Source: Fulvivirga imtechensis AK7 (GTDB lineage Bacteria > Bacteroidota > Bacteroidia > Cytophagales > Cyclobacteriaceae). Taken from it: a stretch of 54,636 bases of DNA. The position numbers and the translations under genes were made by a program. This document shows positions 1-54,636 of this stretch, in pieces. Within the stretch, counting starts at the first letter, position 1. Each line of letters begins with the position of its first letter. The stretch spans positions 1-54,636 of the forward strand of contig NZ_AMZN01000092.1 in assembly GCF_000331535.1 (NCBI RefSeq). Direction: 5' to 3'. The notes beneath the pieces are model-generated. The model had not been told where the DNA came from. It was given only the letters and a program-made list of their open reading frames with translations, and searched no databases.

Positions 1-787
1 GGGAGGTGTAGCCGGTGAGTTGTGGATATCCGGAGCCGGGCTGGGCAGAGGCTATCTGCATAATGAGGAGCTAACCTCAGAGAAGTTCATACCGAACCCA
101 TTCAAGCCTGGGGAAAAGGTATATAAGACTGGTGACCTGGCACGTTGGCTACCGGATGGTAATATCGAATACCTTGGCAGGATAGACCACCAGGTAAAGA
201 TTCGTGGTTTTAGGATAGAGTTAGGAGAGATAGAGAGCCATCTCACTTCACATGAGGCGGTCAGGGAGGCAGTGGTAGCATGTTTAGAGGAACCTATAGA
301 TAAAAAGCTAGTTGCTTTTTTAGTGCTAAGAGATAATGCTACATTCAATTTATTCGAGTTCAAAACTTTCCTTCGGACGAGGCTTCCAGACTACATGACA
401 CCACCTTTGATCAGGAAAACAGATCATATTCCATTGACGCCTACCGGAAAGGTCGATAGAAAGACTTTGTTAAAATCAGTTGCCCAAACTTCTATAGAAG
501 CATCTGCAGGGCGACAACCAAAGACTGAAATCGAGATAGAATTGGCCAATATTTGGAGTGAACTGCTGATGAATAAAAATATAAGTATTGACAATAACTT
601 CTTTGAATTGGGAGGACATTCTTTAATCCTCCTAAAAGTTAATGCTATAATAAAGGAAAAATATTCTGTAGAGCTACCCTTTAATTTGTACTTCAATCAT
701 ACTTTACATCAAATAGCACAGCTAATTGAAAAAACACAGGTCAAATCGAAGAAGGAAGATCAGTATCAATTGGAAGTAGAACGATGA
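1..787 (+). CDS. Nonribosomal peptide synthetase, C-terminal fragment (end of A domain plus PCP)
   Basis: The reading frame is open from the window edge, so the 5' part is missing. The visible part starts in adenylation core A6 (GELWISGAGLGRGYL), then shows A7 (YKTGDL), A8 (GRIDHQVKIRGFRIELGEIE), A9 (LPDYMTP) and A10 (PTGKVDRK, with the adenylation Lys). A carrier domain follows with NNFFELGGHSL; the Ser carrying the phosphopantetheine is encoded at 620-622. After the carrier there is only a short charged tail: no condensation, epimerisation, reductase or thioesterase domain. This is therefore the last module of an assembly line, and release must occur in trans or by a partner. The residues that set substrate specificity (A3-A5) lie outside the window, so the amino acid cannot be read. 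The next gene follows after 12 bp, probably in the same operon. Confidence 0.95.
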   Translation, partial: GGVAGELWISGAGLGRGYLHNEELTSEKFIPNPFKPGEKVYKTGDLARWLPDGNIEYLGRIDHQVKIRGFRIELGEIESHLTSHEAVREAVVACLEEPIDKKLVAFLVLRDNATFNLFEFKTFLRTRLPDYMTPPLIRKTDHIPLTPTGKVDRKTLLKSVAQTSIEASAGRQPKTEIEIELANIWSELLMNKNISIDNNFFELGGHSLILLKVNAIIKEKYSVELPFNLYFNHTLHQIAQLIEKTQVKSKKEDQYQLEVER

Positions 788-799
788 AAATCCAACAAA

Positions 800-1567
800 A
801 TGTTTCAACAATTCATTAGAGATAAAAGAAAAAGCCTGTTTAGCGTGTACCATGAACCTGAAGTGATGGACCACTGTGATACAGGGGTGGTATTTTGTTA
901 CCCGTGTGGTCAGGAATACATCCGGTGTCACAAACTATATCTAAATATGGCTAATCAGTTAGCTAAAAGAGGATTTCATGCATTGAGGTTTGACTACAAA
1001 GGTACAGGTGACTCTTCAGGTGATTTCTGCGAACTTACAATTAATCAAAGCCTTGAAGATATTCATTTAGTTATTGAGCAGTTTCGGCAATCATTTGATA
1101 TTTCCCGAATCGTCTTATTTGGAGTACGATTTGGAGCAACTCTGGCAATAATGTACTCTAAATTAGCCCCTGTCGATGCGTTAATTTTATGGAATCCTAT
1201 TTTGGACGGGAGCTCTTATATAAAAGAAATTAATGAAAGCTACAGAAGATGGTTAAATGGATCTTTCACCAAACAAAGCAAAGGCCGGAATATAAACTAT
1301 ATGGAAAATTTTGGTTTTCAGTTTTCCGAAACTTTTTTAAACGAAATTCGAGGAGTACGAAATATAGGAAAAGAACTGGATGGTAGTATACCATCATTGA
1401 TCTTTACAGAACAGGATTTAGGTATTGATCAAAGACACCTTTTTACATATGAGAAACCTGTAAGCGCGGAATATTGGATAAAAAGAGAAAATGAATTTAA
1501 TAAGGTGATGGTGCCGGTATATGAGACAAATAAAACATTGGCCTGGATAACAAATTTAACGTCTTAA
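800..1567 (+). CDS. Alpha/beta-hydrolase-fold protein with Arg at the nucleophile position (exosortase-A-associated hydrolase 2-like)
   Basis: 255 aa, no signal peptide. The fold is recognisable from RFDYKGTGDSSGD (residues 63-75) followed by a strand and elbow LFGVRFGATLA (106-116). In ordinary members the elbow is GxSxG; here it reads G108-V-R110-F-G112, so the catalytic Ser is Arg. From memory, the same Arg elbow (GLRLG) is typical of hydrolase 2 of exosortase-A clusters, which is encoded with an AMP-forming ligase, an acyl carrier protein and hydrolase 1. The A-PCP end of the NRPS lies 12 bp upstream and a Cys-elbow partner 3 bp downstream, which reproduces that grouping. A role in releasing or editing carrier-bound product, or as a non-catalytic partner of the next protein, is inference. 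Confidence 0.8.
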   Translation: MFQQFIRDKRKSLFSVYHEPEVMDHCDTGVVFCYPCGQEYIRCHKLYLNMANQLAKRGFHALRFDYKGTGDSSGDFCELTINQSLEDIHLVIEQFRQSFDISRIVLFGVRFGATLAIMYSKLAPVDALILWNPILDGSSYIKEINESYRRWLNGSFTKQSKGRNINYMENFGFQFSETFLNEIRGVRNIGKELDGSIPSLIFTEQDLGIDQRHLFTYEKPVSAEYWIKRENEFNKVMVPVYETNKTLAWITNLTS

Positions 1568-1570
1568 GAA

Positions 1571-2533
1571 ATGATTCAGGAAGAAATAGTAAACTTTGGT
1601 GAAGGTGGAATACTGGCAGGAGTATTTACACCGATGGAAAAAAATGCTTCCTGTCAAAGGCAGTGCATTATTTTGCTAAATGCTGGAATGATCCATAAAA
1701 TTGGACCCAACAGAATATACAAAAAACAGGCAGAGGCCCTTTCAAAGATGGGTTACTCATGTTTTCGCTTTGATTTTTCAGGTATTGGTGATAGTGGTTT
1801 CTCTAACAGTGAAATTGGCAGTACATCCAGGCAAATATGCGAAGTGGTGATGGCGATGAACTGGCTACAGGAAAACAAAGGCCTTAATCAATTCATATTA
1901 TCTGGCATATGTTCAGGTGCTGATATTGCATGGAGAACATCATTGGAAGATGAGCGTGTGAGGGGTCTTTGTCTGATAGATGGTATTTATTCGAATGATG
2001 TAATTTTGAACAATATTTGGGCGATTGCTAACCGTAATTTAAAAATAAGATACTATAAAAAACACATGTTTAGCTTGACAAGATGGACAAAGCTACTTTC
2101 CGGAAAGAGTGGTTTGTTCAATATACGAAATCTTGTTATGGTTTGGCAATTCTTTTCTCGTGCAGTTAGGAAGATAGTGTTATCAAGACGAGACAAACAG
2201 CATAACTCTGAGTTAAACGAAGAGGTTGTGATTAATGACAATATGGCTTCTGATATCAACCTATGGAACCATATATTCAACAGAGGAGTAAAAGTTCAAC
2301 TTATTTTTTGTGAGGGAGGTAACGCAATTGATGTATATAAGTTGACCCTAGCTGACCATTTGAAAAGGTATGAGGCAAATACCATGCTACATAGAATCTT
2401 TGTGAAAGATGTAGATCATACTTTTACACCCGTATGGTCGCAACATCGCCTTATTCATTTGATATCAATCTGGTTGAAGGAAGAATTTAAAGAAGAAGAT
2501 TTAATAGAAAAAAAAGCTGGTGCTGTTGCTTAA
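1571..2533 (+). CDS. Alpha/beta-hydrolase-fold protein with Cys nucleophile elbow (exosortase-A-associated hydrolase 1-like)
   Basis: 320 aa, cytoplasmic by appearance. It contains RFDFSGIGDSG (66-76), the typical GDS motif of this hydrolase branch, and an elbow SGICSGADIAW in which Cys114 occupies the nucleophile place (G-I-C-S-G). A late DVDHTFTP segment offers the catalytic His. A Cys nucleophile together with an Arg-elbow neighbour matches what I recall of exosortase-A hydrolases 1 and 2. The gene starts 3 bp after its partner, so the two are almost surely co-translated. A thioester-processing role on the NRPS carrier, in place of the missing thioesterase domain, is plausible because Cys nucleophiles suit acyl transfer, but nothing in the sequence proves it. 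The middle third (about 150-225) is basic and poorly conserved to my eye. Confidence 0.8.
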   Translation: MIQEEIVNFGEGGILAGVFTPMEKNASCQRQCIILLNAGMIHKIGPNRIYKKQAEALSKMGYSCFRFDFSGIGDSGFSNSEIGSTSRQICEVVMAMNWLQENKGLNQFILSGICSGADIAWRTSLEDERVRGLCLIDGIYSNDVILNNIWAIANRNLKIRYYKKHMFSLTRWTKLLSGKSGLFNIRNLVMVWQFFSRAVRKIVLSRRDKQHNSELNEEVVINDNMASDINLWNHIFNRGVKVQLIFCEGGNAIDVYKLTLADHLKRYEANTMLHRIFVKDVDHTFTPVWSQHRLIHLISIWLKEEFKEEDLIEKKAGAVA

Positions 2534-2679
2534 GAGCTCATGTTATTACATTTGCTCCGTTGGCCATTTTCAGATCACCACGAATATTTCATGTGTCTTA
2601 ATATAATTAATTTTTAATCCTTTTCTATAGAAAGGTGGATTGAGCTGATATAGCAGAACCGTTGAATTAAACTTTTAAA

Positions 2680-5600
2680 ATGATGAAAAAAATTGCAATT
2701 GAGATTTTCTTTATGGTGATATTCCTTCTTCACCAAGGGCTATTGCTTGGCTCCACAGAGCAATGGAAGGGAGATATAGAAAAGGAAGTACAGTTTATCC
2801 TGAAGGAAGGCGAGATCCCTGGAATGTCTCTAGTGGTGATATATGGAGGGGAGGTAGTCATAAAAAGTTATGGATATGCTGATCTGGAATCACGCAAGAA
2901 GTTAACAGAGGAGACATTGTTTCAGTTGGCTTCTTGTAGCAAAGCCTTTACAGCACTTGCCGTAGCTAAACTGCAAAAAGATGGATACTTGAATCCGGAA
3001 TCTAAAGTATCTGAATTCCTCCCGTGGTTTGTGGTATATTACAAAGGAAAAAAAGTAGATATTACTATCTCTCAATTGCTGCATCACACTAGTGGGATTC
3101 CCTGGAATACCATTGCTAAAATACCGGAATCAAATGCACAGGATGCTCTGGAAAGAACCGTTAAAACCTTAATTGGAATTAAGCTGCATAGATACCCTGG
3201 AAAACAGTATGAATATGCTACCATCAACTACGACATCCTGGCGCTCATAATAGAAAAGGTCACAGGCGAAACGTTTGAAACTTATATGCAGGAAGAAATT
3301 TTTAACCCTCTTGGTCTCAATTCGACATCGGTGGGAATTCCTTCGGATTCCAGTTTTATGGCAAAAGGATATAAATTAGGTTTTTTTAGACCCAGAGAAT
3401 ATCATGCACCTATATATAAAGGCAATAATGCTGCTGGATACATCGTCTCCAATGCTAATGACATGTCCGAATGGCTAAAAATGCAGATGCAAATGAGAGA
3501 GGTACAAATGTATGATGATCTCATTAAGATGACACACCAGAGAGATGAATCAGTCGCTCCAATGGGAATGTCGTGGTATGCCGGTGGTTGGCAGGTATCC
3601 ATTAGCGGAGATGGGGTGGTATATCATGAAGGAATGAATCCTAATTTTACTTCATTTGTGGGATTTAACGCGAAAAAAAAATATGGTGTAGTACTTTTAG
3701 CTAATTCCAATAGCAATTTCACTAGTCATTTAGGTCATAATATTTTACGAATACTTGATGGGAGGGAAGCCTTTAGAGACATTATGCCAGATGATCACAA
3801 TGACAACTCCTATTCATTGGTATCTTTGTTCCTTGGGTTCTTCATCCTATCCGTTTTAGTTTTTCTTGCTTATGCTTTGATCCAGATATTCAAGGGGAAA
3901 AGAGTATTCGAACCGTTAAACCCTTCCAAAGGAAAGGAAATTTTGATTTCTCTTACATTGATAGCGTTATTTTTATATGGTCTCTACAAACTTCCAAATG
4001 CAATGGCAGGATTCACTTGGGAGGCTGCCCTTGTATGGAGCCCATTCAGCTTTTTTGTACTTATCCTTTTGATCTTAGCATCTGTAGCTATCACTTATGT
4101 TGTATATCTGATTACCCTGGTTTTTCCGGATACTAATAAACATAAGAGAGTACTACCCAAGGTACTTTTGCTGAGTGCATTATCTGGTATAGCAAATATG
4201 GTGCTTATTTTACTAATTACCCAGGCACTTAATTCAAGCATAGAGCTTAAGTTTCTAGTCTTCTATTTTGTGCTCACACTAGCCCTTTATCTGGTTGGGA
4301 GGCGCTTTGTTCAGGTGAGCCTCATCAAACTTACCCGTGGTCTTATTTATGATCTTAGGGTGCAACTGACCGAGAAGATTTTTAAAACTTCGTATCAAAG
4401 ATTTGAAAAAATTGATCGTGGGAGGGTTTACACAGCTTATAATGATGATCTGGGTACAATCGGAGACTCAGTCAACATGTTTGTAATGCTAGTAACCAAT
4501 ATATTTACGGCTATTGCAGCATTTATTTATTTAGCCACTATGGCTTTTTGGGCTACAGCACTCATGGTTTTCCTTATACTATCCCTAACTTCTCTTTATT
4601 ATATAGTAAGTCGAAGTACCGCGCATTTATTTGAGGAGGCAAGAGATACCCGAACTGTCTTTATGCGCCTTCTAAACGGCATGGTGGATGGATTTAAGGA
4701 AATAAGCTTGCATGTGAACAAGAAGCTGTTGTATAAAGATGATGTAGCCGGAAGTGCCAATGCTTACCGACAAAAGGTCACACTTGCTTCTATTCGATAT
4801 GTAAATGCCTCACTTATAGGCGAAACAGTTCTTGTCCTTATACTTGGTACTGCTGCTTTCGCATTCCCTTTATTTTTTCCCGAGATAGAAGTATACACCA
4901 TTACAGGCTTTATTATCGTTTTGCTTTATCTTATAGGTCCGGTAAATGCCATTTTGGCTTCTGTTCCAGCTATTATGAGGTTGAGAATCGCATGGAATCG
5001 TGTGCAGGATTTGTTGAAAGAAATCCCTGCTAATTGTGAGTTGCCACATGAACAAAAACCTCGCAACCTCACTAGATTGAACAGTATTAAAGTAAAAAAT
5101 ATCAGGTTCAGGTATGATAATGAAGGTGAGCACCAGTTTGAAGTGGGACCTATAAATCTTGAAGTGACCAAAGGAGAGATATTGTTTATTATTGGTGGTA
5201 ATGGAAGCGGGAAAACTACTTTATCTAAACTCTTGACAGGGCTTTACGAACCTGATGAAGGAATGATATATATAGATGAAAAGGAGGCATCGTCAGCCGA
5301 ACTAGGAGAATTATTTTCTACAGTTTTTAATCCTTTTTATCTATTTGAAAAATTATATGCTATTGATGTAAGCCAAAAGGGAAATGAAATACAAAAATAC
5401 CTCGATTTATTAGATTTGAGTGAGAAGGTAAAAGTTAGGGAAGATGGCACATTTAGTACTATCAATTTGTCAGGGGGACAAAGGAAAAGACTGGCATTGC
5501 TGCTATGCTACCTGGAAGACTCACCAATATACCTATTTGATGAATGGGCTGCGGATCAGGATCCGGAATATCGTAAATTTTTCTATAGAACCTTACTTCC

Positions 5601-5751
5601 CCGCATGAAGGAGGAAGGTAAACTTATAATTGCTATTACACACGATGATCATTATTTCGATGTAGCAGATCATGTAGTGAAAATGGATCAAGGCAAAATG
5701 GAAAAATATACCGTTGAAGATCAGAACGTTGCAGAAGTTGGACTCAGTTAA
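2680..5751 (+). CDS. S12 serine peptidase (beta-lactamase fold) fused to a cyclic-peptide-type ABC exporter
   Basis: 1023 aa. A signal/anchor segment (about 5-24) is followed by an S12 beta-lactamase-like domain (about 28-370) with SxxK as S85-C-S-K88, a Tyr179 in the YxN place (written YAT) and HEG at 316-318. Three hydrophobic segments follow (about 381-402, 420-436, 452-482). Then comes an exporter membrane domain with about six helices (495-770) and a nucleotide-binding domain: Walker A GGNGSGKTT (839-847), LSGGQ (930-934), Walker B IYLFDEW (D954, E955) and H988. The D-E-W-A-x-D-Q-D-P after Walker B is typical of PvdE/SyrD-like peptide exporters. S12 peptidase plus three helices is the ClbP layout, and S12-ABC fusions are known in prodrug NRPS systems such as ZmaM. 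I infer periplasmic trimming of the NRPS product coupled to export. The gene may form its own transcription unit, since 146 bp separate it from the previous gene. Confidence 0.9.
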   Translation: MMKKIAIEIFFMVIFLLHQGLLLGSTEQWKGDIEKEVQFILKEGEIPGMSLVVIYGGEVVIKSYGYADLESRKKLTEETLFQLASCSKAFTALAVAKLQKDGYLNPESKVSEFLPWFVVYYKGKKVDITISQLLHHTSGIPWNTIAKIPESNAQDALERTVKTLIGIKLHRYPGKQYEYATINYDILALIIEKVTGETFETYMQEEIFNPLGLNSTSVGIPSDSSFMAKGYKLGFFRPREYHAPIYKGNNAAGYIVSNANDMSEWLKMQMQMREVQMYDDLIKMTHQRDESVAPMGMSWYAGGWQVSISGDGVVYHEGMNPNFTSFVGFNAKKKYGVVLLANSNSNFTSHLGHNILRILDGREAFRDIMPDDHNDNSYSLVSLFLGFFILSVLVFLAYALIQIFKGKRVFEPLNPSKGKEILISLTLIALFLYGLYKLPNAMAGFTWEAALVWSPFSFFVLILLILASVAITYVVYLITLVFPDTNKHKRVLPKVLLLSALSGIANMVLILLITQALNSSIELKFLVFYFVLTLALYLVGRRFVQVSLIKLTRGLIYDLRVQLTEKIFKTSYQRFEKIDRGRVYTAYNDDLGTIGDSVNMFVMLVTNIFTAIAAFIYLATMAFWATALMVFLILSLTSLYYIVSRSTAHLFEEARDTRTVFMRLLNGMVDGFKEISLHVNKKLLYKDDVAGSANAYRQKVTLASIRYVNASLIGETVLVLILGTAAFAFPLFFPEIEVYTITGFIIVLLYLIGPVNAILASVPAIMRLRIAWNRVQDLLKEIPANCELPHEQKPRNLTRLNSIKVKNIRFRYDNEGEHQFEVGPINLEVTKGEILFIIGGNGSGKTTLSKLLTGLYEPDEGMIYIDEKEASSAELGELFSTVFNPFYLFEKLYAIDVSQKGNEIQKYLDLLDLSEKVKVREDGTFSTINLSGGQRKRLALLLCYLEDSPIYLFDEWAADQDPEYRKFFYRTLLPRMKEEGKLIIAITHDDHYFDVADHVVKMDQGKMEKYTVEDQNVAEVGLS

Positions 5752-5858
5752 ATTAAAGTCATGAAATTATCAGATTGAATAATTGGCCTCTTATACACTA
5801 GTGCCGTTGAAGCGATAGGTAGGACATCATATTAATAGAAACGGATTTGTTGTAAACT

Positions 5859-6662
5859 ATGGTATTAGAAAACTCTAAGGTAATAGGCATCGTGGGTGGG
5901 ATGGGACCCAGGGCTGGTGTGAATCTCTATGATCGTTTGATTAGCCTTACTCCAGCAAACATTGATCAGGAGCATCCATCAGTCATATTAATGGCTTTCC
6001 CTTGGGAAATAGGAGATAGAACCTCATTTTTGGAGGGAAAAATTTCTACAAACCCAGGCTATAGTATCGCTCAGGTCATTAAAAAACTCACGATTTCAGG
6101 AGCTGAGATTATTGGCATTGCGTGTAATACGTCTCATTCACCAGCCATCTTTAATGTAATAAAATCAGAAATGGAAAAATTGGACGCTAAACCGAAGCTG
6201 CTTCATATGCCATTGGAAGTTTATAAGTATATATCTACTAATTCCAATGTTTCTCGCATCGGTATTATGGCCACTAACGGTACCTATAAAACCAGACTAT
6301 ACCAGGAGATACTGCATGATGGAGGGTATGAAGTGATCGTTCCTGATCCAATTTTTCAAAATGAAGTGATTCATAGAATGATCTATGATGCTCAGTTTGG
6401 TATTAAAGCCAAACCGAATACTATTACTAAAGAGGTGGGCCAATTGTGGAACGAAGCCATGTGTTTTTTTAGAGCAAGAAACTGTGATACGATTATCTTG
6501 GGTTGTACAGAGTTGTCACTGCTCTTGAAGGATTATGGAGTAGATGATATGTGCATTATTGATTCCACCGATTGTCTTGCCAAAGGTTTGCTTAGAGAAA
6601 TGCGACCATGTGAGGCGACAAAGCTGGATACCAAGGTAAAAGATTTGAATGAGTCTTGGTAA
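5859..6662 (+). CDS. Aspartate/glutamate racemase family protein
   Basis: 267 aa, the usual family length. The N-terminus VIGIVGGMGPRAG and the two catalytic cysteines, C89 in GIACNTSHS and C216 in ILGCTELS, are intact, so it should be an active PLP-independent racemase. The family interconverts L- and D-aspartate or glutamate (some members act on related acids) through a two-base Cys mechanism in the cytoplasm. Its place between the exporter fusion and the type II thioesterase makes supply of a D-amino acid to the NRPS the most economical explanation, because murein D-Glu synthesis normally uses MurI of a different sequence type. The substrate cannot be told from sequence alone. No recognisable promoter was seen in the 107 bp in front. 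Confidence 0.88.
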   Translation: MVLENSKVIGIVGGMGPRAGVNLYDRLISLTPANIDQEHPSVILMAFPWEIGDRTSFLEGKISTNPGYSIAQVIKKLTISGAEIIGIACNTSHSPAIFNVIKSEMEKLDAKPKLLHMPLEVYKYISTNSNVSRIGIMATNGTYKTRLYQEILHDGGYEVIVPDPIFQNEVIHRMIYDAQFGIKAKPNTITKEVGQLWNEAMCFFRARNCDTIILGCTELSLLLKDYGVDDMCIIDSTDCLAKGLLREMRPCEATKLDTKVKDLNESW

Positions 6663-6738
6663 GAACAATCTTTCAGAGATGTTAAAAAATTATATAAACC
6701 AAAAGATCAAAATGAACTATCGATAAAGTTGATAACTT

Positions 6739-7122
6739 TTAGGATGTACTGCTTGTTTCAAATAAATTTGATGTCTCATTGCTTAGTAAAACCCAGATGG
6801 TATACGCTCCTAACAGAGTACCCAGAGGAAAATTTAAAAGATCTAGACATCCAATGACGATTAAAAGTACTTTAGCCCAATATTTATATCTTAGTATGCC
6901 CCATCCACCAATGATGCTGGGTATTGATAGCAAAAATAAAAGGCCTCCAATAGAGATACCAACTATCTGGGTTATGGATATGGCTTCTGCGTCACCTGAT
7001 ATTATACCTCCAACACTAATAATGCCATATAGTATCATGCCGGCTACTATTCCTAGTATGCCTAAAATAATATGAAGGTTTCCTAATGTTCTTACATGAT
7101 GGTGCATTTGATTCTTGTTCAT
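6739..7122 (-). CDS. Small four-helix integral membrane protein, function unknown
   Basis: 127 aa with a short polar N-terminus (MNKNQMHHHVRTLG) and four hydrophobic segments at about 15-40, 47-68, 72-90 and 92-112. No catalytic motif is visible and I do not recognise the family beyond its resemblance to generic Bacteroidota membrane proteins. It is on the strand opposite to the surrounding NRPS genes and converges with the racemase gene (76 bp between stops), so it is probably not part of the biosynthetic operon. It has its own Bacteroidota-type -7 box 32 bp before the ATG. A role in immunity or in sensing the peptide is possible but unsupported. Confidence 0.7.
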   Translation of the reverse strand: MNKNQMHHHVRTLGNLHIILGILGIVAGMILYGIISVGGIISGDAEAISITQIVGISIGGLLFLLSIPSIIGGWGILRYKYWAKVLLIVIGCLDLLNFPLGTLLGAYTIWVLLSNETSNLFETSSTS

Positions 7123-7154
7123 AGTGAGGAGTTTTGTAGTTAAAGATCTTTTAC

Positions 7155-7162
7155 CAAATATA
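7155..7162 (-). promoter_or_regulatory. Putative Bacteroidota -7 box (TATATTTG) of the small membrane protein gene
   Basis: Read on the minus strand this is TATATTTG, an exact match to the Bacteroidota consensus TAnnTTTG, 32 bp before the ATG at 7122. No convincing TTG was found 19-21 bp further upstream, so only half of the promoter is supported. Confidence 0.45.
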
Positions 7163-7230
7163 GAAAAAATATAGAAAATTAGTTACATCAATTTATTCAG
7201 CCACCAAAAGAGACAGTTTGTAAATCTCAA

Positions 7231-8013
7231 ATGGAGTTGAAATTAAAACACATACAAATGAAAAAAATCAAGTTATTTTGCTTTCCGTATGCCGGAGGAT
7301 CAGCTAGAATTTATAATGAATGGAAACCTTATCTGCACCAGTCTATAGAGCTAAGACCGATTGAACTTGCAGGGAGGGGAAGTCGTTTTGGAGAACCCCT
7401 GTATGATTCGCTGGAAGCAGCGGTGGATAATTTGCTTGAAATCATTGAAGAGGAAATATTGTACAATAATTATGCGCTATTTGGCCATAGCATGGGTGCT
7501 TTACTCAGTTTTGAGTTGGCACGGAAGATACAAAATCTTGAATTGCCACGGCCCACACATTTATTCTTTTCTGGTAAATCTTCGCCTGATATAAAGGAGG
7601 ATACTGATAAGACATTTCATATGATGGAGGACGATGAGTTTAAAGAGGAAATAATGGAATTAGGAGGAACGCCACCAGATTTTTTCACACATCCGGAGTT
7701 ATTGGATCTGTTTTTTCCATTACTAAGAAATGATTTTAAATTGGCAGAAAGCAATATAGTAGCTCATAATAATGAGCCATTTGATTGTGATATCACCGTG
7801 CTATTAGGCAAAGAAGATGATGTTACATCCAGACAGGCTGATGGATGGAAAAATCACTCTAAAAAGAATGTAACACTTCACTACTATAATGGTGGTCATT
7901 TCTTTATTCATGATGAAAAGGAAGGTATAATCAGGGTAGTTAATAAAACTTTAGAAGATATTATGAAAGAAAACCTTCGTAAGTTATATACGAAAGGTAA
8001 TGGCTTGCGTTAA
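7231..8013 (+). CDS. Type II (stand-alone) thioesterase of the NRPS cluster
   Basis: 260 aa, the usual length of GrsT/SrfAD-like editing thioesterases. N-terminal FCFPYAGGSA and PIELAGRG are family hallmarks. The catalytic triad can be placed at Ser87 (FGHSMGA), Asp196 (LLGKEDDV) and His223 (GGHFFIH). The enzyme removes misprimed or stalled acyl groups from carrier domains. It is on the same strand as the NRPS genes but separated from them by the oppositely oriented membrane protein gene, so it needs its own promoter. A second in-frame ATG at 7258 (MKKIKLFCFPYAGG) fits the family's N-terminus equally well; neither start has a Shine-Dalgarno, which is normal here. As the last NRPS-type gene it probably marks the right border of the cluster. 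Confidence 0.92.
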   Translation: MELKLKHIQMKKIKLFCFPYAGGSARIYNEWKPYLHQSIELRPIELAGRGSRFGEPLYDSLEAAVDNLLEIIEEEILYNNYALFGHSMGALLSFELARKIQNLELPRPTHLFFSGKSSPDIKEDTDKTFHMMEDDEFKEEIMELGGTPPDFFTHPELLDLFFPLLRNDFKLAESNIVAHNNEPFDCDITVLLGKEDDVTSRQADGWKNHSKKNVTLHYYNGGHFFIHDEKEGIIRVVNKTLEDIMKENLRKLYTKGNGLR

Positions 8014-8594
8014 AACCTACTTACTTTACTATAATAATGTATGTCACTTTATTTGCTTTTCTTGTCTTTTCGCAGGTGGATTTGTTTTATGTTTAAATCC
8101 TGTTAATGAGTCGTATTTTGATTCTGATAACCTACACACGTATCTGGAGAAGCCAGGGGCTTGCATGATAAAAATATACGAAAACTGGCAAATTTATAAT
8201 TAATAATATAGGGTAAATTCATGTCGAGACTATTTTCCTGGAAAGGAGTTGAAGTTTTGACAGTAGTTGGACATTCTAATGTGAAGGGCTTCAGAGTACC
8301 CTATCCATGGATGATATTCTTAATAGTGGACTCGATTTGAAGCATATAGTAATTCATAATTTGTGAACATACGGGAAATTCCTGATCGGGTGAAAACCAA
8401 TAATACGAAAATTATTACTTAGAAAGTGCTTTTCTTGAAGATTTCAAAATGAAACGATTCAGATTTAGAGATTTAGCTATAAGGGAACCGCATTACAATA
8501 AATATGCTCACCTTTTTGACCAGATATAGCCTCAGATATCATAAGTGAAGGAACTACCCATACTAAAAATCCATGAACACCACCGATTAATCGA
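8014..8594. other. 580-bp gap at the right border of the NRPS cluster; possible gene remnants only
   Basis: No convincing gene. Short open stretches exist, including ATG 8221-8340 (39 codons) and a frame opened after a stop at 8401-8403 that runs to a stop at 8527-8529. The latter is rich in charged residues and could be the tail of a decayed gene. A 67-codon frame at 8000-8203 overlaps the thioesterase end and looks non-coding. I see no strong terminator after the thioesterase. Confidence 0.4.
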
Positions 8595-8602
8595 TTAATC
8601 GG
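8583..8602. repeat. Perfect 20-bp palindrome over the stop codon of the SGNH/discoidin gene
   Basis: CCGATTAATCGATTAATCGG is its own reverse complement. It contains the TAA stop (8595-8597 on the minus strand) of the gene to its right. It could be a cruciform or hairpin acting in 3' end formation or a protein-binding site; there is no T-run on either side. Confidence 0.6.
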
Positions 8603-10745
8603 CTATTGGCACTTCGATACCCAAAATCTCAATTTCAGAAAAAGCCAATGGAGTGGGTTCTAGTTCATTTGCTTCTACTTTCACATATCTTACTAATCGT
8701 TTTTCCATATCTATAAAAAGAGCGTTATTTTGTTCTAGCCAACCACGCTTCGTTGGCGTGAAGGTCAAACTATCTAAAGATGTAGTTACTGTAAAATTAG
8801 GCTGTGAAGTCAAAAATGATCTTTCTTTTGCAGGAAAAATTATGAGTTGTTCGAGTTCATATTTATCGAGTAAATCTACCAGTAGCCATTGGCTGTTTTC
8901 GAAATTGGCTGGACCACTGCTCATATAACCCCGAGATTGCCAGTAAGACGTTCTCAAGCCGTCAACTACTTTATTACTACCCCATCCAGGCTGGTCGATA
9001 CTACTTGAAGTATAAGTAGGTTTGTGTAGAGCTACATTTTTTATTGGTGAAAAAAAGCTCTCATCAACAATCCTATCTTGTAAACTAGTGTAAATCCTTT
9101 CGGCTACCAAAGAACTGGTTACTTTCAAAATTTCGTTTGGATCATCAGGTACTTGTGAGTATTCCTTAGCGTTGATTTCTATTCCTGAACTCAAATGGTC
9201 TATTGTTGTATTTTTTAGTAGGTGGTAAATAATTTTGCTCTCCCTGGTACTCTCATAATTAAAAAAATATGAATTGATATTCAAAGACTGGCAATGCTCC
9301 TTTATTAATTGCATTGCTTCATAAAAACCGCTGTCGGCAATTATAATTTCACTGGCAGGTTCCTCGAAAAGCACTGTGTTTGGTTGATGATGATATATTT
9401 GTTTAAGAATATGCCTAATATATTCAAATGAATTATTTCTATTTAAAGAAAAAGAAAAGGAAATATCTAGTTTAGAATTTCTTTCCCTTGACAGTTTTTT
9501 AAGATTCGAAGAAAAATCCAATTCAAATTGCCTTCCTTCTTCAAAAAGATCCATGCTACCAGAGAGGATCAATACTTTGTGTCTATCCGCACGAGGCTGC
9601 TGATATAGGTTAAAAGTTAGAGTGTCTTTTAGAGTGGTAAACCATCCTGGCGATTTTTTTGTGGTACTTTTTAGCTTCACCCAATTTTTTCTTTGCGCAG
9701 AATCGATAAATTCTGATAGTATAGGATAAAACTTACTGGCTATTGCTTGGTGTCCGTATGCACTGGAATGAGCATCTTCTTGGCAGTGGTGTTGTTCTTT
9801 TCTAGTAATGTCTAAATTGATATTTTTTATATCTAATTCTTTAAAGAGTTCGCTGAGCAGCAAGTCATTGCTAGAGTTATAGGTACTATAAAACGCAAAT
9901 TCAATCTTTCTTTCGTCTAAAAAATTTTTTAATGACATTAAAGAATCTATGGACGTATTAACCGAGGTAGTGGGTCGTTTATCTTTGTAAAAGATTCTTT
10001 TTGTAATGTACTGATCTACCTTGAGTTTATCAGGGGCCAGCCATGGCCCTATTTTTTCTATTAGGGGCATATCGGCCTGAACATAAAGTTTACAAAAGTA
10101 CCGATATGAGTAGAGTAAGTCGTACGTTAGTTTGAAAAGATTGAAACCATAAAACTCTTTGTCTATATGTTCCTTTATTTTTTCCAGGTCACCTTCATCA
10201 GTATAGTCTATTACATAATCTTTGTATATGGTTCTGTGTCCAAATGACATGAAAGGGAATGGAAGTCGCTCGATTAAGATTAAATTCGGATCATAATGCA
10301 CTAAATTTTGCTTTATATTTTGATGGTTCATGTAATGTCTGGCTGCTCCATCTACTGCGCAGTTAATTACTTCTACTTTTTCAGGGTAGTTATCAAATTT
10401 TTTCTGTAAAAGAGATACATAACCATCAGCACCATCTGTGAACAGCCCAGTTACCTCAGAAGCACCTACGAAGAGAATGCGGTAGGTATCTATCGGCTTT
10501 TTTATGGAAAAGTCTCTACCTGGGAACCCATGTCTGTTGATTTTAAAATTTTTATTAAACCCTGGCCTTCTTATTTCTCCTGAGATATCAGCTATGTATG
10601 AATAGCCAAGTACGGGATCAGATTTGTAGATCAAGGGAAATATTTGTGTTTGCAGCTTATTTGAATAAGAGATACGAAGTAAAATTTCCAATAATAGAAA
10701 TACAATTGCTGCTGATAGACCAATTCTCAATACCTTTTTCATCAT
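8595..10745 (-). CDS. Membrane-anchored SGNH-hydrolase-like protein with C-terminal F5/8 type C (discoidin) domain
   Basis: 716 aa from the ATG at 10745 (an in-frame TTG lies three codons upstream). An N-terminal membrane anchor (about 5-25) is followed by a lumenal part. Block I of an SGNH fold is seen as LFVGASEVTG (Ser96 as nucleophile), then VINCAVDGAARHY, and a late AHSSAYGHQAIA that supplies a catalytic His. A second, less clear domain follows, in which an SGNH-like strand recurs (HKVLILSGSMD). The last ~140 residues look like a discoidin/F5-8C carbohydrate-binding domain: NVALHKPTYTSSS, VVDGLRTSYWQSRG, WLLVDL and a closing FSEIEILG. I infer a periplasmic or surface esterase or acetyltransferase-partner acting on glycans. 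The family is uncertain and block I has GAS instead of GDS. Confidence 0.75.
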   Translation of the reverse strand: MMKKVLRIGLSAAIVFLLLEILLRISYSNKLQTQIFPLIYKSDPVLGYSYIADISGEIRRPGFNKNFKINRHGFPGRDFSIKKPIDTYRILFVGASEVTGLFTDGADGYVSLLQKKFDNYPEKVEVINCAVDGAARHYMNHQNIKQNLVHYDPNLILIERLPFPFMSFGHRTIYKDYVIDYTDEGDLEKIKEHIDKEFYGFNLFKLTYDLLYSYRYFCKLYVQADMPLIEKIGPWLAPDKLKVDQYITKRIFYKDKRPTTSVNTSIDSLMSLKNFLDERKIEFAFYSTYNSSNDLLLSELFKELDIKNINLDITRKEQHHCQEDAHSSAYGHQAIASKFYPILSEFIDSAQRKNWVKLKSTTKKSPGWFTTLKDTLTFNLYQQPRADRHKVLILSGSMDLFEEGRQFELDFSSNLKKLSRERNSKLDISFSFSLNRNNSFEYIRHILKQIYHHQPNTVLFEEPASEIIIADSGFYEAMQLIKEHCQSLNINSYFFNYESTRESKIIYHLLKNTTIDHLSSGIEINAKEYSQVPDDPNEILKVTSSLVAERIYTSLQDRIVDESFFSPIKNVALHKPTYTSSSIDQPGWGSNKVVDGLRTSYWQSRGYMSSGPANFENSQWLLVDLLDKYELEQLIIFPAKERSFLTSQPNFTVTTSLDSLTFTPTKRGWLEQNNALFIDMEKRLVRYVKVEANELEPTPLAFSEIEILGIEVPIAD

Positions 10746-11071
10746 AATTGTCAAATAAAATTTTCAATCTATTGTTGGAGGGCTTGAATTTAATTTTAAC
10801 GGGAAAGTACTTAAATAATGGCTTTTTTGACTTTAAAGTAAATTCAAAGATGCATTATCCTTAACCAGTGCTTTATTTGGTTGGCTTTTATATTTAAGTA
10901 TAAAGGTATAAAATCAAACGTAAAAAATAGAATATTAGAGATTATCAATTACCTCATTCTTAGAATTCGATTTTTTGGCATGCCGTTGATCTGCTTTCCT
11001 ATATAAAAAATTATTTATACACAGTCAGAGTCACCTGCCAGGAGACTGGAAATAAGCAGCAAAGAAAAAAA
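10746..11071. other. 326-bp AT-rich gap, nothing recognised
   Basis: The region between the surface protein start and the end of the broken reductase has no open frame of note, no repeat and no clear terminator. It should carry the promoter of the gene at 8595-10745, but no exact TAnnTTTG box could be assigned. Confidence 0.4.
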
Positions 11072-12022
11072 CTAAGCCCACAATTCTTCAAGTGTATAAG
11101 AGTTGCCTTCGAGGGTCCAGAATTCACCGGTCACGTATCTGAATTTTTTATCCAGTCGGGCAATAGCCTGCATATCATCATCGCTGAGAGCAACATGAGT
11201 AGACTGCAGGTTTTGTGCGATGCGCGCGGGATTGACGGACTTCGGGATCACAGAGGTGTCCCTTTTCACCGCCCAGGCGATCAGCACCTCCGCAGAGTAG
11301 CCTTGTGTTTAGTGGCAATTTCGGCAATTGTCTGATCATCCAGCAAGCTTGGCTCGTCTTTGACTTTTAATGAGTCGGGTCGGTCGGCAGAGCCGAGAGG
11401 TGAATAGGCCGTGACATGAACATTATTTTTTCTGGAAAATTCCAGCATATTATTCTGCTGTAGGTAGGGGTGAAGCTCTATTTGGTTGACCTCAGGCTTT
11501 ATAGTAGCTGACTTCATTAAGCCGTCTAATCGTCCAATTCCAAAGTTGCACACACCAATATGTCTTGTCAGTTTGCGATTTAACATATCTTCCATAGCTT
11601 TCCAGGTCTCTTCCGTTGGAATGTCATTCAGAGGAATAAAGTCTTCAGCCGAACGGGCCAGTTGGGTCCCCTTTTTCAGGGCTACCGGCCAGTGGATCAG
11701 GTACAAGTCCAGATAATCAATTTGCAGGTCATTCAGGGTCTTTTTCAAAGCAGGTTCCACATCGCCAGGGTGGTGAGCATCATTCCATAATTTCGAGGTG
11801 ATCCATAACTCCTCGCGTGTTACAACCCCTGTGCTAAGAACTTCCGATAAGCGCCTCACCTACTTCCTTTTTATTGCCATAAATAGGCGCACAATCAATA
11901 TGTCTGTAACCGACTCTGATGGCTTCTTTTACTGCGTTGTACACTTCGCCCGGTGCTGACTTCCAGGTGCCGAGGCCGATAGCCGGCATTTGATCATTGT
12001 TACGGAAATGGTAGGTTTTCAT
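11072..12022 (-). pseudogene. Aldo/keto reductase, interrupted by two frameshifts
   Basis: Three consecutive frames together give one complete ~316-aa aldo/keto reductase. The N-terminal piece (11834-12022) has [11 protein letters not shown] and [18 protein letters not shown]. The middle piece (to 11281) has ITSKLWN, LIHWP, HIGVCNFG and NQIELHPYLQQ. The C-terminal piece (to 11072) has VIPKSVNPARI. Around 11845-11848 one extra base (an A between CTT and TCG on the coding strand) breaks GEAL-SEVL. Around 11293-11297 one base is missing: restoring a C would read T-P-A-E-V-L-I-A-W. All four catalytic residues (Asp, Tyr, Lys, His) survive, so the damage is recent or is a sequencing/assembly error. 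If intact it would be an NADPH-dependent carbonyl reductase of the cytoplasm. Confidence 0.85.
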
Positions 12023-12142
12023 AATGTCAGTTTGTATAATGTCTGATGTGTTAATGTTATCCTGTGTTGGATTGTTTAACCTAAACTAATACTTTTGGTT
12101 AAAAAAACACTTGGAGTTGATGTGAAATGGATAGAAATCTCA

Positions 12143-13306
12143 CTAATCCGATTTTACCCATTTGGGTTGAAGGACCATATGACAATCAGGGCAAGATCCG
12201 TCAGAAGTGAACTCTTTACTGTCAGATGCACATCCGCAGGGTACGCAATAATAGGCCCCGGTTTTCTTAAATTGGCTTCTGAGGATTCGTCCTTGTTCAA
12301 TTTGGTCGTTGCTTAGATGCCAGCTTGAGGCAAAGATTAATTTTACAATTTTAGTCATATGATCGTAGTCAATGGTCTCAGCTTCATCGGATACTTTGTG
12401 GTAATACTCAGTTAAGCCACTTGAAAAATAGATGAAAGGGATCAACTCATATTCGAAAGGTTTGTGGTCCGAATTGTATCGCTCCGGGTTATGTGGATTT
12501 AATATGTCAAGGCCTATCTCGTATGAAGAATTGAGGTGCTTTGTCAGTTCTGCCAATGGTTGAGATGTAGAATCATTGTGCAGCAGGTACACATAATTTG
12601 AAGCATTGTCTGCACCCGGTTTGTCGGAGCCTCCGACACCGTCAAGATTTACAACTGCTACAATCTTTTCTAAAGGAACAGGAGAATTTCTTACAAAGAA
12701 ATTTGATCCTAAAACCCCAATCTCCTCTGCTCCGGCATGCAGAAACAGAATGCTTCTGTTAGTACTTAAACCTTGCTCTTTTGCATCTAAAAATGCTTCG
12801 GCCAACTCCATGAGAGCAACTGTGCCAGACGCATCATCGGCCGCTCCGTTAAAAACAGAGTCACCTGCAAGACTCGCATCCGCTCCCAGATGATCATAAT
12901 GTGCCACCAGAATAACAACTTCATCTTTTAACTGTGTTCCTTCAATAAAAGCCAGCACATTTTGTGATTTACCATTGTTGTTCGGAATGCTTATTTCAAA
13001 AGGTTGAAAGTAAGCATCTAAATTGCTGGTTACACTTCCGTTTAAAGGTGGAATGCCATGGCCTTTGTAATATGAAGCCAGGTAATGTGCTACTGCGCGC
13101 TCTGCGCTGGTGCCTGCTTTTCTCCCCTGGAAAAAATCTGACGCAATAAAATGGAGTTGGGCGCTTAATTCTTCTGCGGTGATGGATTCATTTAATATTT
13201 GCCGGATTGAAACTTTGTTTTCTGTATCCAGCTTTTTAGGGTTGCTTTGTGCATTCAATAAAAATGGGAAAAGCAATAAAAGAACCAGGTAGATTGAATT
13301 TTTCAT
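12143..13306 (-). CDS. Secreted M28-family zinc aminopeptidase with C-terminal Cys-rich metal-binding tail
   Basis: 387 aa starting at the ATG at 13306. The frame is open further upstream, but that part runs into mnmE and lacks a signal peptide, whereas this start gives a clean one (MKNSIYLVLLLLFPFLLNAQ). The di-zinc site of M28 is complete: H136 in VAHYDHLG, D157 in GAADDASG, E194/E195 in HAGAEEIG, D222 in NLDGVG and H281 in SDHKPF. After the catalytic domain (to about 335) a tail carries C354, C357, C359, C372 and C375 (CVPCGC...CPDCHM), resembling the heavy-metal-binding/zinc-ribbon pieces found on other exported proteins. It likely trims peptides in the periplasm or outside the cell. It lies 112 bp downstream of mnmE on the same strand. 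Confidence 0.9.
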   Translation of the reverse strand: MKNSIYLVLLLLFPFLLNAQSNPKKLDTENKVSIRQILNESITAEELSAQLHFIASDFFQGRKAGTSAERAVAHYLASYYKGHGIPPLNGSVTSNLDAYFQPFEISIPNNNGKSQNVLAFIEGTQLKDEVVILVAHYDHLGADASLAGDSVFNGAADDASGTVALMELAEAFLDAKEQGLSTNRSILFLHAGAEEIGVLGSNFFVRNSPVPLEKIVAVVNLDGVGGSDKPGADNASNYVYLLHNDSTSQPLAELTKHLNSSYEIGLDILNPHNPERYNSDHKPFEYELIPFIYFSSGLTEYYHKVSDEAETIDYDHMTKIVKLIFASSWHLSNDQIEQGRILRSQFKKTGAYYCVPCGCASDSKEFTSDGSCPDCHMVLQPKWVKSD

Positions 13307-13418
13307 AAGCCAAACTTTTACAATGGTATAGTGATGAGCTGAATATACAGCTTTTATAAGGCTTCCAGGGAGACTCATAACACATATATTTTCAGCTAAC
13401 GAATGACAGAGAGTTCTA

Positions 13419-14801
13419 TTACTTCCCGATACAAAACTTCGAAAATATATTCGCCAGTAGATCATCCGTAGTAATCTCCCCGGTAATTTCCCCGAGGTAG
13501 TGCAAGGACTGACGGATATCCATCGCGAGAAAGTCACCGGTAATGTTATTGTCAAGGCCGTTTAGCACATCCATTAGTGCATTGCGGGTTTTGAGCAGGT
13601 TGTCATAATGGCGGATGTTGGTCACAATGGTATCACCGGTTTTGAAGTTGTCGAGGTTTACCACTTCCAGGATGCGGTCTTTGAGTGCATCCAGGTTCTC
13701 TTTGGTAGCAGCAGATATCAGTACGGAGCCTTTGATTTTCTCAATAGCGGCTTTTAAGTCAGGCTGGGCTTTGTCTTCTTTATTGCCCACTACTATAAAA
13801 GGTATGCCGAGGTTTTCCAGCTTATTGATATCCCGGTTTACGTCTACGAGGTTGTCATTGGCCATGTCGATCATATAAATGATCAAAGAGGCCTTCTTCA
13901 TCTGTTGTTGGGTGCGCTCTACACCGATTTTTTCTATTGTATCGGTGGTTTCACGAAGACCTGCAGTATCGATAAACCTAAAGGTAATACCTCCCAGATT
14001 GATCTCGTCTTCTATAAAATCACGGGTTGTTCCGGCAATATCCGAAACAATGGCTTTTTCTTCATTCAGAAGGGCGTTTAGCAGCGTAGATTTACCCGCG
14101 TTGGGCTTGCCGGCTATTACCGTGGGCACTCCGTTTTTAATGACATTCCCCAGATCAAAGCTATCAATTAGAGCATTGATCACTTTCAACAGGTTGTTGA
14201 TGAGCTGCTTGAGGTCATCACGATTAGCAAACTCCACATCTTCCTCCCCAAAATCCAATTCAAGTTCGATCATTGAAGCAAAATGGATCAGCTCTTCCCT
14301 CAGTTGACGGATCTGCTCGGAGAAACCGCCTCGCATCTGGTTGAGCGCCGCTTCATGAGAGGCAGCGGAGTCGGAGTTGATCAGGTCTGCCACCGCTTCA
14401 GCCTGCGCCAGGTCAAACTGGCCGTTGATGAACGCTCTTTTGGTAAACTCTCCCGGCAGGGCCAAACGCGCACCCTGAGCCAATAGCACTTTAATAATTT
14501 GCTTTACTATATAAGGAGAACCGTGGCAGGAAATTTCTACTACATTTTCCTTTGTGAAAGATTTTGGAGCTACAAAAAGGGACACCACCACTTCATCAAC
14601 AATTTTGTCGTTATCTCTTATAGTGCCGTAGTGCAGGGTATGGGAAGGCTGTTTTTCAAGGTCCTTACCTTTGAAGACCTTGTTACAAATTTTGATCGCA
14701 TCAGTTCCTGATACCCTGATTACCGCAATGGCACCCACCCCCGGGGCTGTTGCCAGTGCTACTATGGTGTCTTCTGTGGATCCTAATTGTACAGTACTCA
14801 A
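13419..14801 (-). CDS. mnmE: tRNA modification GTPase MnmE (TrmE)
   Basis: 460 aa from the TTG at 14801. The N-terminal formyl-THF-binding domain starts at TIVALATAPGVGAIAVIRVSG. The inserted G domain has GKPNAGKST, DIAGTTRDF, DTAGL and GNKED. The C-terminus ends with the invariant CIGK. With MnmG it installs the 5-carboxymethylaminomethyl group on U34 of certain tRNAs. The start is chosen because AGGAGA (14808-14813 on the minus strand) sits 6 bp ahead of this TTG, while the alternative upstream TTG at 14831 lies inside a TACCTTTG promoter box and cannot be translated from that transcript. No in-frame ATG exists near the conserved N-terminus. Confidence 0.95.
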   Translation of the reverse strand: MSTVQLGSTEDTIVALATAPGVGAIAVIRVSGTDAIKICNKVFKGKDLEKQPSHTLHYGTIRDNDKIVDEVVVSLFVAPKSFTKENVVEISCHGSPYIVKQIIKVLLAQGARLALPGEFTKRAFINGQFDLAQAEAVADLINSDSAASHEAALNQMRGGFSEQIRQLREELIHFASMIELELDFGEEDVEFANRDDLKQLINNLLKVINALIDSFDLGNVIKNGVPTVIAGKPNAGKSTLLNALLNEEKAIVSDIAGTTRDFIEDEINLGGITFRFIDTAGLRETTDTIEKIGVERTQQQMKKASLIIYMIDMANDNLVDVNRDINKLENLGIPFIVVGNKEDKAQPDLKAAIEKIKGSVLISAATKENLDALKDRILEVVNLDNFKTGDTIVTNIRHYDNLLKTRNALMDVLNGLDNNITGDFLAMDIRQSLHYLGEITGEITTDDLLANIFSKFCIGK

Positions 14802-14828
14802 AATTCTTTCTCCTGTTAATTTGAGGCA

Positions 14829-14836
14829 CAAAGGTA
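14829..14836 (-). promoter_or_regulatory. Putative Bacteroidota -7 box (TACCTTTG) of mnmE
   Basis: The minus strand reads TACCTTTG, an exact TAnnTTTG match 28 bp upstream of the TTG start at 14801. It rules out translation from the longer frame beginning at 14831. No clear -33 TTG was seen. Confidence 0.5.
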
Positions 14837-15485
14837 CATAAATTGTGAATATGCTTGAGCGGAATTTAACACCTTGTAACTTGATAGTTAAACTACTTTA
14901 TGAGTGAATATTATTCTTTATGTTTTTATTAAATATTTGTTATTATATATTAAATTAATAAAAATTATAGGTTTTGGTATTTTAAATTCCAATTAGCTAA
15001 TTTTATATAGCTTACACGGAACAGGGTGTCATATCGAGGCTTTATTAGTTACCCGAACTTTTCTTGATATGAAATCAAATTCGACTACAGCTTCTGGCAT
15101 TCGATGCTTGTTACCTAATCTGTATTCTACGGCATTGGTTTTTTTGTTGCGTACAGATCTCCGAATTTGCGGAATCTAACCTTTTATAAATATAATATCT
15201 CCTTAGTCAATCAAGAGGCACATCTTTTGCCTTCTCAAAGCTACGAAACAAGCGTAAGGACGGATGAAATAGTGCTTTTGGTTGTTTTAACCATAACAAG
15301 GCTGCACTTGGGACAGAAATGCTTTTTATTTCCTCTTGATCTCCGCTGAGGGTGTGGATTTTCGGTGTCAAAAGTGAGGCAATTTCTACCTCCATTTTTA
15401 CTTCAGGGCTTGTTTTACTTACAATTATCAATGTTATCATCTGACAATTTAATTTTTACTTATGAACCAATAAATACTTAAAAAA
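14837..15485. other. 649-bp AT-rich gap between mnmE and the type IX-secreted protein gene
   Basis: No supported gene. Overlapping frames exist on both strands (minus 15207-15440, 77 codons; plus 15167-15349, 60 codons). Neither has a recognisable motif, signal peptide or promoter, and they occupy the same bases. The motif at 15024-15040 (GGGTGTCATATCGAGGC) resembles 54562-54578. Promoters for both flanking genes should lie here. Confidence 0.35.
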
Positions 15486-18400
15486 ATGAAAGCGTTGGCT
15501 TCCGCATTTACTTTTTCAGCATGTAAGATCATGCTATGTTCTATAGTTGTTGCACAGGGACTGGTTCCACCGTCAGATATTTCTGTTGATCATATTAATT
15601 CCTCCAATGTCTCTTTTTCATGGAACTATTTAGGTGTTGGTCAGGATGGCTTTGTAGTAGAACGCAGCGAATCCTCCGGGGGAGGTTTTCAGGTAGTTGC
15701 AGATCTGGGTCCGGGTGTATTTCAGTATACCGATACAGACATTTCCGGCAATAAAAGCTATTTCTACAGGGTGAAAGCCTACAATGAGACAGAACAATCT
15801 ACCTACAGTACGATGGTCCAGGGGCCACCGGTTGTACAACTGCAGATGGACGATATGGATAAATTAGCTCCTGATCAAGTGGCGGCACATTTAACAATTT
15901 CCGGTGTACCTCAAATGGATTTCCTGCAAGTGGAAAGTACAAGCAAATTTGCATCCATAGAGCTTGGGTATGATGAAGATGCTGTTTACACCCAAAATCC
16001 GTTAAAACTGAACAAATCCGGATACCAATTTCTTGAGTTGACCCTGAAAGATTTCAGTAACACCAATTGGAGCAAAGTTCACTTCCGGCTCAACGGAAAG
16101 GCAGGTGTAATTGTTGGTAATTACCTGGACGATGCCGCAGAACTTGAGGATGGCTGGCTGGAGGTGAGTATTCCCCTGGCTGACTTTGCAGAAAAGGAAC
16201 AAGTTCAGTTTATTTCATTTCCTCATGCTAATCACGTCAATTTTGGAGTGAAAGAAATATCCTTTGCGGGTGATGATTCACATTTCCAATGGTTTGGCGC
16301 TGAAAAGTATGACAACTCCAGAAAAGAAAACATAGCCGGACAAAGCAGCTTGGTTTTTAATTCTATTGGAGTACATCCCGAGGCAATTCAATTGGACGTG
16401 TCACGGAATGGCCAAAATGTTGACTATTCACAGATATCTATGCCCTGGCATCCATTCCATCTAAATTTAACACCCGGCGAAAGTGTTATTGTAGGTTCGT
16501 TGATTGATAGAGAGGGTACTTCTTATTATTCAGATCCATTAAATTACTCAATTTCCAAAGGCCCGAGATATCAGGTGACCCATGTGAGTTGCAAGGGAGG
16601 AAGTGATGGTAGCATTGATCTGATAGTAGAAGGGGGAACCCCTCCGTATGCGTTTACATGGAATAATGGCAGTAACAGTGAGGATATTGCAGGACTTTCG
16701 GCTGGTGTTTACACTGTAGAAATAAAAGATGCGTTCCAAAAAACAGCCTCTTTAACTGTGCTGGTGGACGAACCGCAGGCATTGTCAGCCACCCTGGATT
16801 ATACAGAGTGCAACTATAAGGAGGCGCAATTGCAAGTAAAAGGAGGTACTGCTCCGTATAGTTACAGTATTGATAATGCTCCCTTTCAGACATTAGGAGT
16901 TGCGTCTGCAGAAGTATGGAGAATGTTTGCTAATTACAATGGCTGGGTGGTGCCTGTAGGAGGTGTGGAGGTAGACGCTGAAGATAATGTATATTTTGCC
17001 GGAGAATATGATCAGGTGATCAGGTTTGAAGATGGTAGTGTAGGAGAGGAGGGGAAGGAAGGTATTTATCTGGCTAGCGCTTATGCCAATGGTGAATTCA
17101 AATGGAAAGTAAATTTCATTGGGGGTAGGTTCGCTGACCTGGCTGTGGATGCCAATGGAAATAGTGTGCTGGCCTTTAACGTAAGTGGCCAGGGTGAGTT
17201 AATTACTCCGGACGGAAGTCTGGTGTTGAAGGAAAACGGTTATATCGCACGATTTGATAAAAAAGGGAATTTGCTTTGGATACATAAAATTGTCAAAGGG
17301 GTCTACAATGTAGGTGTTGATGCCCAGGAGAATATCTATGTTGCAGGCACAACCTCCAGTAATACCTTTGAGGGTACTTCATTCGGCAATATCCTTGGGC
17401 CTACAGATCTCTATCTGGCAAAGTATAACAGCAATGGCATTTTTCAATGGGTGAAACCCATAAAGGGAAAGAACACCGAGGAAAACCATGATATGCATGT
17501 TGCCGCCAATGGGGATATTTTTCTCACTGGTGGCTTTGCTACAGATATTTCCTTTGGTGGAATATATTTGAAAAGCTCAGGACTCAGAGATGCCTATATA
17601 GCCAAATATAATTCTCAGGGAGTGGCTCAATGGGCCAATCAGGGAGGCGGAGCAAAGAACCATGATTACGGAAGGGCTATAACCTTGGATAAAGCCGGGA
17701 ATGTATATGTAATGGCTCATTTCCGCAGCAATTTATCTTCATTTGGGGATGCGCAGTTTGCCGGGGCGGTAATGATACTCGCACGTCTTAATGGTGTTAA
17801 CGGAGCCATTGAGTGGGCTACGGAATACGTACAGATCACGGGTATGCCCACGTTCGATATGGCCTATGATATAGCTGCTGATATTGATGGAAAAATATAT
17901 GTATCCGGGGAAATGGCCTGGAGCTGGCTGAGGGGTGAAGGCGGATTTGATCTTTATATAGGAAGTTACCTGCTCACATTCGATGATACCGGAGCTGTAC
18001 TCAACAGACGGGCTACCGGAGACTATTCCTACGGTCAAAACTTTGTACCACTAGCTGCTACCTATGACAATCACCTGATCTATGTTGACCATACCTATGG
18101 CTTGTCTATAGTGAAGCGTGGACCGGCCATGAGCAGTACCATTGCGATTGACCCGGCCCTCGACCAGGAGATAATAGTGAGAGATGCTAACTATTGTACC
18201 TATACTATCGATGATCTTTCACCGGAGTCCGAGGCAGAGCAGCCTGCAATATGTTATGTGACAGCAACTTCCGAAGGTAGCAATCAGGTGGTGTGGAACA
18301 CGGTTTCAGGGACCTCTGCCAATGGGTTTAATATCTACAGATCAGAGGATCATGTTGGTGAGTACAAATTAATTGGTACTGTTGCAGGAACTGTTAATGA

Positions 18401-19058
18401 ATTTTTTGACGAGCAGCCGGCCGGAGGTAAGGGCGATTTAAGGTACAGGGTAAGTGCAATAGATCAATGTGGTATTGAATCTGAGCCTGATGGAAGCCTT
18501 AGTGCACTGCATTTGGAGGTGATAGAGGAACTGGGAGATGCAATTACACTTCAGTGGAATAAATATGATGGTTTCGAATACAAGGACATCCTTATATATG
18601 CAGGCACTTCCCCTGAAAAAATGGGGCTTCTGGATCGTGCTTCGGAGCAGGTCACCTCCTATACCATACCGGCTCCTGCACCAGCGCTCAAGCACTATCG
18701 ACTGGCCGTTGAAGGCCAACCCGCATGCCTTCGGAAAGAGGTGTCGCACGACCAGCGATCAGCCAATGGTGAAAGTAAAGTGAAGGTACTGTCAAATATT
18801 GCGGAACGTAATAACGGAGCGCTGAACATGGTTTTTTATCCCAATCCGGGAACAGATAAGATCAATTTGGAATTTACGCCGGATGGAGAAGAATATGAAT
18901 TAATGATGGTTGACTCCCATGGACGGGTTGTTAGGAAAATAGATAGTGTCACAAATGGAGCTGTATTGCAAAGGGAGCAGCTTCCTCCTGGCCTGTATAA
19001 TGTTATACTTCGTAAAAACTCAGGAAAGCCTGTGCATGCTATAGTAGTATTTCAATAG
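15486..19058 (+). CDS. Large type IX-secreted surface protein with FnIII, SprB-like and beta-propeller repeats
   Basis: 1190 aa. A signal peptide (about 1-21) leads to a fibronectin type III domain (about 24-100, ending FYRVKAYNETEQSTYS) and a galactose-binding-like region (about 115-265). A SprB-type repeat follows, with SCKGGSDGSIDLIVEGGTPP, then YAFTWNNG and GLSAGVYTVEIKD, and a second half-copy after it. The middle (about 480-870) is a beta-propeller of repeats of the kind G-x-x-D-x-Y-L-A-K-Y-N-S-N-G-x-x-Q-W. Another FnIII pair (about 905-1080) precedes the type IX sorting domain of the last ~80 residues (FYPNPGTDKINLEF ... LPPGLYNVIL). SprB-like proteins are carried on the surface of gliding Bacteroidota, so an adhesin or motility role is inferred. 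The OmpA/PD40 gene 126 bp downstream may be a partner. Confidence 0.9.
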   Translation: MKALASAFTFSACKIMLCSIVVAQGLVPPSDISVDHINSSNVSFSWNYLGVGQDGFVVERSESSGGGFQVVADLGPGVFQYTDTDISGNKSYFYRVKAYNETEQSTYSTMVQGPPVVQLQMDDMDKLAPDQVAAHLTISGVPQMDFLQVESTSKFASIELGYDEDAVYTQNPLKLNKSGYQFLELTLKDFSNTNWSKVHFRLNGKAGVIVGNYLDDAAELEDGWLEVSIPLADFAEKEQVQFISFPHANHVNFGVKEISFAGDDSHFQWFGAEKYDNSRKENIAGQSSLVFNSIGVHPEAIQLDVSRNGQNVDYSQISMPWHPFHLNLTPGESVIVGSLIDREGTSYYSDPLNYSISKGPRYQVTHVSCKGGSDGSIDLIVEGGTPPYAFTWNNGSNSEDIAGLSAGVYTVEIKDAFQKTASLTVLVDEPQALSATLDYTECNYKEAQLQVKGGTAPYSYSIDNAPFQTLGVASAEVWRMFANYNGWVVPVGGVEVDAEDNVYFAGEYDQVIRFEDGSVGEEGKEGIYLASAYANGEFKWKVNFIGGRFADLAVDANGNSVLAFNVSGQGELITPDGSLVLKENGYIARFDKKGNLLWIHKIVKGVYNVGVDAQENIYVAGTTSSNTFEGTSFGNILGPTDLYLAKYNSNGIFQWVKPIKGKNTEENHDMHVAANGDIFLTGGFATDISFGGIYLKSSGLRDAYIAKYNSQGVAQWANQGGGAKNHDYGRAITLDKAGNVYVMAHFRSNLSSFGDAQFAGAVMILARLNGVNGAIEWATEYVQITGMPTFDMAYDIAADIDGKIYVSGEMAWSWLRGEGGFDLYIGSYLLTFDDTGAVLNRRATGDYSYGQNFVPLAATYDNHLIYVDHTYGLSIVKRGPAMSSTIAIDPALDQEIIVRDANYCTYTIDDLSPESEAEQPAICYVTATSEGSNQVVWNTVSGTSANGFNIYRSEDHVGEYKLIGTVAGTVNEFFDEQPAGGKGDLRYRVSAIDQCGIESEPDGSLSALHLEVIEELGDAITLQWNKYDGFEYKDILIYAGTSPEKMGLLDRASEQVTSYTIPAPAPALKHYRLAVEGQPACLRKEVSHDQRSANGESKVKVLSNIAERNNGALNMVFYPNPGTDKINLEFTPDGEEYELMMVDSHGRVVRKIDSVTNGAVLQREQLPPGLYNVILRKNSGKPVHAIVVFQ

Positions 19059-19184
19059 GCCCATTCTCATGATCGAAAATAAAACTGGCAGTGGACTTGC
19101 TGTAAATTTTGTGAAAAGCAGGCACGTTATATAGAAGAAGATCGATATTTTCTATATATTAAGAGTTCAGGTTTATTTTTGATC

Positions 19185-20942
19185 ATGAGATTTTCATTTA
19201 CTCTGTTTATATTTTTTGCAGCTTATGGAATAGCATTTTCTCAGGAAGATCCGGTACAACAAGCTCAATTGTACCTGGAGCAGGCTGATCAGATATACAG
19301 TCAGCAAAAGGAGGCTATTGAAATTGCCAAAGAGCTTTATGTACAGGCCGCTGACCTGGACCCTGCCAACCTTAAAGCCAACTGGATGGCGGGAAGTCTA
19401 TATCTTGAAACTATCAATAAAGACGAAGCTGTTAAATACCTGCTGAGAATTGAGCAGCAGAAACCCAATTATCGGTTTGATCTGTCTTATTACATTGGCA
19501 GGGCCTACCACTATGGTCTTGATTTCGATAAGGCGCTCGATTATTACGAACGATATAAAAGAAAGCTACTGGGGAATAAAAGCTATAGGGGTACCGACAG
19601 GGTGCCGCTGGATAAGGTGAATAGACGGATCTTGGAATGTACCAACGCAAAAGATATTATCGGTCGTCCGGCTCAATATACTGTTATACCAATGGGCGAG
19701 GCCATCAACTCCGTATGGCCGGACTATGCTCCTGTTATCAATAGAGACGAAACTTTATTGATATTCACATCCAGAAGGCAGGAAGATAATACCACTCCAG
19801 ATGTGGACCGGGATAATTTTTACTTTGAAGATGTCTTTTACTCCCGCAAAGTAAATGGGGAGTGGACACCGGCAAAAAATATAGGTCCTCCGATAAATAC
19901 TGAATTTCACGACTCAAATATTGCGCTTTCCGTAGATGGCACCAGGCTATACTTATATAAAGACACCGGTATGGGAGACATCTATTATTCGGATTTTGAT
20001 GGTACCAATTGGTCTGAACCAAAATTCCTCACCGACAAGATCAACTCTTCCATGTATTCGGAGAATGCAGTTTCCGAAACATCATCGCCCGATGTTATCT
20101 TGTATACCAGCAATCGCCCGGGTGGGGAGGGAGGTATCGATATTTATTATTGTACCAAAGATGAAAAGGGCAATTGGTATAAATCAAAAAGCCTTGGGCC
20201 GGTAATCAACACAAAGTTTGATGACGATAGCCCTTACCTGGCGGCAGATGGTAAAACACTATACTTCAGTAGCTCAGGTCACAAAGGCTATGGTGGATAT
20301 GATATCTTCAGGTCCGTATATGATAGCGCCTCAGGGGAGTGGTCGCAGCCGGAAAACCTGGGCTATCCGGTGAATACTCCTGATGATGAAATATTTTTTC
20401 AGATGTCAGTGGATGGGCGTAGAGGATATTTTGCTTCCGTAAGAGCCGGGGGGCTCGGATTTACCGACATATTCATGGTGAAATATCATGGAGATAAGGA
20501 GCATAAACCCATTGTTATTCTGACCCAGGAGCAGGAGGAAATGTTGAAGGAAGTAGAGGTGGAGCAATTAACCAAAACCAATCAATTCGAAAAACATGAG
20601 CTGGAACTCATGAATCACAGTCATAAGATATTTTTCAATACCGATCAAAGCGCCATAAATGAGGAGCATCGGTTAGAATTAGACAGTATTGTTCACCTTG
20701 TTAACAAGCATGATGTTTTAAATATAGACATAGCCGGTTTTGCCAGCTCTGATGGAAACCCACGATATAACCTGGATCTTTCCCATAAGCGGGCACTGAT
20801 AGTTCTGAATTATTTTATAGGTAAAGGCATCAGTGAGGAGCGTATTGTAGCAAGGGGTTTTGGTGCTATTGATGAAGATTCCCCACCCGAGCAGCAAAGG
20901 AGGGCTGACGTTCGGGTTGTATTCGCGGGGAAAAAAGATTAG
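19185..20942 (+). CDS. OmpA-family outer membrane protein with TPR and PD40 propeller domains
   Basis: 585 aa from the ATG at 19185 (the in-frame TTG two codons earlier is less likely). A signal peptide ends around FSQ. Tetratricopeptide-like helices occupy about 20-130. A PD40/WD40-like propeller follows (about 175-430) with repeats such as DETLLIFTSRR, DVILYTSNRPGG and GKTLYFSSSG. The last ~115 residues are an OmpA peptidoglycan-binding domain (KIFFNTDQSAINEEH, then NLDLSHKRALIVLNYF and a final RRADVRVVF). This domain order is found in PorE-like and other Bacteroidota cell-envelope proteins and ties an outer-membrane complex to murein. It lies downstream of a type IX-secreted protein in the same direction and converges with the esterase gene (14 bp between stops). 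Confidence 0.9.
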   Translation: MRFSFTLFIFFAAYGIAFSQEDPVQQAQLYLEQADQIYSQQKEAIEIAKELYVQAADLDPANLKANWMAGSLYLETINKDEAVKYLLRIEQQKPNYRFDLSYYIGRAYHYGLDFDKALDYYERYKRKLLGNKSYRGTDRVPLDKVNRRILECTNAKDIIGRPAQYTVIPMGEAINSVWPDYAPVINRDETLLIFTSRRQEDNTTPDVDRDNFYFEDVFYSRKVNGEWTPAKNIGPPINTEFHDSNIALSVDGTRLYLYKDTGMGDIYYSDFDGTNWSEPKFLTDKINSSMYSENAVSETSSPDVILYTSNRPGGEGGIDIYYCTKDEKGNWYKSKSLGPVINTKFDDDSPYLAADGKTLYFSSSGHKGYGGYDIFRSVYDSASGEWSQPENLGYPVNTPDDEIFFQMSVDGRRGYFASVRAGGLGFTDIFMVKYHGDKEHKPIVILTQEQEEMLKEVEVEQLTKTNQFEKHELELMNHSHKIFFNTDQSAINEEHRLELDSIVHLVNKHDVLNIDIAGFASSDGNPRYNLDLSHKRALIVLNYFIGKGISEERIVARGFGAIDEDSPPEQQRRADVRVVFAGKKD

Positions 20943-20956
20943 CTTTTTGTAGCCTG

Positions 20957-22120
20957 TCACTTTGACTGCCCCAGCATCCAGTCATAGATATTAACTGGTT
21001 CCACGCTTGGGTCCAATTCCCACATGTTGCTGTCAGGGTTGTATACCCTTATCCAGCAGTTGTGTCCCTCATCCAGGAAGATCGTCAGGTTGACCTCTTT
21101 TAATGGTCCGGGATCACATGCTTTTATAGCGTTGATCATTTCCACAGATCCGGCAGATGGTACCTTAGGGTCCTCCTGGTTGTGAAATGCCCAAACGGCC
21201 AAGTCGGTTAGTTTACATGCCTGTTCGGTTTCTCCTTCTCCTGAAATAGGCACTATGGCGGCTGGTATCTCCGGGTAAGCCATCGCATAACTGAGCGTGC
21301 CAATGCCTCCGCCACTCATTCCGGTGATGATAATTCGGTTGGGGTCCACAGCATAGGTTTCCAGGGAATATTCCACTACCTCGTGTATGAAATCCACGTC
21401 CCACTCTTCCTCGGTGTGTTCGGGAGCAATTACAATAAAGGGAATGTCATGCCCATCGTTAAGATACTTGGGAATAGATCCATTTTGAATTAATTTGATC
21501 TCCCCGGGAGGTGCAACCTCCCCATTGCCCCCCAGGAATATGATCAAAGGGAGCAGCTTCTTTTCAGGATGTATAAAACCTACTTCATCGGGTACATAGC
21601 GAACATAGAGCACGGCACGGGCCTTCATAGGCGATTGGTAAGTTTCTATATCCAATCGCTTTTTTGTCTTAAACTGAAAAGCAGTCACCTCATTTTGAAG
21701 AACAGTATCTGTAGCATAGCTTTCAGCGACCAGGTAAGTAAACAGTTCTGTTTCTTCAGGCAGACCCTCTATGGTAACGATATTCGTACTGTCAATATTT
21801 TGACAGCTTACGGTAATAAAGCTTGCACTGATAAATCCTGTATCTGATAAAGCGGCTTCTTTTACATTAGTAGCAGTCTTATCTGTGATCTCTGTGTCCG
21901 ATATCACATAATAAACCGTAGCGGGCATATTAGTTTGCACGTGTATGTTCGCACTGTTCCTTCCGTAGAAGATTTCGGGTGCGGTCAGGAATTCAGGAGG
22001 TCCTGCCGTCTCGCATGGGTCCTTATCAGGTTCCTCCAATGGAAGTTCTTCATCACTACTGCAAGCGAAGAAAAGAGACATATATATGATTGCAAAAGAG
22101 AGATAACTGAGCTTCTTCAT
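20957..22120 (-). CDS. Lipoprotein alpha/beta-hydrolase (PHB-depolymerase/esterase-like)
   Basis: 387 aa. The signal peptide ends in LFFAC with the lipidated Cys at 20, followed by SSDEE, an acidic run typical of Bacteroidota surface-exported lipoproteins. Residues about 45-150 form an FN3-like N-terminal domain. The hydrolase domain (about 165-387) has the oxyanion segment FLGGNGE, nucleophile Ser269 in GMSGGG, Asp317 in HNQEDPKV and His353 in DEGHNCW. It probably hydrolyses an ester in a polymer or polysaccharide at the outer membrane; the substrate is unknown. It is single in orientation and convergent with the OmpA gene. Confidence 0.85.
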   Translation of the reverse strand: MKKLSYLSFAIIYMSLFFACSSDEELPLEEPDKDPCETAGPPEFLTAPEIFYGRNSANIHVQTNMPATVYYVISDTEITDKTATNVKEAALSDTGFISASFITVSCQNIDSTNIVTIEGLPEETELFTYLVAESYATDTVLQNEVTAFQFKTKKRLDIETYQSPMKARAVLYVRYVPDEVGFIHPEKKLLPLIIFLGGNGEVAPPGEIKLIQNGSIPKYLNDGHDIPFIVIAPEHTEEEWDVDFIHEVVEYSLETYAVDPNRIIITGMSGGGIGTLSYAMAYPEIPAAIVPISGEGETEQACKLTDLAVWAFHNQEDPKVPSAGSVEMINAIKACDPGPLKEVNLTIFLDEGHNCWIRVYNPDSNMWELDPSVEPVNIYDWMLGQSK

Positions 22121-22420
22121 TTCAGTAAAATAGTTTCAATTCGCATCGAAACTATTAACAGATGAAGTCAGTATTAGTTAGGCTGCTTCGGTCGAATTGC
22201 CTTCTGCTCCTGCTAACTGAAAATGATGCCGTTGAGTCGCGTCTTTTAGTGCGGGAGACAAGCTTTTAACGCGTCATTAAGGATGTCATCCCATCCCGAT
22301 TTCATGTATTTCATGGAGAGGGGTCTAGAGACAAGTAACTGCTCCAAAGATGCATGGATCTCTCCCTCTGGTACCAATGATAAGTTTTTATTACCATCCT
22401 GATAGTCGTGGAGATTAGTT
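22121..22420. other. 300-bp gap, no gene seen
   Basis: Contains no open frame of note. A segment around 22282-22300 (GGATGTCATCCCATCCCGA) vaguely resembles a dispersed GTGTCATCCCGAGG-like motif seen near 54562. The esterase promoter should lie at the left end, but no exact TAnnTTTG was assigned. Confidence 0.3.
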
Positions 22421-23284
22421 TTATCTCCTTATCACCTTAATTATTATCCCGCTGCCCGGGGCAAACAAGAATGCCATGCCGAATAAAATGCCGGCCACAG
22501 AAGCCATAGCGCCAGCAATAGAGCCATCCAGCCACACGGCAATGTAGTACCCGGAAAAAGAAACTAAAATACCCAGGGCCACTGTGGTGACCAGCATGAA
22601 TTTGAAATTTTCGGTAAGCAGATAAGCCGTTGCAGGTGGAGCTATTAGCAGCGCAACCACCAAAATGGCTCCGACAGCTTCAAAGGAAGCTACGGTTGTG
22701 ATGGATACCGCTCCCATGAGCAGATAGTGCCATAAGGCTGTTGAAATACCGATGGCTGAGGCATAAGCAGGGTCAAAGGTAGTTAGGAAAAGTTCTTTAT
22801 AGCCAAAAAGGATAAAGATCAGGATAACAACCAGCACAGCACCAGTAGTATACAGCACCCTGGGCCCCATAATGAGTCCTGATTCGGTGATCCAAAGATC
22901 TAGCGGTACGTAAGCGATCTCTCCATAGAGGACACAATCCTGGTCCAGGTCTACTTTTCCTGCAAAAGCAGATATCAGGATCACACCGATAGCAAAAAGC
23001 CAGGTGAAAGTAACACCAATAGAAGCATCCGTTTGCAATCTGCCCTTTTTGTGAAAAAATTCAATGAGGAAAGTTGTTAAAACCCCTAAAATACCAGCCC
23101 CAATTACCATAGTTGCAGAATCTCTGGCACCTGTAAGCAGAAAAGCGATAACGATCCCGGGAAGTACCGCATGTGAAATGGCATCACCCACCATAGCCAT
23201 CCTCCTGAGAATGAGATAACACCCCAGCAGTCCACACGAGATGGCCACTATCGAACCGGTTAATATGATTTGTAGTGCATGCAT
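22421..23284 (-). CDS. Metal ABC transporter permease (ABC-3/ZnuB-MntB family), second permease of the operon
   Basis: 287 aa from the ATG at 23284 (MHALQIILTGSIVAI). The open frame extends further upstream, but only through translated repeats (PETRNQKPETS), so the shorter start is chosen. It has eight to nine hydrophobic helices and the family signature GDAISHAVLPGIVIAFLL near residue 35, plus a DPAYA-type cytoplasmic loop. It forms the membrane channel for Mn, Fe or Zn uptake with the ATPase and binding protein encoded upstream. It is the last gene of the leftward metal operon. Two permeases with one ATPase suggest a heterodimeric channel. Confidence 0.9.
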   Translation of the reverse strand: MHALQIILTGSIVAISCGLLGCYLILRRMAMVGDAISHAVLPGIVIAFLLTGARDSATMVIGAGILGVLTTFLIEFFHKKGRLQTDASIGVTFTWLFAIGVILISAFAGKVDLDQDCVLYGEIAYVPLDLWITESGLIMGPRVLYTTGAVLVVILIFILFGYKELFLTTFDPAYASAIGISTALWHYLLMGAVSITTVASFEAVGAILVVALLIAPPATAYLLTENFKFMLVTTVALGILVSFSGYYIAVWLDGSIAGAMASVAGILFGMAFLFAPGSGIIIKVIRR

Positions 23285-23286
23285 AC

Positions 23287-23328
23287 TTGTTTCTGGTTTC
23301 TGGTTTCTGGTTTCTGGTCTCTGGTCCG
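23287..23328. repeat. Six tandem heptamers (consensus TGGTTTC on +) between the four-helix-bundle gene and the second permease
   Basis: The units are TTGTTTC, TGGTTTC three times, TGGTCTC and TGGTCCG, an uninterrupted 7-bp phase. It fills nearly the whole 49-bp gap between the two genes. On the minus strand it reads ACCAGAA, the same word as the array at 23774-23808 on the plus strand, so the two arrays are inverted relative to each other around the four-helix-bundle gene. Confidence 0.85.
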
Positions 23329-23333
23329 GTTTT

Positions 23334-23696
23334 TTATTGTGTGTTTTCAATAGCACTTATGAATCTGTTCAATTTTCTTCCAAGTAGTTCAATTTCTGAG
23401 GCTAACTCTTCATACTCTTTTTTATCTTTTAAAGAACAGGTCTCATAGAGCACCTCTAAATGATCTCTGGTTTCATCATTAGAGGCTAAACTATATATCA
23501 GGAACCTCAAATACTCATTCTTGTATTTTCTTCTTCCATATCCCTCTACAATATTTGCTCTTACCGATTTACTTGATCTTCTAATCTGACTTCCTGTTTC
23601 GTAAAGCTCAAAACTTGGAAGGGTGAGGGTCATCTTATGTATTTTAACAGATACTTCTCGCGCTAATTGCCAAACTTCGAGTTTTCTATAACTCAT
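23334..23696 (-). CDS. Four-helix bundle protein (S23 / 23S rRNA intervening-sequence protein family)
   Basis: 120 aa from the ATG at 23696 ([20 protein letters not shown]). The family signature is clear: [10 protein letters not shown] at the start, then [20 protein letters not shown] and a long C-terminal helix with RKLNRFI. The fold is a bundle of four antiparallel helices with a basic face that is thought to bind nucleic acid. Relatives are encoded in 23S rRNA intervening sequences and as the Avd proteins of diversity-generating retroelements, but many are solitary. Here it interrupts a metal-transport operon between the two permease genes, bracketed by inverted heptamer arrays, with no link to metals. 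It looks like a passenger gene. Confidence 0.92.
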
Positions 23697-23773
23697 AATC
23701 TTTTTGTTTTTTAATTTGATTCGTTTTTGTTCAATACTTAACACAAAATTCAACCAGGCTACGTGTGCGAAGA

Positions 23774-23808
23774 ACCAGCTACCAGAGACCAGTAGCCAGC
23801 AACCAGTC
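23774..23808. repeat. Five tandem degenerate heptamers (ACCAGNN) at the stop codon of the first permease gene
   Basis: The units are ACCAGCT, ACCAGAG, ACCAGTA, GCCAGCA and ACCAGTC in strict 7-bp phase. The final unit overlaps the TGA stop of the permease gene (23807-23809, minus strand). The 12 bp at 23781-23792 are the exact reverse complement of 23314-23325 in the array on the other side of the four-helix-bundle gene. Confidence 0.85.
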
Positions 23809-25096
23809 ATCCATACGGTATTTCCGACTGATGCGGATCTACTTTTGGGTAATTCAACAATTTTTCAAGTCTGGCTTCCAGCTCCGGTGTTAGTATGTGC
23901 TCAATAGTATCTGCATCGTCATGCACGTGATCAGGGGCTATGCGGAGGTACTGGGTGAGATATAACTCCCATAGCCGGTGAAGCTTCACCGTACGTTGTC
24001 CTTTGCGCTTGCCTGCCCGTGTGAACGACCAATAACCGTTTTCATTCTTTAGATATCCATCACTTCTCAATCTTTTTAGCCCGCTTTTTAGAGCCTGAGG
24101 CTCAAATTTTCTTTTGGAAAGAATTTCTTGTAGAGTGCGCTTTTCATAAAATTTCTTTCCTTCTTCTCCCAAATGATACAGTGCTTTCAGGATATTTTCG
24201 TCATTGATCTGTTTTTTGATCCTGCGTTGTGTCTTTACTCTGTACAGGATGCCTCGTCCCGGTGCCAGAAAAAATGAAATGAAGGCAATGGTTGAAATGA
24301 CCACAACGATCCAAGGCCCGGTTGGCATAGACGGGGCAATGTATGAGATATAGGCGCCTGCCAGTCCGCTTAGCGAACCGAAAATTGCTGCAAGCCATAT
24401 CATAGTAGTGATGTTGTGTGTCCAGAAGCGAGCTGCGGCAGCCGGGGTGATCAGCATAGCAGCCATAAGTACTACACCAACAGCCTGAATGCCCACCACA
24501 ACCGCCAATACCGTAAGCGTGGTAAGTAAAAGTTCGATGGCCCTGACAGGCAGGCCTAGTGTAACTGCAAATTCTTCATCAAAGGCCAGAAGGGTGAGTT
24601 CCTTAAAAAAGAGCCATACACTTACAATAAGGATAACAGCAATTACGGCAAAAACAATAAGGTCAAAACCCACCAGAGAAGCTGCTTTCCCAAAAAGGAA
24701 CTGATCAAGACCGGTTTGAGAGGCATTCCCGGATTTTTGGATTATCGTCAACATAAAAATACCTATTCCAAAAAATACAGACAGTATCAGGCCTATGGCT
24801 GTGTCTTCCTTTAGCTTCGATTTGGCAGTAATAATATCGATCAATACTAACGACAGCCAACCTGTTAAAAATGCTCCGATAATAAGTATTATGGGACTTT
24901 TCTCGCCTGACAAGATGAATGACAGACATACGCCGGGAAGCACAGCATGGGCCACGGCATCACCTACAAGTGCCTTTTTCTTCAGAAAAGTGAACGTACC
25001 TACGATAGCCGAACTGCTGGTGAGCAGGAGGGAGCCTATCACCACGTACCTGATGTTAGGGTCTGAGAAGGAAAAGAATTCAAAGAAACTATCCAT
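23807..25096 (-). CDS. Metal ABC transporter permease fused to a DtxR/MntR-like C-terminal domain
   Basis: 429 aa. Residues 1-285 are an ABC-3 permease with eight or so helices and the signature [18 protein letters not shown] near 43. After a basic linker ([10 protein letters not shown], about 287) comes a cytoplasmic domain with a winged-helix-like part ([14 protein letters not shown]) and a metal-binding/dimerisation-like part ([12 protein letters not shown], then [14 protein letters not shown] and the end [15 protein letters not shown]). This second part is the counterpart of HRLWEVFLVQKL and GYPKYDPHGDPIPD in the operon's own regulator. I infer that the tail senses cytoplasmic metal and gates uptake. 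It is a known arrangement in Bacteroidota as far as I recall. The start lies 1 bp past the ATPase stop. Confidence 0.92.
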
Positions 25097-25097
25097 A

Positions 25098-25934
25098 TCA
25101 ACCGGATTTTGAGTCAGGGGTCTTTTCTCTGTTAGGAAACTGCTGCTGGCGGATCAGGTCTCCAACATCACTCAACAGCGTGAGCTTACCTCCATAGGTC
25201 TCCTGTAGTAGTTCTGTAGTGAATACCTTTTCCACGGGCCCTGAGGCTACCAGTCGCATATTAAGCAGGATCACCCAATCGAAATACTGGGTAACAGATT
25301 GGAGGTCGTGATGTACAACGATCACCGTCTTGCCTTTGGCAGACATTTCGCGAAGCAGGCTAATGATCGCTTTTTCCGTAGCAGCGTCTACACCGGCAAA
25401 CGGCTCGTCCATAAAGTACAGATCCGCCTGCTGAGCCAATGCCCTTGCCAGGAACACGCGCTGCTGCTGGCCACCTGATAACTGTGATATCTGTCTTTTT
25501 TCATATGCTTCCATACCTACCTTCCGCAGACTGTCCATTGCTATATCTTTGTCGGCCTTTCTGGGGCGCCTGAAGAGCCCCAATTTGCCGTACCTACCCA
25601 TGAGTACCACATCGAGTACGGAAGCCGGGAAATCCCAATCTACAGACTCACGTTGTGGTACATAGCTGATCTTCCCACGCGCTTCCCTTAGGCTCTGATC
25701 GAAAAGTTTTACATAGCCGCTGCTATTGGGTGTAAGGCCCATGACCGATTTTATCAGCGTGGATTTGCCGGCACCGTTGGGACCCACTATACCGATCAGC
25801 TTACCATAGGGTAGCGTTAGGTCCACATCCCATAGCACAGGCTTCTTATCATAAGACACAGTCAGGTCATGAACCTCCAGCACAGGGTTCTCAACATGAT
25901 GAACTTGATTGATGATAGTCTTATCGTTGGTCAT
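25098..25934 (-). CDS. Metal ABC transporter ATP-binding protein
   Basis: 278 aa. Walker A GPNGAGKST (51-59), signature LSGGQQQR, Walker B LYFMDEPFAG and the H-loop VVHHDL are all intact. It powers the two permeases of the operon (family of ZnuC, MntA-type ATPases). The next gene begins 1 bp after its stop, so translation is coupled. Upstream, 119 bp separate it from the binding-protein gene, and most of that gap is a heptamer array. The N-terminal 15 residues before the first strand are longer than usual and may not all be translated. Confidence 0.93.
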   Translation of the reverse strand: MTNDKTIINQVHHVENPVLEVHDLTVSYDKKPVLWDVDLTLPYGKLIGIVGPNGAGKSTLIKSVMGLTPNSSGYVKLFDQSLREARGKISYVPQRESVDWDFPASVLDVVLMGRYGKLGLFRRPRKADKDIAMDSLRKVGMEAYEKRQISQLSGGQQQRVFLARALAQQADLYFMDEPFAGVDAATEKAIISLLREMSAKGKTVIVVHHDLQSVTQYFDWVILLNMRLVASGPVEKVFTTELLQETYGGKLTLLSDVGDLIRQQQFPNREKTPDSKSG

Positions 25935-25970
25935 TAGTCAATAGTTAAATCGCTTAAAGTGCTTAAAGTA

Positions 25971-26056
25971 TAAACTGAAAACTGAAAAAACTGTAAACTG
26001 TAAACTGAGAACTGAGAACTGAGAACTGAGAACTGAGAACTGAGAACTGAGAACTA
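25971..26056. repeat. Heptamer array (AGAACTG x6 plus variants) starting at the stop codon of the binding-protein gene
   Basis: From left to right: TAAACTG, AAAACTG, a 9-base unit, TAAACTG twice, AGAACTG six times in a row (26008-26049), and AGAACTA (26050-26056). On the coding (minus) strand the last unit reads TAGTTCT, and its TAG is the stop codon of the metal-binding lipoprotein gene (26054-26056). Identity is highest next to the stop and decays away from it. Confidence 0.9.
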
Positions 26057-26977
26057 TTTCAGCGCCTCAACAATTGTGTTTACGTTTGCTGTTACCATTC
26101 CTATATACGTTCCTTCTTTTGTTCCTTTTTTTCCCATGGCATCGGAGTACAGGTTACCGCCAATCTTTACATCAAAGCCACGCTTACGGGCGCCTTCAAC
26201 CACTGCGTTAATAGCTTTTTCTGATACGGATGTTTCAACAAATACGGCCTTGATCTTACGGTCTACGATAAATGTCACCAGGTGGGAGACATCTCTGAGA
26301 CCATATTCGGATAGAGTAGAGATGCCTTGTAATCCCCGTACTTCAATATCATAAGCATCACCAAAATAGCCAAAAGCATCATGGGCGGTAATCAGTGTCC
26401 GCTGCGCTTTAGGAATGGTGGATATTTCATCTTTTACCCATTTGTGGAGTGAATCCAGTTGCCCTACATAAGCCTGAGTATTTGTCCTGTAAAAGTCTGC
26501 ACGAGCGCTGTCAAGGTCCTGTAAGGCTTCACCCGTTTTACGTACAGCTTCAGTCCAGAGTGCTACATCAAACCATATGTGAGGGTCATAGTTGTTGTTG
26601 AACTCAGGTACCTTCCGCAACTTCTCAGGGTTAATATCTTCCGCCACGGCAATCACCGGCTTTATTCTCGAGAGCTTCTCCAACACTTCACCCATTTTAC
26701 CTTCCAGGTGTAAGCCGTTGTAAAAGATCACGTCAGCCGAAGTCAGCCGCTGCAGATCTCCCTGAGTAGCTTTGTACAGGTGAGGATCTACGCCCGGTCC
26801 CATCAATGAAATAACATCGGCAGAGTCGCCAACAATGTTCATCACTGCATCTTCTATCATTCCTGTGGTAGTAACGATATTCAGCCGACTTTTTTCCAAC
26901 CCCTGCTCTTGGGGCTTACCACATGCAGCGATTAATACCACACACAATATGAGCAGCTTGATTATTCTTCTATCCAT
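26054..26977 (-). CDS. Metal-binding lipoprotein of the ABC transporter (TroA/ZnuA family)
   Basis: 307 aa. Signal peptide with lipobox LIAAC (lipidated Cys19). The cluster A-I fold is evident, and four metal ligands can be placed at H66 (VDPHLY), H133 (DPHIWFD), H199 (ITAHD) and D279 (LYSDAMG). A His-His-His-Asp set resembles TroA rather than the His-His-Glu-Asp of PsaA/MntC. The His-rich loop of zinc-specific ZnuA is absent. I infer Mn, Fe or Zn uptake across the inner membrane, with the metal undecided. The start overlaps the regulator gene by 16 bp, showing that both are on one transcript. Confidence 0.92.
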   Translation of the reverse strand: MDRRIIKLLILCVVLIAACGKPQEQGLEKSRLNIVTTTGMIEDAVMNIVGDSADVISLMGPGVDPHLYKATQGDLQRLTSADVIFYNGLHLEGKMGEVLEKLSRIKPVIAVAEDINPEKLRKVPEFNNNYDPHIWFDVALWTEAVRKTGEALQDLDSARADFYRTNTQAYVGQLDSLHKWVKDEISTIPKAQRTLITAHDAFGYFGDAYDIEVRGLQGISTLSEYGLRDVSHLVTFIVDRKIKAVFVETSVSEKAINAVVEGARKRGFDVKIGGNLYSDAMGKKGTKEGTYIGMVTANVNTIVEALK

Positions 26978-27618
26978 ATATTTTCCGAAACTTCTTTTGA
27001 GATAAAAACTGTCTTTTTGTTGTCGATCAGGATCTCCAGCGAGCCATCAAATTCCAGCCTGTCGATCACCCTGATTTTAGCCCCAATGTAAGCCCCAATT
27101 TTATCGACATATTGGAGGAAAGCAGCACTCGCATCTTTGACTGCCACCACTACTCCGTCATGTCCGATTTTGCAGTCGCTTAGAGCCACCTGGGGCTTGG
27201 CTTTAAACTCTCCTGATTCGTCTGGAATGGGGTCTCCATGGGGGTCGTATTTTGGGTACCCTAGAAACTCGTCCAGACGCCTGATGAGTAGGGGAGATTT
27301 GATGTGCTCCAGTTGCTCTGCTACATCATGAACCTCGTCCCAATTGAACTTCAGTTTCTGGACCAAAAATACCTCCCAAAGCCGGTGCTTTCTGATAACC
27401 TGAAGAGCAGCTTTTTGCCCTTCTTCAGAGACCCTTACCCCCCGGTATTTTTGATAGGTGACAACACCTTTGTTAGACAATTTTTTAATCATATCTGTAA
27501 CAGAAGCCGCCCGGGTATTGAGGGTATCAGCGATAGCATTGGTGGATACAGGATTGCTTGTACCTTCACTTAGATGGTAAATAGTCTTCAAATAATTTTC
27601 CTCTGCAAAACTTAACAT
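26962..27618 (-). CDS. DtxR/MntR-family metal-dependent transcriptional regulator
   Basis: 218 aa from the ATG at 27618 (MLSFAEENYLKTIYHLSEG, the conserved N-terminus); a longer frame begins at 27639 but would overlap the promoter. The order is winged helix (about 1-65, with DTLNTRAASVTDMIKKL as the recognition region), metal-binding and dimerisation domain (HRLWEVFLVQKL, DEVHDVAEQLEHI), then a FeoA/SH3-like C-terminal domain (about 150-215). It should repress the downstream transporter genes when Mn or Fe is plentiful. Two DtxR-type palindromes lie directly upstream, one inside the promoter, so it probably regulates itself. Confidence 0.93.
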   Translation of the reverse strand: MLSFAEENYLKTIYHLSEGTSNPVSTNAIADTLNTRAASVTDMIKKLSNKGVVTYQKYRGVRVSEEGQKAALQVIRKHRLWEVFLVQKLKFNWDEVHDVAEQLEHIKSPLLIRRLDEFLGYPKYDPHGDPIPDESGEFKAKPQVALSDCKIGHDGVVVAVKDASAAFLQYVDKIGAYIGAKIRVIDRLEFDGSLEILIDNKKTVFISKEVSENIWIEE

Positions 27619-27636
27619 AGGGCTTCCAATTTTTAG

Positions 27637-27644
27637 CAAATATA
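27637..27644 (-). promoter_or_regulatory. Putative -7 box (TATATTTG) of the metal-uptake operon
   Basis: On the minus strand TATATTTG matches TAnnTTTG exactly, 18 bp before the ATG at 27618. The adjacent palindrome (27648-27665) lies immediately upstream between the -7 and -33 positions, so a bound repressor would block the polymerase. Confidence 0.6.
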
Positions 27645-27647
27645 GTA

Positions 27648-27665
27648 TTTTAGATTTATCTAAAA
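27648..27665. promoter_or_regulatory. DtxR/MntR-type operator 1 (perfect 8-2-8 palindrome)
   Basis: TTTTAGATTTATCTAAAA: arms TTTTAGAT and ATCTAAAA around TT. The TTAG...CTAA core fits the shape of operators bound by DtxR-family regulators. It lies 30 bp upstream of the regulator start, touching the -7 box. Confidence 0.7.
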
Positions 27666-27747
27666 AATTTTTTACATTATAATTAAAAATTACAAAGAGC
27701 AGCGTTTTTCATGCGATTACGGAAGAAATGTTACTCATTCTTGTGTT

Positions 27748-27765
27748 TTTTAGGCTTGTCTAAAA
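27748..27765. promoter_or_regulatory. DtxR/MntR-type operator 2 (one mismatch), 100 bp from operator 1
   Basis: TTTTAGGCTTGTCTAAAA: same size and spacer as operator 1, with a single mismatch in the arms. It starts exactly 100 bp further upstream of the same start codon. No divergent gene starts nearby (the gene to the right ends at 27913), so both sites serve the leftward operon. Confidence 0.6.
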
Positions 27766-27912
27766 CACATGTAAGGACTGGTTACTGGTAAAAATAACCA
27801 TGAAAATACGAGCCAATGCCTGAAATAACCTGAATTGAGGGTGAAATGATAATAAAATAGAGTTTAATTGATAGTTGATATTTAATATGTTAAACAATTG
27901 ATTTGCAGTATT

Positions 27913-29034
27913 CTATATCAGTAAATTATTGACTATTTCAATGAGTTTTTTCTCCTCTGATCTCCATAAAATTTCATCTTTTGGTATAGTGGTGTAGAAT
28001 TTTCGTTTTTTCATTTTGTTGAGTAGTTGCCCCGGGTTGATGGTGTGGATGTTGATCGGAATGCAGGCTTCATATTTTTCTGCCAGTTCTACCCAGGGTT
28101 CATGGTCCTGAAGAAGCATGGGCAGTCCATTGCCCAGGTACTCGAAAAGTTTAGTGGGCATGGTGTTCATGGTACTCTTATTGGTGGGGTAATAAACCAC
28201 TCCGAAATCAGCCTTTTGAATGGCGGCCAAAACCTCCTGATGGGATACCAGCTCCGAGCCTCCAAAGAGGGTTATAAAGTCCGAATTTTTTATTGTTTCC
28301 TTCAGCTTGATCAACGTGCTTTTCTGGGCACAATAGCCGATGATATTTAACCTGATTTCGGGATTTATTTCATGCAGTTTTTTTGTCAGGGCAATGCACT
28401 CGAAAACCCCTGTGCTTTCACCTATAGTACCGGAAAAAAGGAGGGTGATTTGTTCACTGTTTTTTATCTGTTTTTGAACGTCCGGAATCGTTACGGAGGG
28501 TAGGTATTTATTTTCAATCACTGTGCATTTTCCACGGGCAAAAGTAAATTCATTTTGATACTGTTTTTCTGCCAGAAAGTAATGATCAACAAACAGCCGG
28601 CTGAGGTATTCTTTGCCCCGGATGTAGGCCGCTATGAATGGTTTGATCAGCAGCGGGAAGGTGTTGGTGTAAAGTATATTCCGGTAGTAATTTTCCTGGA
28701 TGTCATACGCCACTTTGCAGCCAAATAATATTCTGTATAGAAATGTAACTATCAGTAATTCATGCGTATTGATGATGATCAGTTCAGGTCTTAGTTGATG
28801 GTATTTTTTTAAGCATTGGAATGGCGCAGCAAGTCTGGAAATATTAAGTCTTTTGAAATTAAAGAGCGGATGAAAAGTGATGTTTACCGTTTGCGGAATA
28901 TTTTTTACACAAAACCCTATGATATTTATTTCATATTTACTTGTTTGGCCCAACGAAAGACCAAATTTTTCATACATCCTGGTGTCATCAACAGGCTTGA
29001 GCACAGAGGCGATGACGAGTTTGCGTTTCTTCAT
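27913..29034 (-). CDS. Glycosyltransferase family 4-like protein
   Basis: 373 aa from the ATG at 29034 (MKKRKLVIASVLKPVDD). The open frame extends nine codons further, but the basic-hydrophobic start is the natural one. It has a GT-B layout: N-terminal Rossmann-like half, then FSGTIGESTGVFE at the start of the nucleotide-sugar-binding half and PTKLFEYLGNGLPML, the EX7E-type region of GT4 enzymes. It should transfer a sugar from a nucleotide donor to a glycan or lipid at the cytoplasmic face. No neighbouring polysaccharide genes are present, so the acceptor is unknown. It is divergent from dapD with 36 bp between starts. Confidence 0.85.
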   Translation of the reverse strand: MKKRKLVIASVLKPVDDTRMYEKFGLSLGQTSKYEINIIGFCVKNIPQTVNITFHPLFNFKRLNISRLAAPFQCLKKYHQLRPELIIINTHELLIVTFLYRILFGCKVAYDIQENYYRNILYTNTFPLLIKPFIAAYIRGKEYLSRLFVDHYFLAEKQYQNEFTFARGKCTVIENKYLPSVTIPDVQKQIKNSEQITLLFSGTIGESTGVFECIALTKKLHEINPEIRLNIIGYCAQKSTLIKLKETIKNSDFITLFGGSELVSHQEVLAAIQKADFGVVYYPTNKSTMNTMPTKLFEYLGNGLPMLLQDHEPWVELAEKYEACIPINIHTINPGQLLNKMKKRKFYTTIPKDEILWRSEEKKLIEIVNNLLI

Positions 29035-29070
29035 ATACAGTAATAATAAAAGATTAATCAATAATAGCTG

Positions 29071-29883
29071 ATGGATTTAAGAGAAATTGTAGAAAATGCC
29101 TGGGATAACCGAGCCCTGCTCAAGGAAAAAGATGTTCAAATAGCGGTAAAAACAATAGTCGGAGATCTGGACCAGGGCGTAAGGCGCGTGGCAGAACCGA
29201 ACGGTGAAAATTGGTTAGTCAATGAGTGGGTGAAGAAGGCAGTGATACTTTATTTCCCATTGATGAAAATGCAGACCATCGAGGTGGGCCCGTTTGAGTT
29301 TCATGATAAGATCAAGCTCAAAAATAACTATGAAAAACTGGGTGTAAGGGTTGTGCCCCACGCCATTGCCCGTTATGGTTCTTTTGTCAACAGAGGAGTG
29401 GTAATGATGCCTTCATATGTGAATATCGGAGCTTATGTTGATGAGGGCACCATGGTGGATACCTGGGCAACGGTGGGTAGCTGTGCTCAGATAGGAAAGA
29501 ACGTTCACCTCAGTGGAGGCGTTGGTATAGGAGGGGTGCTGGAGCCTGTGCAGGCAGCCCCGGTTATTATTGAAGACAATGCCTTCATCGGCTCAAGGTG
29601 TATCATCGTGGAGGGAGTACGTGTGGGCAAAGAAGCAGTGCTGGGAGCCAATGTTGTGCTTACTGCCAGCTCGAAGATCATTGACGTAACTGGTGATAAA
29701 CCAGTAGAAACAAAAGGCTATGTACCTGAACGATCTGTTGTTATTCCGGGTTCATATACTAAAAAATTCCCTGCAGGAGAATACCAGGTTCCCTGCGCTT
29801 TGATCATTGGAAAGCGTAAGGAAAGTACAGATAAAAAGACTTCACTTAACCAGGCCCTGCGCGAAAATGATGTAGCCGTCTGA
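29071..29883 (+). CDS. dapD: 2,3,4,5-tetrahydropyridine-2,6-dicarboxylate N-succinyltransferase
   Basis: 270 aa, close to the 274 aa of the E. coli enzyme. The start MDLREIVENAWDNR is followed by conserved RVAEP, then a left-handed beta helix of hexapeptide repeats (for example MMPSYVNIGAYVDEGTMVDT and GSCAQIGKNVHLSGGVGIGG), and a C-terminal loop with VPERSVVIPGS. It transfers succinyl from succinyl-CoA to tetrahydrodipicolinate in the lysine/diaminopimelate pathway. The short divergent intergenic space implies closely packed promoters shared with the glycosyltransferase gene. Confidence 0.97.
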   Translation: MDLREIVENAWDNRALLKEKDVQIAVKTIVGDLDQGVRRVAEPNGENWLVNEWVKKAVILYFPLMKMQTIEVGPFEFHDKIKLKNNYEKLGVRVVPHAIARYGSFVNRGVVMMPSYVNIGAYVDEGTMVDTWATVGSCAQIGKNVHLSGGVGIGGVLEPVQAAPVIIEDNAFIGSRCIIVEGVRVGKEAVLGANVVLTASSKIIDVTGDKPVETKGYVPERSVVIPGSYTKKFPAGEYQVPCALIIGKRKESTDKKTSLNQALRENDVAV

Positions 29884-29986
29884 TTTTGGCATTTACTTTG
29901 TGGTGGCTTGGTGTATATAGTAATATAGCTTAGTGTAGCGGAAATTAAAGAAAAGATTGTCGGGCTATTTGAAATTATTTATACCT

Positions 29987-30802
29987 ATGAAAAAGCTTTT
30001 GCCTCTCTTTATTATTTTGATTCTACTCAGTAGCTTCACCTCAGGTGACAGTGACGTTTATCCTGTGGTGCCGCACGATAGCTTTGTGCGGGGAGAAAGA
30101 CTTGAGTATAAAGTAAGCTTTGGCATATTTGCCATCGGCAGCGCTGAGATGATCATTAGAGACAATTTTTACAGGATCAACCATCGTGATTGCTACAAGA
30201 TTGATGTATATGGCAAAACCACCGGTATGGTGGATTGGATTGCAAAAGTGGATGATCATTGGGGAGCATATGTTGATTCGGCTGCGTTAGTACCACATAT
30301 TTCTTACCGGAATATAAAAGAAGGTAATTACCGAAAGAATGAGATCATCCGGTTTGATCACAGAACCAATCTTATAGAAGCTAAGGTGATAGACAAGAAG
30401 ACCGGTGATTTTAAAGAGCCAAATTATTATGCTGCACCTGAAAACATCCGGGATATGCTGGCCGGTTACCTGTATCTACGAACCATTGACTTTTCCAAAA
30501 TGAAAAAAGGAGAGGTGTTCACGGTTAAGGGTTTCTTTGAAGACACCTTTTATGAACTGGATGTGAAATATAGAGGCAAAGACAAGATCAAAACAAAAGC
30601 AGGTAAGTTTCATGCCATCAAGCTTGCCCCCATTATGCCCAACAATGAACTTTTTGACGGAGAAGATTCAATAATAGCCTGGATATCCGATGATAAGAAC
30701 AAAATCCCTTTGAAGGTAGAGGCAAAAATGTTCATCGGCAGCACTTCAGTTGAGCTTTCAGGTTATCACAACGTAAAGAATGAAGTGAGTATCATTAAAT
30801 AG
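29987..30802 (+). CDS. Exported DUF3108-family protein
   Basis: 271 aa from the ATG at 29987 (MKKLLPLFIILILLSSFTSG, a clear signal peptide); an upstream TTG in the same frame gives an unlikely extension. The mature part begins with the family motif FVRGERLEYKVSFGIFAIGSAEM and is rich in beta strands, fitting a lipid-binding beta-barrel-like fold. It has a periplasmic location. DUF3108 proteins have no settled function, and nothing near it suggests one. The gene ends 3 bp before a 133-bp element with terminal inverted repeats, which probably forms its mRNA tail. Confidence 0.85.
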   Translation: MKKLLPLFIILILLSSFTSGDSDVYPVVPHDSFVRGERLEYKVSFGIFAIGSAEMIIRDNFYRINHRDCYKIDVYGKTTGMVDWIAKVDDHWGAYVDSAALVPHISYRNIKEGNYRKNEIIRFDHRTNLIEAKVIDKKTGDFKEPNYYAAPENIRDMLAGYLYLRTIDFSKMKKGEVFTVKGFFEDTFYELDVKYRGKDKIKTKAGKFHAIKLAPIMPNNELFDGEDSIIAWISDDKNKIPLKVEAKMFIGSTSVELSGYHNVKNEVSIIK

Positions 30803-30804
30803 TG

Positions 30805-30937
30805 TTTGTAAGAAAACGCCAATGTCTGCGTTATGCTCGTGCCAAAAATGCTCACGTACCCCGGTACGCTCCGCTTTTTGGGACTTCACACTCTGGTCTC
30901 AATACTATTATCTCCATATTACAATATTTCTTACAAA
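30805..30937. repeat. 133-bp element with 11-bp terminal inverted repeats and a central hairpin (MITE/REP-like)
   Basis: TTTGTAAGAAA (30805-30815) and TTTCTTACAAA (30927-30937) are perfect inverted repeats. Inside are AACGC/GCGTT (30815-30832) and a central imperfect stem AAAAATGC...GTACC|CC|GGTAC...GCTTTTT (30844-30879). No open frame and no obvious target duplication is seen. The element begins 3 bp after the DUF3108 stop codon. Confidence 0.6.
30896..30923. repeat. Heptamer array inside the 133-bp element
   Basis: GTCTCAA, TACTATT, ATCTCCA, TATTACA: four units in 7-bp phase. They nearly copy the array at 31057-31084 in the same orientation. Confidence 0.55.
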
Positions 30938-30993
30938 ACGCTGCAGTTGTAGATTCACTTTCATATCTTGCACGGACATACTACAACCGAATC

Positions 30994-31028
30994 TTGAGTC
31001 TTTAGTATTTAGTGGTGAGTCTTGAGTG
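30994..31028. repeat. Five degenerate heptamers (TTNAGTN)
   Basis: TTGAGTC, TTTAGTA, TTTAGTG, GTGAGTC, TTGAGTG in strict 7-bp phase. It is inverted relative to the array at 31057-31084 (whose units read TTGAGAC, ATTAGTA, TTGAGAT on the other strand), so the pair could fold together. Confidence 0.7.
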
Positions 31029-31056
31029 AAAATTGACAAAGGAAATGGGTGCTCCA

Positions 31057-31084
31057 GTCTCAATACTAATATCTCAATACTGAA
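31057..31084. repeat. Four heptamers just before the start of the hydrolase gene
   Basis: GTCTCAA, TACTAAT, ATCTCAA, TACTGAA, ending 3 bp before the ATG at 31088. With 30896-30923 it forms an imperfect direct repeat of about 27 bp, 161 bp apart. Confidence 0.65.
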
Positions 31085-31087
31085 AAC

Positions 31088-31825
31088 ATGAAATACTCAC
31101 TATTGATCTTTTTGATCTGTGTTGGCTTCATCCCCTCAGGCAAGGAAACTATCCGTTTTAAATCTCAGGATGGCCTCGAAATAGTTGGGGATCTTTACAT
31201 GAAACACCCCACAACAGCGCCTTTTATAGTATTGTTCCATCAGGCAAATTGGAGTAGGGGAGAATACCTCGAGATTGCTCCACGGCTAAATAGCATGGGT
31301 TTTAATTGTCTCGCAGTAGACTTGCGATCCGGTGGCGCAATAAATGACGTACAGAACATCACGAGGCAGAATGCACTAAAGGCAATGAAGGAGACTCAAT
31401 ATGTGGATGCCTTGCCAGACATGACCGCTGCAATTAACTATGCCGATCAAAATTTTGCGGAGGGAAAACTTATTGTATGGGGGAGTTCATATTCTGCTGC
31501 CCTGGCGCTGAAGCTGACCGGTGACATGCCAGACAAGGTGGATGCGGTACTGGCCTTTTCACCGGGAGAATACTTTGCCTCACAAGGCAGGTCCAGAGAT
31601 TACATCACTTCGAGTGCTATAAACGTATCACAGCCCGCTTTTATTACTTCATCCAGAGATGAAAAGAATAACTGGTGGGGTATCTATGTGACTATTCCAT
31701 CCGACAAGAAGCAGTACTACCTGCCTGAAACTGCCGGAAACCATGGCTCAAGGGCGCTGTGGTCAAGGTACCCGGACTCAAAGGGTTACTGGGAAGCAGT
31801 CACACAATTTCTCAGTTCATTCTGA
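31088..31825 (+). CDS. Exported alpha/beta hydrolase (dienelactone-hydrolase-like)
   Basis: 245 aa. The start MKYSLLIFLICVGFIPSG is a short signal peptide. The fold appears as IVLFHQANWSRGEY (oxyanion region), CLAVDLRSGG, nucleophile elbow VWGSSYSAALAL (G-S-S-Y-S) and a late TAGNHGSRALW supplying His. The last Gly of GxSxG is Ser, a mild deviation. It is probably a periplasmic esterase or lipase-like enzyme of unknown substrate. It starts immediately behind a heptamer array and is followed, after 8 bp, by another one. Confidence 0.82.
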   Translation: MKYSLLIFLICVGFIPSGKETIRFKSQDGLEIVGDLYMKHPTTAPFIVLFHQANWSRGEYLEIAPRLNSMGFNCLAVDLRSGGAINDVQNITRQNALKAMKETQYVDALPDMTAAINYADQNFAEGKLIVWGSSYSAALALKLTGDMPDKVDAVLAFSPGEYFASQGRSRDYITSSAINVSQPAFITSSRDEKNNWWGIYVTIPSDKKQYYLPETAGNHGSRALWSRYPDSKGYWEAVTQFLSSF

Positions 31826-31833
31826 ATAAAAAA

Positions 31834-31876
31834 CAAACTGAGAACGGAAAAACTGAGAACGGAGAACGGAGAACTG
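31834..31876. repeat. Heptamer array (AGAACGG/AGAACTG) between hydrolase and TPR genes
   Basis: Units: CAAACTG, AGAACGG, an 8-base AAAAACTG, AGAACGG twice, AGAACTG. It starts 8 bp after the hydrolase stop and ends 15 bp before the -7 box of the TPR gene. Together with the left arm at 32554-32588, which is in the opposite orientation, it brackets the TPR gene. Confidence 0.8.
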
Positions 31877-31891
31877 TTTCCAAAAAAGTTC

Positions 31892-31899
31892 TACCTTTG
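31892..31899 (+). promoter_or_regulatory. Putative -7 box (TACCTTTG) of the TPR lipoprotein gene
   Basis: Exact TAnnTTTG match 42 bp upstream of the ATG at 31942; no clear -33 element, as the repeat array ends just in front. Confidence 0.5.
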
Positions 31900-31941
31900 C
31901 AGCCTCAGTGGCGTCCGACAGTTAGCCACTATTTTTTAACC

Positions 31942-32547
31942 ATGAACAAAAGCATGAAGAATATTTTTATAGCGTTGCTGTGTTTCGCAGTTATAACTGG
32001 TTGTAAGGATGAACGATCCGATCTTGGCGACAAACATTTTAAAAACGGAGAATATAAAGAGGCAGTTAAGGCCTATACTGAATATTTACGATTAGAGCCT
32101 ACACATGTTAAATCGCTGTATAACAGAGGAAGGGCCTATGAAGAGCTTGGGGAATATGAAAAAGCGCTCGCAGATTTTAACAAAGTAGTAAAAGAAGACC
32201 CCCTCAATACAAATGCCTATTTGAGTATTACCAGCGACTACTATTATCGCCAGCAGGATTATGAAAATACCATATTCTATGCGGAGAAGGTGTTGGCCCA
32301 GAACGAGAATAGTGTTATAGCTCATACACTAAAAGGAAAGGCATACCAAAAGCTTGGAAAATTACAAGAGGCTATGGCTGCATATAATGCCGCTATTAGC
32401 GTAGATAAGGAATATGCGGATGCTTACTTGTCAAGAGGGTTGTTACGAGTACACCTCAATCAAATCAGCCGGGCATGTGCTGATTTTCAAATGGCAGCTT
32501 CTCTTGGATCAGACAAGGCCAAAGCAGTCAGTAAAAAATATTGTTGA
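31942..32547 (+). CDS. TPR-repeat lipoprotein
   Basis: 201 aa. The frame is open further upstream, into the previous gene, but the signal peptide begins at MNKSMKNIFIALLCFAVITGC (given as start 31942; 31954 is also possible), with lipidated Cys21. The rest is four or five tetratricopeptide repeats, for example GDKHFKNGEYKEAVKAYTEY, LYNRGRAYEELGEYEKALAD and LKGKAYQKLGKLQEAMAAYN. Such lipoproteins act as scaffolds for envelope complexes. The partner is unknown. Inverted heptamer arrays lie on both sides of this gene. Confidence 0.88.
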   Translation: MNKSMKNIFIALLCFAVITGCKDERSDLGDKHFKNGEYKEAVKAYTEYLRLEPTHVKSLYNRGRAYEELGEYEKALADFNKVVKEDPLNTNAYLSITSDYYYRQQDYENTIFYAEKVLAQNENSVIAHTLKGKAYQKLGKLQEAMAAYNAAISVDKEYADAYLSRGLLRVHLNQISRACADFQMAASLGSDKAKAVSKKYC

Positions 32548-32553
32548 TTGCTT

Positions 32554-32648
32554 CAGTTCTCGGTTCACAGTTCTTAGTTCACCGTTCATGGAGCTACTGT
32601 AAACTAAGAACTAAGAACTGAGAACTGAGAACTGAGAACTGAAAACTA
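32554..32648. repeat. Inverted pair of heptamer arrays forming a long hairpin between convergent genes
   Basis: Left arm: CAGTTCT, CGGTTCA, CAGTTCT, TAGTTCA, CCGTTCA (32554-32588). Right arm: TAAACTA, AGAACTA, AGAACTG four times, AAAACTA (32600-32648). In the best register 29 of 35 positions pair, around an 11-base loop. The last unit AAAACTA contains the TAG stop of the dehydrogenase gene (32646-32648, minus strand). It could act as a two-way terminator. Confidence 0.85.
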
Positions 32649-33536
32649 CTTCTTAAATCGGTCTGCTACTATCAGGTCTTTTGTTCCATGCCCCCAGCTA
32701 TAGAAGCCGCTACCTGATTTTACCCCTTTATGTCCGGCTTCTACCATATTCACCAACAGAGGGCATGGTGCATATTTGGGATTGCCAAATCCATCATAGA
32801 GTACATTCAAAATAGAAAGGCACACATCCAGGCCAATAAAGTCTGCCAACTGCAGAGGTCCCATAGGGTGGGCCATGCCCAACTTCATTACCGTATCAAT
32901 TTCTTCCACTCCGGCCACTCCTTCATATAAAGAATAGATGGCTTCGTTGATCATAGGCATCAATATTCTGTTAGCCACAAAGCCCGGATAGTCATTTACC
33001 TCAACAGGCACCTTACCAAGATTTTTTGAAAGGTCCATTATTTGAGCTGTTACCTCATCAGTAGTATTGTAGCCCCTGATCACCTCAACCAGCTTCATTA
33101 CGGGCACAGGATTCATAAAATGCATACCTATCACCTTTTCTGAACGTTGCGTTACAGCAGCTATTTTGGTGATCGATATAGAGGAGGTATTGGTAGCCAA
33201 AATAGTCTTGGCATCGCACCACTTATCAAGGTCCTGGAAGATCTTCAATTTGAGGTCTATATTCTCTGTGGCAGCCTCTACAACCAGGTCAGCATTTTTC
33301 ACACCTTCTTCGGTGCTTGTGAAAGTGGTGATATTATTAAGGGTATTTTTTTTTCCTTCTTCGGTGATTATCTCTTTATTGATCTGCCGGTCAAGGTTTT
33401 TTTCAATAGTACCCAGTGCTTTTTTTAAAGCATCTTCTGAAATGTCGATAAGAGCAACCTGGTATCCGGTCTGGGCGAATACATGCGCAATGCCATTTCC
33501 CATGGTGCCAGATCCTATTACAGCTATATTTTTCAT
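32646..33536 (-). CDS. 3-hydroxyacyl-CoA (3-hydroxybutyryl-CoA) dehydrogenase
   Basis: 296 aa, the size of stand-alone Hbd/PaaH enzymes. It has NAD-binding GSGTMGNGIAHVFAQTGY at the N-terminus, VVEAATENIDLK, TNTSSISITKIA, the HFMNPVPVMKLVEVI signature with the catalytic His and Asn nearby, and the C-terminal helical domain with YPGFVANRILMPMINEA. It oxidises 3-hydroxyacyl-CoA in beta-oxidation or butanoate metabolism in the cytoplasm. It has its own -7 box about 40 bp upstream. It converges with the TPR gene across the heptamer hairpin. Confidence 0.95.
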   Translation of the reverse strand: MKNIAVIGSGTMGNGIAHVFAQTGYQVALIDISEDALKKALGTIEKNLDRQINKEIITEEGKKNTLNNITTFTSTEEGVKNADLVVEAATENIDLKLKIFQDLDKWCDAKTILATNTSSISITKIAAVTQRSEKVIGMHFMNPVPVMKLVEVIRGYNTTDEVTAQIMDLSKNLGKVPVEVNDYPGFVANRILMPMINEAIYSLYEGVAGVEEIDTVMKLGMAHPMGPLQLADFIGLDVCLSILNVLYDGFGNPKYAPCPLLVNMVEAGHKGVKSGSGFYSWGHGTKDLIVADRFKK

Positions 33537-33575
33537 TGGTAGTTGAAAGTTTTTAAAGGTTTATAAAAGGGTGTG

Positions 33576-33583
33576 CAAAGATA
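33576..33583 (-). promoter_or_regulatory. Putative -7 box (TATCTTTG) of the dehydrogenase gene
   Basis: The minus strand reads TATCTTTG, an exact TAnnTTTG match, 39 bp before the ATG at 33536. Confidence 0.5.
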
Positions 33584-33694
33584 GAAAGTTTTGGCAGGGA
33601 TGGAATGAATATGGAGATTTCAATCGTATGAATAAACATTTCTAACTAAATTAATGTCATACACAAGTGTTAAACCTTTTTAACTTCTAAAGTG

Positions 33695-34114
33695 ATGCTA
33701 AAAGATTTTAAGGAGTTTGTTTCCCGGGGCAATGTGGTAGAACTTGCCGTGGGTTTGATCATGGCTACCTACTTCGGGGCCATTGTTAAGTCACTGGTGG
33801 ATGATATCATCATGCCTCCCATTGGAAAGATGATTGCAGGTATAGATTTCAACAAACTGCAATATCAGATTGGGACCAAAACATTAGAGGATGGTACCGT
33901 GGAAGCCATAACTATTAAATATGGCGCTTTTCTCAACCATGTCATTACCTTTCTCATAGTTTCGCTGGCTGTGTTTATGGTAGTTAAAGCTTATAATAAC
34001 TTTCTGAAAAAGAAAAAAGAAGAACCCCCCACAGCAGAAAAAGCGCCTACCAGCCAGGAGCAACTGCTTATGGAGATCCGTGATGCAATAAAAGAGAAGA
34101 ATTCGAAGGTATAA
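33695..34114 (+). CDS. mscL: Large-conductance mechanosensitive channel MscL
   Basis: 139 aa from the ATG at 33695 (MLKDFKEFVSRGNVVELAVG); a GTG one codon earlier is less likely. The first helix contains the pore motif GNVVELAVGLIMATYFGAIV followed by DIIMPPIGK, the second helix is at about 84-104, and the C-terminal charged helix carries the EEQLLMEIRDAIK-like bundle. It opens under membrane tension to release solutes during osmotic downshock. In this copy the usual small residue run GAAFGK of TM1 is ATYFGA, a bulkier lining than in E. coli. Confidence 0.97.
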   Translation: MLKDFKEFVSRGNVVELAVGLIMATYFGAIVKSLVDDIIMPPIGKMIAGIDFNKLQYQIGTKTLEDGTVEAITIKYGAFLNHVITFLIVSLAVFMVVKAYNNFLKKKKEEPPTAEKAPTSQEQLLMEIRDAIKEKNSKV

Positions 34115-34135
34115 CGCAGGCTCTGATTATTTTGA

Positions 34136-34143
34136 TAGCTTTG
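34136..34143 (+). promoter_or_regulatory. Putative -7 box (TAGCTTTG) 4 bp before the CvfB-like start codon
   Basis: Exact TAnnTTTG match ending only 4 bp before the ATG at 34148. If used, transcription would start at or very near the A of the ATG, giving a leaderless mRNA. Confidence 0.4.
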
Positions 34144-34147
34144 CGTA

Positions 34148-34975
34148 ATGGAAATAGGAAAATACTATGAGCTGGAGGTGGCCAAGGAGGTTGATTTCGG
34201 GGTTTATCTCAATTCGGAGCTCGGAGAAATACTTTTGCCACTAAAGTATGTTCCGGAGGGTACTCAGGTGGGAGATCGGTTAACTGTTTTTCTTCATAAA
34301 GATTCTGAAGACCGCCTACTGGCTACTACGCTTGAGCCTAAAGGAAAGCTTGGGGATTTTGTAAGCCTGACCACTAAAGATGTAACTCCGCACGGTGCAT
34401 TTATGGATTGGGGCCTGGAGAAAGACCTGTTTGTGCCAAACCGGGAGCAACACACAAAATTTGAAGTGGGCCAGTCTTATGTAGTCAGGATCTGTCTGGA
34501 CTATAAAACGGATCGCCTTATTGGCGTCAGTAAGCTCAATGCTTTTCTTTCCAACAGCAAAATAGAGGCTGTGTCTGAGGGCGATGAAGTAACGCTGCTC
34601 ATTTATGATGAAACTGACAGGGGCTTTCTGGCTGTGGTGAATCAGAAGTATGGGGGTCTGGTATATAAAAGCGAGATTTTTGAACCAATAGCCATCGGTG
34701 ATACGAAAAAGGGCTATATTAAGAAGATCAGAGAAGATAATAAGATAGACCTTTCGCTTTCTCCTGCAGGCACAGAGGCTATTGATATCAACAGAGATAT
34801 TATTTTGGATAAACTGAAAAGCAGTGATGGTTTTCTGGCGTTACACGACAAATCTGATCCTGCAGATATTTTACATCAATTGAATATGAGTAAGAAGGCC
34901 TTTAAGAAGGCGATCGGGGGTTTGTATAAAGACAAACAAATCTCAATTGAAGATGAAGGAATAAAGCTGTTATGA
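34148..34975 (+). CDS. S1-domain RNA-binding protein, CvfB family
   Basis: 275 aa. The N-terminus MEIGKYYELEVAKEVDFGVYL is the family signature. Three S1-like beta-barrels follow (about 1-65, 66-130 with DVTPHGAFMDWGLEKDLFVP, and 140-210), and a C-terminal winged-helix part (about 220-275, ADILHQLNMSKKAFKKAIGG). CvfB-type proteins bind RNA and affect virulence or gene regulation in Firmicutes; their role in Bacteroidota is not settled. The next gene overlaps it by 4 bp (ATGA), so the two are co-translated. Confidence 0.9.
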   Translation: MEIGKYYELEVAKEVDFGVYLNSELGEILLPLKYVPEGTQVGDRLTVFLHKDSEDRLLATTLEPKGKLGDFVSLTTKDVTPHGAFMDWGLEKDLFVPNREQHTKFEVGQSYVVRICLDYKTDRLIGVSKLNAFLSNSKIEAVSEGDEVTLLIYDETDRGFLAVVNQKYGGLVYKSEIFEPIAIGDTKKGYIKKIREDNKIDLSLSPAGTEAIDINRDIILDKLKSSDGFLALHDKSDPADILHQLNMSKKAFKKAIGGLYKDKQISIEDEGIKLL

Positions 34976-35364
34976 GAGCTGTTTTATTGATATTCTCTAC
35001 ATGCCTGCTGTTTTTTCTATCGGTTTGGTTGCTCAGAGATAATATCCGCAGATGGATTCTTCCCAATAGGGTGATAGTCCAGGCACAAGGGAATGTTGAT
35101 GCCGAACAAGTTAAGATATACTGGACTGCGGAGACTGCTGATGATACACTAACAATTTTTTCTGGCGCGCGTCAAACCGATGCCATATTTGAGGCAGGTG
35201 GTTTTAATATCTTTTTGCTCTATTATCAAAACCAGCAGGTGGCCCAATTCGAACAATTTAAGCAATCAGTGACAGCACCCCATACCTATACATTCCACCT
35301 TTGGCAGGAGGGAGACTCGATTTACACCAACCTTAAAATATATGGTCCTGATGCTAATCTATAG
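34972..35364 (+). CDS. Membrane-anchored protein of unknown function, coupled to the CvfB-like gene
   Basis: 130 aa. A single N-terminal hydrophobic segment (about 4-21, then basic RDNIRRW) suggests an anchor with the remainder outside the cytoplasm. The remainder is beta-rich, like a small immunoglobulin-like domain (VKIYWTAETADDTLTIFSGA, SVTAPHTYTFHLW). I do not recognise a family. Its start overlaps the previous stop (ATGA) and its 3' end overlaps the convergent ArsC-like gene by 11 bp. Function unknown. Confidence 0.65.
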   Translation: MRAVLLIFSTCLLFFLSVWLLRDNIRRWILPNRVIVQAQGNVDAEQVKIYWTAETADDTLTIFSGARQTDAIFEAGGFNIFLLYYQNQQVAQFEQFKQSVTAPHTYTFHLWQEGDSIYTNLKIYGPDANL

Positions 35365-35782
35365 TTCTGGGTCGCAGGTGTGGAGGCACTTTAAATGAGC
35401 TTCTGCTATTCACATCCAGCTTAAGAATATCAGTAGGCTTTTGACATAGCACTGCTTTATTATGATAAACAGCAATAGGGGCTTTTAGCAGATGCGGATT
35501 ATTGCATAACACCTCTAGCCAGCCTGACATCGTAAAAGTATTTCCCCTCACCTTAGCCTGATATTCAGGATTTGACTTATCCAGCAAATCCTTTGGCTTG
35601 AGTCCCAGCATGTTAATGATCTCTTTCCATAAGGTAGTGGTGAATCGTACACTGTGCAGGTTTACTTCGTTAACATTGTTAGAGACGGATCGGGCATAAG
35701 CCCTTGTTTGTTTGCCTGTACTTGAACTCGGATCATGATAGATGAGCAACAGCTCATTAGGGTGGAATTGGATGCTTCTCAT
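35354..35782 (-). CDS. ArsC/Spx-like thioredoxin-fold protein lacking the catalytic cysteine
   Basis: 142 aa. ArsC-like features are the N-terminal strand LLLIYHDPSSSTGK, the helix that follows, LKPKDLLDKSNPEYQ and the late LLKAPIAVYHNKAVLCQKP (cis-Pro region). In active arsenate reductases the segment is N-P-x-C-x-x-x-R/K; here Cys is replaced by Ser (D17-P18-S19-S20) and the adjacent positions are Ser and Thr. The only Cys residues are distant. It therefore cannot reduce arsenate by the usual chemistry and may be a regulatory or protein-binding member. Just upstream, a terminator ends the previous leftward unit. Confidence 0.7.
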   Translation of the reverse strand: MRSIQFHPNELLLIYHDPSSSTGKQTRAYARSVSNNVNEVNLHSVRFTTTLWKEIINMLGLKPKDLLDKSNPEYQAKVRGNTFTMSGWLEVLCNNPHLLKAPIAVYHNKAVLCQKPTDILKLDVNSRSSFKVPPHLRPRTID

Positions 35783-35812
35783 GGATTTTGGGTTAAGTTT
35801 GTTAAAATATAC

Positions 35813-35841
35813 AAAAAAAACCGCAGAAATGAAAATCTGCG
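35813..35841 (-). terminator. Rho-independent terminator after the lipoprotein gene
   Basis: On the minus strand: stem CGCAGA/TCTGCG (35836-35841 and 35822-35827) with an 8-base loop, followed by G and a run of eight Ts (35813-35820). It closes the leftward unit of the sterol-desaturase-like and lipoprotein genes. Confidence 0.85.
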
Positions 35842-35929
35842 CCTACTCTAACAACATAACAAACCGGAGAATAAATCTTCCCTCAGGCAGTATATCAGGT
35901 AAGCTATCGAAACATACTATAATGTGTCG

Positions 35930-36307
35930 TTACTCTCGATAGATCATAGCCTCCTTTGCAAGACCGGTAGCGTTAAACCGGATGCTGAGATAAATATATG
36001 ATGAGGCTTCATCAGGAGGGGTACATGCTTTCGCGCCGGCTATTTCATAGATAAAAAACTTCTGATTCCTTTTGTATAGCTCGTTTTTGTCCGGTTTCCC
36101 CAGCACTTTAACCATTTCATCCTGATTTAAACCTTTCAACTGATCTTTTACCCGTTCCATCTGGTCAAGCATCTGTATGCGACTGCCTTCACATCCGTTT
36201 CTGTCGCTTTGCCACTGCGACTCGTCAAAACCGGGAAGATCGATATTTTTGCTGCATGCTGTGACTAGCACTGCAAGTAACAGGAAAAAGCTATTTTTAC
36301 GACTCAA
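35930..36307 (-). CDS. Small lipoprotein, function unknown (BamE/SmpA-like flavour)
   Basis: 125 aa read from a TTG at 36307, the only start that provides the signal peptide MSRKNSFFLLLAVLVTAC (lipobox VTAC, Cys18). The TTG overlaps the preceding gene's stop as TTGA, which implies translational coupling. The mature part has MVKVLGKPDKNELYKRNQKF and FFIYEI, reminiscent of the short G-x-P-D turn of SmpA/BamE-like domains, plus two further Cys that may pair. I cannot assign a function. Confidence 0.7.
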   Translation of the reverse strand: MSRKNSFFLLLAVLVTACSKNIDLPGFDESQWQSDRNGCEGSRIQMLDQMERVKDQLKGLNQDEMVKVLGKPDKNELYKRNQKFFIYEIAGAKACTPPDEASSYIYLSIRFNATGLAKEAMIYRE

Positions 36308-37551
36308 GATTCTTTTACCGCTATTAAGGACTGACTCTTATTTACTGAAAGATTGAGTAGGATCATCCAACCCATAGAAGTAGCAAAGTAAGCGATAGCG
36401 CCAATGATAAACCAGAAGTTTAGACCGAAATAATAACAAAAGGCAATAATAAAAGCTGAAATGACGGTGATCCGTACCTTTTCCAGAATCCACACCCAGT
36501 TTTTCATTTCAAATAAAGCCCCGCAGTTAGATACCGTAAAGATCAATGCGCTTACGAAGGCTACTTTTTCCCAGGTACTGAATCCCTCTTGCTGGAAGAG
36601 GAAAAAGGCTGTTGCACCCAGCGCCAGTGCATACTGAAATAGGACATACAGGTTTAGAGGAGTGGGAGACAGGGTATCAAATTTTTTGTAGGCGTCCTTG
36701 TCTACCTCCGGAGCCGCCTGATAGCCACCCATTTCTTTGGGAAACCAACCTGGTTTATAAAAGAGGAACTTAAGCTTGTTTTTTAAACCTGATATTTTCC
36801 TAAGATACCCCCACATCCATATATAATGGTCCAGATTCACCCATACTGGGTTCCAACTGTTAACAGGTTTGGTAATGCCATAGGTAGGTTTTTCTTCCTC
36901 TTCCTGGAACGTGCCGAACATTCTGTCCCATATAATGAATACACCTGCGTGATTCTTGTCTATATATTTAGGATCACGGCCATGGTGTACCCGGTGATGC
37001 GATGGTGTATTCATGAACAATTCGAGGAAGCCAAGCTTTCCAATAGTTTCGGTATGGATCCAGAACTGGTAAACAGTAACCAATGCAGACACAAAAACAA
37101 AGTTGACCGGATCGAAACCTATGATGGCTAACGGAAGGTTAAACATAAATGTCCATAAGATCTGAAAACTGCCCTGTCTAAGGGCTACCGAAAGATTATA
37201 GTCTTCACTTTGGTGATGTACAACATGCCCGCCCCAGAAGAGGTTGATCTCATGACTCATCCGGTGCGCCCAATAGTATAAAAAATCAACGGCCATAAAA
37301 AGTATAATAAATGTCAACCAGTTAGCAGGTATCCGCAACAGAGCGAAATTTTCATATAGAACCACATAGACCCCGACCCCTACTACTTTTAGAAATACAC
37401 CGGTTAGTTGCTGGGTAATGCCACAACTGATATTGGTCACTGCATCGTTGAGCCGATATAGCTTACGCTTTGAAAACTGCTGCACAATCAATTCAATACC
37501 TATTAGCAAAAAGTAAATAGGTATGGATAATACTATGGGGTTGATGTCCAT
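36304..37551 (-). CDS. Sterol desaturase / fatty acid hydroxylase superfamily membrane protein
   Basis: 415 aa. N-terminal helices (about 5-22, 55-75, 80-95), then the eight-His di-iron motif of the superfamily: HRMSH, HVVHH (as GGHVVHHQSEDYN) and HHRVHH in SHHRVHHGRD. The C-terminal ~120 residues add three to four more hydrophobic helices not needed for the hydroxylase core. Members hydroxylate or desaturate lipids with O2, in the inner membrane. The lipid substrate is unknown. It is the first gene of a two-gene leftward unit, coupled to the small lipoprotein by a 4-bp overlap. Confidence 0.88.
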   Translation of the reverse strand: MDINPIVLSIPIYFLLIGIELIVQQFSKRKLYRLNDAVTNISCGITQQLTGVFLKVVGVGVYVVLYENFALLRIPANWLTFIILFMAVDFLYYWAHRMSHEINLFWGGHVVHHQSEDYNLSVALRQGSFQILWTFMFNLPLAIIGFDPVNFVFVSALVTVYQFWIHTETIGKLGFLELFMNTPSHHRVHHGRDPKYIDKNHAGVFIIWDRMFGTFQEEEEKPTYGITKPVNSWNPVWVNLDHYIWMWGYLRKISGLKNKLKFLFYKPGWFPKEMGGYQAAPEVDKDAYKKFDTLSPTPLNLYVLFQYALALGATAFFLFQQEGFSTWEKVAFVSALIFTVSNCGALFEMKNWVWILEKVRITVISAFIIAFCYYFGLNFWFIIGAIAYFATSMGWMILLNLSVNKSQSLIAVKES

Positions 37552-37694
37552 CGGGCCTTTTATTTTATGAAACTAATCTCCAATAAATTTAGTTTAATTC
37601 TCTGTGATTTAAAAAAGTAAGGGGGTGATGTTTCGGACAGGTTTTAGGAGGTGAAACTTCAAAGGTCGATTGTCGTTACAATGAGTACCTAAGT

Positions 37695-37726
37695 TTGGTC
37701 AGATTTGAAATAAAAATATAACTTCG
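37695..37726 (+). promoter_or_regulatory. Putative Bacteroidota promoter of the membrane protein at 37743
   Basis: A TTG (37695-37697) stands 21 bp before TAACTTCG (37719-37726), which matches TAnnTTTG at seven of eight positions. The ATG follows 16 bp later. Confidence 0.4.
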
Positions 37727-37742
37727 CGCAAAAATCAGTTTT

Positions 37743-38189
37743 ATGACACGAATGATCAAGGCGGCCTGGGGGTTGTCATTACTGGCAGGTCTTAGCGTTT
37801 TACTTTACACCTATGCAGGATTACCACAAAAGGTAGGGTATGAGCTGGATAACTTTGGTGATGTTACGGCCACGGTAGGGAAGGAAGCTTTTTTCTACGT
37901 TTCATTGGCGGTGCTGGTGATCGCTAATTTTTCACTGTATACTGTTTCCAGGTCGTTACGCTATAAGCGTGAATCCATCAACAATCTGATGACCAATTGG
38001 CAGCTTAGTCTGGCAACGGTACTCAATTTTTTCTTTATCATTGTCTGGAATTTTATCATGGTCGTCAATAGCGGTGAGACTTTCAATTACGACAACTTTG
38101 GCTACCTGATATACATTTCCCTGGGATTGATCGTTGTCTGGGTGTTGGCACTCCCTATTCTGCTGATGAAGAATCAAATTTCATCCTAA
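37743..38189 (+). CDS. Four-helix integral membrane protein of unknown function
   Basis: 148 aa with hydrophobic segments at about 6-24, 48-66, 88-108 and 120-142 and a short basic loop (RSLRYKRESINN). Conserved family motifs were not recognised. It stands alone between the divergent desaturase gene and parE, with a plausible promoter of its own. Function unknown. Confidence 0.65.
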   Translation: MTRMIKAAWGLSLLAGLSVLLYTYAGLPQKVGYELDNFGDVTATVGKEAFFYVSLAVLVIANFSLYTVSRSLRYKRESINNLMTNWQLSLATVLNFFFIIVWNFIMVVNSGETFNYDNFGYLIYISLGLIVVWVLALPILLMKNQISS

Positions 38190-38357
38190 GGTGCGGATGA
38201 GTTTAGCTTTGCTAAAAGGTTAATTATCTGATGCTTAACGGCTTCCATATGAATTTTTACTAGAGATATTGGTGAAATTCATTTCTTTTCAATTCCTTGA
38301 AATAATGTTAAAATTGTGTTTATTCGCTTGTTGGGATAAAGACATAACGTTGAAAAA

Positions 38358-40283
38358 ATGGCAGTAGAGAATAATTTTGAATATACAGAAGATAGTATTA
38401 AATCCCTTGACTGGAAGGAACATATCAGGCTCAGGCCCGGTATGTATATTGGTAAGCTGGGGGATGGTTCTGCACAGGATGATGGTATTTATGTCTTGGT
38501 AAAAGAGGTCATCGACAACTGTATTGATGAACACATGATGGGTTATGGTAAAACCATTGATGTGAAGATAACTGACCATAGGGTAGAGGTGAGGGATTAT
38601 GGCCGTGGTATCCCTTTAGGGAAGGTAGTAGACTGTGTTTCCAAGATCAATACCGGTGGTAAATATGATTCCGGGGCTTTTCAAAAGTCCGTAGGTCTGA
38701 ATGGGGTGGGAACAAAAGCGGTGAACGCTTTGTCCAATTACTTCAAAGTGCAATCATTTCGTGAGGGTCAGACTAAAGTAGCTGAGTTTAAACAAGGTAA
38801 CATTGTTAATGATAACCAGGTCATCAGTTCCAGCGGTCGAAATGGTACACTTATCGTGTTTGAGCCCGATGAGACCGTTTTTAAAAACTTTCATTTTATC
38901 CCCGAATACCTCAATGACCTGATCTGGAACTATGTATTTCTGAATGCAGGTCTTACCATTAATTTTAATGGACAGCGATTCCACTCTGAGAATGGTTTGA
39001 AAGACCTGCTGGAGAGAAAAACTGATGTGGAAAGCCTGCGGTACCCGATCATTCACCTGAAGGGTAACGACATTGAGGTGGCGTTGACACACTGCAATCA
39101 ATACGGAGAGGAATATTACAGCTTCGTTAACGGTCAGTATACCACGCAGGGCGGTACCCATCTGGCTGCCTTTAGGGAGGCTGTAGTAAGAACAGTGCGG
39201 GATTTTTATAAAAAAGATTTTGATGCCACAGATGTACGTGCTTCCATAGTAGGTGCTATAGCCGTAAGGGTACAGGAGCCTGTTTTTGAATCTCAAACCA
39301 AGACAAAGCTCGGCTCTCAGAACGTTGGACCTGATGGCCCAACCATGAGAACATTTATAAACGATTTCCTGAAAACAGAACTTGACAACTACCTGCACAG
39401 AAACTCTGAAGTGGCGGACGCACTCCTTAAAAGAATACTTCAATCGGAGCGGGAGAGAAAAGAAATAGCCGGTATAAAAAAATTAGCCAACGACAGGGCT
39501 AAAAAAGCTAACCTGCATAATAAGAAACTCCGGGACTGCAGACTCCACTATAACGATAAGAAGGGAGAGCGAACGGATGAGACAATGATCTTCATCACTG
39601 AGGGGGATTCTGCCAGCGGGTCCATCACTAAATCGAGAGATGTACAGACACAAGCGGTGTTTAGCTTGCGCGGTAAGCCACTGAACTGCTTCAACCTCAC
39701 CAAGAAAGTGGTGTATGAAAATGAAGAATTCAACCTGCTACAGCATGCGCTTAATATTGAAGACGGCATTGAGGGCCTCAGATATAGAAAGATAATCATT
39801 GCTACCGATGCCGATGTGGATGGTATGCATATCAGACTGCTTTTGCTGACATTTTTTCTGCAGTTTTTCCCTGAGCTGATCAAGCAGGGGCATGTATATA
39901 TTCTCGATACACCTTTGTTCAGGGTGCGGAATAAGAAAGAAACTATTTATTGCTACTCTGAAGAAGAAAAAAGAGCAGCTATCGAAAAGTTAGGTAATAA
40001 GCCTGAGATTACCAGATTTAAAGGTTTGGGAGAGATATCCCCTGAAGAATTTGGGAAATTTATAGGGGATGATATCAGACTTGATCCTATTATTTTAAAT
40101 AAAGAAACCAAGATCAATAGCCTCCTTACCTTCTTTATGGGGAAAAACAGCCCTGAAAGACAAGAATTTATTGTTGAAAATCTGCGGGTGGAAAAAGACC
40201 TGGTAGAGGAGCTTCCAATAAAAGAATTGCCTGATGAAGAAGTGACTGAGAAAGAAGAGGTGCCGGGAGAGTTGTCTGTATGA
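38358..40283 (+). CDS. parE: DNA topoisomerase IV subunit B (GyrB/ParE family)
   Basis: 641 aa. GHKL ATPase domain (LKWKEH-like start with [26 protein letters not shown] and [10 protein letters not shown]), transducer domain to about 390, then TOPRIM with [10 protein letters not shown] and the metal-binding [10 protein letters not shown]. The length is short of GyrB's usual insertions and the C-terminal tail is acidic. With ParC it decatenates daughter chromosomes. In many Bacteroidota parE and parC are neighbours, as here, but two extra genes are inserted between them. The ParE assignment over GyrB rests on this context. Confidence 0.93.
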
Positions 40284-40356
40284 TTGTATTTTTAATACAA
40301 AAATTAAATTATTGTAAATTTAATACAAAATTAATAATATTGTATTTTTAATGCAA
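40284..40356. promoter_or_regulatory. Three 17-bp palindromes at exact 28-bp intervals before the SatD-family gene
   Basis: TTGTATTTTTAATACAA (40284-40300, perfect 7-3-7 palindrome), TTGTAAATTTAATACAA (40312-40328) and TTGTATTTTTAATGCAA (40340-40356). The starts are exactly 28 bp apart, beginning right after the parE stop codon and ending 2 bp before the ATG at 40359. It looks like a cooperative operator for the SatD-family gene. Confidence 0.75.
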
Positions 40357-40358
40357 AA

Positions 40359-40982
40359 ATGAAGCACTGCATCATCATGGCGGATATTATAGGCAGTTCC
40401 CAACAACAGGGTAAGCTGCTGATGACCCATTTTAAGTCTGTCGTCAACGGTGTAAATACAGCGCTAAAAGATAAAATTAGATCCCCTTTGACTATTACCC
40501 TGGGGGATGAATTCCAGGGAGTGGTAAAGGACCTGGATGCAGCCGTAGAAGTGATCTTTTGGATTGACGAATTAATGTTGAGTGCTGATCCTGCTTATAA
40601 ATTAAGATTTGTTGTCAATTATGGCGCTATCGATACGGCCATTAATGAAGAGGTTGCTTATGAAATGCTGGGAGAGGGGCTTACCCGTGCGCGTCACCTT
40701 CTGGGAGCAATGAAGTCAGAAGATACCGAGATCCTTATCAATGGCATTGACGATAAGGATGATATTTTAAATATGGCTTTCAAGCTCTACAGATCATTTT
40801 ACAACGACTGGCTTGAAAAAGACAGACCGGTAGCTTCCACATTTTTGAAAATAGAAGACTATAAAGAAGTAGCCAGGATTTACAAAAAGGATATATCAAC
40901 CATGTGGCGCAGGGAAAAGAGTTTGAAGATAGACGAGTTCAGAACGTCAAGAGATCTGATCAGGAGGCTGGCGCATGAGTAA
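40359..40982 (+). CDS. SatD-family protein with C-terminal helix-turn-helix-like segment
   Basis: 207 aa. The family signature is the N-terminal MADIIGSSQQ, TLGDEFQGVV and RFVVNYGAIDTAIN followed by GEGLTRARHLL. SatD proteins are widespread but of unknown activity; the fold resembles nucleotidyl-cyclase-like domains to some annotators. The end (about 165-200: YKEVARIYKKDISTMWRREK) reads like a helix-turn-helix. With the three palindromes immediately upstream, I infer that it may bind its own promoter. It overlaps the next gene by 8 bp, and both lie between parE and parC. Confidence 0.85.
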   Translation: MKHCIIMADIIGSSQQQGKLLMTHFKSVVNGVNTALKDKIRSPLTITLGDEFQGVVKDLDAAVEVIFWIDELMLSADPAYKLRFVVNYGAIDTAINEEVAYEMLGEGLTRARHLLGAMKSEDTEILINGIDDKDDILNMAFKLYRSFYNDWLEKDRPVASTFLKIEDYKEVARIYKKDISTMWRREKSLKIDEFRTSRDLIRRLAHE

Positions 40983-41301
40983 TCTCATTATTTACATATT
41001 GATCATGGTGGTCAGTGAAGCATTGGCGGTGCTTTGGTTTTGGTTACTATCAAAGCTCAACCCTAAAAACAAGCGTACCATTACCTGGACTAGCATTTTA
41101 AAAGGCATCGCTGAAAGGGCATTCGTCACTTTTAGCCTTGTCAACGCATTACCGCATTCGCTTACCGTTTTTGCGGCACTGAAAATAGCTACACGTATAA
41201 AAGACGAGGATAAAATATCAAATGATTTTTATCTGTTAGGCAATTTGCTTTCAATAACGCTGGCCATTGTTTATAGTCAGTTAATATTAAAATTAGAATA
41301 G
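40975..41301 (+). CDS. Small integral membrane protein paired with the SatD-family gene
   Basis: 108 aa: hydrophobic N-terminal helix (about 2-25), a short basic loop (LNPKNKRTITW), a middle amphipathic stretch (FVTFSLVNALPHSLTVFAAL) and a last helix (about 83-105). The family is not recognised. It overlaps the SatD-family gene by 8 bp, so the pair is translationally coupled. SatD genes often travel with a small membrane protein, which makes a two-component unit (cytoplasmic plus membrane) likely. Confidence 0.7.
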   Translation: MSNLIIYILIMVVSEALAVLWFWLLSKLNPKNKRTITWTSILKGIAERAFVTFSLVNALPHSLTVFAALKIATRIKDEDKISNDFYLLGNLLSITLAIVYSQLILKLE

Positions 41302-41346
41302 AAGATCCGGGAGCTGGCCCGGAGCCTGAAACCTTTATAAAAAGAT

Positions 41347-44037
41347 ATGGCAGAGGATAATGTAAACAACCACGGACTAGGCGAACATGACGATGAGGAT
41401 ACCATCCATGATATTACGCCCGTATCCGGAATGTATGAAAACTGGTTTCTGGACTATGCGTCCTACGTAATTTTAGAAAGGGCGGTGCCTGCAATACAGG
41501 ATGGATTTAAGCCTGTGCAGCGTAGGATCATGCATGCATTGAAGGAAATGGATGACGGCCGGTTCAATAAAGTGGCCAATGTGATCGGTAGCACCATGCA
41601 ATACCATCCTCACGGAGATGCTTCTATTGGTGATGCTATTGTAAATATAGGTCAGAAGGACCTGCTCATCGACACTCAGGGTAACTGGGGAGACATCAGG
41701 ACAGGTGACAGCGCAGCAGCGCCAAGATATATAGAAGCCAGGCTTTCCAAATTTGCTCTGGACGTAGTTTATAATCCTCAAACTACAGAGTGGCAGCTTT
41801 CTTATGACGGTAGAAAAAAGGAGCCGGTAACGCTGCCGGTAAAATTCCCACTTCTGCTTGCACAGGGTGTGGAAGGTATAGCAGTAGGCCTTTCTACAAA
41901 AGTATTGCCTCACAACTTTTGTGAGCTAATTAAGGCTTCTATCGATATTCTGAAAGGTAAGAAGGTAAAGATCTACCCTGATTTTCCTACGGGAGGACAG
42001 GCCGATTTTTCTGAGTATAACCAAGGGCTTAGGGGTGGCAGGATCAAGGTCCGGGCTAAGATAGAAGAGTATGATAAAAAGACGCTGATCATAAAGGATA
42101 TTCCTTACGGAACAACAACTACCAACTTGATTGAATCCATCATCAAAGCCAACGATAAGGGTAAGATCAAGATCAAACAGGTAGTGGATAACACCGCCAA
42201 AGATGTGGAAATACTGGTTTCATTGGCCCCGGGACAATCACCGGATATTACAATTGACGCCTTGTATGCGTTTACCGATTGTGAAGTTTCCATATCCCCC
42301 AATGCGTGTGTGATCATTGGTGACAAGCCTCACTTCATGGGTGTTGATGAAATATTAAAGATCAACACGGATCAAACAGTGGACCTGCTAACCCAGGAGC
42401 TGGAGATCAAAAAACATGAATTAATGGAGAAGATCCTCTTTTCTTCATTGGAAAAAATATTTATTGAGAACAGGATCTACCGCGACATTGAAGAATGTGA
42501 GACCTGGGAGGCAGTAATCGCTACTATCGATAAGGGCTTAGATCCGTATAAACCACAGTTTTACCGTGATATTACCGAAGACGATATTGTCAGGCTGACA
42601 GAGATCAGGATCAAAAGGATATCGAAATTTGATGCCTTTAAAGCCGATGAGCTATTGAGAAAGCTGGAACATGACCTAAAGGAGACGGAGCATCACCTGG
42701 CGCATATCGTTGACTATGCCATAAGCTACTATTCCAACCTGCTTGAAAAGTATGGAAAAGGGAGGGAAAGGAAGACAGAGATCAAGTCATTTGACTCAAT
42801 AGACACCACCATTGTGGCTGCCAATAACCAGAAGCTTTATGTCAACAGGGAAGATGGTTTTGTAGGCTATGGCATCAAAAAGGATGAATTCATAACAGAA
42901 TGTTCTGACCTTGACGATATTATAGTTATCAGAAGAGATGGTAAATGCGTGGTTTCGAGGATATCCGAAAAGCTGTTCATGGGTAAAGACATCCTGCATG
43001 TCGGGGTGTGGAAGAAAGGCGATGACCGGATGACCTACAACCTGGTGTATGTTGATGGCAAATCGGGTCGCTCCATGATCAAGCGATTTAATGTGACGGC
43101 AGTTACTCGAGACAAAGAATATGATCTTACCAAAGGGAATAAGGGTTCAAAAGTACTTTACCTGAGCGCCAACCCTAACGGTGAAGCAGAGGTGATCAAT
43201 GTAAAGCTTACCTCAGGGGCCAAAGCCAGAAAGAAGGTATTTGACTTTGACTTTGCCGAGATAGACATAAAAGGTCGTGGGGCAGGAGGTAATATCCTTA
43301 CCAGGTATCCCGTGCGCAAGATTGAATTGAAGTCGGAAGGTGTATCTACATTAAGTGGTCTTGATATTTGGTACGATGAGGTAATAGGGCGATTGAACAA
43401 GGATCAGCGCGGGAAGCATATCGGCAAATTTAACGGTGACGATAACATACTGGTAGTTTACAAAGACGGTACTTATGAACTCACTTCGTATGAACTCACC
43501 AATCGTTATGAGCCCGAAAAGGTAATGCTGATCGAAAGATTTGACCCTGGTAAGGTGATATCTGCTGTGCATTATGATGGACAAAGTAAAAACTACTATG
43601 TCAAACGCTTCAGGATAGAGACAACATCAATAGGGAAGAAGTTTGGGTTTATCAGTGAGGCAGGAGGCTCTAAGCTGCTGGTGGTGTCGACCTTTGATAA
43701 GCCGCTGGTGGAAATAGAGTATACCAGGGGTAAAGGCAATGAAAAACAAACCGAACAACTGTCATTAGACGACCTTATAGAGGTGAAGGGCTGGAAAGCC
43801 ATTGGGAACAGGCTGTCGTCTGAAAATGTAAAAAAGGTAAAATACCTTGGCGGAGAAGATCTCGAAGATAAAAATGCTGACATAGATGATGATGAGCAGG
43901 AAAATGGAGATGAAGATATCGAGGTTGTAGAAGGAGAAAACGAGCCCAAGGCAGAAGAGAAGGTAGAAAAAAGAAAAGATAAGGGAAAGGGTGACAGTGG
44001 ATATGGTATCGGTGATACTATAGAGCTGGATTTTTAA
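41347..44037 (+). CDS. parC: DNA topoisomerase IV subunit A (GyrA/ParC family)
   Basis: 896 aa. Winged-helix and tower domains with the active-site Tyr128 in SAAAPRYIEARL (codon near 41728), ARISPVSGMYENWFLDYASY-type start, a long coiled coil (about 385-460) and a C-terminal beta-pinwheel region (about 500-810). After it comes a very acidic, then basic, tail (about 835-885) ending GDTIELDF. With ParE it forms topoisomerase IV. The C-terminal wrap lacks a clear GyrA box (Q-R-R-G-G-K-G), which supports ParC over GyrA. The coding region runs directly into the methyltransferase gene after 9 bp. Confidence 0.92.
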   Translation: MAEDNVNNHGLGEHDDEDTIHDITPVSGMYENWFLDYASYVILERAVPAIQDGFKPVQRRIMHALKEMDDGRFNKVANVIGSTMQYHPHGDASIGDAIVNIGQKDLLIDTQGNWGDIRTGDSAAAPRYIEARLSKFALDVVYNPQTTEWQLSYDGRKKEPVTLPVKFPLLLAQGVEGIAVGLSTKVLPHNFCELIKASIDILKGKKVKIYPDFPTGGQADFSEYNQGLRGGRIKVRAKIEEYDKKTLIIKDIPYGTTTTNLIESIIKANDKGKIKIKQVVDNTAKDVEILVSLAPGQSPDITIDALYAFTDCEVSISPNACVIIGDKPHFMGVDEILKINTDQTVDLLTQELEIKKHELMEKILFSSLEKIFIENRIYRDIEECETWEAVIATIDKGLDPYKPQFYRDITEDDIVRLTEIRIKRISKFDAFKADELLRKLEHDLKETEHHLAHIVDYAISYYSNLLEKYGKGRERKTEIKSFDSIDTTIVAANNQKLYVNREDGFVGYGIKKDEFITECSDLDDIIVIRRDGKCVVSRISEKLFMGKDILHVGVWKKGDDRMTYNLVYVDGKSGRSMIKRFNVTAVTRDKEYDLTKGNKGSKVLYLSANPNGEAEVINVKLTSGAKARKKVFDFDFAEIDIKGRGAGGNILTRYPVRKIELKSEGVSTLSGLDIWYDEVIGRLNKDQRGKHIGKFNGDDNILVVYKDGTYELTSYELTNRYEPEKVMLIERFDPGKVISAVHYDGQSKNYYVKRFRIETTSIGKKFGFISEAGGSKLLVVSTFDKPLVEIEYTRGKGNEKQTEQLSLDDLIEVKGWKAIGNRLSSENVKKVKYLGGEDLEDKNADIDDDEQENGDEDIEVVEGENEPKAEEKVEKRKDKGKGDSGYGIGDTIELDF

Positions 44038-44046
44038 GGCCTGGCT

Positions 44047-44730
44047 ATGGATAGAACCTCAGTCAGGTTGCTCAACTTCTTTGCGGAGTATGTTACAGAT
44101 CATAAAAAAGTACTGGTGGAAAAGGTTTTGTCGCAACGTACCCGCCACCTCACCCTGGTGCTGGAGGATATTTATCAACCTCAGAATGCCAGCGCAGTTG
44201 TGAGGACCTGCGAGGGGTTCGGATTACAGGACCTGCATGTGATAGAAGGGAGACATCATTACGAGCTTAATCCGCGTGTGGTTCATGGCGCCTCAAAATG
44301 GATAGACATTATCAAATATTCCGGCCGGCCCAACAACACAGCAACATGCTACAACCACCTCAGGGAAAAAGACTATACCATTTTGGCAACCTCTCCGGAA
44401 AGCAATGGTCTTTCCATCTATGATGTAGACGTGAAAGATAAGATAGCTTTGGTTTTTGGAACTGAAAAATATGGTATTACAGATTATGCCAAACAACACG
44501 CTGACGGATTGGTGACTATACCCATGTATGGATTTACGGAAAGTTATAATATATCGGTAAGTGCGGCAATCTGTACCAGTATTTTAGCACAAAAACTTTT
44601 TACCTCTGATGTGAAGTGGGAACTGTCTAATGACGAAAAGCTGAAATTGAAACTGGAGTGGTACAGAAAAGTAGTCCACAGGTCTGAAATACTAGAAAAA
44701 GAATTTTTGAAATCATTAGATGAAGATTGA
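44047..44730 (+). CDS. SpoU-family tRNA/rRNA 2'-O-methyltransferase (TrmH-like)
   Basis: 227 aa. The three SpoU motifs are present: NASAVVRTCEGFGLQDLHVI, ALVFGTEKYGI, and MYGFTESYNISVSAAICTSIL. The knotted fold binds S-adenosylmethionine and methylates a ribose 2'-OH, most likely Gm18 in tRNA because the protein is TrmH-length and has the C-terminal helix. It sits 9 bp after parC and 24 bp before the next gene, suggesting one long transcript. Confidence 0.9.
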   Translation: MDRTSVRLLNFFAEYVTDHKKVLVEKVLSQRTRHLTLVLEDIYQPQNASAVVRTCEGFGLQDLHVIEGRHHYELNPRVVHGASKWIDIIKYSGRPNNTATCYNHLREKDYTILATSPESNGLSIYDVDVKDKIALVFGTEKYGITDYAKQHADGLVTIPMYGFTESYNISVSAAICTSILAQKLFTSDVKWELSNDEKLKLKLEWYRKVVHRSEILEKEFLKSLDED

Positions 44731-44754
44731 ACTTTATGCGTTCAATAGATTGAT

Positions 44755-45396
44755 ATGCGCCCGTTGAGAATGGCTTTCAAAATAATAGGGTATATGGCAG
44801 TGGCACTGGTAGGATTTGTTGTGATCACCAACCTGTGGATCTACTTCAGTACAACCGCTGATGTGTATACGGAATTAGATAAAGTGCCTTCAAGTCAGGT
44901 AGCTTTGGTGCTGGGCACCAGTCACCGGCTGGTCGATGGTTCGCCCAACCCCTTCTTTCATGAAAGGATGAAAACGGCGGCAGAGCTTTACAAACAAGGG
45001 AAGGTGAAGCATATACTGGTAAGTGGTGACAATGCCACCATTTATTACAATGAACCCCATAAAATGCGGCAGGCCTTGATAAAGCTGGGTATCCCATCGG
45101 AGAAGATCACCCTGGATTATGCGGGCTTCAGAACGCTGGATTCTATTATACGTTGTAAAAAGGTGTTTGGGCAGGATAATATCATCATCATCACCCAGCC
45201 TTTTCACAGCTACCGGGCACTATTCATTAGCAACTACTATGATATGCAGGCGGTTGCTATGACTACAGAAAAGGTGGAGTCATCAATAAAAGTACAAATA
45301 AGAGAATATTTTGCACGGATGTTAGCGGTGTGGGACCTTTATGTGATAAAAAAAGAACCAAAATTTTTAGGAAAAAAGGAAACCCTTGATGTATAA
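44755..45396 (+). CDS. SanA/YdcF-like DUF218 membrane protein
   Basis: 213 aa. One N-terminal transmembrane helix (about 8-31), then a DUF218 domain outside the cytoplasm: VALVLGTSHRLVDGSPNPFF, VKHILVSGDNA, and IIITQPFHSYRALFI. SanA-type proteins affect envelope integrity and vancomycin sensitivity in enterobacteria; the chemistry is unresolved. It is in the same direction as the topoisomerase IV genes. Function inferred from family only. Confidence 0.88.
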   Translation: MRPLRMAFKIIGYMAVALVGFVVITNLWIYFSTTADVYTELDKVPSSQVALVLGTSHRLVDGSPNPFFHERMKTAAELYKQGKVKHILVSGDNATIYYNEPHKMRQALIKLGIPSEKITLDYAGFRTLDSIIRCKKVFGQDNIIIITQPFHSYRALFISNYYDMQAVAMTTEKVESSIKVQIREYFARMLAVWDLYVIKKEPKFLGKKETLDV

Positions 45397-45450
45397 ATTC
45401 GGTACAAGTAGATCATGCTTATTAACCTTATTTTTGAAAGTAGTTTTGTG

Positions 45451-47943
45451 ATGCGTTTTTGTGGAGTACTTGTATTATGCCTTTTCTCAACAATCGGCCT
45501 CGCTCAAAAAACAATAGTTTCAGGGAAAATTATCGATGCCAATTCCGGAGACCCTGTGCCCTTTGCAAATATTGTTTTTAAAGGAACCAGCATTGGTACT
45601 ACCACTAACTTCGAAGGGTATTACAAACTGGAAACGTCCGAACGGGTAGATTCACTAATAGCCTCATATGTGGGTTATGTTACCAAAACAAAAGTTGTTA
45701 GGCCTGGTGTTACCCAGACGATCAATTATCAGCTTGAGGAAAATGTACTAAGCCTTCAGGAAGTGGTGTTCATTGCCGGTGAAAATCCTGCTTTTGAAGT
45801 GCTGAGAAATGTTGTGAAAAATAAGGATAAGAATAATAAACGCTCCCTCAGCGCCTATCAGTACGACACCTATACAAAAATAGAAATCGATGTAGATAAT
45901 ATTTCCGAAAAATTCAGGAAGAGAAAGGTGATGCAGAAGATTACATCGGTGATGGATAGTGTTGATCGTATTGCAGGTGAAGATGGAAAGCCGATCCTAC
46001 CTGTTTTTATTTCTGAGACCCTTTCAGAATATTACTATCGAAGCAGTCCGAAGCTACAGCACGAAAAGATACTAAAAACGAAGATAACAGGGGTTGGAGT
46101 AGAAGACGGCTCCGTTGTATCCCAGTTCATCGGCTCATCATTCCAGGAGTATAATTTCTACCAAAACTGGCTCAATATTGTTGAAAAGGATTTCGTTTCC
46201 CCCATAGCTGATGGATGGAAATTTTATTACGAATACGATCTTTCCGACAGCGCTTATGTGGGTGATCATTATTGTTACAGGCTTGATTTTTTTCCAAAAA
46301 GTGAGCAGGACCTGGCTTTTGTGGGTACTATGTGGATCACCAAAGACGGTTATGCTCTAAAGCAGATAGATGCTACAGTTTCCTCCGCAGTAAACCTCAA
46401 CTATATAGAGAAGATAAAAATACAGCAAGAGCTGGAGCCGACCTCAGCCGGACCATGGATACCCGTAAAAAACAGGGTGTTGCTGGACATTGGGGAGGTA
46501 ACAAAGGATATGGCCGGTGTATTGGCCAAATTTTATACTTCGAATAAAAATGTGCAGGTGAATATGCCGCAGGAGTTGAAATTCTATGCCCGACCCATAG
46601 AAGTAGCGGAAGATTATAAGATCGGAAATGATAATATATTCTGGGATAAGCACCGTCATGAACCATTGTCAGCTACAGAGCAGAGTGTGTACCGCATGAT
46701 AGATACCCTGAAAAACATACCTGTGGTGAAAACCTATACCGAATTATTAAAAGTGGCTATTAATGGTTATAAAAAGGTGGGTAAATTCGATGTAGGGCCA
46801 TACCTGTCGCTTTATGCTAATAATACCGTTGAAGGGCACCGGTTTCAGATAGGTACACGCACCAATATCAGTTTCAGTAATAAGTGGGTTTTAGGAGGGC
46901 GTATAGCTTATGGCACCGAAGATGAATCTTTCAAATACCAGGGCTTCGCAGAAATGATCCTAGACCGGGACAGGTGGACGGTGATCAGGGCTGAATATAC
47001 CAAGGATATCGACCAGGTAGGACTATCCGCTGATGACCTTTTGGATAATTATATATTTCTGGCTGCTACCAAGTATGGCAACCTGATCCGCCCATACCGG
47101 TATCATCAGGCCAAGTTCAGTATGCAGCGTGAGCTGGTAAAAGGCTTTACCCAAAAGGCCACATTTCAATACCGCACTTTTGATCCACTATATAATTTTG
47201 GTTACTATACAGACCCTGAACGTGCAGATTCTCCCATTGCCACAGAATTTCAAACTGCAGAAGTTGCTCTCGAAGCAAGATATGCCAGAGATGAGCTGTT
47301 TGTACAAAATGATAATGAGAGGATCAGTCTGGGAACAGTAAAATGGCCTATCGTTACGCTTCGATATGTGCGCGGTTTGAAAGGTGTGATGGACAGTGAC
47401 TTTGATTACAACAAAGTGGGTATCAATATTACTAAAAACCTGAAAATGGGATTTTTTGGTACCTCCAATTTCACCATCACCGGAGAGCATATATTTGAAA
47501 CACTGCCTTACCCGTTGCTAAAAGCACATATAGGTAACGAATCTCTGTTCTATACCTCAGCGGCTTTCAATTTGATGAACTTCTCGGAATTTGCCAGCAA
47601 CAGCTATGCATCTGTTAAATACAGGCATCACTTCGAGGGGTTTATTCTTAACCGGATACCATTGATGAAGAAACTGAAATGGAGGTTATTAGCCACGGCT
47701 AATGTGCTTTACGGTCAGTTAGACCAGAAAAACAGAGATATTATTCCACTACAAACGGTTGATGGTGAACCAATAGAGCCCATTGGTTCATTCCGCAAGA
47801 ATGAGCCCTATGTTGAGGTCGGTTATGGAGTCGAAAATATATTTAAAGTGCTGCGTGTCGATTTCCTCCATAGGCTGAATTATCTCGATCGCCCAGACGT
47901 TGATAAATTTGGAGTGAAAATAAGCTTCCAGTTCATTTTATAG
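45451..47943 (+). CDS. DUF5686 outer membrane protein with N-terminal carboxypeptidase-like regulatory domain
   Basis: 830 aa from the ATG at 45451 (MRFCGVLVLCLFSTIGLAQ, signal peptide); an in-frame ATG at 45415 gives a longer but poorer N-terminus. Residues about 20-105 are a carboxypeptidase-D-like regulatory fold (IVSGKIIDANSGDPVPFANI), the type seen in front of TonB-dependent receptors. The rest is a long beta-barrel-like DUF5686 region ending in FGVKISFQFIL, a typical outer-membrane C-terminus. It lacks a TonB box and plug, so it is not a SusC. It may be a channel or assembly factor. Function unknown. Confidence 0.85.
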   Translation: MRFCGVLVLCLFSTIGLAQKTIVSGKIIDANSGDPVPFANIVFKGTSIGTTTNFEGYYKLETSERVDSLIASYVGYVTKTKVVRPGVTQTINYQLEENVLSLQEVVFIAGENPAFEVLRNVVKNKDKNNKRSLSAYQYDTYTKIEIDVDNISEKFRKRKVMQKITSVMDSVDRIAGEDGKPILPVFISETLSEYYYRSSPKLQHEKILKTKITGVGVEDGSVVSQFIGSSFQEYNFYQNWLNIVEKDFVSPIADGWKFYYEYDLSDSAYVGDHYCYRLDFFPKSEQDLAFVGTMWITKDGYALKQIDATVSSAVNLNYIEKIKIQQELEPTSAGPWIPVKNRVLLDIGEVTKDMAGVLAKFYTSNKNVQVNMPQELKFYARPIEVAEDYKIGNDNIFWDKHRHEPLSATEQSVYRMIDTLKNIPVVKTYTELLKVAINGYKKVGKFDVGPYLSLYANNTVEGHRFQIGTRTNISFSNKWVLGGRIAYGTEDESFKYQGFAEMILDRDRWTVIRAEYTKDIDQVGLSADDLLDNYIFLAATKYGNLIRPYRYHQAKFSMQRELVKGFTQKATFQYRTFDPLYNFGYYTDPERADSPIATEFQTAEVALEARYARDELFVQNDNERISLGTVKWPIVTLRYVRGLKGVMDSDFDYNKVGINITKNLKMGFFGTSNFTITGEHIFETLPYPLLKAHIGNESLFYTSAAFNLMNFSEFASNSYASVKYRHHFEGFILNRIPLMKKLKWRLLATANVLYGQLDQKNRDIIPLQTVDGEPIEPIGSFRKNEPYVEVGYGVENIFKVLRVDFLHRLNYLDRPDVDKFGVKISFQFIL

Positions 47944-47968
47944 ACAAGGCTACAGCATTTAATATTAA

Positions 47969-47999
47969 AATAAAGGACGAGCAATTTTTATCCTTTATT
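47969..47999. repeat. 9-bp perfect inverted repeat with 13-base loop
   Basis: AATAAAGGA (47969-47977) and TCCTTTATT (47991-47999) sit between the outer membrane protein gene and the -7 box of the next gene. It could be a weak terminator of the upstream unit or an operator. Confidence 0.45.
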
Positions 48000-48007
48000 C
48001 ATTCCGT

Positions 48008-48015
48008 TATTTTTG
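48008..48015 (+). promoter_or_regulatory. Putative -7 box (TATTTTTG) of the TPR lipoprotein-thrS unit
   Basis: Exact TAnnTTTG match 20 bp before the ATG at 48036, directly after the inverted repeat. Confidence 0.5.
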
Positions 48016-48035
48016 TGAGTAACAAGTTATAGCAC

Positions 48036-49142
48036 ATGCGAATTCTGATAGCATTTTTGGTCATGATGGCTTTTTCAGGCTGTGTTGAGCATTCTAAAGA
48101 TGCCCTGCACAATGCAGACATCAACGTGAAGGCAGCCAGTGTATTGGAATACCTGCGGGAGGTATCGGAGAAAGAACCGAGAAATCATGTTGTTCACTAT
48201 CAGTTAGCCAATGTTCATTTTGACGAGGAGCAATACAGGCAAGCGCAGATCAATATCAGCAAAGCCATAGAATTTCAGGAGGACAACGCAGAATACTATT
48301 TTTTAAGTGGGAAAATATATCAGAAACTTGAGGAACCGGAGGAGGCGGTGAAAGCCCTGTTGTTAGCAGAAAACCTGGGCAAGAAGAACCAGGAGCTTTA
48401 TTACATCATAGCAGAAGAATACCAGCGGCTAAAAGAACCCGCAAAGGCAAGAAAGGCTATCGATCAGCTTACCGACATGGATAACTCTGCTGAAGCCTAC
48501 ACGCTAAAAGGAAATATTATGATCTCGCTCGGGGATACCGTACAGGCGATGGAGAATTACCAAAGAGCCGTGAAATTAGACAAAACATACCCTGATGCGC
48601 ACATAGCTCTTGCTGATATTCATATTAGCCGTAAGAATGAACAGGAGGCTCATAAATTTGTAAATACGCTTTTACAATTGGAGCCGGATAATTTGGGTTT
48701 CCTGGAGCGTAAAGGAGAACTATTAATGAGATCAGGTGAGCTGGACAGCGCAAAGGCTATTTTTTCAAGAATAGCTGATGAGCGACAGCACTACCTTGAC
48801 TATTATCAGCTTTCTAATGTATATTACCTTCAGCGGGCGTACGATTCTGCCCAATATATGGCTAAGAAGGCATTTGAGCTTAACAAGGATTTTTTAGAAG
48901 CGCAAATACTTGTAGCCCGGTCCCTGGATAAAAAGCGCAGATACCAGGAGGCAATAGAGGTTTACCAGGCTATTCTGGCTACGGATTCCACCTACAATTT
49001 AGCTATCACTGAATTGGACAATTTGCAAAGAAAAGTTGCATATTTGTGGCGTTTGGAACAAGAGCGTAAAGAGATGGATTCCACAAGGAACAATCCGCCA
49101 CCGGCTGTACAGAAAAAGGAAATAATCGATAATCAGAAATAG
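48036..49142 (+). CDS. TPR-repeat lipoprotein
   Basis: 368 aa. Signal peptide with lipobox AFSGC (Cys16). About eight tetratricopeptide repeats fill the protein, for example YQLANVHFDEEQYRQAQINI, YFLSGKIYQKLEEPEEAV and LVARSLDKKRRYQEAIEVYQ. The end is a charged, Pro-rich tail. It is likely an envelope scaffold. Only 9 bp separate it from thrS, so its expression is tied to translation genes. Confidence 0.88.
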   Translation: MRILIAFLVMMAFSGCVEHSKDALHNADINVKAASVLEYLREVSEKEPRNHVVHYQLANVHFDEEQYRQAQINISKAIEFQEDNAEYYFLSGKIYQKLEEPEEAVKALLLAENLGKKNQELYYIIAEEYQRLKEPAKARKAIDQLTDMDNSAEAYTLKGNIMISLGDTVQAMENYQRAVKLDKTYPDAHIALADIHISRKNEQEAHKFVNTLLQLEPDNLGFLERKGELLMRSGELDSAKAIFSRIADERQHYLDYYQLSNVYYLQRAYDSAQYMAKKAFELNKDFLEAQILVARSLDKKRRYQEAIEVYQAILATDSTYNLAITELDNLQRKVAYLWRLEQERKEMDSTRNNPPPAVQKKEIIDNQK

Positions 49143-49151
49143 ATTTTTAAA

Positions 49152-51086
49152 ATGATCAAAATTACATTGCCTGATGGTTCGGTCAGGGAGTATGAGAAAG
49201 GTGCAACAGGCTATGATATTGCTATGAGCATTAGCGAAGGGCTGGCTCGCAACGTATTAGCTGCAAAGGTAAATGGTGAAGTTTGGGACGCAACACGCCC
49301 TATTACTGATGATGCTACCGTGCAATTGCTTACCTGGAATGATACTGAAGGAAAATCTACATTCTGGCATTCATCGGCTCACTTGCTGGCAGAGGCTCTG
49401 GAAGAGCTTTACCCCGGGGTGAAGTTTGGCATTGGGCCTCCTATTGACAATGGCTTTTACTATGATGTAGACCTGGGCGATCAGGAGTTTGGCGAGGATG
49501 ACCTGGAAAAGGTGGAGCAAAAAATGCAGGAGCTTGCTAAAAACAAGAGCGAATACACCAGGACGGAAGTAAGTAAAGCCGATGCTCTGAAGTATTTTGA
49601 AGAGAAGGGTGATGAATATAAAATAGAATTGATCAGGGACCTCGAAGATGGAAAGATCACTTTCTATCAGCAGGGTAATTTCGTAGATCTCTGCAAAGGA
49701 CCTCATGTTCCGAATACTAGCTTCATCAAAGCCGTGAAGCTGATGAACGTAGCAGGAGCTTATTGGAGAGGAGACGAGAAAAGAAAACAGCTCACCAGGA
49801 TCTATGGTGTTTCGTTTCCCAAGCAAAAAGAGTTAAAAGAGTATCTCGAAAGATTAGAGGAAGCCAAAAAGCGTGATCACCGAAAGTTGGGAAAGGAACT
49901 TGAACTGTTCACTTTTTCAGAGAAAGTAGGCTTAGGCCTCCCTTTGTGGTTGCCAAAAGGTACTGTGCTGCGCGAAAGACTTGAAAATTTTATGCGTAAA
50001 GCGCAGATCAAGGCGGGATATGACCCGGTGGTAACTCCGCATATTGGTAGCAAAGAACTTTATGTAACTTCCGGTCACTATGAAAAATATGGGGAGGACT
50101 CATTTCAGCCTATCAAAACGCCTAATGAGAACGAAGAATTTCTGCTGAAGCCAATGAACTGCCCTCACCATTGTGAGATATATAAGGCCAAACCACGCTC
50201 TTATAAAGAGCTGCCGGTGCGACTGGCAGAATTTGGTACCGTGTACCGTTACGAGCAAAGTGGCGAGCTCCACGGCCTCACCAGGGTGCGTGGCTTTACG
50301 CAAGACGATGCCCATATTTTCTGCAGGCCCGATCAGGTAAAAGAAGAATTTATCAAAGTGATCGATCTGGTGCTTTATGTGTTTAAAGCGTTGGGCTTTG
50401 ACGATTATACCGCTCAGGTTTCTCTCAGAGACCCCGAAAATAAAACCAAGTATATAGGAGAGGATGCGCACTGGGACAAAGCCGAAAGAGAGATACAGGA
50501 AGCGGCCGATGAACGTGGCCTGACCACGGTGACTGAACTTGGCGAGGCAGCTTTTTATGGTCCCAAACTCGATTTTATGGTAAAGGATGCACTGGGAAGG
50601 AGCTGGCAGTTGGGTACTATTCAGGTGGATTATAACCTTCCTAAGCGATTTGAACTGGAGTATACCGGTGCTGATAATCAGAAGCACAGACCGGTAATGA
50701 TCCATCGCGCACCTTTTGGATCAATGGAAAGATTTGTGGCGGTATTGATAGAGCATTGTGGAGGGAATTTCCCGTTATGGTTAGCGCCTGAGCAAATAGC
50801 TATACTTCCTATTTCGGAAAAATATCAGGAGTATGCTGAAAAATTGCATACTATATTAAGTGAAAGGGACATCAGAGGCTCGGTAGATAACCGGGATGAA
50901 AAAATCGGTAGAAAGATTCGCGATGCGGAGGTAAAAAAGGTACCATTTATGCTTATAGTGGGAGAGAAGGAACAAAATGAAGAAAGAGTATCTGTGAGGA
51001 AGCATGGACAGGGAGACCTGGGGAGTATGCCATGGGCTGAATTTGTTGATCATTTTCAGCAAGAAAGTGCTTTAAATTTGAATTAA
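49152..51086 (+). CDS. thrS: Threonyl-tRNA synthetase
   Basis: 644 aa, standard length. TGS domain (1-62), editing/SAD domain (about 63-225, with [17 protein letters not shown] and the second His-rich [11 protein letters not shown]), class II catalytic core ([30 protein letters not shown] with the zinc Cys, [14 protein letters not shown]) and the C-terminal anticodon-binding domain (from about 540, [15 protein letters not shown]). It charges tRNA-Thr. No leader resembling an operator hairpin is evident; the gene follows the TPR lipoprotein after 9 bp. Confidence 0.97.
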
Positions 51087-51124
51087 AGATATATTGCACT
51101 TATCTTTAATTTGTTATGTACATT

Positions 51125-51155
51125 TTGAAAAATCGAAATTATATAACGATATTTG
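51125..51155 (+). promoter_or_regulatory. Putative promoter of the infC-rpmI-rplT unit
   Basis: A TTG (51125-51127) stands 20 bp ahead of GATATTTG (51148-51155), which is one base from TAnnTTTG. The infC start follows about 38 bp later. Confidence 0.45.
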
Positions 51156-51180
51156 CAACCTGTTTTTTCGCAACTAAACC

Positions 51181-51195
51181 AAGGAGGTTAACATT
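51181..51195 (+). promoter_or_regulatory. Strong Shine-Dalgarno and ATT start codon of infC
   Basis: AAGGAGGT (51181-51188) with a short spacer before ATT (51193-51195). This is a near-perfect anti-16S match in a genome where other genes mostly lack one. ATT, rather than ATG, as the start is the classical infC control: IF3 discriminates against it, so it limits its own synthesis. Confidence 0.85.
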
Positions 51196-51753
51196 AGTAA
51201 ACAAAAATTTCAGAAAAGGGGCTTTCGAGGGAGAGTTGAGGAGCCCTATAAAGTGAACGAGAAAATCAACGCTCGTAAGGTACGGGTTGTTGGCGAAAAC
51301 GTTAAAGTGGATGTATATCCCATCGAACAAGCTTTAAAGATGGCCAGAGAGCAGAATTTAGATCTTGTAGAGATCTCGCCTACGGCTGATCCTCCGGTTT
51401 GTAAGATCATTGATTACTCGAAGTTTAAGTACGAGCAGAAGAAAAAACAGAAAGAAATTAAGGCCAAAGCTCAAAAAACGGTCATTAAAGAGATTCGGTT
51501 TGGCCCCAACACAGAGGAGCATGACTTTAACTTTAAGCTAAACCATGCACAAAAGTTCCTGAAAGAAGGAGCAAAAGTGAAGGCTTATGTTCATTTCGTG
51601 GGAAGGACCATTGTATTTAAAGAAAGAGGAGAGATCCTTTTGTTACGCTTTGCCCAGGCTTTGGAAGATTATGGAAAAGTAGAGCAGATGCCGAAGCTGG
51701 AAGGAAAAAGGATGACGATGTTTTTAACGCCTAAGCCAAACTCAAAAAAGTAG
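51193..51753 (+). CDS. infC: Translation initiation factor IF-3
   Basis: 186 aa from the ATT at 51193; a GTG at 51253 in the same frame would delete the conserved leader, and the strong Shine-Dalgarno is placed for ATT. N-domain with [17 protein letters not shown], linker rich in Lys (about 85-105), and C-domain with the IF3 motif [18 protein letters not shown] and [15 protein letters not shown]. The protein prevents premature 50S joining and proofreads the start codon on 30S. It begins a classic infC-rpmI-rplT unit. Confidence 0.97.
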
Positions 51754-51781
51754 AATAATACAGATCAATAAATAATATAAA

Positions 51782-51976
51782 ATGCCAAAAGTAAAAACTA
51801 AATCAGGAGCGAAGAAGAGATTCAAGCTGACGGGAACTGGCAAGATAAAAAGAAAGCACGCTTTCAAAAGCCACATCCTGACGAAGAAAGAGACCAAGCA
51901 AAAGCGTAATCTCACAAAAATGACGTTGGTTCATAAATCAGATGAAGCTAACGTTAAGGCTATGCTTAATATCTAG
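51782..51976 (+). CDS. rpmI: 50S ribosomal protein L35
   Basis: 64 aa, the standard length, very basic: [20 protein letters not shown], then [15 protein letters not shown] and a short C-terminal helix ending VKAMLNI. It starts 28 bp after infC. It binds 23S rRNA in the large subunit. Confidence 0.97.
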
Positions 51977-52014
51977 TTTGAGTAATTAACACTCTACACA
52001 GTAGCCAAATATTA

Positions 52015-52030
52015 TTGAGCGTTAGCTCAA
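52015..52030. repeat. Small perfect hairpin in the rpmI-rplT gap
   Basis: TTGAGC-GTTA-GCTCAA: 6-bp stem with a 4-base loop, 38 bp after rpmI. It may be part of an L20-responsive leader or a pausing site; no T-run follows. Confidence 0.5.
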
Positions 52031-52068
52031 GGTTTTAAATTTTAACCAGGTTAATAGGCTTTAAAGTA

Positions 52069-52086
52069 TTCCGATAATTATCGGAA
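52069..52086. repeat. Perfect 18-bp palindrome upstream of rplT
   Basis: TTCCGATAATTATCGGAA, self-complementary over all 18 bases, 28 bp before the rplT ATG. As RNA it could pair with a second transcript or fold into a short stem; as DNA it could bind a protein. Confidence 0.55.
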
Positions 52087-52114
52087 GCGCCATTGACCAA
52101 AAACAATTAAAGAA

Positions 52115-52459
52115 ATGCCAAGATCAGTAAATCATGTTGCGTCAAAAGCACGCAGAAAGAGAATACTAAAAGCTGCCAAAGGATACTTCGGCAGAAGAAA
52201 GAATGTATGGACAGTAGCTAAAAACGCTGTCGAAAAAGGTTGGACTTATGCTTATCGTGATAGAAAGGCCAAAAAGAGAGACTTTAGAAAATTGTGGATC
52301 CAAAGGATCAATGCCGGAGCACGACTTCACGGCATGTCTTATTCACAGTTTATGGGTGGTGTTAAGAAAGCCAATATCGATCTGAACAGAAAGGTATTAG
52401 CGGACCTGGCTATGAATCACCCTGAAGCTTTCGAAGCTATCGTTAAAAAAGTAAAATAA
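52115..52459 (+). CDS. rplT: 50S ribosomal protein L20
   Basis: 114 aa. The N-terminus is highly conserved ([20 protein letters not shown], then [10 protein letters not shown]), followed by the globular C-domain with [20 protein letters not shown]. It binds 23S rRNA early in 50S assembly and in other bacteria represses its own operon. The gap from rpmI is 138 bp, much wider than in E. coli, so it cannot be coupled to rpmI translation as there. A terminator follows 27 bp after the stop. Confidence 0.97.
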
Positions 52460-52486
52460 GTTTTAAACCTACGATCTGTATTAGAG

Positions 52487-52514
52487 AGCCCGGGCAGTAT
52501 GTCCGGGCTTTTGT
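52487..52514 (+). terminator. Rho-independent terminator after rplT
   Basis: AGCCCGG (52487-52493) and CCGGGCT (52503-52509) form a GC-rich 7-bp stem with a 9-base loop, followed by TTTTG and more Ts. It closes the ribosomal-protein unit. Confidence 0.85.
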
Positions 52515-52626
52515 GCTTTTAAATTAAATTGTCTACCAGAGGCCATCACCAATACCATTGGGTCAGGCAGAAAAGTTGGGGATTATAGTTTTGCTTCCCT
52601 GTTTGTAGTTTGAAAGTTGGTCGATT

Positions 52627-52661
52627 ACTTCCGACTTCGGTCTTCGGACTTCCGTCTTTAC
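52627..52661. repeat. Degenerate heptamer array (ACTTCSG)
   Basis: ACTTCCG, ACTTCGG, TCTTCGG, ACTTCCG, TCTTTAC in 7-bp phase. Looser 7-bp units may continue to the stop codon of the minus-strand gene at 52697 (GCTTACA, GCTTAGA, GCCAGAG, GCTTCTA at 52669-52696). Confidence 0.6.
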
Positions 52662-52696
52662 CAGGTTTGCTTACAGCTTAGAGCCAGAGGCTTCTA

Positions 52697-53341
52697 TTAA
52701 TTAGCCCAAAACCTTTTAAACCACGCCATTTTTTTCTTTGGGATGGGCTTGCTATTGTACAGGAAATAACGCTCAAGTTCTTTTCTAAACTGTTCAAGAG
52801 CGGGATGCTCGGCTTCATACCTTGTCACCGCATGATAGCTTATCTCCGGGGTAAACTCATCAAACAGTTGCATGCCGTGGTGACTAAGGACCTCCATTGA
52901 TGAGTGAATATATTCTTCCATTTCGTGTGAATCGTCTCTCATTTGTGAGAATCGCAGAAATTGAAGGAAGTTGTTTTTCGAATGTCTACGGGTAGGCAGC
53001 ACTTCACGGGTAAGAAAATTAAGATCATATTTGAAATCAACAGGCGTCTTATGCCTTTTGTATTGTTCAGGTAGCAATTCTATGGAAATCGATACGGGAA
53101 ATTCTTCAAGATAGCTGGGAATACGAATATCGCCATTTTCTCGTTTCGTGTTTTCCAGGAAATCATGAGTCAAAGCAATATATAAACCTTCAAATGCTCC
53201 CTTTACCGTTTTTTTATGAATAACCATAATATTGGGAGGATCATGCTTATAGTGGTGAATCCCCGATTGGCTAAATCCCAGCATCCTGAGATATTCTTTG
53301 GCATTAGCCGAAATAATTTCATTAGTTGGTTCCATTAGCAT
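52697..53341 (-). CDS. Conserved-looking cytoplasmic protein of unknown function
   Basis: 214 aa from the ATG at 53341 (MLMEPTNEIISANAKEYLRM); a GTG seven codons earlier is possible and the ATG at 53335 is also good. No signal peptide or membrane segment. The sequence is mixed alpha-beta with many aromatic and charged residues (DFLENTKRENG, PVSISIELLPEQY, FKYDLNFLTREV) and ends in a basic tail KPIPKKKMAWFKRFW. I do not recognise the family. It stands alone between the ribosomal unit and the acetyltransferase gene. Confidence 0.6.
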   Translation of the reverse strand: MLMEPTNEIISANAKEYLRMLGFSQSGIHHYKHDPPNIMVIHKKTVKGAFEGLYIALTHDFLENTKRENGDIRIPSYLEEFPVSISIELLPEQYKRHKTPVDFKYDLNFLTREVLPTRRHSKNNFLQFLRFSQMRDDSHEMEEYIHSSMEVLSHHGMQLFDEFTPEISYHAVTRYEAEHPALEQFRKELERYFLYNSKPIPKKKMAWFKRFWAN

Positions 53342-53588
53342 TATTTGTTTCAACGATCGCACATGTTCTACGAAGGTTTCGGTAAGCCACCTATAACAGT
53401 TTTAAGTGCGCATGCATTTCATATAAAGTTATCAAAGAATTTCTTGAATTAAAATACCGATCATATCAGTCGGATGTCTTTTTTGTAGATTTGTAGCGGA
53501 AATCGTGAAAATTTTCTTAAAAAAGACTGCTATTGCGGCCTTTTAACAGCATGTAAATACAGAAATCCTTAATATCATAGCTGAAATA

Positions 53589-53990
53589 TCACAGGAGCTT
53601 TTCCATAACGACATAGCTTACCCCATCTTTTTCAAACCGGGTAGCAGTCTTTTTTAAGCCGAATTTTTCATAAAATAAGGCTTTATCGATCCTGGCATTG
53701 CACCATATGCGACAGTGGCCCGTGCCAACCAGCGAATCCAGAACGTGTTGCAATAGTTGAGTTCCGTACCCCTTTCCCTGATGAGGATTAGCTGTAGCAA
53801 ATTTTCGGAATTGTATGCTGTCGGATTGCTCAAAAAGTGAGATGACTGAAATGAGCTGGTGATCTACATAATATCCATAGTGCCTTCCATTGGAGTCGTC
53901 AGGCAACCGGATATAATCCATATCCTTGTCAGGCCACATTACTTCTTGTCTGAGCGGCCAGGTGGCATCTGCAGTGATTTCTTTGATCAT
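53589..53990 (-). CDS. GNAT-family N-acetyltransferase
   Basis: 133 aa from the ATG at 53990 (MIKEITADATWPLRQEVMWP); the longer open frame upstream overlaps the next gene and adds only hydrophobic residues. The acetyl-CoA signature is seen as RKFATANPHQGKGYGTQLL (Q-x-x-G-x-G/A), and the ending YEKFGLKKTATRFEKDG is typical of the C-terminal GNAT strand pair. The acceptor is unknown. It lies 8 bp downstream of the small membrane protein gene on the same strand. Confidence 0.87.
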   Translation of the reverse strand: MIKEITADATWPLRQEVMWPDKDMDYIRLPDDSNGRHYGYYVDHQLISVISLFEQSDSIQFRKFATANPHQGKGYGTQLLQHVLDSLVGTGHCRIWCNARIDKALFYEKFGLKKTATRFEKDGVSYVVMEKLL

Positions 53991-53998
53991 TACACAAG

Positions 53999-54391
53999 TT
54001 ACGATTTTGATGCATTTTTTGTTGGGTGGGTAAAAAAGACATAGCCAAAAATACAAGCCAGTATGACATAGATCGCTGTAACTATCCAGTACCCAGTGTG
54101 TTGCACCGCAGCCGCTTTTACAAGCGCTAGGCTGCTGATAGCGAAATGTAGAAAATTGCCCATGGCAACAGGTTTGCTGTATATGCCGCCAATAAGGTTA
54201 TCCTTTGCCATCCAGTTGATCATTCCGAAAGCCACATATTGCGCACCCAATATTTGCAATACGAGTACGGCCCATCCTTCAGATTGGTTAAAAATAACTT
54301 CAGCAAGTTCTTGAGGCAGGAAAGACAGGGATATACCAACTATCCCCATTAATACCGCGCTGAAAACCATTAATAATCTGGTATTTACCAT
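53999..54391 (-). CDS. Four-helix integral membrane protein, function unknown
   Basis: 130 aa with hydrophobic segments at about 5-24, 38-60, 72-92 and 98-120 and a short C-terminal hydrophilic tail (HPTKNASKS). No catalytic motif. The start ATG at 54391 is clear. It is likely co-transcribed with the acetyltransferase gene 8 bp downstream. Function unknown. Confidence 0.7.
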   Translation of the reverse strand: MVNTRLLMVFSAVLMGIVGISLSFLPQELAEVIFNQSEGWAVLVLQILGAQYVAFGMINWMAKDNLIGGIYSKPVAMGNFLHFAISSLALVKAAAVQHTGYWIVTAIYVILACIFGYVFFTHPTKNASKS

Positions 54392-54636
54392 ATATACATA
54401 TGTTTATTACTAAATGATAGCACTAAACCTGCTTTTGCAAAACTTCTAAATTTTTAACGGTGAAATAACCGGATGATCGCATAATGATAAGGTTAGGCAA
54501 CTCTTTTGTTAGTCGTTTAAAATACCCCTCCCAGGGGGCCTTGTCAATGCTATTGAGTTAAGGGTGTCATCCCGAGGTAACCAACAACTTTCAGTTGATT
54601 TTGAGGGTAATGACAATACACCATCATTACCATAGC
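54392..54636. other. 245-bp intergenic end of the window, no gene seen
   Basis: Contains a short CCCC/GGGG stem (54525-54537) and a GGGTGTCATCCCGAGGT segment (54562-54578) that resembles 15024-15040. The promoter of the leftward gene at 54391 should lie at its left end. Confidence 0.35.

Follow-up and report, generated by a model that had tools for sequence, protein, structure and literature searches.

Why does the intergenic DNA of Fulvivirga imtechensis AK7 hold degenerate repeats that keep a 7-bp period while the repeated word changes, and what sets that period? Earlier work has explained the heptamer repeats of cyanobacteria, sulfur bacteria, xanthomonads and Bacteroidetes by slippage, by regulation or by G-quadruplexes (PMC4679880, PMC4692102). 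A sequence-only reading of the window (the whole stretch of DNA that was analysed, 54,636 nucleotides) had listed nine such arrays at gene ends. We found a period of 7 well over chance in seven of them, with an identity at lag 7 of 0.89 (array starting at 23287), 0.68 (23774), 0.87 (25971), 0.71 (30994), 0.69 (31834), 0.70 (32554) and 0.71 (52627), whereas the same arrays give 0.08-0.40 at lags 4-6 and 8-10; the other two, 30896-30923 (7/21 matches at lag 7) and 31057-31084 (10/21), are unconvincing taken alone. When the whole window was scanned for segments with at least 20/28 matches at a given lag, 7 segments were obtained at lag 7, none at any of lags 4-6 and 8-13, 3 at lag 14 and 2 at lag 15. 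The autocorrelation with control lags that had been proposed was run on 12 stretches of the same genome (G000, 240 kb, N excluded), which were not picked for arrays, though the places of the word AACTGAG were known before the choice, and gave 12 segments at lag 7, 0-2 at each of lags 4-6 and 8-13, and 9 at lag 14. These lag scans reject chance as the origin of the arrays. Three of the 12 arrays stand at contig starts (L199, L211). The association with gene ends was also borne out: 42 of 45 lag-7 segments fall outside ORFs in 20 stretches plus the window, where ORFs by a simple call make up about 81% of the DNA, and one of the three inside ORFs is a run of N (L209). The word does differ from array to array; words are not free per array, since doubled AACTGAG occurs 128 times in the genome and its reversed control 0 times.

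A first answer comes from the two arrays that lie in a zinc-transporter operon:

22421..23284, minus strand: ABC-3 zinc-type permease 2, downstream host gene (Pfam, frame 22421-23356; start set from the sequence at the ATG beside the arm)
23287..23328, no strand assigned: 3' arm, NNACCAG in the IVP sense, 5-6 units, adjoining the permease 2 start
23334..23696, minus strand: gene of an IVP (S23 or four-helix-bundle protein, PF05635), 120 aa from its ATG, core of the element (Pfam, frame and start)
23774..23808, no strand assigned: 5' arm, CTGGTNN in the IVP sense, 5 units, adjoining the permease 1 stop codon
23807..25096, minus strand: ABC-3 permease 1 fused to a DtxR-type metal-binding domain, upstream host gene (Pfam)

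The two arrays repeat a single word in opposite orientations (CTGGTNN/NNACCAG), one on each side of the IVP gene, and the duplex predicted between them reaches -49.8 kcal/mol. The longer frame 23334-23810 matches PF05635 (23S_rRNA_IVP) at 1.4e-27, and the window protein matches PDB 2gsc at 9.1e-8; IVP has two structures in the PDB, each with five chains. Proteins of this family are described as having no known function (PMC4990558). A described RNA family was rejected as the identity of the arrays, as an Rfam scan of 20000-54636 gave 0 matches. In our reading, the arrays are very likely the terminal inverted repeats, or the solo and hairpin remnants, of small IVP elements at gene junctions, these elements being, with the same high confidence, relatives, outside ribosomal genes, of the intervening sequences (IVS) known from 23S rRNA genes. 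Such an element would read 5'-heptamer arm-ATG-IVP gene-stop-inverted heptamer arm-3'.

The remaining arrays of the window are these:

25971..26056, no strand assigned: AACTGAG array without ORF (CAGTTCT in the operon sense), starting at the znuA TAG stop
30994..31084, no strand assigned: AGT-word array 30994-31028 and weak ACT-word stretch 31057-31084, possible inverted pair without ORF
31834..31876, no strand assigned: AACTGAG/AACGGAG array with co-directional genes on either side
32554..32648, no strand assigned: inverted pair of AACTG-word arms without ORF, between convergent genes
52627..52661, no strand assigned: ACTTCSG array downstream of rplT

The pair at 32554..32648, folded as 32548-32652, forms a predicted hairpin of -49.2 kcal/mol with a z of -9.3. 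The fold of 25940-26060 on the minus strand has a z of just -2.0, and folding of 30984-31090, 31826-31890 and 52600-52700 found no significant structure; the pairing of 30994-31028 with 31057-31084 is thus weakly supported, its fold having a z of only -1.0. At the znuA stop, among 11 genomes of the genus, G000 carries the AACTGAG array, G001 different words and nine no array. The word of the rplT array resembles the arms of an IVP element (L055) of a sister genome, G014.

G000 encodes six IVP genes above the Pfam cut-off, five of them with lag-7 arrays of at least 15/21 on both sides and the sixth (L036) with flanks of 17/21 and 14/21; the predicted arm duplexes of the six elements range from about -30 to -55 kcal/mol. 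In a small comparison of six genomes, related to one another, and with N runs excluded, two sisters without IVP genes have 1 array in 786 kb (G005, 0 in 400 kb; G006, 1, AT-rich, in 386 kb) versus 28 in 1.44 Mb in four IVP-bearing genomes (G000, 12 in 240 kb; G003, 8, G011, 7, and G014, 1, in 400 kb each). Against this reading count G014, with two IVPs and a single array, the control lags of G003 (5 segments at lag 6 and 6 at lag 8), and G011, where some of the 7 segments are AT-rich and lag 12 gives 4. Solo arrays, also scored with N runs excluded, match best the IVP arms of their own genome in 7/8 cases in G003 (mean 31.6, next 18.1) and in 21/37 in G000 (mean 25.7, next 11.9), where the 37 include stretches selected for AACTGAG arrays; in G011 the fetched arms of its own IVPs are the best match for just 2/7, which also counts against our reading.

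The association extends over several phyla. After 11 loci were dropped, 158 IVP elements were compared at a flank threshold of at least 14/21 matches, N runs excluded; the 80 loci taken from genomes were the top matches among at least 583 that a single IVP subgroup retrieved, a non-random sample with many MAGs. Lag 7 is present on both flanks in 98 of the 158 and on at least one in 132. The corresponding counts are 12 and 25 at lag 8, 2 and 14 at lag 6, and 1 and 8 at lag 12; lags 4, 5, 9, 10, 11 and 13 occur on both flanks in none, and lag 14, the double of 7, in 78. In flanks taken 700 nt away (145 elements, at least 15/21), lag 7 appears on both sides in 0 and on one in 10. Each element carries its own word: the 5' arm scores a median of 14.5 against the reverse complement of its own 3' arm and 8.0 against the arms of other elements, with scores of at least 12 in 86/126 own pairs vs 182/5040 cross-element pairs. 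Arm consensuses match at 5.8 of 7 positions within an element and at 3.7 across elements. Conserved columns also fall at the same positions in both arms (mean rho 0.50 in 55 elements, 0.11 cross-element), in a set that still contains the near-identical pairs L039/L065 and L160/L161; concerted copying between arms could be an alternative source of these shared columns. The commonest arm length is 5 units (46/139 arms). Against the reading stand 13/158 elements with no arm reaching the threshold and 17/126 in which arms score at least 12 in direct orientation (e.g. L067, L069, L131). Phased arms thus accompany the majority of the IVP genes examined; as a rule they stand on both sides, are inverted and have a word specific to the element.

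The period, 7 or in some lineages 8, tracks the IVP lineage. In one IVP clade the arrays of both flanks have a period of 8, which indicates that the period follows the protein. Period 8 was found in 11 of 115 labelled elements, clustered on a tree of 158 IVP proteins (a set that overlaps with, but differs from, the 158 elements above); the tree requires 5 changes between 7 and 8, compared with 10.7 after shuffling, and 0/500 shuffles were as low. Six of the 11 are each other's nearest, and three have a nearest neighbour with period 7; period 8 arose several times.

Orthologous junctions permit a view of the elements in different states. In 12 genomes, the zinc-operon junction holds the orthologous IVP element in six, a different IVP family in one, a decayed remnant in one, a short scar in one and no IVP in three; in two of these last three the genes abut, with neither array nor IVP. 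Array length varies, as had been anticipated for sister strains, here in a comparison between species: counted by eye, the 5' arm of the orthologous element ranges from about 4 heptamers (G011, G013) to more than 30 (G004). At the compared empty and filled sites no target-site duplication was established, the insertions being too old for one to be pinned down.

These results bear on the proposal that slippage, or copying of a 7-base template, and not selection, gave rise to the period. Pure slippage, in which polymerase geometry would favour 7-nt units and arrays would arise anywhere neutral and survive intergenically, fits the strong length differences at one orthologous site, the mainly intergenic position and the identical tandem copies within some arrays. 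It does not fit lag 7 being far more frequent beside IVP genes than 700 nt off, arms that are inverted and word-matched around IVP genes with coinciding conserved columns, a period of 8 that tracks IVP lineages, or the near absence of arrays in two IVP-free sisters. If the polymerase set the period, the period would not vary with a protein gene, and we reject this origin; slippage is disfavoured as the origin of the period, and as a full explanation we hold it to be highly improbable. Its probable role is to alter the copy number inside an array, without determining the period.

The arrays might instead be post-transcriptional sites near starts and stops, where S1, Csp or Csr-type proteins would bind and adjust translation, as suggested for TAACTGA direct repeats (MacGregor 2015, PMC4679880). 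In favour of this, arrays adjoin start and stop codons, and 90 of 103 IVP elements between co-directional genes lie in sense orientation. Against it, the other 13 are antisense, some junctions in sister species are array-free, and the inverted arms around IVP genes and the per-genome word are left unexplained. We consider this origin quite improbable; a regulatory role of the arrays could be a later use.

A further possibility is that the arms act in RNA, as a double-stranded stem for RNase III whose structure sets the phase. The duplexes of the six own-genome elements and the hairpin at 32548-32652 agree with it, and in the rRNA IVS of Coxiella burnetii RNase III cleaves where the first heptamer begins (PMC4990558). 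However, antisense insertions occur, and a stem by itself needs no 7-nt phase. The wobble signature was rejected too: arm duplexes contain 119 G-U pairs vs 151 A-C mispairs, and with no G-U excess no selection is seen on an RNA stem, although out-of-register arm alignment could blur this comparison. An RNA structure as the source of the phase therefore appears unlikely.

It may also be that the IVP is a passenger, its genes inserting into or binding pre-existing arrays that are independent hairpin or repeat elements. G000 has more solo arrays than IVP genes, IVP is missing from three genomes that contain TAACTGA triplets, and an IVP above cut-off is found in 13/18 TAACTGA genomes vs 14/18 neighbours without TAACTGA; the two TAACTGA results also count against our own reading. 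A simple link per genome between TAACTGA and any IVP is thereby rejected, so that only adjacency counts: TAACTGA arrays adjoin two IVP genes, in G347 and, by coordinates, in G163. Yet words and period track individual IVPs, and the abutting junctions lack both arrays and IVP, so we give the passenger explanation a low probability.

The IVP elements resemble several known systems. Like the 23S rRNA IVS, e.g. of C. burnetii, they have an IVP/S23 ORF between complementary, stem-capable ends; they differ in lying at protein-gene junctions (in the window, between two ABC permease genes) and not in an rRNA gene, and in having arms of many words plus solo arrays and hairpins. That IVS has GACAGAT heptamers ahead of its ORF, two or three by strain (Warrier 2016, PMC4990558). 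In our searches of open-access papers we found none tying heptamer repeats generally to IVP/S23. Cyanobacterial STRRs were an apt comparison, as the arrays share their traits of degenerate, intergenic, dispersed 7-bp tandems; STRR heptamers were reportedly described by Mazel in 1990 without an associated gene. On cyanobacterial plasmids, 5 of 8 distinct IVP loci have lag-7 arrays of at least 14/21 on both sides, with words (AGTRGGG, AGGGAAC, GTGTAGG) that look STRR-like. The TAACTGA repeats of some Bacteroidetes are heptamers near starts and stops as well; translational control is proposed there and the word differs from that of G000, which has 0 TAACTGA triplets and AACTGAG as its main word. 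The main text of PMC4679880 nowhere mentions 23S, S23, four helix or intervening, and relays the slippage idea of Mrazek 2007 for LSSRs. The dispersed heptamers GGGAATC / GGGGA(C/T)T of Xanthomonas and Nostoc, some as inverted pairs in Xanthomonas, are read as G-quadruplex elements (PMC4692102). Complementary heptamer motifs (TDNGATT, NNTGAGT) also form the stem of P6b in the Nostoc trnL intron, unlike here within an intron and without an ORF; the evolutionary origin of these stems is given as unknown in PMC4476775. Avd of diversity-generating retroelements is reported to be structurally similar to PF05635 (PMC10053308), but no reverse transcriptase was found among 20 scanned window proteins (10 within 20957-30802). 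No Y1 (RAYT) transposase was found among the same 20 window proteins. REPIN/RAYT systems resemble the elements here in having dispersed palindromic repeats that match a resident gene; IVP, however, is not a known transposase.

How would an IVP element work? The arms are probably read, one unit per protomer, by a pentameric IVP, in which case the period would equal the protomer spacing and the core of the word would be the recognition site. TRAP offers a comparison for phased reading, with a 5-nt phase. The element may be mobile, or may spread in trans with the help of other enzymes, given that no nuclease domain was found in IVP; a phage genome collection gave no IVP match. Slippage would lengthen and shorten the arms, elements would decay into solo arrays and hairpins, and arms paired in RNA may be cut by RNase III, as for the rRNA IVS. 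More tentatively, and with a little less than even confidence, we propose that the IVP homopentamer is a ring reading phased nucleic acid, one heptad (in some lineages an octad) per protomer, and that most of the heptamer repeats known from bacteria go back to a superfamily of IVP elements whose members sit in rRNA genes, on plasmids and in protein operons of various bacterial phyla. These repeats would include STRRs, TAACTGA and heptamer LSSRs, perhaps also GGGAATC and the trnL P6b stems.

Linking repeats and IVP gives the repeats an origin and the S23/IVP protein a concrete candidate ligand, with a prediction that runs both ways: the IVP binds its flanking word, and the period follows the protein. 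It may also account for the occurrence of such arrays at contig ends and of IVP genes within cas and other operons. If true, it would provide a common origin for the long-puzzling heptamer repeats of bacteria.

At least nine arrays of strict period 7 had been claimed for the window. Seven of the nine named ones hold, with an identity of the sequence to itself shifted by 7 nt (lag 7) of 0.68-0.89 and of 0.08-0.40 at neighbouring lags, while the two beginning at 30896 and 31057 are unremarkable when taken alone. The control lags agree with the claimed period: the entire window contains seven segments at lag 7 and none at lags 4-6 and 8-13 (at least 20/28 matches), and 240 kb of the own genome (12 stretches not picked for an array, chosen when the positions of AACTGAGAACTGAG were already known, and with 3 of the 12 arrays at contig starts) contain 12 segments at lag 7, nine at lag 14 and 0-2 at the others. 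The 6.7-Mb genome contains 128 copies of the doubled main word, AACTGAGAACTGAG (reversed control, 0), and 14 of 14 other same-genus genomes lack it. Several own-genome contigs start within heptamer arrays (contig ends C139, C53, C95, C6, C49 and C87; loci L199 and L211). The arrays may thus interrupt the assembly, and their number may be underestimated. Elsewhere in the window, the infC-rplT interval holds a weak lag-7 segment (51767-51802, 19/28) that is likely due to chance, and a tandem repeat at 40283-40360 (unit 28 bp, 2.8 copies) has a period unrelated to the heptamers. At 30807-30938, inverted ends GTTTGTAAGAAA and TTTCTTACAAA enclose a GC-richer core, and the whole, which adjoins the AGT-word array, looks like a small MITE- or REP-like piece.

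Two of the arrays flank a gene of the window:

23334-23696, minus strand: 23S_rRNA_IVP gene (IVP; PF05635, from Pfam), flanked by two ABC-3 permease genes in a zinc-type operon

In gene sense, these flanking arrays (arms) carry CTGGTNN on the 5' side and NNACCAG on the 3' side, and they pair in a predicted duplex of -49.8 kcal/mol. PF05635 has seven matches in the own genome, six of them over the cut-off. Five of these six have lag-7 arrays of at least 15/21 on both sides, the sixth (L036) scores 17 and 14 of 21, and the weak seventh match (L037) has no lag-7 array in its flanks. The words of the five IVPs with both arrays at this score all differ (AGTTTNN, CAGTTCT, GGTAATC, GGTTAAT and CTGGTNN). 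Near the window gene, 23807-25096 (minus strand) encodes an ABC-3 permease fused to a DtxR-type C-terminal metal-binding domain (PF02742), and a DtxR/FeoA-type regulator gene lies at 26962-27639.

IVP loci were collected from the genus, from GTDB species genomes (80 loci, the best of at least 583, with Bacteroidota, Ignavibacteria, Acidobacteria, Fibrobacter, Gemmatimonadetes, Verrucomicrobia, Thiobacillus, Clostridia and other groups in their record titles and with many MAGs among them), from viral contigs (23), from plasmids (10 of 32 records) and from TAACTGA-bearing Bacteroidota. Removal of 11 loci (short flank, N, duplicates) left 158 elements, whose 180-nt flanks were scored at a threshold of at least 14/21. 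We found lag 7 in both flanks of 98 elements and in one or more flanks of 132; the corresponding numbers were 12 and 25 for lag 8, 2 and 14 for lag 6, 1 and 8 for lag 12, and 78 and 124 for lag 14, the double of 7. No element had both flanks periodic at lags 4, 5, 9, 10, 11 or 13, and 13 of the 158 had no arm at lag 7 or 8. Control flanks 700 nt away (145 elements, 15/21) showed lag 7 on both sides in none and on one side in 10. By a simple ORF call, IVP genes lie sense to co-directional neighbours in 90/103 cases and antisense in 13/103.

The 5' arm resembles the reverse complement of its own 3' arm (median score 14.5) more than the arms of other elements (8.0). Scores of at least 12 were reached in 86/126 own comparisons versus 182/5040 cross comparisons, and the own pairing tops all 40 sampled other arms in 62 of 126 elements. 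The arrangement is not a plain inversion in a minority of elements, as 17/126 score at least 12 in direct orientation. Arms were long enough for a column comparison in 55 of the 81 elements with both arms scoring at least 10, and here the conserved columns tend to coincide between own arms (mean rho 0.50 vs 0.11 cross-element); the two arms share 5.8 of 7 consensus letters, and 3.7 cross-element. An arm is thus a phased core with looser positions (e.g. AGTNNNN, CTGGTNN), a structure outside the prediction of uniform slippage, and concerted copying between arms may be the source of the shared columns. Selection for an RNA stem was not seen, since arm-arm mispairs have no G-U bias (119 G-U, 151 A-C); out-of-register arm alignment could blur such a signal.

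When 158 IVP proteins, a set that overlaps the 158 elements but differs from it, were labelled by period, 104 had 7, 11 had 8 and 43 were unlabelled. On the IVP tree, which was built from few columns and leaves many forks open, the label changes 5 times vs 10.7 when shuffled, and 0/500 shuffles were as low. Six period-8 proteins (L089, L103, L112, L127, L132 and L140) are mutual nearest neighbours, L112 and L140 being near copies; two of the others pair with each other, and the protein closest to each of the last three has period 7. Arms phased at 8 nt on both sides were observed in the lineages of those six and in L347 and L351. Array period follows the IVP protein lineage, and the arms are inverted and element-specific; slippage or copying of a 7-base template, which the sequence-only reading had proposed, is therefore not the best cause. 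That reading had nevertheless picked out a genuine feature and named the appropriate controls. Arm length peaks at 5 units (46/139 arms scoring at least 10; median 4.9). The IVP structures in PDB, 2gsc and 2rld, have five chains each, and a passage of PMC4990558 describes the X. campestris IVP as a homopentameric toroid. We infer one arm unit per IVP protomer.

Among the sister genomes, the IVP-free G005 had no lag-7 segment in 400 kb sampled and the IVP-free G006 had one, AT-rich, in 386 kb. Per 400 kb, G003 (2 IVPs) had 8, G011 (4 IVPs) 7 and G014 (2 IVPs) 1, some of the segments in G011 and G003 being AT-rich sequence; the 12 segments per 240 kb of the own genome accompany 6 IVPs over cut-off. 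Other lags gave mostly 0-3 in the sampled genomes; the exceptions were G003 at lags 6 and 8 (5 and 6 segments, respectively) and G011 at lag 12 (4). For arrays with no adjoining IVP gene (solo arrays), the best-scoring arms belong to IVPs of the same genome in 7/8 cases in G003 (mean 31.6, next 18.1), in 21/37 in the own genome (mean 25.7, next 11.9; the set includes stretches chosen for AACTGAG) and in just 2/7 in G011 (12.3, with values of up to 13.0 for other genomes).

The permease junction gene was found in 12/15 genus genomes. By eye, six genomes have an apparently orthologous IVP with CTGG/CCAG arms, G002 a different IVP with AGCT-type arms, G014 a decayed remnant and G008 a short scar; among those with no IVP, G012 has an interval of ~240 nt, and in G010 and G007 the genes abut. 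Array length varies between species at this orthologous site: the 5' arm has more than 30 heptamers in G004 and ~4 in G011 (by eye). The array at 25971-26056 begins at the znuA TAG stop, where, of 11 genomes, only the own one has it, G001 has other words and nine have no array. At the L031 site, the IVP is common to G009, broken in G002, and solo arrays with other words stand in G013 and G001.

TAACTGA triplets occur in 18/395 Bacteroidota genomes. A TAACTGA array adjoins an IVP gene in G347 (array 240039-240101, gene 240141-240446) and, judged by coordinates, in G163 (array 27717-27758, gene 27318-27629). IVP was no commoner in the 18 TAACTGA genomes than in 18 neighbours, and three TAACTGA genomes had none. 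The TAACTGA loci L327, L328 and L330 are, by eye, ORF-less inverted pairs like window 32554-32648 (fold z -9.3). L327 and L330 apparently share a gene context in two genomes, and their ORF-less TAACTGA-type hairpin differs in length. On cyanobacterial plasmids, 5 of 8 distinct IVP loci have lag-7 arrays of at least 14/21 on both sides, with AGTRGGG/CCCYACT, AGGGAAC and GTGTAGG among their words, which we take to resemble STRR words. The IVP gene lies between cas6 and cas4 in an Anabaena sp. 90 plasmid (L218) and between nrdB and nrdA in a Nostoc edaphicum plasmid (L212). A cas-gene survey names 23S_rRNA_IVP (PMC3936711) and may have met insertions of this kind.

Heptamers precede the S23 ORF in the C. 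burnetii rRNA IVS: excerpts of PMC4990558 describe GACAGAT heptamers, two or three by strain, with an RNase III site at the first. That element lies inside rRNA, whereas those described here lie outside it, and in the portions of the open-access literature covered it was the only heptamer-IVP gene link found. The finding is a variant of the known IVS kind, and the likeliest reading is that of an IVS-like element located outside rRNA. Binding of the phased arms by the IVP pentamer would fix the period; the element would enter gene junctions, where harm is small, slippage would lengthen and shorten the arms, and decay of the IVP ORF would leave solo arrays and hairpins behind. Movement is likely helped in trans, because the window IVP matches no Pfam family other than PF05635. 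According to a passage of PMC10053308, diversity-generating retroelements cannot retrohome without Avd, a protein similar to PF05635, which makes it conceivable that IVP acts together with a reverse transcriptase. It is possible that IVP elements account for many bacterial heptamer repeats.
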